Shown piece by piece: positions 1 to 64,000 of a stretch of 64,000 bases of DNA. The stretch is from Gammaproteobacteria bacterium (GTDB lineage: Bacteria; Pseudomonadota; Gammaproteobacteria; Pseudomonadales; Halieaceae). The stretch lies in the NCBI GenBank assembly GCA_024742415.1, contig JANSYN010000007.1, forward strand, positions 1-64,000, read 5' to 3'. A program made the translations under genes and the position numbers. Numbering within the stretch: the stretch's first letter is position 1; every line of letters begins with the position of its first letter. The notes beneath the pieces are model-generated. The model was not told the DNA's origin. It made no database searches and saw only the letters and a program-made list of their open reading frames with translations.

Positions 1-890
1 GGAGGTGTCTTCTTTGATAGACCCCAGGTCAACCTTTCCCGCGACTGGGCCGTCGTTGACTGCTGCGACGTCTATGAACGCAGTGCTTTCAACTTCTGCG
101 GTACCGTCGGAAACCGTAAAACTCAGCGGGACGTCATCGCCGTTGAAGTTCTCCGTCGGCTTGAAGGTGAAGGTTCCATCGCCATTGTCAGAAACGGATC
201 CGAGCTTCTCGTCCACTTTAACGCTGGTGACTTTCAGGTCATCACCGTCGATGTCTGACGCCCCGGCGAGAAGCTCATCGGCTTTGAAAGTGATTGAGGT
301 GTCTTCTTTGATAGCCCCCAGGTCAACCTTTTCCGCGACAGGGCCGTCGTTGACCGCGGCCACGTCAATGAACGCAGTGCTTTGAACTTCGGCCACGCCA
401 TCAGAAACCGTAAAATTCAGCGGCACATCATCGCCGTTGAAGTTCTCCGTCGGCTTGAAGGTGAAGGTTCCATCGCCATTGTCGGAAACGGAGCCGAGTT
501 TCTCGTCAACGGTGACGCTGGTGACCTTCAGGTTATCGCCGTCGATGTCTGACGCTCCGGCCAGCAAATCATCTGCCCCGAAGGTGAGAGACGAGTCTTC
601 ATTGACCGAAGCAAGATCGACCATGTCGGCCACGGGATCATCGTTCACTGCCAGCACATTCAGCGACGCATTGCTTTCTACCGAATGCTCACCGTCAGAG
701 ACTGTGAAGGTCAGCGGTAGGTCTTCGCCGTTGAAGTTGGCCGCTGGATCGAAGGTAAAGCTGCCATCACCATTGATGGTGATACTGCCAAGCTCCGGAT
801 CAACCCTTATATCCGTTACTGTGAGGGTGTCGCCATCGGGATCTAACGTGCCGTGCAAAAGATCATCGAGACGAAAGGTGATCGAAGTGT
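1..890 (-). repeat. About 294-297 bp tandem repeats encoding adhesin domains
   Basis: The same block (an acidic KEDTS-like junction, then DIDGD and NGDGTFTF motifs) recurs near positions 3, 297, 591 and 888 on the plus-strand map. The two copies closest to the window edge are almost identical at DNA level. Copies nearer the gene start have diverged, which suggests recent expansion or gene conversion towards the distal end. Confidence 0.85.
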
Positions 891-1701
891 CTTCCAGTGT
901 GGCCCCCAGATCGACATTTTCTACGATCGGCCTTTGATTTTCGGGTCCGGTATCTGGCTGGTCTGGCACGGCGCTATTGGTGCTGGTGTCGGCAGGCTGC
1001 GTCGAACTGCCCTGGACCGTTTCGAATACGTCGCCAGGCGGAGAATTATTCGTGTTCTCCGCTGTGGGTTGTGGGTTGTCCATCAGTGAGTCGGCAGGCA
1101 CTTCGATCAAGCCCTCCACGCTCGTGGTGTTGCCGCCTTCACTAACGTTAGCCTGCAGCGCCAGTACTTCGCCCACTTGATTATCGTAGGTATGAAGCGT
1201 CCATGTGCCATCGCCGTTGTCAACGATAGTGCCAGATTCTGGGCTGACAGTGAGCGAAGTGATTTCAACGACATTGCCGTTGCTGTATCCGAGTGCAGGC
1301 AGCACGTCACTGGCGGTAAGCACGATTGGGCTGCCCAATTCAGCCTGGGCGGATAAAACCGATTCCGGTTTGTCGGGCGAGTCTTGCGTTGACTCCTCGG
1401 AATGTACTGGCGGCGTTCTATCTACTGCCTGATCTGCTACCTTCGAGTCCGCATTCGCCGAGATCTGCGCAGATGTATTGATTGCCGGGATGGAGCCAGC
1501 GGCTGTCACCATGCCCGAAGCGTCGCTGACCACATCTTCACCTTTGTCGATGAATATGTTTTGCAGCGACAGCTCTTCTTCACCCGAACCGGCGGGGGCT
1601 ATGTTGTCATCTTCATCACGCAAACGTGTTTTTTTCAACTGTTCAGAGTCAAACAGCTGTTCAGTAGATGCGTTTCGATCGTTCGTCTTTTCAGTACTCA
1701 T
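1..1701 (-). CDS. Tandem-95 / cadherin-like repeat adhesin, N-terminal part (cut by window edge)
   Basis: Reading the minus strand from an ATG at 1701 gives an uninterrupted frame to the window edge (at least 567 residues). The first ~250 residues are polar and acidic with no signal peptide, as expected for a type I secretion substrate whose signal is C-terminal. After that come repeats of about 98 residues, each with an Asp-rich DxDGD stretch, a DGTFTF strand, an NFNGDD motif and a FTVSDG strand. These are hallmarks of tandem-95 or cadherin-like domains in RTX/LapA-type adhesins, where the Asp residues bind calcium. The gene diverges from a type I secretion operon starting at 1952, so export by that system is a strong inference. 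The ribosome site before the ATG is weak. The C-terminus with RTX nonapeptides and secretion signal lies outside the window. Confidence 0.88.
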   Translation of the reverse strand, partial: MSTEKTNDRNASTEQLFDSEQLKKTRLRDEDDNIAPAGSGEEELSLQNIFIDKGEDVVSDASGMVTAAGSIPAINTSAQISANADSKVADQAVDRTPPVHSEESTQDSPDKPESVLSAQAELGSPIVLTASDVLPALGYSNGNVVEITSLTVSPESGTIVDNGDGTWTLHTYDNQVGEVLALQANVSEGGNTTSVEGLIEVPADSLMDNPQPTAENTNNSPPGDVFETVQGSSTQPADTSTNSAVPDQPDTGPENQRPIVENVDLGATLEDTSITFRLDDLLHGTLDPDGDTLTVTDIRVDPELGSITINGDGSFTFDPAANFNGEDLPLTFTVSDGEHSVESNASLNVLAVNDDPVADMVDLASVNEDSSLTFGADDLLAGASDIDGDNLKVTSVTVDEKLGSVSDNGDGTFTFKPTENFNGDDVPLNFTVSDGVAEVQSTAFIDVAAVNDGPVAEKVDLGAIKEDTSITFKADELLAGASDIDGDDLKVTSVKVDEKLGSVSDNGDGTFTFKPTENFNGDDVPLSFTVSDGTAEVESTAFIDVAAVNDGPVAGKVDLGSIKEDTS

Positions 1702-1796
1702 ACTCACACCCGAGGCTAAAGTTTTGTCCGAATTGGCCGATAAACTGGCCTGTGCGCGGTGAGAAACGCATTCAGGTTAGTCCCGATCGAGATTTG

Positions 1797-1824
1797 ATTA
1801 TCACGGCAAAAACAGGGAAAGCAA
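1797..1824 (-). promoter_or_regulatory. Candidate sigma-70 promoter of the adhesin gene
   Basis: On the minus strand a TTGCTT box (1819-1824) is followed by 16 bp and a GATAAT box (1797-1802), giving a leader of roughly 90 nt before the adhesin ATG. The DNA just upstream (1805-1858) is a run of A-tracts on the plus strand (T-tracts on the coding side), which could act as an UP element or a curved segment. Inferred from sequence only. Confidence 0.5.
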
Positions 1825-1951
1825 AACAAAAACACAAGAAAAGCCAAGAAAAACAAAAGCTTGTGATCTACTTCCGAATGCTGGGGAAGCGCGCGTTGCT
1901 GCGTGCGCGACGCACAAGGGAAGTCTCTGACGGATTAGAAGGGGTAGGATT

Positions 1952-3649
1952 TTGAAAAGGTATTCATTGCCAAAGGCGTGGCGCAGGACAGACGTTCTGG
2001 TGGCCTCCTTCGCCATTAATCTACTGGCGTTGGCATTGCCGATCGTTATTCTTCAATTTTATGACAGGGTCATTCCTTCGCAATCGGTTGGTACGTTCAC
2101 GGCGTTGATGACGGGTATGTTTGTGGTCGTATGCCTGGACGTCGTCATAAAAATGCTGCGCTCGGTGATTTTGAGTTGGGAAATCGCCCGGTTCGATCAT
2201 AAAGCCAGTGTTGATGCGATGGATTGCATCCTGCAAGCAGACACCCAGGCATTTGATGCCAGGCCTGCCGGGTTCTATATCGATCGAATTCACGCGCTCG
2301 AAAACATCCAGGAATTCTACTCGGGGCAGTCGATGTTGCTGCTTATTGACCTGCCGTTCGTTCTCATCTACCTCGTTCTTATTGCAATGATTGCTGGGCC
2401 GCTGGTGGCGATCCCGCTGGTTCTGGTGGCCGTTTTCTTCCTGGTTTCTGTGCGTACCGGTCGCAGCCTGCACAACAGCCTGGTGGCAAAATCAGAGATG
2501 GAGGATCGCAGGCAAAACTTCGTTATCGAATTGTTACAGGGTATTCACACGGCCAAGTCCATGGCCATGGAATCTCTGATGTTACGCCGCTACGAGAAAC
2601 TGCAGGCGCAAAGTGCGGAAGGTATCTACGAACTGAGCAAAATCAACAGTGTTTCTCAGGGCATCGGTGCCACGTTCTCGCAACTGGCGGTGATCTCCTT
2701 TGTTGCAGTTGGTAGCGTGGCCGTGGTCGGCGGTAGTCTGACTATGGGTGGTCTTGCCGCGTGCACAATGCTTACCAGTCGTACGCTACAGCCGGGTTTA
2801 CGTGCGATGGGTGTATGGACGCAGTTTCAATCGGTGCGGCTGGCCATTACCAAAGTCAACCAACTGTTCTCTGTACCTGCTGAAGTGTCCGGCACCTTCA
2901 CTTGCGAGAAAGCGATGGCGGGTCGCATAGATGTGAAGGATGTAGAGTTCACCTACGAGAGCGAGGAAGAGCCCTTGCTGCGCAAGCTTTCCTTGACGGT
3001 GGAACCTGGCGAGATCATCGGTATCTCAGGCAACAATGGTGCAGGCAAGAGTACATTGCTGGCGCTGCTGTCAGGATTCCTGCGTCCCCAGTCAGGCTCA
3101 ATCAGCATAGATGGCGTTAACCTGCAAGAGTTCGATACCGAGTTCCTCAGGGCGCAAACAGGAATAGTGCCGCAGCAGGGCGTAATTTTTGAAGGAACCA
3201 TCCTTGAGAACATGACGCTCTACCGTGAGGGCAAGGCGGCTGAGCAGGCCATGCAGTTGGCGGCAAAGCTCGGCTTGGGTGAGATTATCTCCAAGCTGCC
3301 GGATGGCCTCGATACCTATATCGGAGGCTCGGCGGCGGGGCGGCTGTCGGAGGGCGTGAAGCAGAAGATCATCATTGTGCGCTCGCTTGTTGGCAACCCC
3401 GGCATCATTTACTTCGACGATGCGAATGCAAACTTCGATATCAAAAACGACAAGAAACTGGTTGCGCTGATTGAGGAGATGAAAGGTACGCGAAGCATGA
3501 TCCTGGTCTCCCATCGTCCTTCCTTCCTGAAAATCTGTGATCGGCGGTTTGTGCTGCGCGACGGTGTGCTGGTGCCTGAAGAGCAAGCGCGACACACAGG
3601 TGCAGGTGCTGCGGTCAGTTCAACCACACTCAGTCTGGCAGGGGTGTAG
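1952..3649 (+). CDS. Type I secretion ABC exporter subunit, first of a pair
   Basis: The 565-residue product has an N-terminal six-helix exporter domain (about residues 15-310) and an ATPase domain. Walker A is GNNGAGKST at about 360, the signature is LSEGVKQ at about 465, and the Walker B ends Asp489-Asp490, so the usual catalytic glutamate is aspartate. The switch histidine is in VSHRPS. There is no N-terminal C39-like domain. I chose the TTG at 1952, which has a GGGG/TAGGA ribosome site just before it, since no ATG lies near the start of the conserved region. It is followed 7 nt later by a second, different ABC gene and then an HlyD gene. That layout is typical of an inner-membrane complex exporting a large RTX adhesin. 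Together with the next protein it probably forms a heterodimer. Confidence 0.88.
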   Translation: MKRYSLPKAWRRTDVLVASFAINLLALALPIVILQFYDRVIPSQSVGTFTALMTGMFVVVCLDVVIKMLRSVILSWEIARFDHKASVDAMDCILQADTQAFDARPAGFYIDRIHALENIQEFYSGQSMLLLIDLPFVLIYLVLIAMIAGPLVAIPLVLVAVFFLVSVRTGRSLHNSLVAKSEMEDRRQNFVIELLQGIHTAKSMAMESLMLRRYEKLQAQSAEGIYELSKINSVSQGIGATFSQLAVISFVAVGSVAVVGGSLTMGGLAACTMLTSRTLQPGLRAMGVWTQFQSVRLAITKVNQLFSVPAEVSGTFTCEKAMAGRIDVKDVEFTYESEEEPLLRKLSLTVEPGEIIGISGNNGAGKSTLLALLSGFLRPQSGSISIDGVNLQEFDTEFLRAQTGIVPQQGVIFEGTILENMTLYREGKAAEQAMQLAAKLGLGEIISKLPDGLDTYIGGSAAGRLSEGVKQKIIIVRSLVGNPGIIYFDDANANFDIKNDKKLVALIEEMKGTRSMILVSHRPSFLKICDRRFVLRDGVLVPEEQARHTGAGAAVSSTTLSLAGV

Positions 3650-3656
3650 CGGGATC

Positions 3657-5858
3657 ATGAACTCAATATTAGGCACAATACCCCAGGCCCCGAGCGCCAA
3701 CCGGCACAACAAGCCCTGGGAAGACCATAACGTGCAGGCTTTGCGGGAAGGTGACAGGGAGGCGTTTGCACAGGTTTCACCCTTTGCGGCGTGTCTTTTC
3801 CCCTTGCTTGAGGCGCTGGGAAGAACGGGGATTAATCGGGAGTTGCTTGAAGCCGTTCCGCATTTTGCCGGCAAGCTGGATCTCGTTGACTTACGCAATA
3901 TTCTCGTAAACCTGGGTTATGAGAGTGACGCCACAGAAATGCCGCTGGCGAAGATTCGCGAGGAACTGTACCCCGTTCTGTACCAATCCAGGGAGGCCGG
4001 CGTTCTGGTGTTGTGTGACCGCATCGGCGATACAGTGCATTACTACGATGCGCAACAGCGCAGGCACATGAGCGCCAATGTGCATGAAATTGCGCTTAAG
4101 GGCACCGCTTACCTTTTCACCGATCAACACCCGACCCACGGAGTGCGCCAGCAGAACGGCGGCAGCGCAGAGTGGTTTTCCAGCCTTGCCGGGCGGTTCC
4201 GCAAGGTGGTTGGCCATCTTTTGTTGATGACGTTTGTGATCAACCTGAGTGCTCTTGCGATACCGATCTTCATCATGGTGATCTATGACAAAGTGATTGG
4301 TGCCAAGTCGCTCGAAAGTCTTCCCATGATACTGGTGGGTGTGGGCATCCTTATTGTCGCCGATCTGTTACTGCGCTTTCAGAAAGCCAAAGCCCTTGGG
4401 GCAGTGGCTGGAAGGCTGGACTACCTGATAGGCGTGGAAACATTCAAGCAACTGCTGTTCCTCCCTCCTGGTTTCACCGAGCGCTCCACTGTGTCTGCGC
4501 AACTGACGCGGCTGAAACAGTTTGATTCGCTGCGCGACTTTTTTACCGGCCCGAGTGCTGGCTTTGTGCTGGACATGCCGTTCATTGTGATCTTCATTCT
4601 GGCGGTAGCGGTGCTGGCGGGCCCCGTGGCCATTGTGCCGCTGGTGATGATCGCAGTGTATGCATTGCTTGGGCTGGTGCTGCGTCCGCCACTGGATCGC
4701 AAGGTGCTGCGCTCCGGCAAGGCGCGTACCGATAAACAGGCGATGCTCATGCAGACGTTTGAAGGTCGCCGTGAAATCAAGGCGATTGGAGGCGAGGCGG
4801 TTTGGCGTGAGCGATTCCGCGAAGTGTCGGGCGAGGCCGTGCGTTCGAACTATGACATTTTTGTGGCCAATGCGCTGATGACCAATCTGTCACAGGCGCT
4901 CATGACGATCTGTGGCATTGCGGTGCTCGCGCTGGGCGCGCTGCAGGTGATGTCGGGCGCCATGACGGTGGGCGCGCTGATTGCGACGATGACGCTGGCC
5001 TGGCGTGTGCTTACCCCCCTTCAGGGTATGTTCCTGTCGTACTCAAAGCTGCAGCAGATGCTCAAATCAATCGGCCAGATTAACAATCTGATGAAGCTTA
5101 AAGTGGAGAAGGACGAAAGCCATGCGGAGCTGCACGAGCAGCCCAAATCGCGCGACCTGATGCTTGATCGAGTGAGCTTTCGCTACGACGCCGGCAGTGA
5201 CCCGGCGTTACTTGGGGTGAGCTTCAAGGTGGAGCCGGGCGAGATGCTCGCCGTGGTGGGTCTAACAGGCTCGGGAAAGTCCACGCTCCTGAAACTTATT
5301 GCTGGCATGTATAAACCGCAGGCGGGAACACTGTTGCTCGATGGCGTGGATTTAAGGCAGTTGAATGCGATGGAACTGCGCCGCTCTATTGCCTATGTGC
5401 CACAGGAGATACGCATGTTCCATGGCACGATCGCACAGAACATTCGCCTTAACAACTGCCTGGCCTCGCAAGACAAGCTGGAGGAGGCTGCGGCCAAGGC
5501 TGGCATTCTCAACGACATTCTCAGCTTGCCCCAGGGCTTTGATACCAAGCTTGGCGACAAGGCCATCAAGCGCTTTCCACCCGGTTTTATGCGTGCGCTG
5601 TCTATCGCCCGGGCGTTCTCCTGCAACGCCAAGGTCGTATTGCTGGACGAGCCGGGCGCCTCGCTGGATTTCGCCAGTGACCTGCGCTTCATGGAGCAGC
5701 TCAAGAAACTCAAGGGAGAACACACCGTGGTGATGGTCAGCCATCGCCCCAGCCACATTCGCCTGGCCGACAAGGCCGTATTACTGGAACAGGGCAGCGT
5801 GAAACACCTTGGCAGCCCTGAGAAAGCCGTTGAATTGTTGATGAGTATGCCGTCATGA
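3657..5858 (+). CDS. Type I secretion ABC exporter subunit with N-terminal C39-like domain
   Basis: From the ATG at 3657 the product has 733 residues. Residues 1-160 form a C39-peptidase-like region without an evident active site, as in HlyB/LapB-type exporters where it binds the unfolded substrate. Residues ~170-480 hold the transmembrane helices, and the rest is the ATPase. Walker A is GLTGSGKST (about 535), Walker B is VVLLDEP with Asp664-Glu665, and the H-loop is VSHRPS. The expected LSGGQ signature is replaced by FPPGF (about 640-644). A catalytic Walker B but a broken signature is the complement of the preceding subunit's defects, which fits an asymmetric heterodimer with one working ATP site. 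A longer frame upstream overlaps the previous gene and is less likely to be the true start. Confidence 0.88.
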   Translation: MNSILGTIPQAPSANRHNKPWEDHNVQALREGDREAFAQVSPFAACLFPLLEALGRTGINRELLEAVPHFAGKLDLVDLRNILVNLGYESDATEMPLAKIREELYPVLYQSREAGVLVLCDRIGDTVHYYDAQQRRHMSANVHEIALKGTAYLFTDQHPTHGVRQQNGGSAEWFSSLAGRFRKVVGHLLLMTFVINLSALAIPIFIMVIYDKVIGAKSLESLPMILVGVGILIVADLLLRFQKAKALGAVAGRLDYLIGVETFKQLLFLPPGFTERSTVSAQLTRLKQFDSLRDFFTGPSAGFVLDMPFIVIFILAVAVLAGPVAIVPLVMIAVYALLGLVLRPPLDRKVLRSGKARTDKQAMLMQTFEGRREIKAIGGEAVWRERFREVSGEAVRSNYDIFVANALMTNLSQALMTICGIAVLALGALQVMSGAMTVGALIATMTLAWRVLTPLQGMFLSYSKLQQMLKSIGQINNLMKLKVEKDESHAELHEQPKSRDLMLDRVSFRYDAGSDPALLGVSFKVEPGEMLAVVGLTGSGKSTLLKLIAGMYKPQAGTLLLDGVDLRQLNAMELRRSIAYVPQEIRMFHGTIAQNIRLNNCLASQDKLEEAAAKAGILNDILSLPQGFDTKLGDKAIKRFPPGFMRALSIARAFSCNAKVVLLDEPGASLDFASDLRFMEQLKKLKGEHTVVMVSHRPSHIRLADKAVLLEQGSVKHLGSPEKAVELLMSMPS

Positions 5859-7210
5859 GTGAAGTCAAGAACACCCCAAATTCCGCTAGCGATTCATCTC
5901 TGCCTCGCGCGAGGGCGAGGTTTCTCGCGCAAGCGATAGAACTTGAAGAAGAGGGCATCTCGGAAACGGTGAAGTACTCGGTATACACCATCATGGGGCT
6001 GCTGGTTCTGGTGATGGTATGGATGTCGCTTACACGTGTGAGTGAAGTCACTATCACACCCGGAAAAGTGGTACCGCGCGGTTATATTCATAACATCCAG
6101 CATCTTGAGGGCGGTATCGTAGGTGATATTCATGTTCAGGATGGTGACAGGGTAGAGGCGGGCGACCTGCTGGTGAGCTTTGCACCACCGGCCACCGAGG
6201 CAGATTTTGACCAGCTCGCGATTCGCAAGGTGATACTGGAGTTCGACCTTGCGCGCCTGGCCGCCCTGAGAGACGGGAGCGAGCCGACCTTCAGCGAAGA
6301 ATTGCTGGCGTACCCGCAACTGGCCGCCAAGGAAGCGCAAGCCGTGGAGATACAGGCCGCGAGCTATGCCAGCGAGCTCAGCGTGATTGACGCACGTATC
6401 GCCCAGCGCAGCAGCGAGTTGCAACGCCAGCGCAATCAGGTGCAGTTGCTGAAGAAAGAAACCAGCCTGCTACAGAGGCAGGTGGATATTCGCAGTGAGC
6501 TGGCTGCGAAGCAGGCGATATCGCAAACCGATCTGCTCAGCGTGCAAAGCCAGCTTGCCTCAATGGAAAGCGATCTGCGTCAGGCGAGCGACAGCGTTAA
6601 TGTGGCCGAGACTGCGCTGGCCGAAGAACGCCAGCGACGCGAGGAAGCCCAGGCGGGGCACCGCAAGCAGATCGAGCGGGAAATGGCGCAGGCAGAGAAC
6701 CAGCTGGCAGAGGTGCAAAGCGCGCTTGTAAAAGCCAAAGACAAAGTTGACCGTTTGCAGGTATATGCACCTGTTACCGGAATTGTGCAGGGCTTGACCG
6801 TCACCACGATCAATGCGGTGGTGCGTCCGGGGGATGTGATTATGCAAGTCGTACCGGTAGACGACGAGATGATTGTTGAATCGCGCTTGATGCCGAACGA
6901 AGTAGGTTACATACACCCCGGTCAGTTGGCCGAAGTGAAGATCGACAGCTATGACGCCACACGTTTCGGCACGATAAAAGGCCTGGTACGTCAGATTTCG
7001 CCGTCTACTTATCTGGATGAGAATGCCAATCCGTACTACAAGGTAAAGGTCTCACTCGACAAGGCTTTCATGGGCAACCAGAAGGGAGAGATGGATATCA
7101 TCCCTGGTATGACCGTGCAGGTAGATATTATTACCGGTTCGAAAAGCATCATGGAATACCTTATGAAGCCGGTGACACGCGGTTTCAATAGCGCGTTTGC
7201 GCAGCGATGA
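5855..7210 (+). CDS. HlyD/LapC-type membrane fusion protein of type I secretion
   Basis: This 451-residue protein begins at an ATG overlapping the previous stop by 4 bp, so the two genes are likely translationally coupled. A cytoplasmic N-terminus precedes one membrane helix (about residues 43-61). A lipoyl/barrel-sandwich half (GGIVGDIHVQDGDRVEAG) follows, then a long alpha-helical hairpin rich in Gln, Glu and Ala (about 150-290), the second lipoyl half (YAPVTGIVQGL) and a beta-barrel domain. This is the classic layout of the periplasmic adaptor that links the ABC pair to a TolC-type outer-membrane channel. No TolC gene is in the window, so the channel is probably encoded elsewhere. Confidence 0.92.
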   Translation: MSEVKNTPNSASDSSLPRARARFLAQAIELEEEGISETVKYSVYTIMGLLVLVMVWMSLTRVSEVTITPGKVVPRGYIHNIQHLEGGIVGDIHVQDGDRVEAGDLLVSFAPPATEADFDQLAIRKVILEFDLARLAALRDGSEPTFSEELLAYPQLAAKEAQAVEIQAASYASELSVIDARIAQRSSELQRQRNQVQLLKKETSLLQRQVDIRSELAAKQAISQTDLLSVQSQLASMESDLRQASDSVNVAETALAEERQRREEAQAGHRKQIEREMAQAENQLAEVQSALVKAKDKVDRLQVYAPVTGIVQGLTVTTINAVVRPGDVIMQVVPVDDEMIVESRLMPNEVGYIHPGQLAEVKIDSYDATRFGTIKGLVRQISPSTYLDENANPYYKVKVSLDKAFMGNQKGEMDIIPGMTVQVDIITGSKSIMEYLMKPVTRGFNSAFAQR

Positions 7211-7361
7211 GCCTGTGGGTGGGTTATGGAAATTAACTCCACCGGACCAAGGAAATCCAGCTCCTCACCTCAGGCAATCGCCGTGCTCCACGCACTGAAT
7301 GCACTGATCCTGCCTAGAATGCGAGCGAGCTACCGTTAGAGCACGCAGTGTTTGATGACGG
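7211..7361. other. Intergenic space between converging genes
   Basis: The secretion operon and the hydrolase gene converge here. I see no convincing hairpin followed by a T-tract and no reading frame worth calling. Confidence 0.5.
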
Positions 7362-8423
7362 TTAACCTGCCATCATTCGCTGCACGAATTTTGCCGCCAG
7401 GCTCAATGATTGCTTCGCCTGCGCGTCATTGAAGCGCTCTAAATGGTGGCGCGGGCTGTCCCAGTAGTTTATCTCCGCGGTAACTCCCGCATGATTTGCG
7501 TTTTCAACCAGGCGCAGAGCATCGTCGAAATGCATGTCAGATCGGCTGGTGTGAATTGCAAGCGGTGGCATTCCCTCAAGGTCTGCGTAGATAGCCGAGG
7601 CAAGTGGATCAGTTGCCATTTGATCCCCAAGATAGGCGCGTGCGCAAAATGCGGCTGTTTCCATGCGAAATGGACTCTCGCTCGTTGAACTCTTGGTGAT
7701 GTACGACCAGCCACTCAGGCTGAGATCCATCCAGGGTGAGAAAAGAACAACGCAAGCAGGTTGCGGCAGATTCTCCCGCCGAATAACCTGCAGGGCGCCC
7801 AACGTGATCGATGCGCCTGCAGTGTCGGCGGAGAAAGTGATCTGCTCCGGGCGGTATTGCTCCAGCAGCCAACGGTAGAGCGCCACAGTGTCTTCAATGG
7901 GTTTTGGGAAGGGGTGTTCCGGAGCGAGCCTGTGACCGTTCAGTATGCCATCACATTGCGCGTGCTCAGCGAATTGTTCTGCGCAGTTTATTTGACGTTG
8001 CGAGGCAGGCAATATGAATCCTCCGCCAGCGGTGTACAGCAGCACACCACGATCTTTGCGCGGCTGCGTCAGCCAGTAGGAATCAACGGGCGCATCCTCC
8101 ACTTCCGGTAAGCGCCTGGCAGGCTGCGAGGCCATGCTGAGCGTCGAGAGCTTGCCACTTAGATAACCGCTACGGTATCTCTGCAGCATCGCCGTTAGTG
8201 CCTCTGGCTGGTCGAGCAGGGGAAAACTTGCCTTGATGCGATTGAGTAGAATGGTTTCAATCGCCCGATTCTCGATACGCGCCAGCAATCGCCGTATTTG
8301 AAACAGCACAGTGCGCTGTTGCGTGCCCATGGACCGCGCCAAGCCATCTTGGACCAGTACCAGCAGTCGTTGTTCTGTGCCTGTGCTCAGGGCATTGGCC
8401 ATTGCACTTGCTGATCCGTCCAC
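7362..8423 (-). CDS. HSL-like alpha/beta hydrolase with Thr in place of the nucleophile Ser
   Basis: The C-terminal ~230 residues match the hormone-sensitive-lipase/esterase fold. An AGGG stretch sits where HGGG (oxyanion hole) is usual. SADTAGAS is where GDSAGG is usual. A C-terminal Asp is in SRSDMHFDD and a His in SPRHH. Codon 201 at the nucleophile position is ACT (Thr) instead of a Ser codon, so the protein may be inactive, altered in chemistry, or a binding protein. The N-terminal ~110 residues are an unrecognised extension. The start is a GTG at 8423 with a GGAGG ribosome site 4 nt away. The gene diverges from a LuxR-type regulator, which may control it. Confidence 0.8.
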   Translation of the reverse strand: MDGSASAMANALSTGTEQRLLVLVQDGLARSMGTQQRTVLFQIRRLLARIENRAIETILLNRIKASFPLLDQPEALTAMLQRYRSGYLSGKLSTLSMASQPARRLPEVEDAPVDSYWLTQPRKDRGVLLYTAGGGFILPASQRQINCAEQFAEHAQCDGILNGHRLAPEHPFPKPIEDTVALYRWLLEQYRPEQITFSADTAGASITLGALQVIRRENLPQPACVVLFSPWMDLSLSGWSYITKSSTSESPFRMETAAFCARAYLGDQMATDPLASAIYADLEGMPPLAIHTSRSDMHFDDALRLVENANHAGVTAEINYWDSPRHHLERFNDAQAKQSLSLAAKFVQRMMAG

Positions 8424-8584
8424 TATACCTCCACTGCCTTTCTGACAGTGACGCCCACCGATGTATCCACTGCGCCTTTACCGTGTTCAGTCTGTAGCGT
8501 GGTAGGCTAGCATAGTGCTTTGTGAATGGCATCGCTTGCATTGCCCGCGGTGCTCGCAGTGCCTTGAATCGATCAGACGGCTGA

Positions 8585-8998
8585 ATGGGTATGCACAGAG
8601 AGTTTGCAAATTCACCTGAAGAGCTCGTGAGACTGCTCACGGAGTTGGGGGTCGTAGGCGCCGATCAACTCGATGAGGCCCGCATTGCGAATCGTCTGCG
8701 GGAGGTGTTTGCACAGATGCCTGAAGATGTGCTTCAGGACCTCACGCAACGTGCCCACGAGGTGCTGCAGGAAAAGCCCTCTGGCGTCAATGCGTTGGCT
8801 TCACGCTGTCAGCTAACGCGGGCAGAGCACCTGTTGTTAAATAGCCTGTGTGAGGGTCTTAGCATCTCGGAGCATGCCCAGAAGTACGACCTGAGCAAGC
8901 ATACGGTGCGTACGCATATGCAACGCATTCGGGAGAAAACCGGTGTGAAACGTCAGGCCGAAGTCGTACGGCTGGCACTACAACAACAAGACGATTAA
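8585..8998 (+). CDS. Small LuxR-type (GerE) transcriptional regulator
   Basis: The 137-residue product ends in a clear LuxR/GerE helix-turn-helix (about residues 78-133): LTRAEHLLLNSLCEGLS leads into the recognition helix KHTVRTHMQRIREKTGV. The N-terminal 75 residues are acidic and helical and match no receiver or autoinducer-binding domain I know, so the signal is unknown. It is divergent from the hydrolase and lies 184 bp upstream of a TPR/outer-membrane protein gene. Either neighbour could be its target. Confidence 0.85.
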   Translation: MGMHREFANSPEELVRLLTELGVVGADQLDEARIANRLREVFAQMPEDVLQDLTQRAHEVLQEKPSGVNALASRCQLTRAEHLLLNSLCEGLSISEHAQKYDLSKHTVRTHMQRIREKTGVKRQAEVVRLALQQQDD

Positions 8999-9095
8999 AA
9001 ACAAGACGATGAAAGCGCTGCTACAAGTAGCTGGCGCCAGCGCCTGGCACAGCGCGTGAACCATCTCGCAAGATTTTGTGAATTTCTGAACAATA

Positions 9096-9111
9096 TACGT
9101 CAAACGACGTA
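9096..9111. promoter_or_regulatory. Inverted repeat upstream of the TPR/outer-membrane gene
   Basis: TACGTC and GACGTA face each other across a 4-bp spacer, about 70 bp before the ATG at 9183. Its size and symmetry suit a dimeric regulator; the adjacent LuxR-type protein is the obvious candidate. No clear -10/-35 pair was found next to it. Confidence 0.4.
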
Positions 9112-9182
9112 CGTTTTGCCTTGGCACTATCTCTAGTATCCAAAGAGCTTGTCAGCACTTTCGGACACTACGAGGTACGAAC

Positions 9183-10505
9183 ATGTCTCTGCGCCTGGCT
9201 TTATTACCGTGGCTTCTTTTCTGCTATCTACTGACTGCCGGGCCTGTGCTATCGGGTGAGGCGCAAGAGCACCAGAAGGCACTGGGGCTTATGCGCCTGG
9301 GCGATCATACAGCGGCAGTCGAGTTGCTCCTGAGGCAGCCTGTCTCTGGCTTGCAGCAAGCTTTGCTGGGCACTGCTTACAATCGACTGAAGAACTACGA
9401 GCAGGCAGTGGTCGCTCTGGAGCAAGCCATCGCACTGGGAAGTACGTCGACGGCGGTATCCACTGAACTGGGATATGCGCAGATGCAGTTGGGGCAATAT
9501 GGTGCCGCCCAACGCTCTTTGTCACACGCAACACAGCCGCATTCTGATGATATTTTTGCTAATGAACTATTGGCGCGTGCGGCAGCACTTGAGGCGGGAT
9601 TCTCACCACGTATCACCGGCGAGAGTCCATTTAGCGTGTGGTTCAGCAGTGACGCCGGTTACAACGATAACGTCCTGGCTATTGCCGACGGGCAAGCCTT
9701 GCCGCCGGGATTTGACGATGAGGCTTCGCCTTACATCGGGCTGTACCTGGGTGCGCGCTATCAACAGCAGAGTCAAGATGAAAGCGGCTTCAGTGCGAGC
9801 TACGCGTTCTCGTCGCGTTTTTATGACGAATTTTCAGAACTGAATTCACAGCAGCACATGATCGGTGCCCGGTATCTGGCACGGCTCTCGGCATCTACCG
9901 GGCTGGCACTGCGCACAGGCTGGAACACCTACCTTCTGGATGCTGATACCTTCAGAAGCCAGGCGAGTGCGGGCCTGGAGTTGGTTCATCGCTGGAATCG
10001 TGAACACCGAACAGCGCTGAGCACAGATTATATCGACAGCAACTACAAATTCTCTCCCGCGCTAGAGCGACTCGACCGCGATGGGGGCAGAACAGTAGCG
10101 CGATTGCGTCACCAGTATTTACACCATCAAACACGCTTGTTTGCCGAGCTGGGAATCGGCAGGAATGATGCTGATGGCGATGATTTTGACTTTGAGGAAT
10201 ATGGCATCCAGGCCGGTTTTCACCACTGGTTTTCCGCCGTCAATTATGGGGTTGTCGCAGGAAGGCCTGTTTTGGGTGTGACCGTTGCAATCAAGGAAGA
10301 GGCCTACGACGAATCCAGTGTCTTTCAACCAGATACTGACAGAGAAGATAGCGTTTTTGTCTCGTCGTTTGTGTTGCAAGTTCCCGTAGTCAATAAGTTC
10401 AGCATTTTTGTGCGTTATGACTGGCGCGACCAGGATTCTGATGTAGATCTTTTTAACTACGACCAACACCAGTACAGCGTTGGATTCACCAGGCTTATAA
10501 ACTAG
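9183..10505 (+). CDS. TPR-domain protein with C-terminal outer-membrane beta-barrel
   Basis: A signal peptide (cleavage likely after about residue 24) is followed by two to three tetratricopeptide repeats (about residues 28-140, for example NRLKNYEQAVVALEQAIAL). The remaining 300 residues alternate aromatic and polar residues in a beta-strand pattern and finish with a strand ending in RLIN. A periplasmic TPR domain joined to a C-terminal barrel resembles surface-lipoprotein assembly modifiers (Slam-like) and related barrels. I cannot prove that activity here. The next gene encodes a secreted proline-repeat protein 10 bp downstream, so the barrel could help bring that protein to the surface. 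Confidence 0.7.
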   Translation: MSLRLALLPWLLFCYLLTAGPVLSGEAQEHQKALGLMRLGDHTAAVELLLRQPVSGLQQALLGTAYNRLKNYEQAVVALEQAIALGSTSTAVSTELGYAQMQLGQYGAAQRSLSHATQPHSDDIFANELLARAAALEAGFSPRITGESPFSVWFSSDAGYNDNVLAIADGQALPPGFDDEASPYIGLYLGARYQQQSQDESGFSASYAFSSRFYDEFSELNSQQHMIGARYLARLSASTGLALRTGWNTYLLDADTFRSQASAGLELVHRWNREHRTALSTDYIDSNYKFSPALERLDRDGGRTVARLRHQYLHHQTRLFAELGIGRNDADGDDFDFEEYGIQAGFHHWFSAVNYGVVAGRPVLGVTVAIKEEAYDESSVFQPDTDREDSVFVSSFVLQVPVVNKFSIFVRYDWRDQDSDVDLFNYDQHQYSVGFTRLIN

Positions 10506-10515
10506 GAGTTTTGGC

Positions 10516-12120
10516 ATGAGAACCTTGTTTGGCATCACACTCTATGCCTGTGCCCTGCTGGCGTTACCTTTCTCTGCACCATCGAATGCGCAGGGCATGT
10601 GCACGCACCTGGGTGAGTCGGTGGAATGCCCCGGAGGCGTAACACCGGGCAGTGAAAGCCTGCGTTTTGAAGGCATGTTTATTATCTGGGCTGACGGTTC
10701 CATGACGCCTACAATCGAATGCTGTAGTCCGTTTGACCCTATGATTCCCGAACCACCCGAGCCAACACCACCGGAGCCAACACCACCGGAGCCGACACCA
10801 CCGGAGCCGACACCACCGGAGCCGACACCACCGGAGCCGACACCACCGGAGCCGACACCACCGGAGCCGACACCACCGGAGCCGACACCGCCCGAGCCGA
10901 CACCGCCGGTGAAAGACGATTCCATTGGCCTTGATGAAAACCTCGAGCTAAAAGGCCCCACCGATATGGCCGGGCGCACACCAGAGCCGTCGCCGCTGTC
11001 TCCTGAAAAAACAAGTACCGCTCCCAACGACGAGGCAAATCTGAACAGCAAAACCTTCACAACACTGGAAGAAGAAGTGGAAAAAATGCTCGAGGCAGAG
11101 CGCGCATCCAGCGCGGTTCCAATAGACAACAGTGTCTCGTACTGCGGGCCTGATGTGACCGACGGCTTCCTGGAGGCACTGGAGCTGATTGCTGCGCGCA
11201 TACAGGCGTTGCCCGATACCAACAAGGGTACGCTGGATGGCCTGGCGTTTATGCTAGCCAACGGTCAAGACATGGACTACCTGCCGCGGCTGGATTTCTG
11301 GCAGGGCAACAACCCCAATTGTCCGAACAACCGTTGCGCGTCCAGTGATCCCTGCTTCACGCTGTTTGATACCTGTGTACCGCGACACGTACTGAGCGAT
11401 ACTCTCTACGGCTTTGCGGTCGGCATGGTGGGCCTGCATCGCCAGGAAGCTGTCGCCGGTGGAGCCTATGCTGAGTACAACAAACGCTCCGGTGACGGCT
11501 GGCTCGCCGCCGCAAAAGCAGCGTTGGAAGATATCGGTGGCCCGGCTTCAGATATGAAAGAAAACCCTGCGTCAGTTGGAGCCTACTATTTCGGCCACTC
11601 TATTGCGGTTGCGGTTGAGTCGGGAAAACTCGGCGGTGAAGGTAATACACCCGTAAGTGGCATGAAGCCTGACGATGTCAAGGAGGAGGGCGATGCGTTG
11701 TCAACCTTTGACCGCTACATCAAACCTTCCATGAACCAGGCATATGCGTGGATGAAAGATTGCAAGACTTGCCCTGATACCACGCCTCTGTACACCTACG
11801 GCTGGGTGCAGGGCATCTTCGCCAAACGCAAAGATTGGTCGCGTATGAGTTGGACCATCAAGGGCGAAGACGGCGAGGACATGGTGCAGGAGGTCAATGA
11901 CGAGTTCTTGTTCCTCGACCCCTTTGAGGACAAACCGAAAGAAGGCCCCATGACGCAGACCGGGGCTAACACGTTCGAGGTTAGCGTTGAGGATAAACTG
12001 GACTTGCTGGAGCCTGTCATCAAGAAACACGCGAGCTACTTTCGCAGGTGGGAGCGATATTACAATGACAATGATATTCAGTTTGAGTTTGAAGATGACC
12101 AGGTTGCCGATGCTCCATAG
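10516..12120 (+). CDS. Secreted protein with ten Glu-Pro-Thr-Pro-Pro repeats
   Basis: This 534-residue protein has a signal peptide ending around Ala25 (PSNAQG) and a short N-terminal domain with several cysteines. A rigid (EPTPP)10 linker follows at about residues 82-131, then an acidic spacer and a C-terminal globular domain of about 330 residues with further cysteines (SDPCFTLFDTC, CKTCPD). The C-terminal domain is not one I recognise. Pairs of cysteines suggest disulfides in the periplasm or outside the cell, and the linker could span periplasm or cell wall. A strong AGGAG site precedes the ATG at 10516. It is 10 bp after the TPR/barrel gene, so co-transcription is likely. Confidence 0.72.
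   Translation: MRTLFGITLYACALLALPFSAPSNAQGMCTHLGESVECPGGVTPGSESLRFEGMFIIWADGSMTPTIECCSPFDPMIPEPPEPTPPEPTPPEPTPPEPTPPEPTPPEPTPPEPTPPEPTPPEPTPPEPTPPVKDDSIGLDENLELKGPTDMAGRTPEPSPLSPEKTSTAPNDEANLNSKTFTTLEEEVEKMLEAERASSAVPIDNSVSYCGPDVTDGFLEALELIAARIQALPDTNKGTLDGLAFMLANGQDMDYLPRLDFWQGNNPNCPNNRCASSDPCFTLFDTCVPRHVLSDTLYGFAVGMVGLHRQEAVAGGAYAEYNKRSGDGWLAAAKAALEDIGGPASDMKENPASVGAYYFGHSIAVAVESGKLGGEGNTPVSGMKPDDVKEEGDALSTFDRYIKPSMNQAYAWMKDCKTCPDTTPLYTYGWVQGIFAKRKDWSRMSWTIKGEDGEDMVQEVNDEFLFLDPFEDKPKEGPMTQTGANTFEVSVEDKLDLLEPVIKKHASYFRRWERYYNDNDIQFEFEDDQVADAP
10759..10908 (+). repeat. Ten 15-bp tandem repeats coding Glu-Pro-Thr-Pro-Pro
   Basis: Ten near-identical 15-bp units (gagccRacaccaccg type) lie in frame. 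Most central copies are identical, so unit number is expected to vary by slippage without breaking the frame. Confidence 0.95.
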
Positions 12121-12155
12121 AAGCTAGAGAGCGCTAGCGCTGAAAATCTCCCGCA

Positions 12156-12173
12156 GCTTTCCTCCAGGAAAGC
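12156..12173 (+). terminator. Possible hairpin after the proline-repeat gene
   Basis: A perfect 7-bp stem (GCTTTCC/GGAAAGC) with a 4-nt loop lies 35 bp after the stop. There is no T-tract, so it may be only a weak or Rho-assisted terminator. A separate 12-bp palindrome (agcgctagcgct) lies at about 12130-12141. Confidence 0.35.
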
Positions 12174-12203
12174 AGTTGCTGCCAGCGTTATTGAATTCCG
12201 ATA

Positions 12204-12431
12204 ATGTCGGAAAATGATCCCAAGGGTGTGGGTCACGTGTACATGCAAAGGTCGGTGATTTTCAGGATCGCGGTATTCGTGACAGTGGCTATACTGGTTG
12301 CGGCCCTATTTTGGCTAACGCTTGATGAACCTGACTCCAGTGCAGGCCCACAACTTGATATCAGTGGTGCGGTGCTTGCCGAGCAAGCGAGCGATCAGGA
12401 TGCGCTGGTAAATCGGGCCCTATTGCTCTAA
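12204..12431 (+). CDS. Small single-pass membrane protein, probably truncated
   Basis: The 75-residue frame has one membrane helix (about residues 19-38, rich in Val, Ala and Leu), then a short acidic periplasmic-type tail. It stops exactly where sequence looking like an IS6-family end begins, so the original protein was probably longer and was cut by the insertion. The ribosome site before the ATG is poor. It follows the proline-repeat gene in the same direction and may once have been part of that cluster. Confidence 0.45.
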   Translation: MSENDPKGVGHVYMQRSVIFRIAVFVTVAILVAALFWLTLDEPDSSAGPQLDISGAVLAEQASDQDALVNRALLL

Positions 12432-12474
12432 GGGTATCGCCAAGTTAACTAGCGGATATTGGTAGGATCGGCCC

Positions 12475-12830
12475 ATGAATACTTACAAGCGCCACCGATT
12501 CCCACCCGACTTCATCTCCTATGCAGTCTGGCTCTACTACAGATTCAAACTGAGTCACCGAGACATTGAAGATCTCTTAGCCGAACGAGGTACCACTGCC
12601 AGCCGAGAGGCGATTCGCATGTGGTGTATAAAGTTCGGTGCCATTTATACTTATACCCGCCGCTTGAAACGGAAACACCGAGGCTACGGCGACACCTTTT
12701 ACATCGACGAAGTCTTTGCCGGTGTGCCGGACCATTCAGATCAATGGCAAGCAACACAACCTGTAGAGGGCGGTGGATCAGTATGGTGAAGCCGTTGTGC
12801 GCTTTGCTGCCATCCAGGGGGAGATAATTC
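12475..12830 (+). pseudogene. IS6-family transposase remnant (frameshifted)
   Basis: The first ~80 residues from the ATG at 12475 match the start of IS6-family DDE transposases: FPPDFISYAVWLYYRF, LSHRDIEDLLAERGT and RRLKRKHRGYGDTFYIDEV, the last holding the first catalytic Asp. The frame is then lost. The continuation (INGKQHN, an in-frame stop in place of the expected Trp, then RAVDQYGEAV) is in another frame. The remaining catalytic residues are absent. The element is therefore dead and cut short. The left end probably starts around 12433, and no matching right inverted repeat is visible downstream. Confidence 0.85.
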
Positions 12831-13220
12831 CCGGTATCGGTATTGAAAATTCATGGATGCCTGGGCCTGCTGGTAAACGGATTCTTGTTCTTCTGGGAAT
12901 TTCCCATGCAGGAAGTATTAAAGGCATTCATAACCTCGCCTGCAAGGCCGGAATAAAACTACCGCCTGAAAACTTTACCTGTTCTTATGTACAGAGCTGA
13001 CTACGCGAACCACGGCTATTAGAGTTGTTTCACTGCTTCGCACGGCATGTTTTTCAATGCACAGTGATTTCTGGCATGATCAACCGTTGCACAAGCGCTG
13101 GGTTTTCCCCAGAACCAATAATGAATAACTCCATCTGCCACCGGAATAGCTAAGTGGAGAGGAGGCAGTGCAGGCCGGGGAATCCCTGGTCTCGCAAGGT
13201 CTTGGGAGACTTGAACAGCG
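12831..13220. other. Junction region between IS remnant and defence island
   Basis: A 75-codon frame (12773-13000) runs from IS6 remnant sequence into unrelated sequence of unknown origin. I do not regard it as a gene. No integrase, tRNA fragment or attachment repeat is visible. A short CTGGG/CCCAG inverted repeat lies near 13101-13115. The promoter of the downstream operon should be here, but no strong boxes stand out. Confidence 0.45.
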
Positions 13221-16133
13221 GTGAATCAAGCACTTTACGCCCCCGGCGCAAGAGTCGTCATTCGAGACTGTGAGTGGATCGTGCGGCGCGCTGACGCCTG
13301 CGATGACGGCGGCTACGTACTCACGGTTGATGGACTCTCGGAGCTGGTGAGCGGCAAAAGCGCGCAGTTTCTCACCAGTCTGGAAGAACAGGCGGATGCC
13401 ATTCGCGTGCTGGACCCGGCCGAAACCCGGTTCGAGCAGGACCTGAGCCCCGGGTTCGAAAAAAGCCGCCTGTTTATCGAGACGCAATTACGCCAGATTA
13501 CCCCGGCAGACCAGCGCATTCACCTGGGCCACAGGGCGGCGATGGACGCGGTGCCCTACCAACTGGACCCGGCCCTGCAGGCGCTCAGGCAGAACCGCCA
13601 GCGGATTCTCATTGCCGATGCGGTGGGCCTGGGCAAAACCCTGGAAGCGGGCATCCTGATGACCGAACTCATGCGCCGGGGGCGGGGCAAGCGTATTCTC
13701 GTGCTCACCCTCAAAAGCATGATGACTCAGTTTCAGAAGGAAATGTGGAACCGCTTTACCATCCCGCTCACGCGGCTGGATTCCGCAGGTCTGCAGCGCG
13801 TGCGCAACAATATTCCGGGTAACCACAATCCCTTTTACTATTACGACAAGTCGATCATCTCCGTCGATACTCTCAAGCAGGACAACGAATACCGCCGTCA
13901 CCTAGAGCAGGCCTACTGGGACATCATCGTCATTGACGAGGCGCACAATGTGGCCGAGCGGGGTACCAGCTCACAGCGGGCCCAGCTGGCGCAACTCCTG
14001 GCCGGCCGCTCAGACACCTTGATCATGCTCTCCGCCACTCCCCACGACGGCAAGGCCAAATCCTTCGCCAGCCTGATGAACATGCTGGACCCTACCGCAA
14101 TCTCCGACCCGGAGGACTATAGCCGGGAGGATTTCCGCGACAAGGGGCTGGTGATCCGCCGCTTCAAGAAAGACATCCGTGACCAGGTTCAGCAGGAATT
14201 CAAGGAACGGGTGGTCAACGATATCTACCTTGATGCCTCACCGGAGGAGGAGGCCGCCTACCAGGCCTTGCTGGACGTGCCGTTTACCTATCGCGGCGAG
14301 CACAGCGCCGAGCGCAACGGCCAGCTGGTTCGCATCGGCCTGCAGAAATCCATTTTCAGCTCACCGGCGGCGGCTGGAGTGTCCGTGGAGCAGCGCATCA
14401 AGAAGCTCGCTGCTAAAGGGCAGCCCAGCGAGGACGAACGGCAGGAAATTGCAGCGCTCAATGCGCTGCTGCTCGCCCTGAGCAATATCACGCCGGAGCG
14501 TTTCAACAAATACCAGCAGTTGCGCAAGCTGCTGAAGAGCAAGGAATACGGCTGGAAGAAAACCAACACCGAAGATCGCCTGGTGATCTTCAGCGAGCGT
14601 ATCGAAACCCTCCAATGGCTGCACGGCCAGCTGCGGGGCGACCTCAAATTGAAAGACGATGCGGTGCAGATTCTCCACGGCGGCATGAGTGATATTGAGC
14701 AGCAGGACATCGTTGAGGCCTTTGGTAAATCCGAGTCCAGCTTGCGGGTATTGTTGTGTTCCGATGTGGCAAGTGAGGGCATTAACCTGCATTACCTCTC
14801 ACACCGACTGGTGCACTTTGATTTGCCCTGGTCGCTGATGGTGTTCCAGCAACGCAACGGTCGGGTAGACCGTTATGGCCAGACGTCAACGCCGATCATC
14901 ACCTACCTGATCAATCGTAGTGATAATCCCACGGTAAAAGGTGACCAGCGCATCCTGGAAATCCTCAAGGAAAAGGACGAGCAGGCCTACAAGAATATTG
15001 GTGACCCGGCCACGTTCATGAAGGTACACGACCCGAACGCCGAGGAGGAGTTGACTGCCGAGGCCATGGCTGCCGGCACCCGGGCCGAAGACTTCGATGC
15101 CAAATACGAGGCGGACGCCAGTAATGAGGGTGATGACCTGCTGGCCCTGTTCCTCAACCCCGAGGCTGCCCAGCCCAAAACGCCTGCAGAAGCCGAGCTA
15201 CACACCGTAGAGCGCTATAGCCTGTTTGCCAGCGATTACGAGTTTGCCCGCCAGGCCCTGGAGGCCATCAACCGCGAGCGTAAACAGGTGAGCTTCAGTG
15301 CCAATCGCGAGCGGCAGACTCTTACCCTGACACCGCCGGACGATCTGGAATACCGCTTCCGCTTCCTGCCGTCGGAAATCCAGCCGGAGAACGGCAGCCT
15401 GGTGCTGACAGCCGATAAAGCCCGCTTCGAGGATGAAATCCGTCGCAGCCGGCAGGATGAAAATGCCTGGCCCAAGCTGCATTATCTCTGGCCTCAGCAC
15501 CCCGCCATCCAGTGGCTGGAAGACAAACTGCTGGCCCAGGTGGCCCGCCACAGTGCCCCGGTACTGGCGCTGCCAGGCACCCCGGAGGTAAGCACCGTAC
15601 TGCCAGCCGGTGAGGCGGTATTTCTGGTTAGTGGCCTGATCCCCAATCGCAAGGCGCACCCGGTGGTCTGGCAGTGGTTCGCCATCCGCTGCGCAGGCGG
15701 CAGCGTGATCGAAGTGCTACCTGCGGAAAAATGGTTGCAGCAGTTGCAGTTGGATGACCAGCTGCCCAACCGCGGCGAGCCGGTGGATATTGCTGCCCTG
15801 GAGGCCTTGCGCCAGCCGGTGATTGCGGCCGTCAATACAGAAATGGCCGGTATTCAGGCGCAGTACAGCGCCGCCTGGCAGCCGCAACTGGACGCACAGC
15901 TTGCCAAGCTGCAGGCGCTCAAAAAGCGCCAGGTACAGCAACTCGACCTGCAACTGGGCCGCTCTGCCCAGGCCGAGCACTTCAAGGCTGCCCGCCGGGA
16001 GGAGCGTCTGCAGCATATCGAACGGGTCTTCCGGGACCACCAGACCTGGGTGCGGGACACCCTGAGCATTGAGCCGGTACCGTTTATTCAGATCGTCGCG
16101 GTGTTTACCCATGAACAAGGCCTCCGGGAGTGA
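13221..16133 (+). CDS. SNF2-family helicase/translocase of a DISARM-related defence array
   Basis: The 970-residue product has a complete SNF2/SF2 core. Motif I is DAVGLGKTLEAG (about 133-144), motif II is VIDEAHN (DEAH at about 239-242), motif III is LSATPHDGK, and motif VI is QQRNGRVDRYGQ (about 543-554). The C-terminal 350 residues form a charged, coiled-coil-rich extension. Size, architecture and the methylase directly downstream (9 bp) match the DrmD-type helicase of class 1 DISARM and relatives. The likely role is ATP-driven movement on DNA during recognition or blocking of phage DNA. The start is a GTG at 13221. This is the first gene of a long same-strand cluster. I cannot separate true DISARM from its relatives without phylogeny. 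Confidence 0.82.
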   Translation: MNQALYAPGARVVIRDCEWIVRRADACDDGGYVLTVDGLSELVSGKSAQFLTSLEEQADAIRVLDPAETRFEQDLSPGFEKSRLFIETQLRQITPADQRIHLGHRAAMDAVPYQLDPALQALRQNRQRILIADAVGLGKTLEAGILMTELMRRGRGKRILVLTLKSMMTQFQKEMWNRFTIPLTRLDSAGLQRVRNNIPGNHNPFYYYDKSIISVDTLKQDNEYRRHLEQAYWDIIVIDEAHNVAERGTSSQRAQLAQLLAGRSDTLIMLSATPHDGKAKSFASLMNMLDPTAISDPEDYSREDFRDKGLVIRRFKKDIRDQVQQEFKERVVNDIYLDASPEEEAAYQALLDVPFTYRGEHSAERNGQLVRIGLQKSIFSSPAAAGVSVEQRIKKLAAKGQPSEDERQEIAALNALLLALSNITPERFNKYQQLRKLLKSKEYGWKKTNTEDRLVIFSERIETLQWLHGQLRGDLKLKDDAVQILHGGMSDIEQQDIVEAFGKSESSLRVLLCSDVASEGINLHYLSHRLVHFDLPWSLMVFQQRNGRVDRYGQTSTPIITYLINRSDNPTVKGDQRILEILKEKDEQAYKNIGDPATFMKVHDPNAEEELTAEAMAAGTRAEDFDAKYEADASNEGDDLLALFLNPEAAQPKTPAEAELHTVERYSLFASDYEFARQALEAINRERKQVSFSANRERQTLTLTPPDDLEYRFRFLPSEIQPENGSLVLTADKARFEDEIRRSRQDENAWPKLHYLWPQHPAIQWLEDKLLAQVARHSAPVLALPGTPEVSTVLPAGEAVFLVSGLIPNRKAHPVVWQWFAIRCAGGSVIEVLPAEKWLQQLQLDDQLPNRGEPVDIAALEALRQPVIAAVNTEMAGIQAQYSAAWQPQLDAQLAKLQALKKRQVQQLDLQLGRSAQAEHFKAARREERLQHIERVFRDHQTWVRDTLSIEPVPFIQIVAVFTHEQGLRE

Positions 16134-16142
16134 AGCAGTAGC

Positions 16143-19100
16143 ATGGCCATACAAGACACTGCCGCCACCTTCATTGGCCTTGCCAACGACAATGAATTCT
16201 TCAGCGCCCACTATCTCGCTGAGGTTTTTCAGGGCGATTTTGCCGATACCATCAAGGAGTGGGAGGCTCGCGAGGAGGCCGCAAAAGAGCAGGGCGCAGA
16301 CTACACCACGCCCCACCGCGCCCTGCGCAATCTCAACCAGCGCTATTTCGCCCTGCGCCACACACTTAAATCCGAGCGCAACGCGGCCGAACGCATCCGC
16401 CTGCAGCGCGAGTTTTTTCAGGCGCTTGTGGCCGTTTTCGGCATCCCCTGGCAGGCGCAGAACCGCGAGGTTGCCCCGCATACCGAATTGCCCGTGCTGG
16501 CTGCCCTCGGTGACCAGCTCTGGGTGCTGGGGGCTTTGGATACCAACAATGAGGGCGAAGACCCTCTCTCCCTGGAGCTGCACAGCAACCAGTTCTTCGG
16601 CCCCGGCCCGCACCACGACAAACTGAAGAACACGAGCTGGTACAGCATTCTCAACGAGGCCGTTTTCCGTCAGTCCACTCCCCATAACGAGAGCCCGCCC
16701 CGCTGGGTACTCCTGCTCTCCGACCGCCAGGGCATTCTCATTGATCGCTACAAGTGGTCGCAGAACCGCATGCTGCGCTTCGACTGGGAAGAAATTCTCG
16801 GCCGCCGCGATGACAAAACCCTGAAGGCCACGGCGGTACTCCTGCACCGGGAAAGCCTGGCGCCAGACGAGGGCCAATGCCGCCTCGACAGCCTGGACGA
16901 GAACAGCCACAAACACGCCTTTGCGGTATCCGACGATCTCAAGTACGCCCTGCGCCAGGCCATCGAACTGCTGGGCAACGAAGCGGCCGAGCAGCTCATT
17001 GAGCAGGCGCGGGAGCGTAAAGAGGGGATTTACACCGGCCAGAACGCACTGGAGGCGGACCAGCTCTCCAGGGAGTGCTTGCGCTACATGTACCGCCTGC
17101 TGTTCCTGTTCTACATTGAAGCGCGGCCGGAACTGGGCTACCTGCCGGCCAGTGACGAAACCTGGCGCCGGGGCTACAGCCTGGAGAGCCTGCGAGATCT
17201 GGAAAGCGTGCGGCTGACCACTGAGGAAAGCCGGCGGGGCCGCTATTTCCATGCGAGCCTGCAGCGCATGTTTGGCCTGATCTACGCAGGCAACGAGCGC
17301 CGCCGCCAGGCCGATCATTACCATGAAAGCGTCGCCAATGCCTTTACCCTGCAGGGGCTGGACAGCCACCTGTTCGACCCGGCCAAAACCCCGCTGCTCA
17401 ACCGCGTGGTATTCAGCAACGCAACCCTGCAGCAGGTGATTCAGAGCATGTCGCTCACCCGCCCCACCAGCGGCCGCAGGCGTAGGGGCCGGGTGAGTTA
17501 TACGCAACTCGGCATCAACCAGCTCGGTGCGGTGTACGAGGCCCTGCTCAGCTACCGTGGCTTCTTCGCCATTGAAGACCTGTACGAAGTCGCCCCCAAA
17601 GGCCAGAACATCAACCCGGACGAGCTGGACACCGGCTACTTTGTTACCCGCGAGCAGCTCGAGGAATTCAACGACAACGAGCGCGTGTACGACAAGATTG
17701 ATGGTAGCAAGCGCCTGCGCATCCACCCCAAAGGCAAGTTTATCTACCGTATGGCGGGCCGGGACCGGGAAAAGAGCGCCAGCTACTACACCCCTGAAGT
17801 GCTCACCAAAAGCCTGGTGAAATACACCCTCAAGGAACGCCTGACGGACGACGTAACGGCAGACGACATTCTCAACCTCACTATCTGCGAGCCCGCCATG
17901 GGCAGCGCCGCGTTCCTGAACGAAGCCGTCAACCAGCTTGGCGAGGCCTATCTAACCCTGAAACAGCAGGAACTTGGCCAGCGCATCCCCCATGAAGACT
18001 ACCAGCGTGAACTGCAGCGGGTAAAAATGCACATCGCCGACCACAACGTGTTCGGGGTAGACCTCAACCCCATCGCCGTGGAACTGGCGGAAGTGTCCCT
18101 GTGGCTGAACGCCCTTAGCGGTGGCCACAACGTCCCCTGGTTCGGCTACCAGTTGTTCACCGGCAACAGCCTGATCGGCGCCCGCCGCGAGGTGTACCCC
18201 AAAATTGCGTTGAAGAAGCAGGCCAAAGAAGGCCTCTGGTACAACCACGCCCCGCGCCGGCTGAACCCGGAAACCCTGCTGAGCCCGGCGGGCGAGGGCG
18301 GCCGCAGTGGCAACGACATTTACCACTTCCTGCTGCCCGACCCCGGCATGGCCGGCTATAAAGACAATGTAGCCAAACAACTGCGGCCGGATGCCTTCAA
18401 GCAGATAAAGGTATGGAAAAAAGACTTCTGCGCCCCGCTGGACGAGGCCGAGATCGGCATCCTGCAAAGCCTGAGTAGCGCGGTAGACCGCCTGTGGCGC
18501 GAGCACACGCAAATGCTCGCCCAACACCGCCGACGCACCGAAGATACCTACCCCCTTTGGGGGCAGCAGGGTGTGGAGGAATACCATACGTCCACCCACG
18601 AGAAGGACGCCCTGCGCAACCACGGCATTTTCAACACCAACGCGCGCATGGCCTCGCCTTACCGGCGCCTGAAGCTGGCCATGGACTACTGGTGTGCCCT
18701 CTGGTTCTGGCCGCTGGACAAGGTAGACCAACTGCCCGACCGCCAGAAATGGCTGTTCGACCTGAACACCATCCTCAACAGCGCCGGCACCTTTGATTTC
18801 GCCCCCCAGCAGGAAAGCCTGCTCGATAGCGGTTCAGACTTACAAGATGGCTCGCAGCAAGACCAGGGCGATACATTCGTCAAACCCATCGAGGATCTCT
18901 TCGCCGCCGAAGCGCCCCAGCCAAGCCTGCGTGAAGAAACCGCCGCTGTTCGCGAGGTCAGCAACCAGCGTGGCGAACTCAACCTGGAAAAATTGTTCAA
19001 GAACCCCTTCTTCAACACCCTGGCCATCGCCAACGAGCTGAGCGAACACTACCGCTTCTTCCACTGGGAACTGGCCTTCGCCGATGTGTTTGCCCAGCGC

Positions 19101-21113
19101 GGCGGCTTCGACATCACCCTGGGTAACCCGCCCTGGCGCAAGGTGGAGTGGCAGGAAGGCGGCATTCTGGGTGACCACAACCCGGCCTTCGTACTGCACA
19201 AACTCAGCGCCAAACAACTGACCGATGAGCGTGAAGCGGCCTTTGCGCGCAGCCCGCAATTGGAGCAGGCGTGGTTTGATGAGCTGGCGGAGGCGGAAGG
19301 CTCACAGGCGTTCCTCAATGCCACCCAGAACTACCCGCAGCTGAAAGGTGTGCAGACCAATCTGTATAAATGCTTTCTGCCCCGGGCCTGGGCTAATGTG
19401 AACGAGAAGGGCGTGAGTGGCTTCCTGCATCCGGAAGGGATTTACGATGATCCCAAGGGTGGGGGATTCCGGCGTGAGATTTATCGGCGTTTGCGGGCGC
19501 ACTTTCAGTTTCAAAACCAGCGGATGCTGTTTCCAATTGGCCACCGCGTTAAGTTCAGTACAAATGTATATGGCCCGGTACGTGACGTTCCCAGCTTCAA
19601 CAACATCGCGAACCTGTTTGTGCCTCAAACCATTGATGCGGCTTTTGCACATGATGGGCTGGGGCTGGTTGGTGGTATCAAAGATGAAGAGACTGGCGAC
19701 TGGAACCAAGTGGGTCACCGCGACCGCATTATCGTAATCGGCCAGCACGAACTGGCGCTGTTCGCCCAGCTCTACGACGAAGCCGGCACCGACGCTCTGG
19801 AAGCCCGCCTGCCGGCACTGCATGCCCGGCAGCTCACCGACGTACTGGAAAAATTCGCCGCCCAGCCCCGCCGACTGGGGGATCTGAAAGGGCAGTATCT
19901 GTCACTGGAAATGTGGCACGAAACCAACGCCCAGAAAGACGATACCATCAAACGGGAAACCCGTTTCCCGGAAAACCCGGAGCAATGGATACTCTCCGGC
20001 CCTCATTTCTACGTCGGCAGCCCGCTCTACAAAACCCCGAGGGCGGTCTGCACCGAGAAAGGCCATTACGACATCCTCGACATGCAAACCATGCCGGACG
20101 ACTATCTTCCTCGAACCAACTACATCCCCGCCTGCGACCCCGCCACCTACCGCGACCGCACCCCGCGCGTGCCCTGGGTGGAACAGGGCGAGCATCGGGA
20201 GCGGTTGGTGACGAAGTATTATCGGTTGGTTAATCGTGAGATGGTCGGGACTTCATCAGAGCGAACACTGATGACCACCATCGCTCCGAAAGGTGTAGGT
20301 CATATCCACACTTGTTTAAGCACGATATACAAGAACGATAGGGATCTATTGGATCTGTTCTGCTACACGGTTTCGATTCCGCTGGATTTCCGCGTGAAGA
20401 GCACAGGTGTTGGACATGTAAACAAGTCCCTTCTTAATCAGCTGCCTTTGCTCAGTGATGCATATTATCGACCGGCGTTGCATGCCCGTGCTTTGTCCTT
20501 AGTCAGCGTCACTAATCGGTACGACGACCTCTGGCAATCCAACTGGCAAGACACCTTCCGCCAACAACAATGGGCCACCCGCGAACCCATCGCCGCGCTT
20601 CCGCAGGACTTTTTCTTAGAACTCACCCCCGAGTGGCAACGCAACAACGCCCTGCGCACCGACTACGCCCGCCGGCAGGCCCTGGTGGAAATCGACGTCC
20701 TAGTCGCCCAGGCCCTCGGCCTCACCCTGGAAGAACTGCTCACCATCTATCGCGTCCAGTTCCCCGTGATGCGCCAGTACGAAGCCGACACCTGGTACGA
20801 CCAAGCCGGTCGCATCGTCTTCACCCCCAGCAAAGGCCTGGTGGGCGTTGGCCTGCCGCGCAAGGCCCGCAACAGCGACTTGGGCGACGGCACCCACTAC
20901 GCTATTCAGGCAGGCGCCCGGCAGGAACAGGGTGTCGCCCTTGGTTGGGAAGACATCCAGCACCTCACTGGCGGCACCGTCAGCAAAACCTTCATGGATG
21001 ATACGCTGCCGGGCGGCCCCACCGAGCGCACCGTTGAATATAGCGCACCGTTCTTCCGCCCGGATCGGGAGGCCGATTATCGAGTGGCATGGGAGATATT
21101 CAGCCGTGACTGA
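16143..21113 (+). CDS. Very large Eco57I/PglX-like adenine DNA methyltransferase
   Basis: This 1656-residue protein carries an N6-adenine methylase core. The SAM motif region is CEPAMGSAAFLNEAV (about 580-595), followed by FGVDLNPIAVELAEVSLWLN, and the catalytic motif is NPPW (about 994-997). The ~500 residues before the core and ~600 after it are expected to give target recognition and partner contacts. Proteins like this modify host DNA in DISARM (DrmMI) and BREX (PglX) systems. No separate nuclease or PLD-type DrmC is adjacent. It is 9 bp after the SNF2 gene, and its end overlaps the next small gene by 8 bp. DNA and codon use are GC-rich here compared with the genes at 21.6-28.5 kb. Confidence 0.85.
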   Translation: MAIQDTAATFIGLANDNEFFSAHYLAEVFQGDFADTIKEWEAREEAAKEQGADYTTPHRALRNLNQRYFALRHTLKSERNAAERIRLQREFFQALVAVFGIPWQAQNREVAPHTELPVLAALGDQLWVLGALDTNNEGEDPLSLELHSNQFFGPGPHHDKLKNTSWYSILNEAVFRQSTPHNESPPRWVLLLSDRQGILIDRYKWSQNRMLRFDWEEILGRRDDKTLKATAVLLHRESLAPDEGQCRLDSLDENSHKHAFAVSDDLKYALRQAIELLGNEAAEQLIEQARERKEGIYTGQNALEADQLSRECLRYMYRLLFLFYIEARPELGYLPASDETWRRGYSLESLRDLESVRLTTEESRRGRYFHASLQRMFGLIYAGNERRRQADHYHESVANAFTLQGLDSHLFDPAKTPLLNRVVFSNATLQQVIQSMSLTRPTSGRRRRGRVSYTQLGINQLGAVYEALLSYRGFFAIEDLYEVAPKGQNINPDELDTGYFVTREQLEEFNDNERVYDKIDGSKRLRIHPKGKFIYRMAGRDREKSASYYTPEVLTKSLVKYTLKERLTDDVTADDILNLTICEPAMGSAAFLNEAVNQLGEAYLTLKQQELGQRIPHEDYQRELQRVKMHIADHNVFGVDLNPIAVELAEVSLWLNALSGGHNVPWFGYQLFTGNSLIGARREVYPKIALKKQAKEGLWYNHAPRRLNPETLLSPAGEGGRSGNDIYHFLLPDPGMAGYKDNVAKQLRPDAFKQIKVWKKDFCAPLDEAEIGILQSLSSAVDRLWREHTQMLAQHRRRTEDTYPLWGQQGVEEYHTSTHEKDALRNHGIFNTNARMASPYRRLKLAMDYWCALWFWPLDKVDQLPDRQKWLFDLNTILNSAGTFDFAPQQESLLDSGSDLQDGSQQDQGDTFVKPIEDLFAAEAPQPSLREETAAVREVSNQRGELNLEKLFKNPFFNTLAIANELSEHYRFFHWELAFADVFAQRGGFDITLGNPPWRKVEWQEGGILGDHNPAFVLHKLSAKQLTDEREAAFARSPQLEQAWFDELAEAEGSQAFLNATQNYPQLKGVQTNLYKCFLPRAWANVNEKGVSGFLHPEGIYDDPKGGGFRREIYRRLRAHFQFQNQRMLFPIGHRVKFSTNVYGPVRDVPSFNNIANLFVPQTIDAAFAHDGLGLVGGIKDEETGDWNQVGHRDRIIVIGQHELALFAQLYDEAGTDALEARLPALHARQLTDVLEKFAAQPRRLGDLKGQYLSLEMWHETNAQKDDTIKRETRFPENPEQWILSGPHFYVGSPLYKTPRAVCTEKGHYDILDMQTMPDDYLPRTNYIPACDPATYRDRTPRVPWVEQGEHRERLVTKYYRLVNREMVGTSSERTLMTTIAPKGVGHIHTCLSTIYKNDRDLLDLFCYTVSIPLDFRVKSTGVGHVNKSLLNQLPLLSDAYYRPALHARALSLVSVTNRYDDLWQSNWQDTFRQQQWATREPIAALPQDFFLELTPEWQRNNALRTDYARRQALVEIDVLVAQALGLTLEELLTIYRVQFPVMRQYEADTWYDQAGRIVFTPSKGLVGVGLPRKARNSDLGDGTHYAIQAGARQEQGVALGWEDIQHLTGGTVSKTFMDDTLPGGPTERTVEYSAPFFRPDREADYRVAWEIFSRD

Positions 21114-21417
21114 AACAACAACGAGAAACTGCCCATGGGGTTATTCCTGCAAGAAGACCTGGGAGAGCCTGCAATCCACACGGGAAGAAGGAGTGCGGTT
21201 TTGTGGCGATTGTCAGAAGGAAGTTTTCTGGGTGGGGAGCCAGGAGGAACTGGCGGCGAAAGTCATGCTCAATCGCTGTGTCTGCTTCAGTTCCAGTTTA
21301 CTAGGGCCTGAGGTGGCCGACGAAGAGTCGGTAGTGCTTCTGGTTGGCTCAGTCGATTCATCTTACGAGTACGGCGCTGCGCCGAAAGATAAGGTCGACG
21401 ATGACTTTCCTTTTTAG
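21106..21417 (+). CDS. Small four-cysteine (zinc-ribbon-like) protein
   Basis: A GTG at 21106 overlaps the methylase stop by 8 bp and opens a 103-residue frame. Cys9-x5-Cys15 and Cys33-x2-Cys36 (FCGDCQKEVFWV) form a probable zinc-binding knuckle pair. An acidic tail follows, with another CVC near residue 60. I do not recognise a named family, although similar short proteins with a KTWESL-like motif before a CxxC pair are common hypotheticals. Tight coupling to the methylase suggests a linked function, but the small size could also mean it is a passenger. Confidence 0.62.
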   Translation: MTETTTRNCPWGYSCKKTWESLQSTREEGVRFCGDCQKEVFWVGSQEELAAKVMLNRCVCFSSSLLGPEVADEESVVLLVGSVDSSYEYGAAPKDKVDDDFPF

Positions 21418-21624
21418 ATCATGGAATCGTGATGCTGGATGGCTGGGGACGAGGTCAGTGAACAGGACCGTGCAGTTACCCCCTCTTTTTGAGTTTCCTC
21501 GGGGCGGTTGGTGCGCTATATGAGGACTGAGCCAGTGGATCGGAGAGCGATGCAGGAAAAATCATCTCAGGCTGTTCGCGGTCCTGATTAGGGCGGGCGG
21601 CAGGTTTTAAGGGTTAGGGAGTCT
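21418..21624. other. Intergenic space before DarT
   Basis: No gene is seen here. The gap marks a visible change to a less GC-rich stretch and could be the left junction of an inserted module. A loose CCCC/GGGG inverted arrangement near 21480-21505 is too weak to call a terminator. Confidence 0.4.
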
Positions 21625-22554
21625 TTGCGCATGGAATGGATTATTGGCCTGCTGATAGTGGGGTGGCTTGTGTCAGTTTTTGACACAGGCAAATCTGGCC
21701 GAACTGATACCCTTAGGAAAACCGCGGGAAGCAAGCCCACTATAGCCGCGGAGCAGGCGGTTCGGAGTCGCTCATCAGCCGACAGAAATAAAGTCGCTGG
21801 TAGTGCTGGTAGTGCTGGCAGTGCTGGCAGTGCTGGTCGTAGAGGACCGACCAAACGAAGTACTGACCATGCGCAGGAAGATCTGCAAAACTGGGACAAC
21901 TGGTTGAATGATAATTGGGGTAAGGCACCCGCCTGGGAAAGCCCGGAATTTCTGCAGGCCAAAAAACTTCTGAATGGCAATGGTGTTACCGCGTTCTGGC
22001 ATATGACGCACAAGAATAATGTTCGGAACATACTCAGTAGGGGGATTTTAAGCCATGCAGAGGCGCATAGAACAGAGAAAATAGTAGATCTTTCTGATGC
22101 CAGCGTACAGCAACGCAGGACCGTTGCAGAACCGGTATTTGGCAGGCGCCTGCACGAGTATGCCCCGCTCTATGTCAGCGTGCGCAACCCTATGCTTTAT
22201 CGTTTAAAAAATCTGAATAGCAACCTGTGCCTGCTTGAAGTTTCGCTGGAGGTATTGCGCGATACCGCGAGCGGCGATCTGGTTTATACCGATGGTAACG
22301 CCGCTTCAGCCGCCACGCGTTTCCTGACGGGAATGGACTGTTTCGCGCAATTGCCATGGGACGTTTTGACAGCGGAGTACTGGAGTGACAAGGATGATGG
22401 TAAGCGAAAACGCTGTGCAGAGGTGTTGATCCATCCCAAAGTGTCTTCACGCCACATATTGAAGGTTCACTGTTTTTCGCGAGAGCTGGCCAGAGAATTG
22501 AGCGGTGTCCACGACGATGTGGCCTGTAATCCATCTCTGTTTTTTGGAGCTTGA
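21625..22554 (+). CDS. darT: DarT-type DNA ADP-ribosyltransferase toxin with membrane anchor
   Basis: Residues ~115-309 match the DarT fold: AFWHMTHKNNVRNILSRGIL at the NAD-binding start, a YVSVRNPMLYRL segment, the NAASAATRF motif, and KRKRCAEVLIHP with the likely catalytic Glu266. DarT enzymes transfer ADP-ribose from NAD to thymidine in single-stranded DNA and block replication. Unusually, residues 1-17 are a hydrophobic helix (MEWIIGLLIVGWLVSVF), followed by a basic stretch and a (GSA)4 linker at about 59-70. The toxin may therefore be tethered to the inner membrane. The antitoxin-like macro protein starts 2 bp after its stop. The known toxin is usually about 200 residues and soluble; this one is 309. 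Confidence 0.82.
   Translation: MRMEWIIGLLIVGWLVSVFDTGKSGRTDTLRKTAGSKPTIAAEQAVRSRSSADRNKVAGSAGSAGSAGSAGRRGPTKRSTDHAQEDLQNWDNWLNDNWGKAPAWESPEFLQAKKLLNGNGVTAFWHMTHKNNVRNILSRGILSHAEAHRTEKIVDLSDASVQQRRTVAEPVFGRRLHEYAPLYVSVRNPMLYRLKNLNSNLCLLEVSLEVLRDTASGDLVYTDGNAASAATRFLTGMDCFAQLPWDVLTAEYWSDKDDGKRKRCAEVLIHPKVSSRHILKVHCFSRELARELSGVHDDVACNPSLFFGA
21799..21834 (+). repeat. Four 9-bp tandem repeats coding Gly-Ser-Ala linker
   Basis: Four units of GGY-AGT-GCT lie in frame within the toxin gene, between the membrane-anchor region and the enzyme domain. Codons are nearly identical between units, pointing to slippage expansion and a length-variable flexible tether. Confidence 0.9.
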
Positions 22555-22555
22555 A

Positions 22556-23257
22556 ATGCCAGTTGAGATAGTTACTGGGAACATATTTACCAGCCGAAGC
22601 CAGACTCTGGTCAATACAGTCAACTGCGTCGGCGTAATGGGCGCGGGTATCGCATTGGAGTGCCGACTCCGTTATCCCGGGATGTATGAAAAGTATCTGG
22701 AGCTTTGTCAGAAAAAGCAGTTGGATGTCGGTCTGTTGTGGTTGTATAAGACCGAGCAACGCTGGGTCCTGAACTTTCCCACCAAGAAACATTGGAAGCA
22801 TCCATCCCGGGAGGAGTATTTGCGTAGTGGCCTTGAAAAGTTTATAGAAAGCTACGTCAGCAGGGGTATTACATCAATCGCTTTTCCGCTGCTCGGTGCC
22901 GACAAGGGCGGTATAGCGAAGTCTGTAAGCCAGGCAATAATGCTCGAATACCTTGGCGATCTGGATATTCCTGTCGAGATTTATCGCTACGACCCGAGCG
23001 CAGAGGATGAAGTGTTTAATCGTTTCAAGGCGCGTCTTAGGTCGCTGGGTAGCGATCAGGCGTGCAAGTTTACGGGAATCAAAAGGCCACAAATGCAAGC
23101 GCTGATCGAGGGGTTGAATAACGAAAAAATCTGCCAGGTTAATCAACTGCTTGGCATTGAGGGTGTTGGTCTGGCAACTGTGGAGAAAGTGTTCCGTATA
23201 GCAATGGATACACAGCAGATCGAGAGCGGTGCAGATAGCATGCGGCTGTTTGACTAG
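22556..23257 (+). CDS. darG: DarG-type macro-domain antitoxin (DNA ADP-ribosylglycohydrolase)
   Basis: The ATG at 22556 follows the toxin stop with a GGAG site and gives 233 residues. The macro domain (residues 1-155) has VTGNIF, NTVNCVGVMGAGIAL, NFPTKKHW and FPLLGADKGG, all close to DarG/TARG1-type macro domains that remove ADP-ribose from thymidine. The C-terminal 75 residues are helical and shorter than in the longer DarG proteins, in which that part also binds DarT directly. Here neutralisation may therefore rely more on enzymatic reversal. The C-terminal LLGIEGVGLATVEK segment resembles a helix-hairpin-helix DNA-binding element. Confidence 0.85.
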   Translation: MPVEIVTGNIFTSRSQTLVNTVNCVGVMGAGIALECRLRYPGMYEKYLELCQKKQLDVGLLWLYKTEQRWVLNFPTKKHWKHPSREEYLRSGLEKFIESYVSRGITSIAFPLLGADKGGIAKSVSQAIMLEYLGDLDIPVEIYRYDPSAEDEVFNRFKARLRSLGSDQACKFTGIKRPQMQALIEGLNNEKICQVNQLLGIEGVGLATVEKVFRIAMDTQQIESGADSMRLFD

Positions 23258-23310
23258 TCAACGATGATATGGGGTAAGCCCCGCGTTTTAAACGTTTTGG
23301 AGAATACCAG

Positions 23311-25005
23311 ATGCTTGCAGGCTACATAGAAAAGACGTTGTTAGATACCGGCGCAGCTTCGCTCACCGACGGTTTTCTGATTGCGCTTGTGCTGGCATTT
23401 GTAACCGCTATTGTGGCGCGCCGCAGCAATCGTGCGCACTCGTATACGAACTACGCGCCTACGTTACTGACTACCCTCGGGATACTGGGTACTTTTGCCG
23501 GTATTATTACTGGGCTTCTGGCGTTCAATATCGAAAACATCGACGCAAGTATTGGTGAATTGTTGGGCGGGTTGAAGACAGCCTTCACGACCAGCCTGGT
23601 GGGTATGGCGCTCTCAATCACCTATAAGTTATTGGTGGCTACAGGCTGGATCACGCCCGGGGCTTCAGAGCATATTGACGAGGAGGAAATCGGTATCGCC
23701 GAACTGTATGGCGTAATGAGGGAGCAGTCTACCGGCATCGAAGCGCTGAGAACGGCTATTGGGGGCGATAATGAGGCGAGCCTGGTTGGCCAGATGAAAC
23801 TGATGCGCTCAGACGTGGGGGACAACCACAAAAAAACAGCCAGAGAAATGGAATCCGTGTTGACGCTGTTGACAAAAATCAGCGTAAACAGTGAAAAGCA
23901 GGCTGCGGCATTTGCGGAGTTTCAGGATCGCCTTTGGATAAAACTTCAGGATTTCGCCGACATGATGTCGAAGTCAGCCACTGAGCAGGTGATCAACGCG
24001 CTTAAAGACGTTATCAGCGATTTTAATAAACACCTGGTTGATCAGTTTGGAGAGAACTTCAAACAGCTAAACGCAGCAGTACTGGAGCTGGTGCGATGGC
24101 AGGAAAACTACAAACAACAGCTGCTGCAGATGACAGAGCAATATCAACAGGGCGTTCAAGCTATCACTCAAACTGAAACTGCGGTGGCCCATATCAGTGA
24201 AGAATCCCGGGCAATACCGGCGAGTATGCAGGCGCTCAAATCCGTTCTGGAGGTCAATCAGCATCAGCTTAATGAGTTGGAGCGTCACCTGGATGCATTT
24301 AAGGACATCCGGGACAGGGCAGTCGAGGCGGTTCCTGAAATTCGCAAGCAAATCACTGAAACAGTAGAAGGAATGGCAGCCGCTACTGGCCATTTAACCA
24401 CAGGCGTAGCTGAAAGCGCTGATCAACTGAAAGCCGCTATCGTGGAAGGGAGTGAGGAATTTGTCCGGAACAGCCAGTTGGTTAACGATTCGTTGAGCAA
24501 TACATCCAGTATGGTTACAGATAACACAGAACAGACCCGGCAGTTGCTGGATGATGCACTCACAGAAACCAATGCAGTCTTAAGGGTGCTAGTGGCCGAT
24601 CTTAAGGATGATTGTGGCAAGCTTACTGAATCCTATCGTGGTGCCAGTGAATCTCTGGTGTCTGAAACTGAGCAAATGAAGGTCCGCTTTGAAGAATCTC
24701 TGGGCAATATGCGCAACCGGCTATCGGAAGACATGCAGAGATTGATAGAGCAGCAAGCGCAGGAGAATCAGCGCGTGCTGAGTGGTATGAGTCGTCACGC
24801 CGATGCTGCCTTGCAGGACACCGCAGAGTCGGTACAGAAACAGGTGAAAGCCCTGGATGACGCGCTTTCACATGAAATGAGTCGGGTTATGACCGAGATG
24901 GGCAAGGCGCTGGCGACTATCTCCGGAAAATTCACCAGCGATTATGAGTCCCTCGTTGCTGGCATGAATAAGATCGTTCAGCTGCGAGGGGCGGGTGAGT
25001 CATGA
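23311..25005 (+). CDS. zorA: ZorA-like proton-channel (MotA/ExbB-type) defence protein with long tail
   Basis: This 564-residue protein has three to four membrane helices in its first ~115 residues (LIALVLAFVTAIVA; LGILGTFAGIITGLLAF; GLKTAFTTSLVGMALSI), typical of MotA/TolQ/ExbB-type proton channels. About 400 residues of Glu/Gln-rich heptads follow, predicting a very long cytoplasmic coiled coil. This is the layout of ZorA in Zorya anti-phage systems, where the tail transmits motor motion to cytoplasmic effectors. A GGAG site precedes the ATG at 23311. The stop overlaps the next start by 4 bp, so ZorA and ZorB are coupled. Confidence 0.87.
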   Translation: MLAGYIEKTLLDTGAASLTDGFLIALVLAFVTAIVARRSNRAHSYTNYAPTLLTTLGILGTFAGIITGLLAFNIENIDASIGELLGGLKTAFTTSLVGMALSITYKLLVATGWITPGASEHIDEEEIGIAELYGVMREQSTGIEALRTAIGGDNEASLVGQMKLMRSDVGDNHKKTAREMESVLTLLTKISVNSEKQAAAFAEFQDRLWIKLQDFADMMSKSATEQVINALKDVISDFNKHLVDQFGENFKQLNAAVLELVRWQENYKQQLLQMTEQYQQGVQAITQTETAVAHISEESRAIPASMQALKSVLEVNQHQLNELERHLDAFKDIRDRAVEAVPEIRKQITETVEGMAAATGHLTTGVAESADQLKAAIVEGSEEFVRNSQLVNDSLSNTSSMVTDNTEQTRQLLDDALTETNAVLRVLVADLKDDCGKLTESYRGASESLVSETEQMKVRFEESLGNMRNRLSEDMQRLIEQQAQENQRVLSGMSRHADAALQDTAESVQKQVKALDDALSHEMSRVMTEMGKALATISGKFTSDYESLVAGMNKIVQLRGAGES

Positions 25006-25709
25006 GTCGGCTGCTGGACCCCAAGGCCTCCGAGCAGGAGGAGTCCCATTGGCTGTCGGTATCGGATCTGATGGCTGGCTTGATGATGGTGTTTTTGTTC
25101 ATTGCGATAGCGCTAATGCGCGATGCGTTTATTGAACGCGACAAGATCAAGGAGGTGGCTATCGCGTATCAAGAAAATCAGGTAGCTATCTACGATGCGC
25201 TGATGGGAGAGTTTGAGGATGATTTACAGCGCTGGGACGCCTACATCGACAAGGAGTCTCTTACCTTTACATTTCGTTCACCTGACGTGCTGTTTGCGCA
25301 GGGTGAGATTGAGCTCAGCCCTCGCTATCAGGCACTACTCATCGAGTTTTTCCCGCGTTATATGCAGGTGCTAAATCGTTTCTCTGATTCCATCAACGAA
25401 GTGAGGATTGAGGGTCACACAAGCAGCGTATGGAATCGCTCCTCTACTGACGAAGAAGCATACTTTCATAATATGGCGCTGTCGCAGGGCAGGACCAGAA
25501 GCGTTCTGGCCTTTGTCCACAACATGGATGAAGTAGAGCAATACAGACCCTGGATAAAGCGGCATTTTGCCGCGGTTGGGTTGTCATCCTCCCGGCTGGT
25601 ACTCGACGACTCAGGGGTCGAAGACAGAAACCGGTCCAGACGTGTCACCTTTCGCGTGATTACTAATGCCGATATTCAGATGCGGAAAATTCTGGAGCTG
25701 GGTGAGTGA
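25002..25709 (+). CDS. zorB: ZorB-like MotB/OmpA-type stator protein
   Basis: The 235-residue product has one membrane helix (about 20-40) containing SVSDLMAGLMMVFLFIA. Asp22 there is the likely proton-carrying residue, as in MotB. A periplasmic OmpA-like peptidoglycan-binding domain follows (EGHTSS, SQGRTRSVLAFV, DRNRSRRVTFRV). In Zorya, ZorB dimers inside a ZorA pentamer anchor to the cell wall. Both its start and its stop overlap neighbours by 4 bp (ATGA and GTGA), so it is the middle gene of a coupled trio. Confidence 0.88.
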   Translation: MSRLLDPKASEQEESHWLSVSDLMAGLMMVFLFIAIALMRDAFIERDKIKEVAIAYQENQVAIYDALMGEFEDDLQRWDAYIDKESLTFTFRSPDVLFAQGEIELSPRYQALLIEFFPRYMQVLNRFSDSINEVRIEGHTSSVWNRSSTDEEAYFHNMALSQGRTRSVLAFVHNMDEVEQYRPWIKRHFAAVGLSSSRLVLDDSGVEDRNRSRRVTFRVITNADIQMRKILELGE

Positions 25710-26830
25710 AGATAAAGGCGGATTTTTCAGATCTGTGGGATAGCGTCAAGCGAATGGGTTCTCACAACGTAGAGTTTGACATTACAGCGGAACACTCTGA
25801 TGACCTTGAGCTGGATGCAGAACTTTCAAGTACTGCCGGTCGTGATGTCGTACTGGATGATCTCAATACTGACAATGGGGTTCTCAGTGTTGAAGGGCGG
25901 CAAGTGCTGTTGTTCATTCCTGACCACGGTAGAAATATCGACGAGGTACTCGCCGGCAGAGAGGAGGGGCGCAAGTTTCACGTTGCTGACTGCCGAACGT
26001 TGGAATCCATGCGGGAGCAAAAGCGATTTGATCGGTACAAAGCGACCTACAATATAGGCGGCAAATTTCAAATCTATGGTGTTTCGTATGCTGACGGTAT
26101 AAAGCGTGAAGGTGAAATAGAGCTGCACGTTTGCAAAAACTGTCTTTCATATTTGAATTATCAGGGCTATTGCGGCGCTATCGGCGCAGCTAAAATGGAG
26201 ATTTACAAACAATTCAGCATTGCGGAGTTTTTGTCGACTTACAGCACTCTCTTCAAGAATATGCCTGCCCAGCATCAACTAGCGGACCTTGGCGGATACA
26301 GCGACAACTGGAAAGAAATTTCCGATCGTTATAGGGCGTCTGTCAATTTTCGTTGCGAATCTTGCAAGGTTGATCTTAATGCTCACCCGGGTTTTCTGCA
26401 TACACATCACATCAATGGGAATAAGCACGAAAATCATACTGCAAACTTGATGGCTTTGTGTCTCGACTGCCATCGCAAGCAGCCGAAGCATGGCTATATG
26501 CGCGTAACGCACGATAGCATGGTGACCATAAACCAGCTTCGGAAGGAGCAGGGGCAGTTGGAGGCCTCGGCAGGTTGGGATCAGGTTATCAGATTGGCTG
26601 ATAAAGCCCTGGACGGGTTACTTAGAAACTATGCTTCAAAGGGAATGCTTCCGCCGGAGGTGGGTTATGAAATTTTGGGGGCAGACGACGAGATTGTGGC
26701 GGAGCTTGAGCTGGCATGGCCGACTTCCAAGCGAGGTATTGCTATCAGTGAGATCGACCTGAAAGCTGCTAACGAACTGGGATGGCATGTACTGACGCTT
26801 GGCGATGCCTTAAGAAGCATGAACGGATAG
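25706..26830 (+). CDS. zorE: HNH endonuclease, ZorE-like effector
   Basis: A GTG overlapping the zorB stop starts a 374-residue protein. An HNH nuclease lies in the middle: the zinc pair FRCESC (about 215-218), HTHHINGNKHENH (His232-His235 region), then LMALCLDCH. The N-terminal 200 residues include a CKNC pair and no domain I recognise. The C-terminal segment (ELELAWPTSKRGIAI, then GWHVLTLGDAL) recalls the end of Vsr/PD-(D/E)xK-like folds and may be a DNA-binding or vestigial nuclease part. Type II Zorya consists of ZorA, ZorB and an HNH protein (ZorE), so order and domain fit. The proposed role is to nick or cut invading DNA. Confidence 0.78.
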   Translation: MKIKADFSDLWDSVKRMGSHNVEFDITAEHSDDLELDAELSSTAGRDVVLDDLNTDNGVLSVEGRQVLLFIPDHGRNIDEVLAGREEGRKFHVADCRTLESMREQKRFDRYKATYNIGGKFQIYGVSYADGIKREGEIELHVCKNCLSYLNYQGYCGAIGAAKMEIYKQFSIAEFLSTYSTLFKNMPAQHQLADLGGYSDNWKEISDRYRASVNFRCESCKVDLNAHPGFLHTHHINGNKHENHTANLMALCLDCHRKQPKHGYMRVTHDSMVTINQLRKEQGQLEASAGWDQVIRLADKALDGLLRNYASKGMLPPEVGYEILGADDEIVAELELAWPTSKRGIAISEIDLKAANELGWHVLTLGDALRSMNG

Positions 26831-27112
26831 TGCCCCGTACTTGCTAACCTGTCTTATGAGCGAGCGAAGTACTGGAAACAATAGAACTACAAAAAGGGCT
26901 TGTGAATACGTGTAATCAGACCGTGGGTTCTCGCGCCAGTACGAGAGTTCGTTTCGGGTTGTAAATACGCGTGGGGCTTGCCATTTTCGCCATCATGATA
27001 GACCGCAATAGTGTCAGTTATGGCGTTAGTCGTTTCCATATTTCCATTTTAAATCAATGTGATATCTGCTAGATTCAAATAAGGTAAAAACTTTTATATA
27101 AAGCGGACTCGG
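26831..27112. other. AT-rich intergenic space
   Basis: No gene is visible. The right half is clearly AT-rich and holds the candidate promoter at 27074-27102. It separates the Zorya-like module from the ATPase/helicase genes and may be another assembly junction. Confidence 0.5.
27074..27102 (+). promoter_or_regulatory. Candidate promoter for the DUF234-type ATPase gene
   Basis: A TTCAAA box and a TATAAA box are separated by exactly 17 bp in an AT-rich tract. The expected transcription start (about 27109) is only a few bases before the ATG at 27113, so the message would be nearly leaderless. The -35 match is weak. Confidence 0.4.
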
Positions 27113-28582
27113 ATGGTTCTCGGTAAGAATTGGCAGTTTTACGGTCGACGTCTGGAACTGGGCCAGATGCAGCGGATACTGGCGCGTGAGCGCTGGTTCT
27201 TTCTGCAGATATCCGGCCGTCGGCGTATTGGCAAGACCGCGCTGATTCAGCAAGCCTTACAGGCGCGAAGACATGACAAGACGCTCTACATCCAGATTCC
27301 CGATTCTGATGCGGTAGGTGTGGTCGCCGCCTGTAACGGGTATCTTGAGACCTTCGGTCTGGAGCATCGGGTATCCAGCCTGAACGACTTTGCAAGGCTG
27401 ATCGGCGAGTTGATCAGGCAGGGTTATGTGGTGGCGTTGGATGAGTTTCAGTATTTCCATCGCAAGCAGCTCAGTGACTTCTGTTCCTATTTGCAAGCCG
27501 TTGTTGATGAGTTATCGGCGGCCAGTCATGAGATCACCGGAGGTTTGATTGTGTTGGGGTCTCTGCATGCGGAAATGACAGCGCTGCTGGAAGATCGGGA
27601 TGCTCCGCTATTCAATCGCACCACCGACACGATCGAGCTGACACATCTCGATATTGGCTCAGTATTAGAGATTCTTGAGAATTACGCTGATTTGTCGCCC
27701 GAGCGTTTGCTATTTCTTTGGAACCTGTTTGAAGGTGTACCAAAGTTTTACCGAGACGCCTACGAGCAGGGTGTGCTGGATGCTCCGAGAAAAGAGCTAC
27801 TGGAAAGATTGTTCTTTGCGAGTTCATCTCCTTTGAGAAACGAGGCGGATAACTGGTTTCTCCGTGAACTGCGCGGTCGTTATGACATGATACTGCAGTA
27901 TTTGGCCAGCCACCCGGGTTGTAGTAACGCAGAAATAGAGGCGGTAATGGCCGATATTTCCGGCCCCGGTGAAGTCAAGCAGGTGGGCGGTTACCTCAAG
28001 GTGTTGAGTGAGCGCTATCAGATGATTGAGCGGCGCCTGCCCATCTTCGCCAAGCCAATGGCACGGTCCGGTCGCTACTACATCAAGGACAATTTCTTGC
28101 GCGCCTGGTTGGGGGCCTTGCAAAGGCCTGTATCGGCATCTGCTTTTCGCCCGCTGGAACAACTGATCAGCCAGGCGGATCAGCAGCTTCAGGTGGTAGA
28201 AGGTCATGCGTTGGAGGACCTGGTCGCAAAGATATACGAGGAGCACAGCCGTTTGGGTTTAGGTGACTTTGCGTTAACTCATCGAGTTTGTGGCTATTGG
28301 GATCGATCAGATGTTGAAATTGATCTGGTAGCGCTCAACGAAGATGAGCAGTGCATACGCTTTGCAAGCTGCAAACGTAATGCGGAAAAGTTGGCGGGGT
28401 CGATTGTTTCATTAAAAGAGGCTGCTCGCAGGTTTCTGGCCGCACACAAACGCTTTGCTGGTTGGCAGATAGAGTATGCGGCTATTGCGCCAGATATTTC
28501 CGAAACCGCACGAGATGTTCTGGTGGCTCAAGGTGTGATTCCGCAGAGCCTGTCAGATTTGATTGCAGTGTATCGCCAGTAA
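27113..28582 (+). CDS. AAA-type ATPase with DUF234-like C-terminal nuclease fold
   Basis: The 489-residue product starts with an archaeal-type ATPase domain: FYGRRLEL, then the P-loop-like ISGRRRIGKTALIQQAL (about 23-39) and VVALDEFQYFHRK as Walker B/sensor (about 105-117). A winged-helix region follows (about 255-340). The C-terminus resembles DUF234, a PD-(D/E)xK-like fold: VEIDLVALNEDEQ then FASCKRN. The usual ECK motif reads SCK here, so the acidic ExK residue appears lost and nuclease activity is doubtful. Such ATPases are frequent in defence islands. It lies 9 bp upstream of the giant helicase gene, so co-expression is likely. Confidence 0.75.
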   Translation: MVLGKNWQFYGRRLELGQMQRILARERWFFLQISGRRRIGKTALIQQALQARRHDKTLYIQIPDSDAVGVVAACNGYLETFGLEHRVSSLNDFARLIGELIRQGYVVALDEFQYFHRKQLSDFCSYLQAVVDELSAASHEITGGLIVLGSLHAEMTALLEDRDAPLFNRTTDTIELTHLDIGSVLEILENYADLSPERLLFLWNLFEGVPKFYRDAYEQGVLDAPRKELLERLFFASSSPLRNEADNWFLRELRGRYDMILQYLASHPGCSNAEIEAVMADISGPGEVKQVGGYLKVLSERYQMIERRLPIFAKPMARSGRYYIKDNFLRAWLGALQRPVSASAFRPLEQLISQADQQLQVVEGHALEDLVAKIYEEHSRLGLGDFALTHRVCGYWDRSDVEIDLVALNEDEQCIRFASCKRNAEKLAGSIVSLKEAARRFLAAHKRFAGWQIEYAAIAPDISETARDVLVAQGVIPQSLSDLIAVYRQ

Positions 28583-28591
28583 GGTGCTTAA

Positions 28592-31500
28592 ATGATTCCC
28601 GGCCTGCTCGCCAGTGAAATCGCCGCCGCGTTACGCGAGTTCATCGTCACCGGCTTCGAGACAGAAACCTCACCGTTCAAGGGCGAGTTTCAGCGTCTGG
28701 TGGAAGAGCAACAGGAGGGTGAGGCCTTCATTAAGGGTCCGTACCTGCATATTGGCCTGCCTTTTTTGGCCGGCCAGTCTGGTACAGATTTTTTTCCCGA
28801 ATTTCATACCGAGTTCCCGCCCTTCGTTCACCAGGAGCAGGCCTGGCGGCGCCTGGCATCCGACCGCCAGCCTGCCAACACCCTGGTGGCCACTGGCACT
28901 GGCTCAGGCAAGACCGAGTGCTTTCTGTACCCACTGCTGGACCACTGCCGGCGGCAGGCAGGGGCGGGCATCAAGGCAATTATCATTTACCCCATGAACG
29001 CCCTGGCCACCGATCAGGCGAAACGGTTCGCCCAGGTGATTCACAGCCAGGCGGCCCTGAAGGGCTTGCGGGTTGGTCTGTTTGTGGGTGGCGATGCACA
29101 CGGCAGTAAGGTGATGTCGGCCGAAATGGTTGTAACCGACAAGACCAGCCTGCGGGCAAACCCCCCGGACGTGTTGCTCACCAACTACAAGATGCTCGAC
29201 TATCTGCTGATGCGGCCCAAGGACCAGCCGCTGTGGGCGCACAACGGCCCGGATACTTTGCGCTATCTGGTGGTCGATGAGCTACACACTTTCGATGGCG
29301 CCCAGGGCACCGATTTGTCGCTGTTGATTCGTCGCCTGCGAGCGCGGTTTGACCTGCAGCAGGACCAACTGATCTGCGTGGGCACTTCCGCAACGCTGGG
29401 GGGTGAGCAGAGCGTATCCGGCCTGCTGGATTACGCTTCGGATATTTTTTCCAGCCCCTTTCGCCGCGATGCGGTGATCACTGAACAACGCGTCAGTGAC
29501 ACCGATTTCCTGGACAATATCGCTTACCTCAATCCCAATCCGGACATTGGCCCGGAAGAGTTGCAGATAGCGCTTCAGGAAAGCCTGGCCGCCTACCTGG
29601 ACAAGGCCTACGAACTCTATTTCTGCGCCGCGTCAGAACAGGATTTGATGACCATGCCTGGCCGTATTGGCCTCGGGAGGTCACTGAAGCAGCACGGCCA
29701 ACTGGCCAACTTGTTGCGCCAGTTGAAGCCCGACCAGCGTACACCCCGACTGCAGGAACTGGTGGCACGCCTGGCGGCGATGGTGCCCAGACGCTTTGAG
29801 CGGCAGCCAGAGCAGGCGCTCATTGCCTTGCTGGCATTGCTGGCGCATGCGCGCGCAGATACGGGGCTACCGTTTGTGCAGTTGCGCTTGCAACTCTGGT
29901 CCCGGGAATTGCGCCGCATCGTTGGCACCTTGCGAGAGCCGGCAGCCACGGAGTTGGCCGTTACGGAGGAGGCCGCCGATCATGAGCCGGCCCAGCGTCC
30001 ACAGCCGCTGCTGTCCTTCGGTGACGATCAGCCCCTCAAGGGCCACAAACAAATCCGTCTGCCGCTGGTGCAGTGCCGGGAGTGTCACGGCACCGCCTGG
30101 CTGACTCGAATGGAACAGGGGCATGCCGCGGATCAAGTGGTCGAGTCAGATCTGGGCGCCATCTATCCGGCCTTCTTTGCTCATCATCCGGAAACCAGCC
30201 TGCTGATGCCCTGGCAGGATGGGCAACGCCAGTCATCGGGCGGGATGCACCTGGAACACTTTCGGGTCTGTCGGGATTGTGGCAAGACAGCGGCGGTCGA
30301 CTACGGTGGCGATTGCAGGAGCTGCCAGGCGGGCAATGACGCGCTGGTGCGGGTCTCCAGGCCGCGCCTGCTCAAAGAAGTGAAGCGGGGCAATGTGAAC
30401 CGCGTGGTGCACGAGCACAATTGCCCCTGGTGCGCTGCTACTTCTGCCCTGGTGGTGTTTGGTGCCCGGGCTGCGAGTTTGAGTGCTGTGGCCATCCACC
30501 AGTTATTCAGCAGCCGCGACAACGATGACCGCAAGCTGCTCGCTTTCAGTGACTCGGTGCAGGACGCCACCCACCGGGCGGGTTTTTTCGCGGCCCGCAC
30601 CTGGCAGAACAATATCCGCATGGCTCTGGCCCAGTTCCTGGAGGCTCAGGTAGAGCCGGTGCCGCTGTTACAACTGGCCACGATGTTCGAGGCCTGGTGG
30701 TTGCAACACGGTGATAGCCACGGGCGGCTCAGCTTGCCACGTTATCTTCGCGAATTTATGCCGCCCGATAAACGTTACCGCGGCGATTTCGAGTATTTCG
30801 AACAATCAGGCAGCGTACAGGCGCCCGAGCCTCTGCTGAAGCTGATTCGCGAGCGCATCCTCTGGCAGGCGCTGGAGGATCTCAGCTGGCGTTCCCAGGT
30901 GGGTCGTTCCCTGAATCGCGTGGGTATCGCCGCACTGGATTGGCCGCAGGACAGTGTCCGCGCCGCGGCTGCAGCGTGGAGGGAAACGGTAGACAATGCA
31001 CTTGGTTACCGCATTGACCCGGAGGCCGCTGCGGGCTTTATGCACGGTCTGATGCAGCACCTGGTTTATCTGGGTGCGCTGGGCCTGGAGGACCTGCAAA
31101 GCTACCGCCAGAAATCCGGTAAGGCCTTTTTGCTCAGCTATTTGTCTTACACTCCCGCAATCGGGCCTAATTCTGCTCGGCCCCGTTATCCGGCCGCCGG
31201 CAAGGGGGAGGGCTTCGAGTCGCTTCAGGGCAGCCGCGGGCAGTCCTGGTATGCGCGCTGGCTGGCCTGTCTGAACCCCGGCACCCTCGTAGACAACAAT
31301 CAGCTCGAGCAGGTGCTTGCTGCCAGCTTGCGGGCTCTGTGCGATGTTGATCTGGCCAGGGAAGAGACGAGCGAGCGCGGCGCCTCGCTGTGGGCATTGA
31401 GGCCGGATCAGTTGAGCGTTACCACCTCTGTGCAGGCGGTGGAATGTCCAGGTTATCGACCCCTGCATGTGCCGGTCAGCCAGGCAGACCACTGGCCTGG

Positions 31501-34500
31501 CTTGCCCCTGTTGGGCGCCTCCCGACCAGACCGGGTGTATACGCACCCGCTGCCAGTGCGGGATTCCCTCTATCGCGATCTCTATCGTTTCGGGGAAATC
31601 CACCGGGTCATTGCCCATGAACACACCGGTCTGCTTGCGGCCAGTGAGCGGGAGCGGGTAGAAAACAGCTTCATACACGGTAGCAAGCCCTGGGAATACA
31701 ACCTCCTTTCGGCTACACCCACCCTGGAGATGGGCATCGATATTGGCAGTTTGTCCAGTGTGCTGCTCTGCTCGGTGCCCCCGGCCCAGGCCAACTACCT
31801 GCAGAGGGTGGGTCGTGGCGGCCGTCGGGATGGCAATGCTTTCGTTCTCACTGTGGCCAACGGTCGCCCTCACGATCTGGTGTTCTATTCCGACCCCGGC
31901 CGCATGCTGGATACCCCAGTGGAGCCACCGGCGGTGTTCCTCAAGGCCCGTCACGTATTGCGCCGACAGTTGCTGGCCTATGCCATGGATTGCTGGACGC
32001 GTTTCGCCAAGGGCGACAACCAGATTCCGGCTACCATGCAACCGGTGCTGGATGCCGTGGAGAAGACCAGGGAAGACACTTTTCCCTACACGCTGTTGTT
32101 CTTCCTCAAACACAACATGCAGGAAATCTGGGAGGGTTTCACGCGTCATGTGGCCACAGAATTGAGCGAGGAAGACAATGAATTGTTGCGCCAGTACCTG
32201 TTCGGCGGCCCGCAACATCCGGACGACCATCTGCAGCTTTACCTGCTGGGTCGCCTGAAACTGGTGGCGGACGAACGCCAGCGCATGGCAGCCACCATCG
32301 CCCGCCTGGACAAGCAGCTCACCGCCCTGCGTTTGAAGCCCCAGGATGATCACACCCAAGAGGAGCTTGCTGAACTGGAGCGAGAGGCGGCCGGTTACCG
32401 CAGTCTGCGCATTCGGCTTAACAAGCGCGAGACTCTGAACTTCTTCACCGACGAGGGCCTGCTGCCCAATTACGCGTTTCCGGAGGAGGGTGCCACGTTG
32501 CACTCTGTGATTTTTCGCTCGGAGAAGTCGGCCAGCGCGGGGGAAGGGGCAGAACGTGAGTTCATCAAGCGGGAGTATGAGTACCAGCGGCCAGCGCAGG
32601 CGGCCTTGACTGAGCTGGCGCCGGAGTCGGTGTTTTATGCGGGTAATCGTCGGGTGCAGATATCCCGCGTGGAAACCGCGCGGGGCCGCAACATTCAGGA
32701 CTGGCGTTTTTGCCCGCGCTGCCACTATTCCGCCGCAGCGGATGACCCCACTGCTGGCTATTCCGACCACACCTGCCCGCGCTGCCAGACGATTCAGTGG
32801 AGCGATGCCAGTGCCAGCACAAAAATGCTGAAAATGACCCAGGTGTACGCCTTCACGCGTGCAAAGGACGCCCAGTTGGATGATCGCTCCGATGACCGCG
32901 AGCCGGTTTTCTTCAACAAGCAGATGCTGATCGATTTCAAGCCCACGGACATCAGCATTACCTGGGTACTGGATGACCAGGAGCGCCCGTTCGGCTTTGA
33001 ATTCATCCGCTCCGCTAATTTTCTTGAAGTGAACTTCGGCCGTCGCGACGGTGAGGAGCTGTTCTTCGACGTGGCTGGCGAACAATTGCAGCGCGCTGGT
33101 TTTCCTATCTGCAGGGAGTGTGGCTCAGTGCAACCGCGACGCGGCGACGCGCAACACCTCAAGAGCTGTAGCTTTTCCCGGGGTGAGAAAACTCTGGCCA
33201 ATGGCAAGCAAGACAGCGGTATTGAAAATTGCCTGTATCTGTACCGTCAGTTTTCCTCCGAGGCGCTGCGGATCCTGTTGCCGCGTTTGGCGACAGGTGG
33301 CACCGAAGAACAAGTGAACTCTTTTGTGGCGGCCCTGCAACTGGGGCTGAAGCGACGCTTCGGTGGTAGAGTGGATCACTTGCGTGTAGCGCATCAGAGC
33401 GAGCCCGTCGGAGCGGGAGACGAGCGCCGTCATTTTATTGTGCTTTACGACTCGGTGCCCGGCGGTACCGGGTATCTGCATGAGTTGCTCAGCAAGGCCG
33501 AGCATATGCAGTCGGTGTTTCGTATGGCCTATGACGTGATGCTGGCCTGTGAGTGCTATCAGGGCACTATGGATGGCTGCTATCGCTGCCTACTGGAATA
33601 TCGCAATGCCTATGGCATGGAAAGCACCAGCAAGGCGCTGGCTCTGGAAATGCTTAAGGATATCGTCGAGAACCAGCAACCTTGGGTGCAGAAGGAGCAA
33701 TCGCTCAGTGCCCTCAGCGGCAACCCCTGGATGGGCAGTGAGCTTGAGGTCCGCTTCCCGGAAGCGCTGGCAAAATTTTCCGGCCATGACTGCGTGGGAC
33801 AGCAGAAGGTTCGCGTGTCCCAGGATGTGGTGCGAGGCAAGCATGGATTTCGCCTGACCCTGGGTGATGTGGCGTACGAAGCAGAACCTCAGGTGAATCT
33901 GGGTGCGGGGCAGGGCGTGCAATTTGCGAGTTGTCCGGATTTCGTGCTGTGGCCCGTGCGTGCCGGCTTGCAGCCGGTGGCGATCTTTCTCGACGGTTAT
34001 CAATACCACAACAAGAGTAGCAGCGCGGATCTGCTCAAGCGCCAGAGCCTCATGCGAGCGGGGTTTGTGGTTTGGACCCTGAACTGGTTCGACATAAATC
34101 AGGTGCTGGGTGACAAGGCCATGGATGTGCCACTGCCATCCGGTATGACGTCATCGGAGAACAACCACGCGGCGATCACCCGCCTGGCGCAGCAGTGCGG
34201 TGTCACCCGGCATGCTCAGCACCTGAACAAAACGACCTTTGAGCTGTTGCTGTACTTTCTGGCCGAACAGGACGCAGAGGAGCTGGCGCAACAGGCTGTG
34301 TTTTTTGCGCTGCAGTGCCTGCCTGCTCACTCTCTTGCCGACCCGGCAGTCAAAGCCAGGATACTGGACGGTCTTCCAGCGCTGCCCGCCGCCTTCACCG
34401 ATCTACGCCCCTCCGAGGTGGCCATGGCCGGCGCGGTGGAACTGCATGACGACCTTGCTGCGGCTACAGTTTCTCTCGACCTGTTGGCTGGCCCGGAACT

Positions 34501-35023
34501 GTTACAGGCGTTTGATCTTACTGCTGTCATGCTTACCCTGTGTTACGACCTGCGCCAGGGCAGTGAAAAAGCAGCCCGCTATCAGTGGCAGCGCTTCTGG
34601 GCAGCGGTGAACTTCCTGCAATTCCTTCCGCGGTTCTATGCCTTCACCCCGCAATCGCTAAATGACGGCACCGCGGCGGGCCTGCTGTGGCCCGCACCAG
34701 GGCCCTCAGAGTCGGATGACGCGAGCGGCGGTGCTGAGCCGCAGTGGTACGGGCTGCTTGACAGGGCGGTGGCCGACGCATTGCGTACCCGAGCGCTGCA
34801 GTGGCCAAGCGCGCCGATGGTCGGAGAAGAAATCATGGATGCTAGCGAAGCGGTAATCGGGCAAGCGGAGCTGCTCTTTGCCGCAGAAAAGATTGCCTTC
34901 CTGCTGGAAGACGTTCCAGACCAGTTAGCCGCAAGGCCCCATTTGGAAGCAGATGAGTGGCGGGTGTGCACGACGGTTGAGGCACTGACTGTCGCGATCA
35001 ATGAACTGAATTCAGGAGCCTGA
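28592..35023 (+). CDS. Giant DUF1998 (YprA-type) DEAD-box helicase with nuclease-like tail
   Basis: This 2143-residue protein has an SF2 helicase core split by a long insertion. TGTGSGKTE is motif I (about 101-109), VDELH is motif II (Asp229-His232), TSATLGG is motif III, and SATPTLEMGIDIG with QRVGRGGRRDG (about 1071) is the second RecA domain. Several Cys pairs suggest zinc ribbons (CRECHG, CRDCG, CPRCHY...CPRCQ). DUF1998 follows at about 1600-1680 (YDSVPGGTGYLHEL; ACECYQGTMDGCYRC). Downstream, PDFVLWPV and IFLDGYQYH (about 1782-1805) with a later VWTLNW look like a PD-(D/E)xK/Vsr-type nuclease fold. The size and fusion resemble DruE of Druantia and the YprA helicases of DISARM-related arrays. 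It is probably the central phage-DNA-processing motor of the island. Confidence 0.85.
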   Translation: MIPGLLASEIAAALREFIVTGFETETSPFKGEFQRLVEEQQEGEAFIKGPYLHIGLPFLAGQSGTDFFPEFHTEFPPFVHQEQAWRRLASDRQPANTLVATGTGSGKTECFLYPLLDHCRRQAGAGIKAIIIYPMNALATDQAKRFAQVIHSQAALKGLRVGLFVGGDAHGSKVMSAEMVVTDKTSLRANPPDVLLTNYKMLDYLLMRPKDQPLWAHNGPDTLRYLVVDELHTFDGAQGTDLSLLIRRLRARFDLQQDQLICVGTSATLGGEQSVSGLLDYASDIFSSPFRRDAVITEQRVSDTDFLDNIAYLNPNPDIGPEELQIALQESLAAYLDKAYELYFCAASEQDLMTMPGRIGLGRSLKQHGQLANLLRQLKPDQRTPRLQELVARLAAMVPRRFERQPEQALIALLALLAHARADTGLPFVQLRLQLWSRELRRIVGTLREPAATELAVTEEAADHEPAQRPQPLLSFGDDQPLKGHKQIRLPLVQCRECHGTAWLTRMEQGHAADQVVESDLGAIYPAFFAHHPETSLLMPWQDGQRQSSGGMHLEHFRVCRDCGKTAAVDYGGDCRSCQAGNDALVRVSRPRLLKEVKRGNVNRVVHEHNCPWCAATSALVVFGARAASLSAVAIHQLFSSRDNDDRKLLAFSDSVQDATHRAGFFAARTWQNNIRMALAQFLEAQVEPVPLLQLATMFEAWWLQHGDSHGRLSLPRYLREFMPPDKRYRGDFEYFEQSGSVQAPEPLLKLIRERILWQALEDLSWRSQVGRSLNRVGIAALDWPQDSVRAAAAAWRETVDNALGYRIDPEAAAGFMHGLMQHLVYLGALGLEDLQSYRQKSGKAFLLSYLSYTPAIGPNSARPRYPAAGKGEGFESLQGSRGQSWYARWLACLNPGTLVDNNQLEQVLAASLRALCDVDLAREETSERGASLWALRPDQLSVTTSVQAVECPGYRPLHVPVSQADHWPGLPLLGASRPDRVYTHPLPVRDSLYRDLYRFGEIHRVIAHEHTGLLAASERERVENSFIHGSKPWEYNLLSATPTLEMGIDIGSLSSVLLCSVPPAQANYLQRVGRGGRRDGNAFVLTVANGRPHDLVFYSDPGRMLDTPVEPPAVFLKARHVLRRQLLAYAMDCWTRFAKGDNQIPATMQPVLDAVEKTREDTFPYTLLFFLKHNMQEIWEGFTRHVATELSEEDNELLRQYLFGGPQHPDDHLQLYLLGRLKLVADERQRMAATIARLDKQLTALRLKPQDDHTQEELAELEREAAGYRSLRIRLNKRETLNFFTDEGLLPNYAFPEEGATLHSVIFRSEKSASAGEGAEREFIKREYEYQRPAQAALTELAPESVFYAGNRRVQISRVETARGRNIQDWRFCPRCHYSAAADDPTAGYSDHTCPRCQTIQWSDASASTKMLKMTQVYAFTRAKDAQLDDRSDDREPVFFNKQMLIDFKPTDISITWVLDDQERPFGFEFIRSANFLEVNFGRRDGEELFFDVAGEQLQRAGFPICRECGSVQPRRGDAQHLKSCSFSRGEKTLANGKQDSGIENCLYLYRQFSSEALRILLPRLATGGTEEQVNSFVAALQLGLKRRFGGRVDHLRVAHQSEPVGAGDERRHFIVLYDSVPGGTGYLHELLSKAEHMQSVFRMAYDVMLACECYQGTMDGCYRCLLEYRNAYGMESTSKALALEMLKDIVENQQPWVQKEQSLSALSGNPWMGSELEVRFPEALAKFSGHDCVGQQKVRVSQDVVRGKHGFRLTLGDVAYEAEPQVNLGAGQGVQFASCPDFVLWPVRAGLQPVAIFLDGYQYHNKSSSADLLKRQSLMRAGFVVWTLNWFDINQVLGDKAMDVPLPSGMTSSENNHAAITRLAQQCGVTRHAQHLNKTTFELLLYFLAEQDAEELAQQAVFFALQCLPAHSLADPAVKARILDGLPALPAAFTDLRPSEVAMAGAVELHDDLAAATVSLDLLAGPELLQAFDLTAVMLTLCYDLRQGSEKAARYQWQRFWAAVNFLQFLPRFYAFTPQSLNDGTAAGLLWPAPGPSESDDASGGAEPQWYGLLDRAVADALRTRALQWPSAPMVGEEIMDASEAVIGQAELLFAAEKIAFLLEDVPDQLAARPHLEADEWRVCTTVEALTVAINELNSGA

Positions 35024-35024
35024 A

Positions 35025-37142
35025 ATGGTCAGCGTCGCTTTTTCCGATAAGTATTTCAACAGTCTGCTCAAGCTGACACCCAACGAGCAGAGCCAGGCCA
35101 ACAAAGCAGTGATGCTTTTTCAGCAGGACCCGCGTCATAGTGGTTTGCACTACGAAAAGCTCACCGCCTTCAAGGACGACAAGCTGCGTTCGATTCGCGC
35201 CAATCAGGATGTGCGCATCATTCTCGCGGCAGCGGAACAGGAAGATCTTTACCTGATGTTGCATGTAGACCACCACGAAGCAGCTTATCAGTGGGCAGCC
35301 AAGCGCAAAGTAGAGGTAAATCCCAATACTGGCAGCGTGCAGGTGTTCACTGTGGAGGAAACAGCGCTGACGGCGGATGCCAACAGCCAGCAGGCTGCCC
35401 CACAGCCCGGCCTGTTCGACACGATCCGTGACCGGCAGTTGTTGCAGTTGGGTGTGCCCGAGGATGCCCTTGCGGTAGTCCGGGTCATTAAAACCGAGGC
35501 TGACCTGGAAAATGCGCGGGATGCGGAGCAGATTCCTCCTGATGCCTACGAAGGCTTGTTTATGTTGATGGCCGGAGCCAGTTTTGAGGAGGCCTACAAC
35601 GAAGTTGTGCCCACTGCGCCCGAGTCGGTAAATACCGGGGACTTCAGCGCGGCCCTGGCCCGCCCAGAGTCTCAGGCGCATTTTGCAGTCGCGGAGAATG
35701 AAGAGGAACTTCAGGCCGTTCTTAATCAATCTATCGAGAAATGGCGGGTTTTTCTGCATCCCACCCAGCGGCGACTAGCGGAGGGTATCAAGAACGGCCC
35801 GGTACGGGTGTTGGGTGGTGCTGGCACCGGTAAAACCGTGGTGGCCATGCACCGCGCCAAGTGGCTGGCGGAAGAGGTAGCTACACGAGAGAGCAAGGTG
35901 CTGTTTACTACCTTCACCCGTAACCTGGCGACTGATATCCAGCAAAACCTTAACAAAATTTGCTCACAGGAGGCGCTCCAGCGCATCGAGGTGATCAACC
36001 TGGATGCCTGGGTGGTGAGCTTTCTGAAAAAGCGTGGCTACGACTATGGATTACTGATGGACAGCCGCGAAGAAAAACGACTGTGGGAGCAGGCTTATTC
36101 TGAAAAATCAGCCAGCCTGGATCTGAGCATAGCGTTTTTTCAAGAGGAGTGGGCGCGGGTGGTCCAACCCCAGTCAGTGGATAGTGTGGAGGCTTACAAA
36201 AAGGCCTCCCGTATTGGGCGTGGTACGCGATTGAATCGGCAGCAGCGGGTTGATATCTGGCCTGTATTCGAGCGCTACCGGCACCTCCTGGCCAGCAACT
36301 ATCTGAAGGAGTCGGATGACGTATACCGGGATGCGCGCCACCTGCTGGAAAATGAGCCAGCGTTGCGGCCTCCTGTATGCTCAGTCATTGTGGACGAGGC
36401 CCAGGATATGGGTACGCAGGCCTTCATGCTGATCCGCGCCCTGGTTCCGCCCGGCCCTAATGATCTCTTTATTGTAGGCGATGGCCATCAGCGTATTTAC
36501 GGCAAAAACCGGGTGGTGCTGGGCCAGTGTGGTATTGATATCCGCGGACGTAGCGCCCGCCTCAAGGTGAACTATCGCACTACAGACGAAACCCGCAGGG
36601 TGGCGGTCAGCATCCTTGAAGGGGTGCCGGTAGACGACCTCGATGGCGGTGAGGACAACCAGACGTTTTACCACTCGCTGATGCACGGTCCGGTCCCGGA
36701 GGTGCGCTGCTTCGGATCGCCCGATGAACAGGTCGAGCACATTCTCGCTGCTTTGGATGAGCACTCCCTTGCCCCGGAAGCCTGCTGCGTAATAGCGCGC
36801 ACCCGCAAAGCGGTGACCGAACTTCAGAGCCTGCTGGAAAGCCGTCAGCAAGCATGCCATGTACTTGATGGGCGCAATGCCAGCACACCGGAAGGCGCCC
36901 TGAATCTCGCTACGATGCACCGTGTCAAGGGGTTAGAGTTTGACGCCGTGTTTGTTGCTTCCGTTAACAAGGGGCTGATACCTCTTGATTACCTGTTGGA
37001 ATCCGCCGCCGATCCGGTGACCCGGCGGCAGCGGGAGAACGAGGAGCGCGCGCTGTTGTATGTGAGCCTGACCCGTGCGCGCAAGTTGGCCTATGTATAC
37101 GGTTATGGTGTGATGAGCCCTTGGTTTGAAAGTAGCCAATAG
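35025..37142 (+). CDS. UvrD/Rep-type helicase with N-terminal RelE/ParE-like domain
   Basis: In this 705-residue protein, residues 1-95 look like a RelE/ParE toxin fold (VAFSDKYFNSLLKL, YEKLTAFKDDKLRSIRAN, DVRIILAA, HVDHHEAAYQWAAKR). Residues ~245-700 are an SF1 UvrD/Rep helicase: GGAGTGKTVVAMH (about 264), VIVDEAQDM (about 454-462), KVNYRTTDETRR, TMHRVKGLEFDAVFVA (about 630), and LYVSLTRARK. The start is one base after the previous stop, so coupling is very likely. Such fusions recur in mobile defence loci. Whether the RelE-like part cleaves RNA, binds the ribosome or only binds protein is unknown. This is the last gene of the island. Confidence 0.8.
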   Translation: MVSVAFSDKYFNSLLKLTPNEQSQANKAVMLFQQDPRHSGLHYEKLTAFKDDKLRSIRANQDVRIILAAAEQEDLYLMLHVDHHEAAYQWAAKRKVEVNPNTGSVQVFTVEETALTADANSQQAAPQPGLFDTIRDRQLLQLGVPEDALAVVRVIKTEADLENARDAEQIPPDAYEGLFMLMAGASFEEAYNEVVPTAPESVNTGDFSAALARPESQAHFAVAENEEELQAVLNQSIEKWRVFLHPTQRRLAEGIKNGPVRVLGGAGTGKTVVAMHRAKWLAEEVATRESKVLFTTFTRNLATDIQQNLNKICSQEALQRIEVINLDAWVVSFLKKRGYDYGLLMDSREEKRLWEQAYSEKSASLDLSIAFFQEEWARVVQPQSVDSVEAYKKASRIGRGTRLNRQQRVDIWPVFERYRHLLASNYLKESDDVYRDARHLLENEPALRPPVCSVIVDEAQDMGTQAFMLIRALVPPGPNDLFIVGDGHQRIYGKNRVVLGQCGIDIRGRSARLKVNYRTTDETRRVAVSILEGVPVDDLDGGEDNQTFYHSLMHGPVPEVRCFGSPDEQVEHILAALDEHSLAPEACCVIARTRKAVTELQSLLESRQQACHVLDGRNASTPEGALNLATMHRVKGLEFDAVFVASVNKGLIPLDYLLESAADPVTRRQRENEERALLYVSLTRARKLAYVYGYGVMSPWFESSQ

Positions 37143-37346
37143 CCTTTATTTCTGGACACGGAGCTTGCTTTCCATGCTCTTGGTTCTTGTAGGCCGCCGC
37201 TATCGTTCCATCATTGGTCCGGCTCCCTTGCATGGTGGAGGCCGGCAAGAAGTGATTGGATCGTGATACGTCCCGAGGGCTCAATACGCGCGAAAAGGCG
37301 ACGTGTGCCCCCCTTCACAACGAAAGTGTTACCTATGTCTTCGGAA
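37143..37346. other. Intergenic space after the island
   Basis: No gene is seen. An imperfect inverted repeat (CCGGCTCC/GGAGGCCGG with a bulged G) lies near 37219-37248, without a T-tract. Confidence 0.4.
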
Positions 37347-37708
37347 TAAAGGCATTACTGAGGGTTTCCACACCAAGATGGAAATGATCTCAAGGCGAGC
37401 GTATGGTTTTAGAAACTTTGAGAATTATCGCTTGAGAGTCCTGACCCACTGTGGGTGGGATGGAATAATCAATCGTGTACGGATGAATGCCCATCCCCCG
37501 ATTATGGGGTAGAGCCCGAGGCGAGCGTATGGTTTTAGGAACTTTGAGAATTATCGGTTGAGAGTGCTGACCCACTGCGGGTGGGACGGTATTATCAATC
37601 GGGTACGGATGAATGCCCATCCCCCGTTAATTGGGTAGAGCCCGGGTGGGACGGTATTATCAATCGGGTACGGATGAATGCCCATCCCCCGTTAATTGGG
37701 TAGAGCCC
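37347..37708 (+). pseudogene. ISL3-family transposase C-terminal remnants, tandemly duplicated
   Basis: Around 37347-37500 the frame reads GITEGFHTKMEMISRRAYGF then RNFENYRLRVL, which is the characteristic C-terminus of ISL3-type (IS204/IS1001/IS1165) transposases. No catalytic domain is present. The end segment is repeated: 37394-37517 and 37520-37643 are near-identical 124-bp copies, each ending in gggtagagccc, which looks like the right terminal repeat (GGCTCTACCC on the other strand). A third, 65-bp copy follows. The element is non-functional and marks repeated insertion or deletion next to the tRNA gene. Confidence 0.75.
37394..37708 (+). repeat. Two 124-bp direct repeats plus a perfect 65-bp third copy
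   Basis: Copies at 37394-37517 and 37520-37643 differ at a small number of positions. The last 65 bp of the second copy (37579-37643) are repeated without change at 37644-37708. The exact match suggests a very recent duplication. Confidence 0.92.
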
Positions 37709-37744
37709 CCTTATGAATAATAAAGAAAAACTGCTTGAAGGAAG

Positions 37745-37821
37745 TGGTAGCTACGGGTGGACTTGAACCACCGACCCCAGCATTATGAATGCTGTGCTCT
37801 AACCAGCTGAGCTACGTAGCC
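37745..37821 (-). tRNA. tRNA-Met (elongator, anticodon CAU) with encoded CCA
   Basis: The minus strand folds as a 77-nt cloverleaf. The 7-bp acceptor stem (GGCTACG with CGTAGCT) has a G-U pair at position 1. The D stem is GCTC/GAGC, the anticodon stem CAGCA/TGCTG holds loop TTCATAA, and the T stem is GGTGG/CCACC with TTCAAGT. ACCA is encoded at the 3' end. The anticodon and the close match to other proteobacterial elongator tRNA-Met genes support the call. The 3' end points towards the island, the usual side for integration. Confidence 0.95.
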
Positions 37822-37861
37822 ACAGTCGTTGGACGCACTGACAGGCCCCCAAGAGGCGCGC

Positions 37862-37890
37862 ATTCTCTCGATTTTGCCGGGTGTAGTCAA
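37862..37890 (-). promoter_or_regulatory. Promoter of the tRNA-Met gene
   Basis: On the minus strand TTGACT (37885-37890) and GAGAAT (37862-37867) are separated by 17 bp. A GC-rich discriminator (GCGCGCC) follows, as in stringently controlled stable-RNA promoters. The predicted leader is about 35 nt. Confidence 0.7.
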
Positions 37891-37996
37891 GCCGGTCTGT
37901 ACTGCTGCACTGTGGCGCCTTTCCCTTGGGTATGCCGTCTTTCCTGCCCTTTGGCGGTGCTATTCTAGCGCGCTGTGTTCTGATGATGGATTGCTG

Positions 37997-39205
37997 ATGT
38001 TTTACGGGTGGCGAGTCGTCGCGGGCGTGTTTATCGCGCAGCTGTTTGTGGTGGGGTTTTTTACCTATGCCGCCAGTTTGCTGGTGGCGCCGGTGCGCGC
38101 TGAGTTCGGGGTGTCGCTGGCGCAGGTCATGTACAGCTTTATGGTGGGCACCCTGTTCGGCCTGGTGCTGATGCCATTGGCCGGCATTATGCTGGACCGC
38201 TACCCGGTGCGCTGGCTTATGGCGTTTGGTGCGCTGGCCTTTGCGCTGGGTTTGTGGGTTTTGTCCCTTAGCAGCACGATTACCCGGTTTGTCATCGCCT
38301 TTGGTGTGACCATGTCGGTGGCCAATGGCTTTGCCAGTTCCATGAGCGCGTCCACGGTGATCGCGCGCTGGTTTACCGCCAGTCGTGGCCGTGCCCTGGG
38401 TATCTCTGCGATCGGTACATCTGTGGGCGGGGTGCTGTTGCCCAAGCTGTTCGGCATGGGCATCGCGGCGTTTGGCTGGCGCGAGGCATTGCAGGGGCTG
38501 TCGCTGGCGTCGTTGGTGATCATGCTGCCTGCGGTGCTGTTGCTGGTGCGCGGCAAGCCCTCGGAAGTCCAGCGTGAACCGGAGCCCGATGCAAACGCCG
38601 CCCCGGCCGCGCTCGCGCAGGAACAGTTAACCACCGCCCATGTGCTGCGTATGCCAGCGTTCTGGTTCATGGGTGTGAGTTTGGGTTTGTTGTTTAGCAG
38701 CTACAGCGCCATTCTGGCGAATCTGGGGCCTTACAGCATCAGCGCTGGCCATGGCGAGGGCGCTGCTGCCACCATGATTATGACGGTGGCCGTTACAGGG
38801 TTTATCGGCAAGCTGATTTTTGGCGCACTGGCCGACAAGGTCAGCCTGAAGATGGCACTGGCCGCAGCGCAGCTCATGGTGCTTGCGGGGTTCTTTATGT
38901 TGTCGATGCAGCCCGGTTATGTGCTGGCACTGTGCGCAACGTCTTGCATTGGCCTTGCGGCGGGTGGCATGTTGCCAGTTTGGGGTGCGCTCACGGCACG
39001 GGTGTTTGGCTTGCTCAGTTACGGCCGCGTGATGGGTATGATGGGGCCGGTGATCACGCTCTGCGTGTTGCCCGGGTTTACCGTGGTGGGCCGCTTGTAT
39101 GACGTCACTGGCAGCTATACCACGGCTTTGCAGGTGTTCTGCGGTGTATTGGTGCTGGCGATGTTGCTGTTACTTCCCCTGAAGGTAGAAGCCGCACAAT
39201 CGTAG
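37997..39205 (+). CDS. MFS transporter, OFA/monocarboxylate-like
   Basis: From the ATG at 37997 the product is 402 residues with about twelve hydrophobic helices. The first begins almost at once (MFYGWRVVAGVFIAQLFVVG), a start pattern typical of the OFA/monocarboxylate-like MFS group. A DRYPVRW loop between helices 2 and 3 resembles the MFS signature region, and a polar loop around residue 200 separates the two halves. The open frame extends further upstream, but that part crosses the tRNA promoter and has no membrane-protein character. The substrate cannot be told; organic acids are usual for the family. It appears monocistronic. Confidence 0.82.
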   Translation: MFYGWRVVAGVFIAQLFVVGFFTYAASLLVAPVRAEFGVSLAQVMYSFMVGTLFGLVLMPLAGIMLDRYPVRWLMAFGALAFALGLWVLSLSSTITRFVIAFGVTMSVANGFASSMSASTVIARWFTASRGRALGISAIGTSVGGVLLPKLFGMGIAAFGWREALQGLSLASLVIMLPAVLLLVRGKPSEVQREPEPDANAAPAALAQEQLTTAHVLRMPAFWFMGVSLGLLFSSYSAILANLGPYSISAGHGEGAAATMIMTVAVTGFIGKLIFGALADKVSLKMALAAAQLMVLAGFFMLSMQPGYVLALCATSCIGLAAGGMLPVWGALTARVFGLLSYGRVMGMMGPVITLCVLPGFTVVGRLYDVTGSYTTALQVFCGVLVLAMLLLLPLKVEAAQS

Positions 39206-39471
39206 GCCTGGAACAGGGCCTGCGGTCTGCCGGGGGTGAAACAGTAGCGCCGGCTGGCCCGCGTTGCTGGCACCGCAGCGCGCTGTCGGTAGCGTGCAGT
39301 TCCCCGGTGGTGCCGTCAACGCGGGCCCGCTGCTGCGCTGGCCTCACGCGCGCCTGTTTCATACCGCGCTCACAGCGCTATACTGCCAGGTCATAGACGG
39401 GCGGGTTATTGACCCTGTTCACACTGTTTACCCGTCAGCTTACTCAACCTGTAATCACTCTGGAGTTCCCC
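39206..39471. other. Intergenic space between MFS and SDR genes
   Basis: No gene is seen. A short AGGCC/GGCCT inverted repeat lies just after the MFS stop and is too small for a confident terminator. Confidence 0.4.
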
Positions 39472-40227
39472 ATGTTCAAAGGTTCCCTTTTTGCCACGCT
39501 GCTGCTGATCTTTAGCCTGGGTAGTGGTGCTGCGCTCGCCGCGCTGGACAAAAACACCACGGCACTGGTGACTGGTGCCAACCGCGGCATTGGTCTGGAG
39601 CTGGCAACCCAGCTCAAGGCGATGAACGTTAACGTGATTGGCACTGCGCGCAACCCCGCCGCCGCTGAGCAGCTCAACGCGTTGGGCGTGCGTGTTGAGC
39701 AGCTCGATGTTGCCGACGCCGCCAGCGTGGCCGCCCTGGCCGAGCGGCTCAAGGGCGTGAAGATTGACCTGCTGATCAACAACGCCGGTGTGGGCGGGCA
39801 GGCGGCCAACACGCTGGCCGATATTGATTTTGAGCAACTCGCGCAGGTGTTCAGCATCAACAGTACCGGCCCCATGCGCGTCACGCAGGCGCTGCTGCCC
39901 AACCTGACCGCAGGCAGTGGTAAAACTGTGGTGCAGGTAAGCAGTGTGATGGGCAGCATTGCGCAGAATGCGGGAGGCTATTATGGCTACCGCGCCAGTA
40001 AGGCCGCGCTGAATATGCTCAACAAGTCGTTGTCAGCCGAGTTGGGCCCGCAGGGCTTTACCTGTGTGGTTGTGCATCCGGGCTGGGTGAAAACGCGCAT
40101 GGGAGGCGCCGCCGCACCGGTTGAAGTGCCCGACAGCGTTGCCGGTTTGCTCAAGGTGATTGGCGGCCTGCGGCCTGAAGATAACGGCCGGTTTATCGAT
40201 TTCCAGGGCAATGAAATTCCCTGGTAG
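39472..40227 (+). CDS. Short-chain dehydrogenase/reductase with N-terminal signal peptide
   Basis: The 251-residue product has the full classical SDR set: cofactor loop TGANRGIG, NNAG, catalytic Ser in SSVMGSI, and YGYRASK (YxxxK). The ATG at 39472 with a GGAG site adds about 23 hydrophobic residues (FKGSLFATLLLIFSLGSG, then AALAAL) that look like a Sec signal peptide with an Ala-x-Ala cleavage site, so export to the periplasm is possible. Most SDRs are cytoplasmic and need NAD(P), which makes this unusual. It could instead be a membrane anchor. The substrate is unknown. The gene converges on a GT87 gene. Confidence 0.85.
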   Translation: MFKGSLFATLLLIFSLGSGAALAALDKNTTALVTGANRGIGLELATQLKAMNVNVIGTARNPAAAEQLNALGVRVEQLDVADAASVAALAERLKGVKIDLLINNAGVGGQAANTLADIDFEQLAQVFSINSTGPMRVTQALLPNLTAGSGKTVVQVSSVMGSIAQNAGGYYGYRASKAALNMLNKSLSAELGPQGFTCVVVHPGWVKTRMGGAAAPVEVPDSVAGLLKVIGGLRPEDNGRFIDFQGNEIPW

Positions 40228-40260
40228 GGCACGCGCTTTATGACCTTGTTACTGCGCGCG

Positions 40261-41481
40261 TCACGCGACGGGCTGTCGGGAGGCGCGAACGCAGCATAAA
40301 ACAAGCAGTGCGATGACAAGCAGTGGCGTGATGGGCAAGCCCATCACACCCAGGGGCAGCACCATCGGCGGTGCCAGCCACACGGCCGACAGCAGCGCCC
40401 CTTCCCAGGAGCCGGGTTTGGCAAGCATCAGCAGGGCCAATGCACACAGCCCCAGGGCGACCATGTCGTAGTTGTGGGCATACGGTGTGGCGATCAGGCC
40501 AGCGGCAACGAGAGCGGTGAAGGTATACAGGGTAGTGTGTTCGGCAGGGTGTTGTTCACGGCCAAAACCGCGAGTGCGCCGCCCGAACAACCAGGCAATA
40601 CAGGCGGCAGCGGCAAGGGAGCACAGCGCCTGTATCAACCACGCCACGGTGAGGCTGCCGGTTAACTGCCTCACGCTGATAAACGGCGAGACCTGCATCA
40701 GTACGCCCGCGCCGCTGCCGTACTCCAGAAACGCCCTGGAAAACACCCAGGGTTCGTGGCGCAGCCACGCCGCCCAGGCGTCCTGCCCAAGCAGCAGCCA
40801 ACTGGCGGCCATGGTTGCCAGGGTAGTAAGAGTGGCTGCTCCGAAGGCTTTGAACTGGCGCGCCGCGAGCAGCGCAACTGGCAGCAGTAACCCCATCTGC
40901 GGCTTGAAGGTAAGCAGCCCCAGCAGGATGCCCGCGGCAATGGGTTGCGTGCTCAGGAGTCGCAGCGCGCCCACCAGCAGAGCGGCGCTGATCAGTCCGG
41001 TCTGTCCGAAGCTGGCATTGATCACCGCGGCGGGGGCAAGCAGTAGTAGCAGGGCCACCCTGGCGTCGCGCGAATAGGGCAGTGCCACCAGCAACAGCAG
41101 CGCGTAACCCAGGGCGGTCCACAGCGCCAGTGCGACGGGGTAGGGTAGTGCGCCAAGCAGTTTCAGCAGGGGCAGTATCTGGGGTGAGTAGGCGTAGTGA
41201 TACACTGCCCCGGAGTCTTGCAAGGATTGTGGCAGATGGGTCAGTAACAGGGCGGCGTCGTAGATGTCGTCAAAGCGCCCTTGGCTGGCGAGTTGGCCAG
41301 CTGTCCATGCGGTAAAGAAGTCACGCCCGGGTGGCTGGCCGCGTGACAGCGCGTCGTGCAGGAATGGCGCGTTATCAACCAGCAGGAACGCGAGCGACAA
41401 CACCGTGCCTGCAAGCAGTGCAAGAGGCCCCTGCAACCAGGTTGCGCGCACCAAAGGCGTGCGTCTGGGGTCACGGCGCAA
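40261..41481 (-). CDS. GT87-type (DUF2029) polytopic membrane glycosyltransferase
   Basis: The 406-residue protein has about ten hydrophobic helices. After the first helix comes a loop with GRDFFTAWTAGQLASQG, followed by YHYAYSPQI and TFKPQMGLLLP, which are characteristic of the GT87/PimE-like family of polyprenyl-phosphate-sugar-dependent mannosyltransferases. The conserved Asp in RDFFTAW would be the catalytic residue of a GT-C enzyme. The likely role is transfer of a sugar to a cell-envelope glycan on the periplasmic face. It stands alone, convergent with the SDR gene and divergent from the Tad-like operon. Confidence 0.78.
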   Translation of the reverse strand: MRRDPRRTPLVRATWLQGPLALLAGTVLSLAFLLVDNAPFLHDALSRGQPPGRDFFTAWTAGQLASQGRFDDIYDAALLLTHLPQSLQDSGAVYHYAYSPQILPLLKLLGALPYPVALALWTALGYALLLLVALPYSRDARVALLLLLAPAAVINASFGQTGLISAALLVGALRLLSTQPIAAGILLGLLTFKPQMGLLLPVALLAARQFKAFGAATLTTLATMAASWLLLGQDAWAAWLRHEPWVFSRAFLEYGSGAGVLMQVSPFISVRQLTGSLTVAWLIQALCSLAAAACIAWLFGRRTRGFGREQHPAEHTTLYTFTALVAAGLIATPYAHNYDMVALGLCALALLMLAKPGSWEGALLSAVWLAPPMVLPLGVMGLPITPLLVIALLVLCCVRASRQPVA

Positions 41482-41516
41482 TGCGGGTCTCCTTGGGGGT
41501 TGCGGGGGCTAGATGC

Positions 41517-41545
41517 TTGCTTATATTAAAGTTTTTGTCTATAAA
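41517..41545 (+). promoter_or_regulatory. Candidate sigma-70 promoter of the Tad-like operon
   Basis: TTGCTT (41517-41522) and TATAAA (41540-41545) are separated by 17 bp in an AT-rich patch about 95 bp before the first small gene. It is the best match in the space between the divergent GT87 gene and the operon. Confidence 0.55.
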
Positions 41546-41638
41546 TGAGTGCTTGTCCGTCTATACTAATCAGGCGGTATTCGACTGCAAAGTCGATACT
41601 TATAACAATAGCAGGACCTTGCTGGTAGGGCTTTATCA

Positions 41639-41860
41639 ATGGTTTGCAAACGGTCCAAGCGGTCCAAAAAGGCAACTCCCAATCGCAAAAAGCTGCTCGA
41701 TGGCCTGCATGCCAGTGAGTCAGGTGAGCACGCCATGGAATTTCTCATGATCCTGACGTTTGGCGTCATGCCGATGATAGCGGCCGTTTGGTTGATGCAG
41801 GATGTACTACAAGAGTATGTAACTTTCGGGCAAGTATTTATTTCTTCTCCGTTCTTCTGA
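41639..41860 (+). CDS. Small Flp-pilin-like membrane protein, first gene of Tad-like operon
   Basis: This 73-residue product has a basic N-terminus (MVCKRSKRSKK) and a GEHAMEFLMIL segment leading into one hydrophobic helix. It looks like a type IV-like pilin N-terminus, with a Glu five residues into the hydrophobic region. It ends QVFISSPFF. Sequence and position at the head of the locus suggest a Flp or TadF-like pilin subunit, but similarity is limited. The ribosome site is weak. Confidence 0.55.
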   Translation: MVCKRSKRSKKATPNRKKLLDGLHASESGEHAMEFLMILTFGVMPMIAAVWLMQDVLQEYVTFGQVFISSPFF

Positions 41861-41903
41861 CAGGCGGAGCCTCATCGTGCTGGTTAATAAAGGAAGTAAA
41901 ACC

Positions 41904-42098
41904 ATGATCCTCAAAATATACATCTACCTGTTGGTGACTCTGGGTTCCCTGCACCGCGACATTCGCGGCGACAACGAAAACCTCGGTCGCTTGTTGATCC
42001 TGGCATTGATCCTGGTGCCGCTGGTGATATTGCTGGTTATGTTTGGTGGCCAGATCCTCAATCGCGCGGGAACCGAGTGGAATAAGCTCGGCGTGTGA
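41904..42098 (+). CDS. Small Flp-pilin-like membrane protein
   Basis: From the ATG at 41904, chosen for the AAGGAAG site 8-10 nt before it, the product has 64 residues. A polar start contains RDIRGDNENLGRLLIL, followed by a single hydrophobic helix and a short polar tail ending WNKLGV. Flp pilins are 50-70 residues with one N-terminal helix preceded by a Gly/Glu processing site. Here GDNENLG is a possible but non-canonical site. It may be a pilus subunit or a small assembly protein. Confidence 0.55.
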   Translation: MILKIYIYLLVTLGSLHRDIRGDNENLGRLLILALILVPLVILLVMFGGQILNRAGTEWNKLGV

Positions 42099-42289
42099 TT
42101 GGCAAGGCCCGGCGTGCGCTTCGCGGCAAGGGTGTCGCAACGCCGTCGGGCACAGTCTGCCCTGCGCGAGGGTGCGTGTTGCTTGCGCAAGCTGTATTGC
42201 CTGCCAGGCGCGAAAGTGCGCTCAATAGTAATGCGCTTGAATCCAGGGCCTCTTTGAATGTTCTAGTTTATTGGGAGTGACGGTTTTTC
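42099..42289. other. Intergenic space within the Tad-like locus
   Basis: No gene and no convincing hairpin or promoter is visible. A leader function cannot be excluded. Confidence 0.4.
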
Positions 42290-42835
42290 ATGGCTTCAAC
42301 GCTGCCACTTTCGGTACCCGTACTCATACTGTTTGGCGTGCTGTTGGCAGCTGCGTGGATGGACATCCGCGTACGCCGTATTCCCAACTGGTTAACCTAT
42401 CCTGCAATACTCCTGGGCCTGGCGCTGGCACTGCTGCAGGGCGGTGTACCGCTGTTCCTCAATCATCTATTGGGTTTCTTTGTGGCGGGCCTGCCCATGC
42501 TGTTGCTTTTTGTATCAGGCACCCTGGGTGGAGGAGACGTCAAACTGATGGCCGCCGTTGGGGCTTTTATCGGCTTCCCGCTGGTTTTTAATGCCCTGAT
42601 TTCCACGTTCATGCTCGGGGGCCTGTTTGCGCTGCTGATTCTCATCTGGCAGGGCAGAATTTTTCGCATGACCAGTTACGCCTGGCGCAGTGTGGCCTTC
42701 AAGGTGAATCTGTTATCGACGCCGCCCGCGGCCTTGCCGGTGTACAAGGATTCACTGCCCTTTGGCCTGGCAATTGCGCTGGGCAGCATCGCCGTGATGA
42801 TCCCCCCTTCCTGGTTCACGGTGTGGCAAAACTGA
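42290..42835 (+). CDS. tadV: Prepilin peptidase, TadV/CpaA type
   Basis: The 181-residue membrane protein has the two catalytic aspartates of the A24 peptidase family. One is in AWMDIRVRRIPNW (after the first helix) and the other in GTLGGGDVKLMAAVG. It lacks the N-terminal methylase domain of PilD, as usual for Tad-type peptidases. It would cleave the leader of Flp-like pilins and TadE/F-type pseudopilins at the inner membrane. A clear GGGAG site precedes its ATG. It sits after the two small pilin-like genes and overlaps the next gene by one base. Confidence 0.9.
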   Translation: MASTLPLSVPVLILFGVLLAAAWMDIRVRRIPNWLTYPAILLGLALALLQGGVPLFLNHLLGFFVAGLPMLLLFVSGTLGGGDVKLMAAVGAFIGFPLVFNALISTFMLGGLFALLILIWQGRIFRMTSYAWRSVAFKVNLLSTPPAALPVYKDSLPFGLAIALGSIAVMIPPSWFTVWQN

Positions 42836-43725
42836 TGGCGACTGCGGCAGCAGGTGTACCCATCAGCGCATACCCTGCGCGTATCGAGCTGTTAACCCAG
42901 CATGCCCAGGCGGGTGCGCTGATTGCCGCAGTCGTGCTGGTAATTGCGCTGTACGCTGCCTGGCGCGCAAGTGCCGCGTTTGGTGTGCAGCGCAAGGTCA
43001 GCCTGCATCAGGACGATTCCGCCATTGCATCTATCGAGTTCTTGCTGGTGTTACTCCCATTGATGAGCATTGTGCTGGTAGTGATTCAGTTGGCCTTGAT
43101 GCTAAACGCGCAGATGAACGTGGCGTACTCGGCCTACACCGCAGCGCGCAGTGCCAGCACCGTTGCCTACATGGATCTGGGCGGCGCTGAAACCGAGGGG
43201 CAACTCAGCATTGGCGGCCAGAAGTGGCAAAAAATCAATCGTGCGGCCATGCCCGGGGTGATCGCCATTTCGCCGGGCTCGCTCGACGCCGCCGGCCTTG
43301 CGTTTACCTCGGCCGAAATCGATCGCACCCAGAACTCCGGTTTTAACCCTCCCTTGCCGGGCCTTTCCGATGTGGCCGCGGCCGCTTCCCAGGTGACGCT
43401 GATGAGCGCGCATCGCGACAGCGCTATTGTTGGCTCAACGGGTCGCCTGACCCGGGCGGGTGTGAAAGTGGCTTATGCGCGGGTGGCCACCGACGTCAAG
43501 ATTAATGGCAGTAATCGTGAACAGGCCTTGTCGCTGGGTGGTGCAGAGACACTGAACGTCACGGTCGAGTACAACTTCTGGATGAACATTCCCTACGCCG
43601 GCGGCGCACTCAAGGCAGTGATCGACAACAGCAATTTCCAGCTGTCTTCGGCGGTCGGTTATCCCACCCTGAAAATCACCGAATCAGTTGCCGTGACCGC
43701 ATGGCCCAAGCGCAAGGCTTTTTGA
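42835..43725 (+). CDS. tadE: TadE-type pseudopilin (large)
   Basis: I chose the ATG at 42835 (TGATG overlap); a GTG 12 nt upstream is also possible. The 296-residue product has a first hydrophobic helix, then the TadE hallmark IASIEFLLVLLPLMSIVLV at about residues 62-80, with Glu after a small-residue stretch. The following QMNVAYSAYTAARSAS is the usual continuation. The rest is periplasmic. TadE proteins are minor pilins that help Flp fibre assembly. It is unusual that a separate hydrophobic helix precedes the TadE segment. Confidence 0.78.
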   Translation: MATAAAGVPISAYPARIELLTQHAQAGALIAAVVLVIALYAAWRASAAFGVQRKVSLHQDDSAIASIEFLLVLLPLMSIVLVVIQLALMLNAQMNVAYSAYTAARSASTVAYMDLGGAETEGQLSIGGQKWQKINRAAMPGVIAISPGSLDAAGLAFTSAEIDRTQNSGFNPPLPGLSDVAAAASQVTLMSAHRDSAIVGSTGRLTRAGVKVAYARVATDVKINGSNREQALSLGGAETLNVTVEYNFWMNIPYAGGALKAVIDNSNFQLSSAVGYPTLKITESVAVTAWPKRKAF

Positions 43726-43726
43726 T

Positions 43727-45634
43727 ATGAGCGTCCTTGAGCGTTTGCACCGTGACGACCGCGCCCAGGTATCTTTCCTGGCGGTGGCGGCCGCCCTTGT
43801 CTTCATTGGCCTGATGGCGATGATCATGAATACCAACGATATTCTGCGTCACCGCATTCACGTACAGGAGGCCGCCGACGTCACCGCGCTCACCGCGGCC
43901 ACCTGGACGGCGCGCGGTATGAACCTCGTCACCATGACCAACGTCCTCAACAGCAAGTTGCTGACCATGACCGTGCTCGCAAAGTCACTGCGCGATACGT
44001 TCCCGCCGGTGCTGGCCATTGCCGAGGCGCAGGCGGCGGCGTTCACTGCCTGTAGTGCGGCGCCCTTTGTGGGGGTGGTGTGCGCCGTGATGGCCGCCGT
44101 GGTGCGCGTGCAGAAAACCATCCTCAAGGTGATCGAAAAGGCGATAAAACCGATCGCCAACCAGTCGGCCTGTAGTCAATCCGGCAAGATTTTCAAGATG
44201 ATGCGCGGGTTCAAGAGCGCAGCAGAGGGCATAAAATCCAGCTTCCCCGGAATCGGTATTGCTGAATCCCTGCTGATTACCCAGGCTAACGGCGTGAACG
44301 GGTTTGCGCTGCAGGGCGGTATCATCACCCAGCCAGGCCAGCCTACCAAGGGCGTACAACTGCCGGTGATCGAGGGTCCCAAGGGCACGGAGAACTTCTG
44401 CAAGGCGATAAAGACCGGCGGGCCAGGCTATGTGATGGAGGGTTATAAATCCGGCCAGGGCCCGATGAAACTCGGTAAGTTCATCTGGGACATGGTGTTC
44501 GTACCGTTCTTCAATTTGCTCCCTCACCCGATCTTCTACGGCTTTCACACCGCCTACATGGCCGAGATCGGTTGCAAACCCGGTGACAAACACGACAGCG
44601 GCAATAACGATCCCACCCGCCTGGAAACACTGGGTGAGTGCCGCCAGTATCATGCCAAGCACGGCACCGAGGCGACGTGGTACAAGTACCACGCCAAAAC
44701 CGAGTGGAAAGATAACGACAGTATCAACCTGAACAGCTACACGCCCTGGAAGCCACCGGACGCCGGCGCAGGCGACGATATCGATCCGGATGACGAAAAA
44801 GACTTCAACGACAACGAGGATCGCTTCCGCCAGGCCTGCCTGGAGGAGTTCCCGCCCGAGGAATGTGAAAGCGATAAGTCCGGCGCGTCCAACTACACGT
44901 CCAAATTTGCCGAAGAGAGTAGCGGCGACAAGGGTAAATCTGAGCCTTCCTGTAATGGGACTGAGCGCGGCTACCCGAATCTTGGCCCGAAAGGCGACAA
45001 GTGCTTCTCTGATGTGTTGGATACCTGCGATCGGCTGGAGATCGAACGCAATGACTTCAAGCGCTTCATTGATACGGCCGGTGGCGTTAACCGTGGCGAG
45101 GCAGTCGGCATGTATTACATGAAGAGCGTGGACGTCGAGGAAAAAGACGGCAAGTTCCGCCACGAAGTGTGGATATGGACGCTGGCCGATGCGGGTGAGG
45201 CCGATCTCTCGCCAGAGGAACAGGCCAAACTGGTGCAGGATCGCGCCGGTCAGAATCCGGGTAAAGCCAACACCACGGGCGGTTGCAAGGGCCTGGTGGC
45301 ACCGATGCTGTTCGATGAGGCCAGTAATGCCAATGCAGACAACCGCCTGCGGCAGATGGCGTTTACCTGGGTGGAACTCAACGACACCGACGGCGTTGGT
45401 GCGCCTTTCTGGAGTTCGTTTTTCGACGACCCGCCTGACCGTTTGACCGCCTATGCACAGGCACAGGTGTACAACGAACTTGCCGACAACCACTACGACA
45501 GAATGTTCGCGCAGGACTGGCGCGTGCGGCTGGAGCAGTCCAATCTGCTGACCCAGGCACTAGGCGCCGACGCGGTTAAAGCGGCCAACCTGTTTAGCGT
45601 CAGCGGCTTTGTCGACCTGGTGAATAATCACTGA
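43727..45634 (+). CDS. tadG: TadG-like pilus assembly protein with large acidic insert
   Basis: The 635-residue protein starts with the TadG-type sequence RAQVSFLAVAAALVFIGLM followed by HVQEAADVTALTAATW. That is an N-terminal anchor and the aligned small-residue helix of TadG/TadF-type proteins. The long periplasmic part is rich in Asp, Glu, Lys and Cys (CSQSGK, CKPGD, ECRQYH, CDRLE). It may hold disulfides and bind metal, although a von Willebrand A domain is not evident. The start is 1 bp after the tadE stop and the stop overlaps the next start. Confidence 0.7.
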   Translation: MSVLERLHRDDRAQVSFLAVAAALVFIGLMAMIMNTNDILRHRIHVQEAADVTALTAATWTARGMNLVTMTNVLNSKLLTMTVLAKSLRDTFPPVLAIAEAQAAAFTACSAAPFVGVVCAVMAAVVRVQKTILKVIEKAIKPIANQSACSQSGKIFKMMRGFKSAAEGIKSSFPGIGIAESLLITQANGVNGFALQGGIITQPGQPTKGVQLPVIEGPKGTENFCKAIKTGGPGYVMEGYKSGQGPMKLGKFIWDMVFVPFFNLLPHPIFYGFHTAYMAEIGCKPGDKHDSGNNDPTRLETLGECRQYHAKHGTEATWYKYHAKTEWKDNDSINLNSYTPWKPPDAGAGDDIDPDDEKDFNDNEDRFRQACLEEFPPEECESDKSGASNYTSKFAEESSGDKGKSEPSCNGTERGYPNLGPKGDKCFSDVLDTCDRLEIERNDFKRFIDTAGGVNRGEAVGMYYMKSVDVEEKDGKFRHEVWIWTLADAGEADLSPEEQAKLVQDRAGQNPGKANTTGGCKGLVAPMLFDEASNANADNRLRQMAFTWVELNDTDGVGAPFWSSFFDDPPDRLTAYAQAQVYNELADNHYDRMFAQDWRVRLEQSNLLTQALGADAVKAANLFSVSGFVDLVNNH

Positions 45635-46257
45635 TGAAAAGCGCAATGACACAGGCACGGGGTGGGCACCTGGCGCAACGCGAGCGTGGGTCTGCGGCGA
45701 TAGAAGCGTTGTTGATCATGGCTCTGTTTGTTATTCCGCTGTGGATGCTGCTGATCAACGTAAGCTACATGGGCCTGCAAACCCAGCGTGCACAGATCGC
45801 CACGTCTTTGGCAGCGCATCAGGCGGTGGCTGATGTGACCGCCGGTGGTTCTGCGGACGGTACCACCATCAAGAACAAGGTTGAGCCGCTGGTGTTTCCG
45901 GCCTCGGGCAATACCCTGGACAAAGTCGAGGTGGTAGAGAAGGCCTCCAGTGGTTCTGGCGCCAGCGCGAATACCGGCGATCTGGCCAGCATTCTGGGCG
46001 GTCTCTCCGGGCACCGTGAAGTCACTGTCACCGTTACGCGGACGCCGCCCTACGACATCTTTCCCGCCTCAAATATGGTAGTCAGGCGCACGATTGGCGG
46101 CACGCCCTACACGTATTGCGAGAACGGTGGTGACCTGAGCAAGCTCAACCTCAGTGCGGGTTCGGCAATTATGAGCGCGGCTACGGTGGTGATGTCTGTG
46201 GCCAGCTACGTGCTCGCGCCCTTTGGCGGCCTGGGCACTGAGGGCGACAAGTGTTGA
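45634..46257 (+). CDS. TadE/TadF-type pseudopilin (second)
   Basis: The 207-residue product has a basic N-terminus and the TadE-like segment RGSAAIEALLIMALFVIPLWM (Glu at pilin position 5), then YMGLQTQRAQIATSLAAHQ. The remaining 140 residues are a periplasmic domain with one late Cys. It overlaps the preceding stop by one base, so it belongs to a minor-pilin set with the two genes before it. Confidence 0.75.
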   Translation: MKSAMTQARGGHLAQRERGSAAIEALLIMALFVIPLWMLLINVSYMGLQTQRAQIATSLAAHQAVADVTAGGSADGTTIKNKVEPLVFPASGNTLDKVEVVEKASSGSGASANTGDLASILGGLSGHREVTVTVTRTPPYDIFPASNMVVRRTIGGTPYTYCENGGDLSKLNLSAGSAIMSAATVVMSVASYVLAPFGGLGTEGDKC

Positions 46258-47090
46258 AGTCCATGCATGGCGCACTGGGCCTGCTGTTGAAGCTGGCTCT
46301 GAGCCTTGCGGCGGTCGCAGCCTTTCTGGTGCTCAGTGCCAAGGTGCCTTACCTGAGCAAAAAATCCGAGCCGGTATCGTGGGAGTCACTGTCCGGGGTG
46401 GAGGGCATGACCGGTAAGGCGTCCTCCGCTGCCCTGCAAGATTCTGCTCCGGCTCTGATTGCCTTTCCCGACGAAAACGCCCTGTTTAATGGCCATTTCC
46501 AGCTAGAGGGCGACGGGCAGGGCTTTGCAACGCGCGAGGTTGAAGTGGACGGGCCCTGCATTGGTGCGGGCACGCGTTACCTGCAACAAACCTGCCCAGA
46601 TTGCGGTTTTGTGGATTCCCCGGCCCAGCCGGGCCAGCCAGCGACTATACTCTGGATGTCAACGGGCGCCGGGCAGGACGCCAGCGGCAGCATATTTCGC
46701 GACTGCACCCAGGATTTGCACAACGGCAGCGTGCGCGTCGTGATGCTGGAGTTCCAGGCCGATGCTATCGACCTGCAGGGCTCACCCTCCGGCCATGTTG
46801 ATATGTACTCGGCCATGGTGCCGACGCTGCCGGGCAGTGAGCGCGTCAGTGTGATGACGCTGGGTGAATGGTCGATCGTGGTCGATGAGAGTGACTCCCC
46901 CAGTGCGCTGCTCATGATGGAATCGAAATTGCTTGCCGAAGGTTGGCAACGGGTAGAGGGCGAAGTGGCTCCCGCGTCCCCGGCAGCGAACCAGCGAACC
47001 TACAAGCGCGGCAAGCTGGGCTTGTGTGTAGTAACAGAAACGGTAGAGGGTGATCAGCGACAGTTGGTGACCATGACAAATGGACTATGA
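46251..47090 (+). CDS. Unrecognised membrane-anchored periplasmic protein of the Tad-like operon
   Basis: The 279-residue frame (GTG at 46251, or an in-frame ATG at 46263) starts with a hydrophobic helix (LGLLLKLALSLAAVAAFLVL) that anchors a periplasmic domain. A CPDC pair sits near residue 118 and other cysteines near 102 and 145, suggesting disulfides. I do not recognise a family. The place between pseudopilins and CpaB suggests a role in fibre or outer-membrane assembly, for example as a pilot or scaffold. This is inference from position only. Confidence 0.6.
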   Translation: MLKSMHGALGLLLKLALSLAAVAAFLVLSAKVPYLSKKSEPVSWESLSGVEGMTGKASSAALQDSAPALIAFPDENALFNGHFQLEGDGQGFATREVEVDGPCIGAGTRYLQQTCPDCGFVDSPAQPGQPATILWMSTGAGQDASGSIFRDCTQDLHNGSVRVVMLEFQADAIDLQGSPSGHVDMYSAMVPTLPGSERVSVMTLGEWSIVVDESDSPSALLMMESKLLAEGWQRVEGEVAPASPAANQRTYKRGKLGLCVVTETVEGDQRQLVTMTNGL

Positions 47091-47102
47091 CGGGAAATCC
47101 TT

Positions 47103-47897
47103 GTGAATAAGACTATTTTGATGATCATCGCCGTGGTTGCCGGATTGGCAGCCATGTTTCTGGTGCAGCGCCATGTCGACAATCTGGTCGGCGACACGAT
47201 CACCGTGTACAAGGCAACGCAGGATATTCCCGCGGGAACGCCGGTAGGCGGAAACCTGGCGGCTATTACGCTGCCCGCCGGACTGTTTCCAGACATACTC
47301 GAGGAGGCGCCGAATCAGGACTTGCTCGAATATATCCAGGAGACGCCACTGCGCGCATCGGTCTCTGCCGACGATATCCTGCTGTATCGGCACTTCGATG
47401 TCAGCGTTGATCCCGGTGTGTTGCCGGCGATTCCCGCAGGCAAAAAAGCCATTTCCATCTCGGTGGATGAGACCTCCTCGGTCTCTTACTTCATTCAACC
47501 GGGCGACCTCGTTGACGTCATGGGCACCTTCGCTGAAGTGACCGACTCGGGCGAGCGTTCACAGCAGCTTGAGCAACTGGAGGAGGTGCGCGGCGCACGC
47601 AGCTCTACACGGCCTATTCTGCAGGCCGTAGAGGTGTTGGCGGTGGGGCGCAACTATCGCCCGTCGGATCGCCAGCAGCTTGATTCCTATGGCACGGTGA
47701 CTTTACTGGTCACCATGGAAGAGGCCGCCAAGCTGATCTTTGCCAAGGACTACTATGCCGTCACCATGACGCTGGTGTTGCGCAGCGCCAATGATACCGA
47801 CGTGAGCCAGGACATTCCCACGATTGGTGTCGACACGCGCAACTTCGACGATATCGGCAATGAGCCGACGCTGAACATTCCAGGCTCGGGTGGTTAG
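47103..47897 (+). CDS. cpaB: CpaB/RcpC-type Flp pilus assembly protein
   Basis: A 264-residue protein with an N-terminal membrane helix is followed by a SAF-like domain (YKATQDIPAGTPVGGNLA) and the RcpC/CpaB core (ISISVDETSSVSYFIQPGD, then VDVMGTF). CpaB links the outer-membrane secretin to the inner-membrane platform and the cell wall in Tad systems. No secretin gene (CpaC/RcpA) follows here, although it normally does. The start is a GTG at 47103 with a GGGA site. Its end overlaps the next start. Confidence 0.87.
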   Translation: MNKTILMIIAVVAGLAAMFLVQRHVDNLVGDTITVYKATQDIPAGTPVGGNLAAITLPAGLFPDILEEAPNQDLLEYIQETPLRASVSADDILLYRHFDVSVDPGVLPAIPAGKKAISISVDETSSVSYFIQPGDLVDVMGTFAEVTDSGERSQQLEQLEEVRGARSSTRPILQAVEVLAVGRNYRPSDRQQLDSYGTVTLLVTMEEAAKLIFAKDYYAVTMTLVLRSANDTDVSQDIPTIGVDTRNFDDIGNEPTLNIPGSGG

Positions 47898-49752
47898 TAA
47901 CGTGTCTGCGCTCATTCATGTTCATGATATCCAGAACAACCGCATCGGTGAGTTTCGTCTCAGCGACCGTTTGCTGTTAGGCAAAACGCCGGACTGCGAC
48001 ATTGCGCTGTCTTCACCCTATATTTCTCCCGAACACGCATTGTTTGAAGCCGAAGGGCCGCAGGCGTTTGTAAGATCCCTTGGCCTGAATGGCGTGCTGG
48101 TCAACGACACCGATGTGCCCAGGGGCGAACGCCGCCAGCTTAGTCCGGACGATGTCATTTCCATACCGGGGTTTGTGCTGCACATAACCGGGCTGGTGTC
48201 GACCGAGCGCGCCTCCGACTATGAAATGGAGCGCGAGCTGTCGGAGCTCAAGCGCGAGATTCACAGTGCACTGCTGGAGGCGGCCAACCTCACCGGTGTG
48301 GTGATGGAGGAAGACGACGCCAAGATGGCGGCGGAGATCGACGTCAAGCTGAACATTCTTCTGGATCGCATCAATAGCGTCTCTGACCAGCTGCTGGAGC
48401 ACATCGTACTCAAGGCGATTCGCGAGGAAGCGGTCAACGTGATTGTGCGCGGTGAATTGCAGCATAGCCGACGTTTTTCCATGGCCTGGGAGACAGCCTC
48501 GGATCGCATCGCGTTTGATCAACTCGTCGCGACCTGTCTTGCTGAGATCGGCCTGTCGGGCACCTACTCCGAGGGCACGATCGCCCAGGTGCGCGAGGGG
48601 TTTGCCGAGGTCTATGCCAGAAGCAGTGGTGCTTTATCGGTTCTGCAAAAGCGCTACATCGCGCGCGAGCTCATCCGCGCAGATATCCTGGCGCTGATTT
48701 ACGGACTGGGTCCGCTGGAAGATCTGCTGCACCTGCCCGGCGTCACCGAGATTATGGTCGTCGGCAAGGACCGTATTTTTATCGAGAAGGGCGGCGGCCT
48801 GGAAGAAACCGGCCGTTCATTCCCCAGCGAAGACGACCTCACCGTAGCGGTCAACCGCATGGTCAGGCCCATAGGGCGCGCCTTGAACCGCGCAGAGCCT
48901 ATCGTTGATGCGCGCCTGCAAGACGGATCCCGCGTGCACGTGGTGATTCCGCCGGTTGCCATTCATGGCACCTCGGTAACCATACGACGCTTTCGAGAAG
49001 ACCCGTTCACCCTCGAGGATCTGGTCAACTTTGGCTCCATGACTGCGCAGGCTGCCAATTTTCTCAAGGGCTGTATCCTGGCGCGCAAGAACATGGTGAT
49101 TTCCGGCGGCACCGGCTCGGGTAAAACCACGCTGCTCAATGTGCTCGGCGCGCAGATCCCGGAGGACCAGCGCCTGGTGGTCATCGAAGACAGCGCAGAA
49201 TTGCAGCTGCCGCAGCCCAACCAGGTTAATCTGGAAACACGTAAAGCCAACCTCGAGGGCAAGGGCGAGATACCTATCAAGGAGCTGGTGCGTGCCTCCC
49301 TGCGTATGCGTCCGGATCGCATTGTCGTGGGTGAGTGTCGCAGCGGCGAGGCATTGGACATGCTGCAGGCCATGAATACCGGCCACGACGGTTCAATGAC
49401 AACAGGCCACGCCAACTCACCCCACGAAATGATCCAGCGCCTGCAGGTGATGGTGATGGAGGCGGGTGAAGACATGCCGGTCAATGCAATACGCCAGCAA
49501 ATTGCCGCGGCGGTCGACGTGATCGTGCAGATTCAGCGGCAGCGTGATCGCTCCCGGAAGATCACCCACATCAGTGAAGTTGTAGGCTACGACACCGACG
49601 AAGATGAAGTCGTCATCGAGCATATCTTCCTGCTTGTCGATGACTCCGATGGGTCTTCGGCGCTGCGTTTTACCGGCTATATGCCCAGCTTCATCGATAG
49701 GCTGCTGGATGCCGGTGACACCACACTGGAGGAGTTATTCGCATGGAAGTAA
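47890..49752 (+). CDS. CpaF/TadA-type secretion ATPase fused to an N-terminal FHA domain
   Basis: The 620-residue protein has an FHA domain at residues ~10-105 (LLLGKTPDCDIALSSPYISPEHALFE), a helical linker, and a CpaF-family ATPase. Walker A is SGGTGSGKTTLLN (about 405-415), the Asp box is VVIEDSAELQLPQPN, and RMRPDRIVVGECRSGEALDMLQ is Walker B/His-box. FHA domains read phosphothreonine, so a kinase (gene at 52269) may control this motor. The start overlaps cpaB by 8 bp, and the end overlaps tadB by 10 bp. A second CpaF-type ATPase is encoded at 54317, so the locus holds two motors. Confidence 0.9.
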   Translation: MVSNVSALIHVHDIQNNRIGEFRLSDRLLLGKTPDCDIALSSPYISPEHALFEAEGPQAFVRSLGLNGVLVNDTDVPRGERRQLSPDDVISIPGFVLHITGLVSTERASDYEMERELSELKREIHSALLEAANLTGVVMEEDDAKMAAEIDVKLNILLDRINSVSDQLLEHIVLKAIREEAVNVIVRGELQHSRRFSMAWETASDRIAFDQLVATCLAEIGLSGTYSEGTIAQVREGFAEVYARSSGALSVLQKRYIARELIRADILALIYGLGPLEDLLHLPGVTEIMVVGKDRIFIEKGGGLEETGRSFPSEDDLTVAVNRMVRPIGRALNRAEPIVDARLQDGSRVHVVIPPVAIHGTSVTIRRFREDPFTLEDLVNFGSMTAQAANFLKGCILARKNMVISGGTGSGKTTLLNVLGAQIPEDQRLVVIEDSAELQLPQPNQVNLETRKANLEGKGEIPIKELVRASLRMRPDRIVVGECRSGEALDMLQAMNTGHDGSMTTGHANSPHEMIQRLQVMVMEAGEDMPVNAIRQQIAAAVDVIVQIQRQRDRSRKITHISEVVGYDTDEDEVVIEHIFLLVDDSDGSSALRFTGYMPSFIDRLLDAGDTTLEELFAWK

Positions 49753-50621
49753 GTGGAGAGCTGCTGAGCGTGGAATTGATAGCAGCCTATATTCTCGCAT
49801 TCCTGGCCGCGCTGGTTTTCGTCTACTCTGCCGTTGAGCTGCTCTTGCCCGGCGTGCGCGCACGCATGCGCGCCGACGAAGCCGAGATAGACGCCAAGCT
49901 GCAGGACCTCTTCTACACCGACAGCCAGGCGCGCACCTTCCTGTTTATCAAGTACGGCGGTGCGCTGGTGGCGCTGGTTGTCGGCGTGCTGTTGCTGGAC
50001 AGCCTCGTATTTGGCCTGTTTCTGGCGGTCCTGGTGTTCCTGCTGCCAGGCTTTATGCTCGACAACATTGTACGTCGCAGGCGTGAGCGCCTGGCCGAGC
50101 AAACCGGCGACGTCATGACGGCCTTTAGCGCCTGCATCAAGGGCGGCATGACGATCGAGCAATCGATTGATGAAATCGTCGACACCATGCGCCCGCCGAT
50201 CGCAGAGGAGTTTGCGCTGATTCGCGAGCGTATCGAAGCCGGACAGCCGGTGATCGCCGCCGTGCGCAGTGCCAATCAGCGCCTGGATGTGCCACGGCTG
50301 TCGTTGATCTTCCAGACCATTACCATCAGCCTGGAACGCGGTGGACGCCTGGCCACACTGATGGACAGGCTGGCCGAGTCAACGCGCGAAATAGAGCGCG
50401 TTGAGGAGCGGGTCAAGACCGAGACTTCTGGTCTGCGCCTGTCAGCGAGAATCATGGCGGTGATGCCTCTGGTATTGGGCATCATGCTCTATACAGCTGA
50501 TCCGAAGATGATCACGCTGTTGTTCGATACCATCGCCGGCAACATCATACTGGTCATTGCCATTGCGCTGGATATATCGGCCTACATGATAATGAAAAAA
50601 CTCATTGATCTGGATGTCTAG
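49743..50621 (+). CDS. tadB: TadB-type inner-membrane platform protein
   Basis: The 292-residue product has the TadB/GspF-type F domain: LAEQTGDVMTAFSACIKGG, then EQSIDEIVDTM and LIFQTITISLERGGRLATLMD. Two hydrophobic helices lie before the domain and two at the C-terminus. TadB works with TadC and the CpaF ATPase to drive pilin polymerisation. Its ATG lies inside the end of the ATPase gene. Confidence 0.88.
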   Translation: MEVSGELLSVELIAAYILAFLAALVFVYSAVELLLPGVRARMRADEAEIDAKLQDLFYTDSQARTFLFIKYGGALVALVVGVLLLDSLVFGLFLAVLVFLLPGFMLDNIVRRRRERLAEQTGDVMTAFSACIKGGMTIEQSIDEIVDTMRPPIAEEFALIRERIEAGQPVIAAVRSANQRLDVPRLSLIFQTITISLERGGRLATLMDRLAESTREIERVEERVKTETSGLRLSARIMAVMPLVLGIMLYTADPKMITLLFDTIAGNIILVIAIALDISAYMIMKKLIDLDV

Positions 50622-50630
50622 GGGAATCGC

Positions 50631-51518
50631 ATGCCACTCGAACTAGCACTCGCCTTCGGCATGGCCTTCATCGCAGCGTTCGGTGTGGTTGTGGTGTTTG
50701 CAATGGCCGTCAATGACTTTCTCAGGATACGCGATCGCCAGTGGGCGATGCTGCGCGCCACGAATGATTCAACGCTGGATACCGTCAACGCCCTGATGCG
50801 AGATGTCCTGTACGAAGGCACGGCACATTACGCGTTTATTGAACGTTTGACGAAAAACGTGCGCGTAAACCTGGGCCGTGCCGGCTTGCCGGGCAATGCC
50901 AGGGATTGGGTCAGCGGCGCGCTGTACGAGGGTCTTCTGGCGGCGATTGTACTGTCCGTGGTGCTCGGCCTGTTGATAGGACTTGGCGGCGTTATTCTTG
51001 GCGTCGCAGCCGGAGCGGGCTGGGCGCTGTGGATCAAGCCTTCGATGCTGGACGCCGACGGCGAGCAGCGCAGCCGCATCGTTTACCGCCGCATACCGTA
51101 TGCGCTGGATTTGTCGGTGTTGGTACTGGAGACAGGCGGCACGCTGCGTGAAGGCCTCGAAGAAATCGCTCAGCACGACGACCCCATGGCCGAAGAGATT
51201 CGCGTGGCATTGAAAGAAATCGACTCCGGCTCCACGCAGGCAGCTGCGCTCAAGGGCATGGCACGAAGAGTGGGTCTGGAATCACTTGAGACTATCGTCC
51301 TGGCAATCAATCGCGGTGAGGAAACCGGCGCCCCCATGGTGAACACGCTGGTCATGCAGGCAGAGATGTTTCGCGAGCGGCGCTTGCAGGAAGTCGAAAA
51401 GCTGGCGGTGGAAGCGCCGGCAAAAATGACCTTCCCGAACATGATGATCATGTTCGCCGTGTTGCTGCTCATTGTCGGCCCATTGATCATTCAACTGACA
51501 GATTCGGGGATGTTCTAG
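50631..51518 (+). CDS. tadC: TadC-type inner-membrane platform protein
   Basis: The 295-residue product has an N-terminal helix, a middle helical pair, and the GspF-like domain (RIPYALDLSVLVLETGGTLR, then VLAINRGEETGAPMVNTLVM). A C-terminal helix ends in PLIIQLTDSGMF, a common TadC ending. A TAGGGG site precedes the ATG. It follows tadB by 9 bp and pairs with it. Confidence 0.87.
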   Translation: MPLELALAFGMAFIAAFGVVVVFAMAVNDFLRIRDRQWAMLRATNDSTLDTVNALMRDVLYEGTAHYAFIERLTKNVRVNLGRAGLPGNARDWVSGALYEGLLAAIVLSVVLGLLIGLGGVILGVAAGAGWALWIKPSMLDADGEQRSRIVYRRIPYALDLSVLVLETGGTLREGLEEIAQHDDPMAEEIRVALKEIDSGSTQAAALKGMARRVGLESLETIVLAINRGEETGAPMVNTLVMQAEMFRERRLQEVEKLAVEAPAKMTFPNMMIMFAVLLLIVGPLIIQLTDSGMF

Positions 51519-51520
51519 CC

Positions 51521-52252
51521 ATGCACTCGGTGACACTTGTTTTTACGCAGGGCCCCATGAAGGGTGAATCCATGCAGCGTGATCTTGGCGCCCTGACACT
51601 CGGGCGTGAGCCCTCGGCGCTGGAACCGGGCCAGATGACTGTGCTGCTACGCGGTGCTGATGGTTCGGTGTCCCGCAACCACGCCACGCTGCTTGATGAG
51701 GGCGGGCGCGTGCTGCTGCGCAATGTCAGTGGTAATGGTACGCTGGTCGATGGCAAGCTGGTGCTGGAAGATGCCGTGCTGCGGCCGGGCTCAAAGGTGA
51801 AGGTGGGCTCCTCGCACGAATTTGTTGTTGAATGGCAGGTAGTCGGTGCCGCTGCCAGCAAAGAGAAGTCCGAAGGTATCAGCACCTCCGCCCTGATGAA
51901 TGCCGGGCCGTTGGCCTCCCCGGTTGTGCGGGCAGTGCTGGTGGTCTACCTCGGCGGCCTGCTGGCCATTCTTGCCTGGCTGATGCTTGGGTCCTCCGGT
52001 GATTTATACGTGGCGGACGACTGGCCCGAACTGGAGCAGGCTTACGCCAGTTACGAAACGCCGACACTGTCGAACGAGGAGCGCGCGCGGCGCCTTGCCT
52101 TTGCGCAACAGACGGTGAGCCGCGTACGCGTGCTGCGCATCAAGGAAAGAAGCGCCGATGTACACAAGCTGTGCCGTGAGCTGATGTCGCTGGAGGCGGA
52201 TATCGACTCGCCGATTTATCGCTATGGGGCAAAGTGCCTCGGAAGTTTCTGA
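51521..52252 (+). CDS. FHA-domain protein with one transmembrane helix
   Basis: Residues 1-110 are an FHA phosphothreonine-reading domain (LTLGREPS, SRNHATLLDEGG, LRNVSGNGTLVDGKL). A membrane helix follows at about residues 133-155 (VVRAVLVVYLGGLLAILAWLML), then an acidic/helical C-terminal part. The FHA side is predicted cytoplasmic. It is placed directly before the kinase gene and could be the kinase's docking partner. The start is 2 bp after the tadC stop with little ribosome site, so translation is probably coupled. Confidence 0.82.
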   Translation: MHSVTLVFTQGPMKGESMQRDLGALTLGREPSALEPGQMTVLLRGADGSVSRNHATLLDEGGRVLLRNVSGNGTLVDGKLVLEDAVLRPGSKVKVGSSHEFVVEWQVVGAAASKEKSEGISTSALMNAGPLASPVVRAVLVVYLGGLLAILAWLMLGSSGDLYVADDWPELEQAYASYETPTLSNEERARRLAFAQQTVSRVRVLRIKERSADVHKLCRELMSLEADIDSPIYRYGAKCLGSF

Positions 52253-52268
52253 TCAGGTTGAAAGGTCT

Positions 52269-54254
52269 ATGACTGAAGAACGTTACCAAAACCGCATTTA
52301 TGTCGGCTCAGGTGGCATGGCCACGGTGTATCACGCCTGGGACAGCCTGGTGGGCCGCGACGTTGCGCTGAAGGAGATTGCAGAGCAGTTGCGCGGTAAC
52401 GTGGATGTGCGCGAGATGTTTTTGAACGAGGCGCGCAAGATGGCGCAGGTGCATCACCGCAATGTCGTGCAGGTTTACGATGTACTGTACGAGAACGAAG
52501 TGCCCACGATTATCCAGGAGTTCATGGCCGGCGGTAGCCTGGCCGCACGCATTGGCGCGTCAAAAATGAGCGTGCCGGAAGTCATCAATCTGCTCAACGA
52601 TGTACTCTATGGCTTGCGCGCCATTCACGCATCTGGCCTGATTCACCGCGACATGAAGCCCGACAACATCCTGTGTAATGACAAGGGCGAATGGAAAGTA
52701 GCGGACTTTGGCGTCGCCATGAGTGGCGATGAAGAAGTCCTGCCCTTTGTGGGCAGCAAGTATGCTGCCCCGGAGGTGCTTAATGCGCCCGATACTATTT
52801 CAGTGCGCTCCGACCTCTATTCCATTGGCATCATGGGGATTGAACTGCTGCTGGGCACGGAGGTGTTCGAGGCCGCGGCACGCGAAGCAGTCACCCTGGT
52901 GCATGGGGAGCTGCCCGGCGGTAAAGTGAGCAGCGCGGCCTTCTGGCAGCGCTGGGTGTCCAGCGATGCGGTGCTGCCACCACTGAATGAACTGGAGCCT
53001 TCGATTTCTCCCGAGGTTGCGCAGTTTTTTGCCGCGCTGACCCAGCGCAAGCCGGAGAACCGCCCCTCTGACTGTGACGTGGTACTGGGCCAGATTGCCG
53101 AGTTGCGCGAGGGTGAGTCCATGCGTATGGGCGCGCCGACGGCGCTGGATCCCAAGGTCAAGAAGAAAGCGGCGGAGGCGGGCGCAAAATCCGGGACGCC
53201 GCTCTGGTTCAAGCTGATTATCGCGATATTGCTGGCGTTTTTGTTGGCAGTGGGTGCCTTGCTGTTACTCCCCGGCGGTGGCACGCCAGTGCTCATAGAC
53301 GTCGATCCGCCCGACGCGACCTTACAGATTAACGGTGTAGAGGTGCCGCGCACAGACCCCTGGATTGTCAACCTCAACGGTGGTGAGCAAATCCTCGTGC
53401 AGCGCGAGGGCTATGCTGACCACACGGCGAACCTCTCGGGTGAGCTTTCTGAACTGACCGCGCAAGACGATGGCCAGCGTCAATACGCAGTGGCGTTGGA
53501 GCGGGCAGCCTTTGCTGTGCGTATCGTGACTGAACCTGCAGGCGCAATGGTTGCTGTGAACGGTGTGCAGCTTGGCGACAAAACACCCTTGTCAGTCACA
53601 CTGAAAGCGGGCGACGCGCTGGAGGTCTCAACGCCAGGTTATGAAGCACATGCTGCGGTGTTTGATCAGGCCATGCCTGGCCTGCAAGGGGATGTCACAG
53701 GTGATGAGCTCCTGACCTACAGCGCAACGCTGGAGCGTGGGTTTTACCTGGGCAGCAGCGCGATGGCCGAGCGCTACCTGCAGGAGAAATGGGCTGACGT
53801 GAAGCCCCTGGGCGTGAAGCTTGCGACGGCCCTCGACGGCGGCTCAACCATTGCACTGGGTGTGCCGGTACACTACCGAATAGTGCCGCAGAACAATGGC
53901 TACCTCACCGTTCTGCACATGAGCTCTGATGATTATCTCACCCTGATTTATCCGAATCAGGACGACGAACCCTTCCGCGTGAAGTCAACGGAAGAAGTAC
54001 TGGTCGGCTCGGCGCTCAATATCGAGGCGGCAGAACCCGTCGGTCGCGACTGGTTCGTGTTCCTTTTGACCCGCGATGCGCTGCAGATTCCATTGATCGA
54101 GGGCGTAGAGCCGCTCGACAACTGGGCGCGATACTACACCTTCGGACAGTGGCAATCCTCGGCAGAGCGTTTCCTGGTGTGGCTGGTCGAGGAGTCGGGC
54201 AGTGAGGTGATTGCCGCGGAAGTGGTACCACTGGACATTGTTGCCGCCCCCTGA
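52269..54254 (+). CDS. Hanks-type Ser/Thr kinase with PEGA repeats and DUF4384-like domain
   Basis: I chose the ATG at 52269, which has a GAAAGG site; a longer in-frame start overlaps the previous gene. The 661-residue protein has a kinase domain (residues ~8-280): the loop GSGGMATVYHAWD, VALKEI, IHRDMKPDN (His126 region) and DFG at about 146-148. One membrane helix (about 314-338) follows, then two PEGA domains (DPPDATLQINGVEV; EPAGAMVAVNGVQL) and a C-terminal domain resembling DUF4384 (NNGYLTVLHMSSDDYLTLIYPN). The PEGA and DUF4384-like parts would be periplasmic sensors. The kinase probably targets the FHA-fused ATPase and the FHA protein. Confidence 0.87.
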   Translation: MTEERYQNRIYVGSGGMATVYHAWDSLVGRDVALKEIAEQLRGNVDVREMFLNEARKMAQVHHRNVVQVYDVLYENEVPTIIQEFMAGGSLAARIGASKMSVPEVINLLNDVLYGLRAIHASGLIHRDMKPDNILCNDKGEWKVADFGVAMSGDEEVLPFVGSKYAAPEVLNAPDTISVRSDLYSIGIMGIELLLGTEVFEAAAREAVTLVHGELPGGKVSSAAFWQRWVSSDAVLPPLNELEPSISPEVAQFFAALTQRKPENRPSDCDVVLGQIAELREGESMRMGAPTALDPKVKKKAAEAGAKSGTPLWFKLIIAILLAFLLAVGALLLLPGGGTPVLIDVDPPDATLQINGVEVPRTDPWIVNLNGGEQILVQREGYADHTANLSGELSELTAQDDGQRQYAVALERAAFAVRIVTEPAGAMVAVNGVQLGDKTPLSVTLKAGDALEVSTPGYEAHAAVFDQAMPGLQGDVTGDELLTYSATLERGFYLGSSAMAERYLQEKWADVKPLGVKLATALDGGSTIALGVPVHYRIVPQNNGYLTVLHMSSDDYLTLIYPNQDDEPFRVKSTEEVLVGSALNIEAAEPVGRDWFVFLLTRDALQIPLIEGVEPLDNWARYYTFGQWQSSAERFLVWLVEESGSEVIAAEVVPLDIVAAP

Positions 54255-54316
54255 CTGAACGCCCAAAGCGGCAGCGCCCCTTGTGAAGGTGGCGAGTAAC
54301 CTGGAGTGCACAACGT

Positions 54317-55351
54317 ATGACGGTCATTTCTGAACCCGTATTTGAAGCGGCGCTGGCCTATTTTTTGTCGCCCATTGGTGCGCTGATGGCAGACGAGACA
54401 GTGCGCGAAGTCATGATCAATGGCGCTGACCAGGTGTTCATTGAGCAAGGCGGTGAGCTGAAGCTGAGCGATGCGAAGTTCAACGACGAGGAGCAACTGA
54501 TGGCTGCGGTGAGGAACATCGCGCAGTACGTGGGTGTGCACCTCAAGGAAGATGTCAGCCGTTTTGATGCAAGACTGCCTGCCGGACACCGCGTGCACGT
54601 GGTTCTGCCTCCGGTAGCGCGCCAGGGTGTTTCGGTCACGATTCGCAAGCACAGCAAAAGCAGCTTTGGGCTGCCTGAACTGGTGAAGCTGGGTTCGATC
54701 AGTGAGGAGTCCACGGGCTTTTTGCGCAGCGCAATGGTAAAAGAGCAGAACATGGTGATTGCAGGGGGTACGGGCACCGGCAAGACGACATTTATTAATG
54801 CGCTGTCTGCTCTCATCCCAAACACTGATCGCATTGTCACGATAGAAGACGCCGCTGAATTGCAGCTTGAGCAGGAGCACGTGGTCTCACTGGAAACCAG
54901 GGCGCCTGATCGTCGTGGAATGGGCGCCGTCACCATTCGTGACCTGTTGCATTCCTCTTTGCGTATGCGCCCCGACCGGATTATTGTCGGCGAGTGTCGC
55001 GGTGGTGAGGCACTGGATCTTTTGCAGGCAATGAATACGGGCCACGGCGGTTCCATGTCAACGGTGCACGCGAATTCACCCATCGAGACACTGCGCCGCC
55101 TGGAGACGCTCGCGTTGTTTTCCGGCGAGGATATTCCGCTGCGCTTCCTGCGCGCGCAGGTCGCCTCGGCGATCAACGTGGTCGTGCAGTTACAGCGTTT
55201 GGGCGGCAAGCGCGCGGTGGCCGCGATTTCCGAGGTCCTGCCGCTGACCAGTGATGGCGAGTACCAGGTGCGCGACATCTATTTGTATGATTACAACGAC
55301 AACGAACTAAAACGCGTCGCCGAAGCCGGGTTTGAATCTGCCCCGCATTGA
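54317..55351 (+). CDS. Second CpaF/TadA-type secretion ATPase (no FHA domain)
   Basis: The 344-residue product has a full CpaF core: SRFDARLPAGHRVHVVLPP, Walker A GGTGTGKTTFINALS (about 150-163), IEDAAELQLEQEHVVSLE, and MRPDRIIVGECRGGEALDLL with GHGGSMSTVHANSP. It is close to the C-terminal half of the ATPase at 47890 but lacks the FHA region and is shorter than usual at the N-terminus. A duplicated motor might give retraction, a second substrate class, or a regulatory hexamer. It follows the kinase gene by 62 bp. Confidence 0.9.
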   Translation: MTVISEPVFEAALAYFLSPIGALMADETVREVMINGADQVFIEQGGELKLSDAKFNDEEQLMAAVRNIAQYVGVHLKEDVSRFDARLPAGHRVHVVLPPVARQGVSVTIRKHSKSSFGLPELVKLGSISEESTGFLRSAMVKEQNMVIAGGTGTGKTTFINALSALIPNTDRIVTIEDAAELQLEQEHVVSLETRAPDRRGMGAVTIRDLLHSSLRMRPDRIIVGECRGGEALDLLQAMNTGHGGSMSTVHANSPIETLRRLETLALFSGEDIPLRFLRAQVASAINVVVQLQRLGGKRAVAAISEVLPLTSDGEYQVRDIYLYDYNDNELKRVAEAGFESAPH

Positions 55352-56043
55352 TGGTGACCTGCGCGCTGGTGATACTGGCCATTCTGGCAGCACTGTTGGT
55401 CGTGCTCAGCATTTATCCTGGTGAGTTCAGTTGGGTATCCACGCGTGCCAATCGATGGCTTTATGATCGCGGCGCAGCAACCTACGAAGACAAGTGGCAG
55501 CGCCACGACTACGGCGCGTATGCCGCAATCATCGCTGATGCGGCGCAGTCGCTTGAGCACGAAGAGCGCCCATTGCAGGTTCTGGACCTGGCCTGTGGTA
55601 CTGGCAGGGCCACGCTGTTCGCCGCGCAATACCTGCCGCCCACAACGCGATTTACCGCGGTGGACTACTCGCGCGGCATGCTGGAGGTGTTTCAGTCATC
55701 GGTGGCACGCTCGTCGCGCCTGGATGCCAGCGACATTACCTGGGTGGAGTGCGAGTTAGCCGCATGGCTGGATCAGTGTGAGCAGAGCTTTGATTTGGTG
55801 TTGTTTATGGAGGCGGCGGAGTTTGTGCCAGGTTTCAGCCAGCTACCGGCGAAAATTCACAGCGTTTGTGCGCCAGGCGCGCAACTGGTGATGACACGCC
55901 CCGCGGGCCTTTGGGGGTGGATGTTTCCCGGTCGCCACCAGACGCGGCGGGCTCTGGCGGCGTGTCTGGGCAGCGCGGGATTCGCACAAGTCAGGTTTGT
56001 GCCCTGGCGTTCGCGCTACGAACTGCTTACGGCGCACCGCTAG
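55351..56043 (+). CDS. Membrane-anchored class I SAM-dependent methyltransferase
   Basis: The ATG overlaps the ATPase stop by one base (TGATG) and gives 231 residues. An N-terminal hydrophobic helix (about 3-22) precedes a Rossmann methyltransferase with motif I LDLACGTGRATLF (about 76-88), TAVDYSRGML as motif post-I, and FDLVLFMEAAEFV. The substrate is unknown, and the helix suggests a membrane-associated target such as a lipid or quinone. It is the last gene of the same-strand operon and its link to the pilus genes may be only positional. Confidence 0.78.
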   Translation: MVTCALVILAILAALLVVLSIYPGEFSWVSTRANRWLYDRGAATYEDKWQRHDYGAYAAIIADAAQSLEHEERPLQVLDLACGTGRATLFAAQYLPPTTRFTAVDYSRGMLEVFQSSVARSSRLDASDITWVECELAAWLDQCEQSFDLVLFMEAAEFVPGFSQLPAKIHSVCAPGAQLVMTRPAGLWGWMFPGRHQTRRALAACLGSAGFAQVRFVPWRSRYELLTAHR

Positions 56044-56092
56044 CGCAGCACGGCGGGGCATGTGAACGCTGCACGCCGCGCTGCCGCAAGGT

Positions 56093-57244
56093 TCAGTTTG
56101 CCGCCGTCCAGCCTGCTGGAAGTTCGAACTCTGTGGCAGGGATACTCTTGTCTTCCCAGCGCGTGACCTCGGACTTCACGCGGAACAGGGTTAAATCCGT
56201 GGGAGCGGGGGCTTGTTGCACCTGCGCAGGCTTCTTCTTTTTCTTGAACATGCTGGTGAGTCCACCCACCAGTTCCCCGGTTGCTGCGCCGACAGCTGCG
56301 CCGCCGATGGCCGCGCCCACGCCTTGGCCCATTGCGCCGGTGGCCGCACTGCCAACGGCTGACCCGGTCTGGCCGCCGGCGCTGTCTACCGCTGCGTTGT
56401 AGGCCTCGGTGCCGGCATCTTCAATGAGTCCACCGCCTTGTGCAATGGGCGCGCCCTGGGCATTCATGCACAGAGGGCCGCTCAGCTTCATGGTCATGAT
56501 ATTGCGAACCGGGTAACCCTCAAACTGCTCGAGCTCATCCAGCAGGTTCTCCCAGCGGTTGGGGAACATCGCCAGCAACATCTGGCTGGCGCCGGCCATT
56601 TGCGGAATCAGGTAGTCCATGGAGAGCTGGTCGGCCAGTTCCTGGTAGTAGTTGTTGACTTCGCCACCGTCGCGGACCTTGGTTGACATCCACGGTTCCA
56701 TTGTCCATTCAACGTTACAGCTGTTACCGCTGCTGATGTCTTTGCAGGTTTGCGACATCGTCAGGATGTGGCGAGTTGCGCGCAGCCCGGCGATACGCTC
56801 CTTCTCGTTGGTAGCGCGGGCCTGTATCCGGGCCTCTGACCATTCGCAGTTATCCGGTTGTATCGGCAGCGCATTGCCGCCAGACAGTGACTGTACCTGA
56901 TCCTTGAAGTTGGCAATTTCTGCGCGTGCCTCGGCCATGGAAATTTCCTGGTAGGACTTGTCTGTAGGATCGAGTTGCCAGGTCAGGCCCTTGTCCAGCC
57001 GCACGATGTTGATAACGTCGGTGTCAGTCTCGCCGGGAAAAATACCTTCCGAACGGACTTCCGTGCGTGCCCTGTCGTTGCTGATATGGGTGGTAATTGT
57101 TGAGTTCGAGCTGAACGTGTTCAATGCGCCTGAGGCACTGACGCTGATCTCACGCGTGTAGCTGATATCTGCCAGCGTGACCGTCGGCAACAGCGACAAG
57201 GCGGCAGCGGTGATGGTGATACGGGTGCGCTTTGAGAATGTCAT
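56093..57244 (-). CDS. Exported protein with C-terminal glycine-zipper
   Basis: The 383-residue protein has a signal peptide ending around LADISY (residue ~25). A middle domain is similar in style to DUF4412-type proteins (DVINIVRLDKGLTWQLDPTD, YQEISMAEARAEI), with a Cys pair near residues 167 and 179. A Gly/Ala-rich glycine-zipper (about 290-335, for example GVGAAIGGAAVGAATGELVG) then ends in a KKKKK stretch. Glycine-zippers insert in or span membranes in outer-membrane lipoproteins and porin-like assemblies. It is transcribed with the two upstream genes on the same strand (57269 and 58331). Confidence 0.65.
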   Translation of the reverse strand: MTFSKRTRITITAAALSLLPTVTLADISYTREISVSASGALNTFSSNSTITTHISNDRARTEVRSEGIFPGETDTDVINIVRLDKGLTWQLDPTDKSYQEISMAEARAEIANFKDQVQSLSGGNALPIQPDNCEWSEARIQARATNEKERIAGLRATRHILTMSQTCKDISSGNSCNVEWTMEPWMSTKVRDGGEVNNYYQELADQLSMDYLIPQMAGASQMLLAMFPNRWENLLDELEQFEGYPVRNIMTMKLSGPLCMNAQGAPIAQGGGLIEDAGTEAYNAAVDSAGGQTGSAVGSAATGAMGQGVGAAIGGAAVGAATGELVGGLTSMFKKKKKPAQVQQAPAPTDLTLFRVKSEVTRWEDKSIPATEFELPAGWTAAN

Positions 57245-57268
57245 GGTGATCTCCGTATAGCGGCTTGA

Positions 57269-58303
57269 CTAGGACTCTTTCAGGTTAGGTGTGAAGCTGA
57301 ATAAATTCCACTGTCCGCCGCGGCTGGAGCGGAAGATAATATTCCGGCCACGGCGTTCGAAGGTTGGCGCGTCGTCATGGCTGGCATTTTCGGTGAGCTG
57401 TTCCCTGCGCGTACCATCGGTGCTCATGATCCAGATATTGTAATCGTTGGTGTTGCTGCCTGGCGCTGCTTTGTCTGATGCGAAAACAATGTAGCGGCCG
57501 TTGGGATGCCATGAAGGGTCTTTATCGTTGGCGGTGCCGTCGCTAAGCTGCGTCAGGCCCGAGGCGTCGATCTGCATGCTCCACAGCTGCTCTTTGCCGT
57601 TGCCGTCCTGGCGCACGAAAACAATGCGGCGGCCATCGGGCGATACCCGGGGCGAGTAACCGGGCGACAACTGCGTCAGCAGCCCACCATTCATGCTGAT
57701 GCTCCAGATGGACGGCTCGATATTATTCCTGCGGTGCGACTGGAAGATAATCGTTTCGCCGTCAGCCGCAACAGAGGGCTGCCAGTCGAAGGAGCTTGAA
57801 TTGGTAATCTGGGTGATGCCACCGGCGCCATCCGAGCGCTTGCGCCACAGACTCTGGCTTTCTCCTGAGCGGTCTGAGCTGAATACGAGGAACCGGCCGT
57901 CCGGTGTAAAGGCCGGCGAGAGATTGACGCCCCGCTCTGAAATCAGGGGTGATTTTGCCTGTGAGCCCAGGCTTTGCCGAAACACCGTCGTCACGCCATT
58001 GTGCAGGCTGACGTAGACCATGGCGTCCTGCGTCGGCGATGTGGCCGGACGGCTGATCTGATCCTGCCGGCTATCGTTAAAGGTGAGCTGCTGCAAATCG
58101 GTAACGCGCATGCCATCGCTGATGTCCAGCGTGGAGATCACGTTCTCATAGGTGAACTCGGCCGACAGCATGCCGGTATCGTCGGCAACGACCTGCGGTT
58201 CTATCAACTGCATACGCACGGAGTTCGGTGGAGCAGAGGCGCAGGATGCCAACAATGCCGCCAGAGAAAGGTAAAGCGCTCGCGTGTAGTAGGCAGTTCT
58301 CAT
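57269..58303 (-). CDS. TolB-like beta-propeller lipoprotein
   Basis: The 344-residue product has a lipoprotein-type signal peptide with LLASC (Cys about 21) and then repeated PD40/TolB-type blades: SPAFTPDGRFLVFSSDRSGE, GYSPRVSPDGRRIVFVRQD, DPSWHPNGRYIVFASDKA, and a final DAPTFERRGRNIIFRSS. These propellers bind partner proteins in the periplasm. It is not the essential TolB of the Tol-Pal locus, as no Tol genes are nearby. It lies 27 bp after the caspase-like gene in the same direction. Confidence 0.83.
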   Translation of the reverse strand: MRTAYYTRALYLSLAALLASCASAPPNSVRMQLIEPQVVADDTGMLSAEFTYENVISTLDISDGMRVTDLQQLTFNDSRQDQISRPATSPTQDAMVYVSLHNGVTTVFRQSLGSQAKSPLISERGVNLSPAFTPDGRFLVFSSDRSGESQSLWRKRSDGAGGITQITNSSSFDWQPSVAADGETIIFQSHRRNNIEPSIWSISMNGGLLTQLSPGYSPRVSPDGRRIVFVRQDGNGKEQLWSMQIDASGLTQLSDGTANDKDPSWHPNGRYIVFASDKAAPGSNTNDYNIWIMSTDGTRREQLTENASHDDAPTFERRGRNIIFRSSRGGQWNLFSFTPNLKES

Positions 58304-58330
58304 TGTCTATTTCCTTTTAAGGTAGTAGGG

Positions 58331-60913
58331 CTATCTTGCCGCCAGCGAGGACTTCTTGACGAAGAGGAAGTCGCCGCCGTCGCTGTCAATAAAGCGGATG
58401 TTGCTGTACTGGGGCACCTGGTCCGAGGTCATGACAACAGGCTCGCGCACGGACTGAAAAAGACTGGTGCCATCGATAATCTGATCGGGGGAGGAGAGCT
58501 TGCGCAGGAAGCTTCTGGCGAACACAGAGTGCCCGTCGCCGCCGCCATCCATGACAGGCTCAACACCACCGGAGGTCATGACCAGCCGTGCGCTGCGGTT
58601 AGCCATTTGTTCATAGAACTTGCCGGAGCGTTGTACGTCAACGTTGCGCAGCAAGGTGCCCGAGAAGCAGGAATCTGCGACCAGCAGTACATGCTTGGCA
58701 CTCATGCCCTTGATGGATTCCCTGATTTCACTGTTGGATATCCATTTATCCTGACTGTCGAGCTGTGCATCAACGGGCAACCAGTAGCCTGAGTCGGTGT
58801 CTTCGTCATAGTAGCCATGGCCTGCATAATAGACAAGGAGGTTGTCGTCGGTGCTGAGGCTGCGCTTCTTCTCCTGTAGCGCCTCGACGATCTCGCTGCG
58901 CGATGCGTTGAGCAGGAGGTTGACGTCAAAGCCATACTCTTTGTTCAGCACGTTGGCGACGGCCTCTGCATCCTTGACGGCGGTGCGCAGTGCCGGCAGA
59001 TCGTTGGAGTAGGCGTCATTACCAATGACCACCGCGTGATAGTCGCCGAAGGCGATATTTTCTATTAGCTCCTCGATGGGCGGCGGCGTCACGGCACCTT
59101 TTGCGCGCACAACCGATACCTCTGTGGAGCCTATGATGTTGCGGTCGTCAACCGCTTCAATCTTGATCGAGCGTCTGCCCATTGCCACCGAAATGTGCTG
59201 GATGAATGCGCCATTGGGCAGAATCTCGGTGGGCTTGCCGTCGACCCATAACGCCTTCACCGGACGGTTGTGCAAGACGTTGCCAACAATCTCCACGGAG
59301 GCGTTTTCCGTAAACAGCTCGCCGCCACCGGGAACGAACAGGGTGGGCGGGTTGTCGCCGCGAAATACCGGTTCGGTGCTGACAGAACTGGGCATGCCCA
59401 GCAGGGCAACATAAGCGTCCCTGGCCGTATCGAAATCACTGTTGCGAAAGCCGACCGTGGCGAAGCTGCCATCGGCGCGCGCGGCGATCTTGGCCAGGCC
59501 ATCAGAGTACTCGGCTCCCAGCGCGCGTGCCTTGATGAGATCGCCTGCAGCGTTGACTCGCAATATCCATGAGTTTTCGGCCGCCTCATTGTTGGCGTCG
59601 GTGTGTCCCACCAGCGCCAGGGTCTGGTCGCTCAGCACCGAGATGCCGGTGAGCCGATCAAGGCCCGGCCCGCCGAAGAGTTTGCTCCAACTGTCGTTCT
59701 CGTCCAGGGCGAGCTTCACCAACCAGCCCTGTTCTGCAGCGCCGGCAACGTAGGTCTCACCGACTGCCAGTGCAGTGCCGTCGAGCAGCACGATAACATC
59801 GTGGAACGCGTCGCGATCGTCGCCGCCGTAACTGCGCGACCACAGGACTTCGCCGTTGGAGGACAGGTTGGCCGCCGCGGCGTTGCTGTCAAACATTTCG
59901 GAGCGCTTGCCAACGACAATGATCTGGCCATTGGGCAGCGTGTCAATCGCAGTGATGACGTCGGGGCCCTCGTCGACCAGCCGTTGCTCCCAGATGACGT
60001 TGCCCTGGGTATCAATCTCGGCGATGTAACCCGCGGTGCCGGCAGAGCCGGCAACGAGCAGCCGGTCACTGCTGCTGCTGATCACCGCGTTGAGGAAAAT
60101 GTCCCCTTCGCCGGTAATGCTGCGCTGCCACTGGACCTCACCCTGTGCAGAAAGCCGCACGATAAGCCCGTCGACTTTGCCGCTTGCGCCCGTGGAGGTG
60201 TCGCCGACGACGATCAGGTCGCCGTCTTCGAGGTCGACAATGTCGCTGGCACTGTCATCCCGGGCACCGCCGATGGCGCGCTGCCAGATCAGGGCGCCAT
60301 CATCGTTGATGGCAACGACCCATGCGTCCTTGCGCCCTGAGCTGTCTGACATGGTATGGCCGACCGCAACGGTTGCCATATCACTGCGCCGCGAGGTCAC
60401 ACCCCTGAACACGTCAGGCCGGTTACCGCCGAAGCTGTTTTCCCAGCGCAGTTTCAGATCTTCGAAATCCTCAATCAGCGCCACGGATCTCACGCGCTGG
60501 CCGTCGGAGGCACCCATGCGCTCAACAGGCTCGGGGTTTGCCCCAATGTCAGGCGCGGGGCTCGAGGGTGAAACGGCAGGTGCCGCCGCTGCATTGGGCA
60601 GTGCTGCTTCAATGGGTATTACAGCCTCAGTAGGAAGTGCAGCCTCAGTGGGCAGGGGCTGGCCGGTCTCTTTGTCGCGAATGGTAACGATGGAGTCTGT
60701 TGTGGTGTTCGACTCGACTGTTGCCGCTGCGGGTGCCGCTGCCGGTAACGGTGTCGCAGCAGCCGGGGCCTCTGCGGGCGTCGGTGCGGCGCCCTCCGCC
60801 GGCGTGAATGCCAGCCCGGCATGGGCCGGGCTGATGGTCGTCACGGCCAGGGCCAGCAGTGCCGCGGCCAGTACGCTGTTTGTCGGACGAAGTTGTCGAT
60901 GATGAGTTAACAC
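58331..60913 (-). CDS. Secreted caspase-like (C14) protease with beta-propeller region
   Basis: The 860-residue protein starts at a GTG with a GGAG site and has a signal peptide (LLALAVTTISPAHAG). A Pro/Ala-rich linker (about 35-110) leads into a repeat region with GWLVKLA- and VVGDTSTG-type strands (about 130-500, probable propeller), a beta-sandwich segment (SVEIVGNVLHNRPVKALWVD), and a caspase domain (about 630-860). The domain begins YHAVVIGNDAYS and has catalytic His699 (YYAGHGYYD) and Cys749 (VADSCFSGTL). Export of a caspase-like peptidase is less common than cytoplasmic forms. It heads a three-gene minus-strand set and diverges from the OmpA gene. Confidence 0.85.
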   Translation of the reverse strand: MLTHHRQLRPTNSVLAAALLALAVTTISPAHAGLAFTPAEGAAPTPAEAPAAATPLPAAAPAAATVESNTTTDSIVTIRDKETGQPLPTEAALPTEAVIPIEAALPNAAAAPAVSPSSPAPDIGANPEPVERMGASDGQRVRSVALIEDFEDLKLRWENSFGGNRPDVFRGVTSRRSDMATVAVGHTMSDSSGRKDAWVVAINDDGALIWQRAIGGARDDSASDIVDLEDGDLIVVGDTSTGASGKVDGLIVRLSAQGEVQWQRSITGEGDIFLNAVISSSSDRLLVAGSAGTAGYIAEIDTQGNVIWEQRLVDEGPDVITAIDTLPNGQIIVVGKRSEMFDSNAAAANLSSNGEVLWSRSYGGDDRDAFHDVIVLLDGTALAVGETYVAGAAEQGWLVKLALDENDSWSKLFGGPGLDRLTGISVLSDQTLALVGHTDANNEAAENSWILRVNAAGDLIKARALGAEYSDGLAKIAARADGSFATVGFRNSDFDTARDAYVALLGMPSSVSTEPVFRGDNPPTLFVPGGGELFTENASVEIVGNVLHNRPVKALWVDGKPTEILPNGAFIQHISVAMGRRSIKIEAVDDRNIIGSTEVSVVRAKGAVTPPPIEELIENIAFGDYHAVVIGNDAYSNDLPALRTAVKDAEAVANVLNKEYGFDVNLLLNASRSEIVEALQEKKRSLSTDDNLLVYYAGHGYYDEDTDSGYWLPVDAQLDSQDKWISNSEIRESIKGMSAKHVLLVADSCFSGTLLRNVDVQRSGKFYEQMANRSARLVMTSGGVEPVMDGGGDGHSVFARSFLRKLSSPDQIIDGTSLFQSVREPVVMTSDQVPQYSNIRFIDSDGGDFLFVKKSSLAAR

Positions 60914-61301
60914 GGTTCGTTCTCCGATCAGGCATTTTGCCCGTGGTTTATGACTGGTGCTTTTACGCGCAGGGCAGTGCTGTTAAACGCCCGGTGCGAA
61001 CGCCGGGCGGTATGTGCAGACCTTTGCGTAGAGCGAGAAACTAGTCTACCTTAATTGCTTGTAGGCATTAGTCTAATATTAGGCTATAACGGGCGACGCT
61101 GCAGGGTTCTTCACACTTTTAATAGGTGGGGTATAGCGGCTGCAGCGCTGCTTTGGGTCTGTTAGCCCAAGCGTGTGGGGTTGCGCTGTTTGGTTATGCA
61201 GTTGCGACTACAGTTGGGCGCGAAGACGGTGATACCGGATGTCATCTGTATTCATGGCGCAGTGTGACGCCGGTTGGTGTAAACGCAGGGGGAGAAAACC
61301 A
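60914..61301. other. Divergent intergenic region, caspase-like and OmpA genes
   Basis: This 388-bp space has no gene but must carry promoters for both directions. An AT-rich island at about 61040-61135 includes TTGCTT (61055-61060) and a TATTAG 16 bp further, overlapping the palindrome at 61070-61085. The match to sigma-70 boxes is modest. Confidence 0.45.
61070..61085. promoter_or_regulatory. 16-bp imperfect palindrome in the divergent promoter region
   Basis: AGTCTAATATTAGGCT has a perfect 10-bp core (CTAATATTAG) and one mismatched pair outside it. Its overlap with a possible -10 box suggests an operator. Confidence 0.45.
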
Positions 61302-62321
61302 ATGAAAGGGATTTTTTGCAGCACAAGCCGCAGCTTAAGCCGCAGCATGAGTCAAAGCGCGTGGGCGCGGCTCACGGGCGCCTGGGTTGTGATGGCCACT
61401 TTGGGCCTGGCGCTGGTGCCGGCGGCGCATGCCGCACAGACGAAACTGGATCAGCTCAGGCAGCTGGACGGTTCCTGGACGGACGCCGGCCTCGAGGTCA
61501 AGCTGATGACCGACGACGGCAGCGACGTGGTAGCACTCGATGAACCGGTGCGCTATCAACTGACCGCACAGCAGGGTGGCGTTTGTTATCTGGTACATGT
61601 GGACGCGCAGGACAGCGCTACCCTGATTCGCCCGCAGGACTGCGCCAATCTCAGCGAAGGCCAGTCCAGCTATTTCCCCGCAGCGGGTGATCTCACCGCG
61701 GCCGCGCCCTGGGGTGAAGAATCCGTGTTTGCATTTATGCTGACAGAAAACCTCCCGGCAGCCGAAGAATTGTTGGCGGGGTCGCAGGGGCTGGTCCCGC
61801 TGCAAAGTCAGGCGCAACTGGACGCCGTGCTCGGGGCGTTGCGCACTGCCTCAGAGTCGGGGCAGTTAGCCGTGGCGCAAACGCAGTATGACGTTTTGCA
61901 GTATCGCACGCGTGGAATCATCAAGGCGGTAAAGTCGGCGCGTACCCAGGAAGAAAAAGAGCCGGCCAAGGCGGTTTCGTTTGCTGTGCAGAGTATCAAT
62001 TTTGAGTTTGGCTCGGACGAACTCACCGAGGCGGGCGTGCGCCAGCTGGATCAATTTGGCATGGCGTTGTCCGACCCTGAACTGGCAAGCACCAGGCTGC
62101 AGGTGGCTGGCCACACCGACGACCAGGGTGACGAGCTGTACAACCTTGATCTGTCCCAGCGTCGCGCCGCCAGCGTCGGAGCGTACCTGAAGCAGAACTT
62201 CCAGATATCCGAGGACCGCATCGAGGTCGTTGGTTTTGGTGAATCCAAGCCTGTGATTGATGATGACTCTCTCGAAGCCCGCGCGCAGAATCGCCGCGTT
62301 GAAATGGTGCTGATTGACTGA
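61302..62321 (+). CDS. OmpA-family peptidoglycan-binding protein with DUF4384-like domain
   Basis: The ATG at 61302 with a GGGGAGAA site gives 339 residues with an unusual Ser/Arg-rich start and a signal peptide ending in AAHAAQ. The N-terminal half resembles DUF4384 (VRYQLTAQQGGVCYLVHVDA, ATLIRPQDCANLSEG), like the end of the kinase at 52269. The C-terminal half is OmpA-like (INFEFGSDELTEAG, GHTDDQGDELYN, LSQRRAASV, GFGESKPVIDD, NRRVEM), which binds peptidoglycan. It could anchor the envelope machine to the cell wall and bind the same ligand as the kinase. Confidence 0.88.
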   Translation: MKGIFCSTSRSLSRSMSQSAWARLTGAWVVMATLGLALVPAAHAAQTKLDQLRQLDGSWTDAGLEVKLMTDDGSDVVALDEPVRYQLTAQQGGVCYLVHVDAQDSATLIRPQDCANLSEGQSSYFPAAGDLTAAAPWGEESVFAFMLTENLPAAEELLAGSQGLVPLQSQAQLDAVLGALRTASESGQLAVAQTQYDVLQYRTRGIIKAVKSARTQEEKEPAKAVSFAVQSINFEFGSDELTEAGVRQLDQFGMALSDPELASTRLQVAGHTDDQGDELYNLDLSQRRAASVGAYLKQNFQISEDRIEVVGFGESKPVIDDDSLEARAQNRRVEMVLID

Positions 62322-62396
62322 CTGACGCAGCATCTGCAGCAGGCTTGAAGGCTGCGCCCTGGCCGCTACCGGTCAAGGCGCTCAAGCGCTGCCGTG

Positions 62397-64000
62397 ATGC
62401 CGCGCGCTGACACTGGCTGGCCAGTCCTGGCCGCGCCTGCCGCTTTCTGGCTGCTGTTTGTGGTGGCCTTTACCGTTCTGCAGTGGCCGTCTCTGGGCAA
62501 CCTGGAGATGCAGGATAGCGACGACTACGTGCGCCTGCATCAGGCCGATGAATATAGCCGTAATCGGCAGTGGTACAACTTCACCCTGCAGCGCATGAAC
62601 CCACCTGCGGGCACGTCGATGCACTGGTCGCGGCTCCCGGACGTGCCGCTGGCCCTGACCCTGTCCAGTTTGCGCCCGCTGCTGGGCGAGCATAGGGCCG
62701 CGCTCGCCGCGATTATCGTGGTGCCATCACTCTTGCTGTTGCTCACACTTTATTGCCTCTGGGCGGGCTTGCGTGTCTCGACGCAACCCCAGGCAGCCGG
62801 AATTGCGGTGCTGTATGTTCTGATCTGCCTGCCGGTGGTGAGCAAGGTCGCCCCCGGCAAACTCGACCACCATGCGTGGCAGGTGATGCTGGTGACCGCG
62901 CTGTGGGCGTGCACTGCGGTGGGTGCCCGCACTCAGCGCGACGCGTTCGCAGGTTCAGCAGCGGGAGTCGTCGCTGGTATTGCGGCTGCCGCGTCCCTCT
63001 GGGTCGGTCTGGAGGTGCTGCCGTTACTGCTGGCGCTGTTGCTGTTTGTGCACCTGGAGTGGATTTATGGCAACGACCGGATTGCCCGTTTTGGCCTGGC
63101 ATTCGGCCTGAGTCTGGGCCTTGCGAGTGCGCTGGCGCTGTTGCTGCACGTCCCTCCATCGCAACGCCTCGTGGCCGCCTGTGATACCTATGCAGTGAAC
63201 TGGTTGCGGGTCGCCTGGGGTATAGCGCTTGCCTGTGCTGTATTGCCGCTGCTGGGAGCGCGCTGGGGCGGGCCGCGCCAGCGTTTTGCGCTGAGTGTGG
63301 CGCTGGCCGTGCTGTTCGCGGTTGTGGTGCTCGCGCGAGACGCCTCCTGCATTTTTCTTGGTCCTTACGCCGATATGCCCGCGCGCCTGCATGAACAGCT
63401 GCTCGCAAACATCTACGAAGCGCGCTCCGCATACGCGTTGGCTGTGCAGAGCCCGGCACTGCTGGTGATGTTTTTTGGGTTTCCGATGCTTACTCTGGTA
63501 GTCGCGCTGGCCGAGCGGACGAGCCTGCGTGCAGATGCCGTGTGTCGATTAAGCTTTTTACTGACGCTGTGTGCATTGTGCATGAGTCTTTGGCAGATCA
63601 GGGCCGTGTATTTTGCGGGGCTTTGCACCGCGCCGCTGGCAGCGATACTGGCGCAATCGCTGATGAACAGGCGCGGCGAAAAAAACGCCGCACTGTGGCC
63701 TGCCATTGTGGTCATGCTGCTGTTGTCGCCGATGGTGTCGCTGCTGCTGGGCGTCACCATGGACAGACTCTGGAGCAGTCAGGATGCGAGCGCGGCCCAC
63801 GAGCTATCCATCGCCCAAATAGATGCTGCTGTTGCGGTGATCGACCAGCAGCACCATGCCGGTGCGCCTACAGCGGCGCTGATCGCGGCGCCACTTAACG
63901 CTGGCCCGGCAATTCTGGCGCGCAGTAAACATGCGATCCTGGGCGCCCCTTACCACCGCAACGTAGGCGGCATTAACCAATGGCTGGATATGCGCGCAGC
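62397..64000 (+). CDS. GT-C-type polytopic membrane glycosyltransferase, STT3-like (cut by window edge)
   Basis: The frame from the ATG at 62397 runs to the window edge (534 codons so far). After an N-terminal hydrophobic helix comes EMQDSDDYVRLHQ, an acidic first-loop motif like those in GT-C enzymes. PPAGTSMHWSRLPDVPLAL and then KVAPGKLDHHAWQVMLVT follow, resembling the DHH-type loop of STT3/AglB-like oligosaccharyltransferases. Many further helices and a late soluble segment (DAAVAVIDQQHHAGAP) follow. The likely role is transfer of lipid-linked sugars on the periplasmic side. It begins 75 bp after the OmpA gene. Confidence 0.7.
   Translation, partial: MPRADTGWPVLAAPAAFWLLFVVAFTVLQWPSLGNLEMQDSDDYVRLHQADEYSRNRQWYNFTLQRMNPPAGTSMHWSRLPDVPLALTLSSLRPLLGEHRAALAAIIVVPSLLLLLTLYCLWAGLRVSTQPQAAGIAVLYVLICLPVVSKVAPGKLDHHAWQVMLVTALWACTAVGARTQRDAFAGSAAGVVAGIAAAASLWVGLEVLPLLLALLLFVHLEWIYGNDRIARFGLAFGLSLGLASALALLLHVPPSQRLVAACDTYAVNWLRVAWGIALACAVLPLLGARWGGPRQRFALSVALAVLFAVVVLARDASCIFLGPYADMPARLHEQLLANIYEARSAYALAVQSPALLVMFFGFPMLTLVVALAERTSLRADAVCRLSFLLTLCALCMSLWQIRAVYFAGLCTAPLAAILAQSLMNRRGEKNAALWPAIVVMLLLSPMVSLLLGVTMDRLWSSQDASAAHELSIAQIDAAVAVIDQQHHAGAPTAALIAAPLNAGPAILARSKHAILGAPYHRNVGGINQWLDMRA

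Follow-up and report, generated by a model that had tools for sequence, protein, structure and literature searches.

The closest described relative of the locus studied here is ARMADA type II, for which all four arm genes were reported to be required for non-abortive defence in E. coli (Bell et al. 2025, PMC12458937). A second complete defence placed between the genes of a first one has been reported for other hosts as well, i.e., DarTG2 inside a type I restriction system, between hsdS and hsdR (PMC12255303), nuclease effectors inside BREX loci (PMC12839542), and PrrC inside type I loci (PMC12629846). Regarding Zorya type II, ZorE nicks DNA in E. coli, and the report on its synergy with Druantia III describes an extra C-terminal region of ZorE in 53 of 59 Druantia-associated leaves, a stable ZorE–Druantia complex not being found in that work (Wu et al. 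2026, PMC13192584).

The window, meaning the whole analyzed stretch of 64,000 nucleotides, carries four large genes on its forward strand at 13221–37142, and an ORF check found them open at the predicted places and with the predicted lengths:

13221..16133, + strand, armA: SNF2/RapA (BrxHII/DrmD-like) helicase, 970 aa, 51% identical to E. coli ArmA
16143..21113, + strand, armB: PglX/DrmMI-like DNA methyltransferase, 1656 aa, 56% identical to E. coli ArmB
28592..35023, + strand, armC: YprA/DUF1998 (MZB) helicase, 2143 aa, 38% identical to E. coli ArmC
35025..37142, + strand, armD: RelE/YoeB-fold domain (about residues 1–110) and UvrD/GajB-like helicase, 705 aa, 44% identical to E. coli ArmD

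Pfam assigned SNF2-rel_dom and Helicase_C to ArmA, an Eco57I methylase to ArmB, DEAD, Helicase_C, and MZB (MrfA Zn-binding) to ArmC, and UvrD to ArmD, while PADLOC placed the four proteins, in order, in DrmD/BrxHII-like, DrmMI/type IIG-like, DruE-like, and GajB-like families. Chance is excluded as the source of such long and strong matches to the predicted families. The first two assignments bear out the DISARM-type pair of SNF2 helicase and methylase that had been read from the DNA, and the third the single DruE-sized YprA helicase; the name ARMADA and the phrase "missing link" proved to be those of Bell et al. (PMC12458937). All eight residues mutated in E. coli ARMADA II are kept across ArmA to ArmD in the alignment: K139 and D239 of ArmA align with K136 and D236, G587 and N995 (NPPW) of ArmB with G605 and N971, K107 and D229 of ArmC with K110 and D234, and K270 and D457 of ArmD with K266 and D454. 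The predicted fold of ArmD residues 1–240 (mean pLDDT 93.6) matched RelE/YoeB toxins (Foldseek probability 1.00, best E 3.8e-4), and a Pfam match to the RelE part was absent at 1e-3. In a FastTree phylogeny containing no named type I reference, 90 ArmC proteins, that of the window among them, form a single clade together with E. coli ArmC, with a support of 100. The BrxHII-like helicase, PglX-like methylase, and YprA helicase follow the type II order on one strand, interrupted by cargo with the order intact. Four genes, order, domains, tested residues, and the RelE-like domain on ArmD are thus shared with the type II system of Bell et al. (PMC12458937), and on these sequence-based gene identities, kept catalytic residues, and predicted RelE-like fold, the predicted anti-virus operon is of this recently described kind, with the core gene order as published. 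The RelE–UvrD helicase, which had been regarded as an addition to the array, was rejected as such; in order, size, and residues it is the standard ArmD of the E. coli operon, and the core therefore makes no new subtype.

The unusual part of the locus is the cargo at the armB/armC junction. Its 7.5 kb comprise DarTG, Zorya II, and the candidate ATPase PDC-S27 according to PADLOC and Pfam, so that the internal cargo noticed in the original prediction can now be named as DarT, DarG, ZorA2, ZorB2, ZorE2, and PDC-S27:

21115..21417, + strand, small Cys-rich frame (Zn-ribbon-like by eye) between armB and darT, start codon ambiguous
21631..22554, + strand, darT: predicted ssDNA ADP-ribosyltransferase with a hydrophobic N-terminus (Pfam DarT 4.8e-36); the ORF opens at 21625
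22505..23257, + strand, darG: macro-domain antitoxin, start uncertain (Pfam Macro; PADLOC DarG 3.4e-49)
23311..25005, + strand, zorA, type II (PADLOC ZorA2 1e-199)
25002..25709, + strand, zorB, type II (PADLOC ZorB2 1.6e-100)
25706..26830, + strand, zorE, type II: HNH nickase and C-terminal tail domain (PADLOC ZorE2 1e-136)
27113..28582, + strand, PDC-S27: ATPase_2 and DUF234 (Pfam; PADLOC PDC-S27 2.9e-231), final cargo gene, ending 9 bp short of armC

The Cys-rich frame has a 60% identical counterpart at the same place in one genome (G023) and, beyond it, no good match among the loci of the searched database. A DarT ADP-ribosyltransferase followed by a macro-domain DarG identifies DarTG, and zorA-zorB-zorE with an HNH nuclease identifies Zorya type II, with NCBIfam scores below the cut-offs for DarT (116 bits, cut-off 150), DarG (160 bits, cut-off 250), and ZorE (320 bits, cut-off 600). 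Eleven of the 12 ZorE residues named in Wu et al. (PMC13192584) are kept relative to E. coli, S replacing E99. For PDC-S27, an 87% identical copy lies immediately 5' of armC in another genome (G033). A promoter and terminator scan of 20900–28700 gave a site count not above that of shuffled sequence.

Insertions at this junction recur in relatives. Gaps of more than 500 bp were found at armB/armC in 34 of 64 loci, at armA/armB in 1 of 46, and at armC/armD in 3 of 80; among the 42 loci with all three junctions measured, the counts were 21, 1, and 1, respectively. Behind these numbers is a contig scan from which the 80 best of 546 confirmed candidates were taken, a choice weighted towards relatives of the window. 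Excluded from the junction counts are the window, the duplicate G148r, one armA/armB value (L061, split ArmA match), and junctions running off the contig, while the look-alike pairs L089/L096, L097/L098, and L047/L087 were retained; armB was not found in 25 loci, and for L079 the gap was measured from an armB-end copy, its full slot being about 9.9 kb. Cargo was present in four of five measurable loci from genomes sampled evenly from the class, all five also being within the 64, and in two of five from genomes of the phylum reached via the tail scan, none of which matches the loci of the searched database at 95%. Other occupants in relatives are Zorya I, Hachiman, Gabija, Mokosh-like, and LeoBC genes. 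We conclude, with a probability of roughly 0.88, that the locus is an ARMADA type II operon whose armB/armC junction is a recurrent cargo slot, here holding DarTG, Zorya II, and PDC-S27. In the E. coli operons this junction is without cargo, and as these operons function, the cargo is optional; in E. coli O55, unlike in the window, Zorya II is divergent and lies outside the ARMADA operon. Bell et al. (PMC12458937) report Zorya II and Druantia III as neighbours of ARMADA and not at armB/armC, although their supplements may describe the slot. The arrangement resembles the embedded defences cited above in that a second complete defence sits between the genes of the first, and differs from those three reports (PMC12255303, PMC12839542, and PMC12629846) in its host, ARMADA II, in its site, and in a domain common to one embedded effector and the helicase of the host system. 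The formerly unclassified cargo yields a testable rule, namely that ARMADA II takes up other defences preferentially at one site, and the slot could therefore be mined for unknown systems.

The common domain makes up the C-terminal ~85 residues of both ArmC and ZorE, and the two tails proved homologous (hhalign, 99.2%):

26567..26812, + strand, tail domain at the ZorE C-terminus, homologous to the ArmC tail
34736..34987, + strand, tail domain at the ArmC C-terminus (68.5 bits)

A profile search detected the tail in 77 of 80 complete ArmC proteins, the profile having been built from the same C-termini that were counted; independent support comes from ZorE and from PADLOC, whose ZorE model matches the tails of a DrmB, a TmtA, and a 209-aa protein. 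The Druantia DruE and DruH proteins that were compared have no such tail. Sequence comparison of the tail with the PDB gave no match, and a structure search with the ArmC C-terminal model gave no significant fold match there (best E 0.024, TnsA). The extra ZorE region of Wu et al. (PMC13192584) is probably this tail; their account leaves the region without assignment, whereas here the ArmC C-terminus is its homologue.

We propose that the tail may couple effectors to ArmD. In its widest form, the ~85-residue tail would be a portable plug for ArmD, tail-bearing effectors (ArmC, ZorE, DISARM DrmB, TmtA, and perhaps a GmrSD-type nuclease) would use ArmD, and the armB/armC slot would load such and other defences, making ARMADA II a chassis by which embedded systems are drawn into a single response; this we advance tentatively, as a possibility with the odds against it. 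Close to an even chance has to be given to the alternative that the tail is an inactivated Vsr-type or DNA-binding domain shared by descent, without ArmD contact, and that adjacency reflects operon history. Many type II YprA proteins are reported to end in inactivated Vsr and EEP domains (Bell et al., PMC12458937), and the ZorE C-terminal region has been termed nuclease-like (Wu et al., PMC13192584). In addition, ArmD was absent at 1e-6 in four genomes with a tail-bearing ZorE (G641, G603, G647, and G339), so that the tail cannot serve ArmD alone, and a strict rule of tail with ArmD was rejected. Less easily reconciled with a tail lacking ArmD contact are three unrelated proteins outside complete ARMADA, each from one genome, i.e., ZorE in G812, TmtA in G196, and DISARM DrmB in G455: in each case the tail gene lies immediately 5' of an ArmD-type gene, with no armC in the stretch read. 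In a further genome (G307), the tail is fused to a UvrD helicase. Conversely, G519 encodes a ZorE without tail, yet a distant ArmD-like gene is present (80 bits). If the coupling to ArmD holds, the tail allows a prediction as to which ZorE, DrmB, and TmtA proteins have an ArmD-type helicase as partner, and it is a molecular candidate for the link through which Zorya II and YprA-helicase systems cooperate.

In the likely mechanism, ArmB would mark host DNA; ArmA, an SNF2/RapA motor, and ArmC, a YprA motor carrying a nuclease at its C-terminus, would engage unmodified or structured phage DNA, and ArmD, a UvrD helicase bearing a RelE fold, would be the partner of ArmC. Zorya II would add a further layer in which ZorAB responds and ZorE nicks, and DarTG may serve as an abortive back-up. 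The shared tail might let ZorE use the partner of ArmC or its DNA intermediate, ArmD being the best candidate. Cassettes may enter via recombination close to the 3' end of armB, which is conserved, as suggested by armB-end copies in or beside a few of them; in the slot of the window, such a copy was not found.

The recurrence of the slot, which like the tail homology is shown by sequence comparison, could have another cause. The junction might be a seam, with armAB and armCD loosely joined and insertions drifting in between them without functional meaning, as would suit the YprA gene usually preceding the other two in ARMADA type I (Bell et al. 2025, PMC12458937) and three loci (L076, L105, and L066) with 10 kb 5' of armC in which armB was not found. 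We consider this unlikely, since the two genes armB and armC are at most 5 bp apart, or even overlap, in 18 of 30 measured cargo-free loci, 14 of 20 hand-picked cargo proteins scanned singly match PADLOC at 1e-5 (six have no match at this threshold), and 89 of 96 cargo ORFs of at least 150 aa, window included, run with the operon. Of 177 cargo ORFs listed from 75 aa upwards, 106 of at least 150 aa were kept after dropping the window, L098, L096, L105, L076, and L066, and a tally was made on 83 of them, among which are two from L074 (armB not found) and four from G033.

Defence islands are common, and defence genes cluster everywhere. Cargo could accordingly have landed by chance and merely interrupted the operon, and the G+C content of the cargo, lower than that of armC in 35 of 35 loci (window included), is as in foreign DNA. 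Such plain clustering is nevertheless very improbable, given the preference of insertions for armB/armC over the two other junctions and the six-member ArmC clade of the window, all of whose members carry cargo, each a different one. At least 20 changes in cargo presence are required on the ArmC tree, on which G033 was counted as a cargo carrier even though its armB is not on the contig; the label is clustered (2 of 500 shuffles were as low), and the loci are therefore not independent.

The locus shares with DISARM the SNF2 helicase and methylase of the DrmD/DrmMI kind, the DrmD score of armA (366 bits) being below the NCBIfam cut-off of 610, and differs from it in having one YprA protein in place of DrmA and DrmB. 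Separate DrmA and DrmB, usually with DrmC, characterize DISARM, and none of these is among the PADLOC families listed for the locus; the absence of a PLD-type DrmC, correctly anticipated, holds among the families listed for the nine proteins scanned and in Pfam. Druantia III combines DruE with DruH, and no DruH is among the families listed for the nine proteins; the gene partners of armC are ArmA, ArmB, and ArmD. A new ARMADA, DISARM, or Druantia subtype defined by the core genes, as put forward in the original prediction, could appeal to the 38–56% identity to the E. coli proteins and to PADLOC naming the ArmC-like protein DruE, but is unsupported and was rejected with hardly any probability left to it, because gene order, sizes, and tested residues agree with type II, ArmC groups with E. 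coli ArmC, and no DrmB or DrmC is listed, an outcome for the core genes that the prediction had itself named as counting against it.

Downstream of armD lies a tRNA gene:

37745..37821, − strand, tRNA-Met, 3' end towards the operon

Integration at this tRNA was rejected, as a search allowing up to 3 mismatches found its 3' end only once in the window. When the right flank was searched as DNA against 37 related genomes, most matches were short and scattered.

The four large ORFs of the original prediction are present where it placed them, all on the + strand, in an operon spanning 13221–37142 (armA–armB–cargo–armC–armD). Pfam and PADLOC identified the first as an SNF2 helicase (DrmD/BrxHII-like), the second as an Eco57I/N6-type methylase (DrmMI/type IIG-like), the third as a YprA/MZB helicase (DruE-like), and the fourth as a UvrD helicase (GajB-like). 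Their products comprise 970, 1656, 2143, and 705 aa, compared to 952, 1644, 2113, and 704 aa for ARMADA II of E. coli O55, and pairwise identities to E. coli ArmA, ArmB, ArmC, and ArmD amount to 51, 56, 38, and 44%, respectively. The residues mutated by Bell et al. in the E. coli system are kept in 8 of 8 cases. ArmD residues 1–240 have a predicted fold resembling RelE/YoeB toxins (structure match). Across 46 sequences, conservation is ≥90% at E44, R58, R64, H84, and Y88, and W90 shows no variation. In a FastTree phylogeny of 102 YprA proteins, calculated without bootstrap and with long outgroup branches, all 90 ArmC proteins including that of E. coli formed a single clade (support 100), with the window ArmC in a six-member subclade (support 100). 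Since sizes, mutated residues, and RelE/YoeB-like fold agree with E. coli type II, and ArmC groups with that of E. coli, sequence comparison identifies the core as a new member of ARMADA II, and the name ARMADA, given in the original prediction, fits it. For E. coli ARMADA II, loss of any single one of the four arm genes was reported to abolish protection, and cells remain viable during defence (Bell et al. 2025, PMC12458937).

The armB–armC interval of the window encodes DarT, DarG (macro domain), ZorA2, ZorB2, ZorE2, and the ATPase_2/DUF234 protein PDC-S27 (S27); NCBIfam scores of DarT, DarG, and ZorE are below the curated cut-offs. G+C content at 22–28 kb is 0.49–0.51, compared to 0.55–0.62 in surrounding windows. 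A small Cys-rich frame precedes darT. DarT itself (21631–22554) starts with a hydrophobic stretch, MEWIIGLLIVGWLVSVF, followed by a long linker ahead of the catalytic domain, and its counterpart in genome G023 (locus L005, 12217–13134) keeps both features; judged from these sequences, the two could possibly represent a membrane-anchored variant. Within the window's ArmC clade, the content of this slot differs in every member.

Content of the armB–armC slot in the window and related loci (G, genomes; L, loci)
Window: DarTG, Zorya II, S27
G023: 537-aa protein (PDC-M72B/M09A-like), DarTG, Zorya II
G033: Zorya I (ZorB, ZorC, ZorD seen), RmrA, S27; armB past contig end
Amphritea (L034): Zorya II, dynamin-like, YjcZ-like, patatin
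Stutzerimonas kunmingensis (L035): LeoB-like and dynamin-like proteins
Granulosicoccaceae (L080 = G222): two short, unnamed ORFs
L079 (outside the window clade): Hachiman (HamA, HamB)
L093 (outside the window clade): Gabija (GajA, UvrD)
L040 (outside the window clade): Mokosh-like

S27 of G033 lies immediately 5' of armC and is 87% identical to that of the window. Among the matches listed for 83 cargo proteins (25 of 378 families), LeoA/LeoBC, AbiE, HEC-01, AbiL, and PDC-M07 were also found. When 20 hand-chosen cargo proteins were scanned singly, 14 had a PADLOC match at 1e-5 and six had none. In G148, Zorya II lies immediately upstream of armA, and in E. coli O55, unlike in the window, it is located outside the ARMADA operon and divergent.

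ArmC relatives were collected by a genome search, a contig scan (best 80 of 546 loci), viral contigs (ARMADA II in 6 of 19 loci), and one E. coli locus, and junction gaps were measured by script. Gaps of >500 bp occurred at 34 of 64 armB/armC junctions, compared to 1 of 46 for armA/armB and 3 of 80 for armC/armD (Fisher test, 1.4e-9 and 6.8e-12, respectively, with loci treated as independent). The 42 loci with all three junctions measurable gave 21, 1, and 1 such gaps. Among class genomes drawn evenly, cargo was present in four of five measurable loci (G222, G311, G439, and G385; absent in G148), which are also counted among the 64. Phylum genomes drawn by a scan for the tail, an ~85-residue C-terminal domain common to ArmC and ZorE, showed 1.3–1.5 kb at this junction in two of five measurable loci (L210 and L211; no insert in L209, L213, and L214; L212 excluded as too short), none matching the database of junction loci at 95%. 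In 18 of 30 cargo-free loci, armB and armC overlap or lie ≤5 bp apart; given this tight coupling, the insertions interrupt an operon. The cargo had a lower G+C than armC in 35/35 loci (by 0.06 on average), and of 96 cargo ORFs of ≥150 aa, 89 are co-directional with the operon (window included in both). On the ArmC tree, cargo presence requires at least 20 changes (gains and losses pooled) yet is clustered, as only 2 of 500 shuffles gave so low a number.

Copies of the armB 3' end were found within the slots of G311, L113, L049, and L079/G439; none was found in the window slot. G339, for which the class search gave no ArmC match, carries the ~90 terminal codons of an armB-like gene, stop included, ahead of Zorya II at ~42 bp or less from zorA. 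These few cases suggest that cassettes would travel with the armB 3' end and enter by homologous recombination. A candidate copy in L073 was rejected, as it resembles a broken armB instead. The G339 locus (L205, 7865–13446) continues from the armB remnant through Zorya II with a tail-bearing ZorE to a GmrSD-type gene, and is neighbored by amino-acid-kinase and alanyl-tRNA-synthetase genes.

A profile of ArmC C-termini recognized the terminal region of each of the five ZorE tested (55–68 bits), and hhalign scored the two tails at 99.2% over 81 columns. The tail is present in 77 of 80 complete ArmC (absent in L076, L101, and L103) and was not found in the one E. coli DruE and one DruH tested. 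Further ZorE carry it in G641, G603, G647, G812, G339, and G390; those of G627 and G519 do not. In G390, the zorE gene lies immediately 5' of armC, with armB past the contig end. The independent PADLOC ZorE2 model matched the tail region in a DrmB (46 bits), a TmtA (38.5 bits), and a protein of 209 aa encoded between armC and armD in L110 (38 bits). A GmrSD-type protein (Pfam GmrSD_N) after armD in L059 gave a weak tail match (20.7 bits). In G307, a 1060-aa UvrD-type helicase carries the tail fused at its own C-terminus (L206, 9719–12901).

The ArmD N-terminal part was detected in 18 of 370 class genomes. In all 11 scoring >100 bits, a tail-bearing gene precedes ArmD: ArmC in nine (G000, G148, G181, G222, G268, G311, G385, G439, and G440), TmtA in G196, and DrmB in G455. 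No tail was found within 7–20 kb around the ArmD-like gene of G402 (100 bits, next in rank) or at eight more distant ArmD-like loci, some of them second copies. In one phylum sample, G812 encodes ZorE 77 bp upstream of ArmD, with no armA, armB, or armC found in the surrounding 40 kb. In another tail scan, all six further non-ZorE matches were ArmC with ArmD next to it. ArmC loci with room downstream (n = 67) had tail and ArmD in 65 cases, a co-occurrence largely reflecting ARMADA itself, neither in one (L076), and the tail alone in one (L068). A strict tail–ArmD rule fails, because G641, G603, G647, and G339 carry a tail-bearing ZorE with no ArmD at 1e-6; G307 and the fragmented genome G390 likewise gave no ArmD match at this threshold. 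We read the tail as a putative adaptor to a helicase of the SF1 type, which would be ArmD in genomes that encode it. As Wu et al. 2026 (PMC13192584) report that Zorya II and Druantia III depend on RecD/RecBCD, one may speculate that tail-bearing ZorE without ArmD uses a host partner. The same authors found no stable ZorE–Druantia complex, and the available text of their paper holds no separate test of the ZorE C-terminal region. The DrmB of G455 follows a DISARM-like DrmA and precedes the ArmD-type RelE–UvrD gene (L188, 3063–10923), and in G196 the ArmD-type gene lies immediately 3' of a sacsin/NO VEIN-type TmtA (L181, 4461–11516), both with the tail at the C-terminus.

ARMADA II, Zorya II, and DarTG are known systems, and defences embedded within other defences have been described before (PMC12255303, PMC12839542, PMC12629846). 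Neither the armB/armC slot nor the ArmC–ZorE homology is mentioned in the consulted passages of Bell et al. or Wu et al., or named in any title or abstract opening listed by the literature searches, which covered part of the preprints. The ARMADA II core described here carries a new form of this theme, and the tail common to ArmC and ZorE is the most testable lead.

Regarding the flanks, a short ORF 5' of armA (12475–12789) resembles by eye a truncated IS6-family transposase and had no Pfam match at 1e-3. A tRNA-Met is located 3' of armD, and the tandem degenerate repeats between them (~37343–37720), when inspected by eye, code for the C-terminal end of an ISL3-like transposase. Sequence from parts of this flank recurs at many sites in the window's own and related genomes. 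Further upstream (1952–7210), an HlyD-type gene follows two genes for ABC transporters that contain membrane regions, an arrangement resembling a type I secretion operon.
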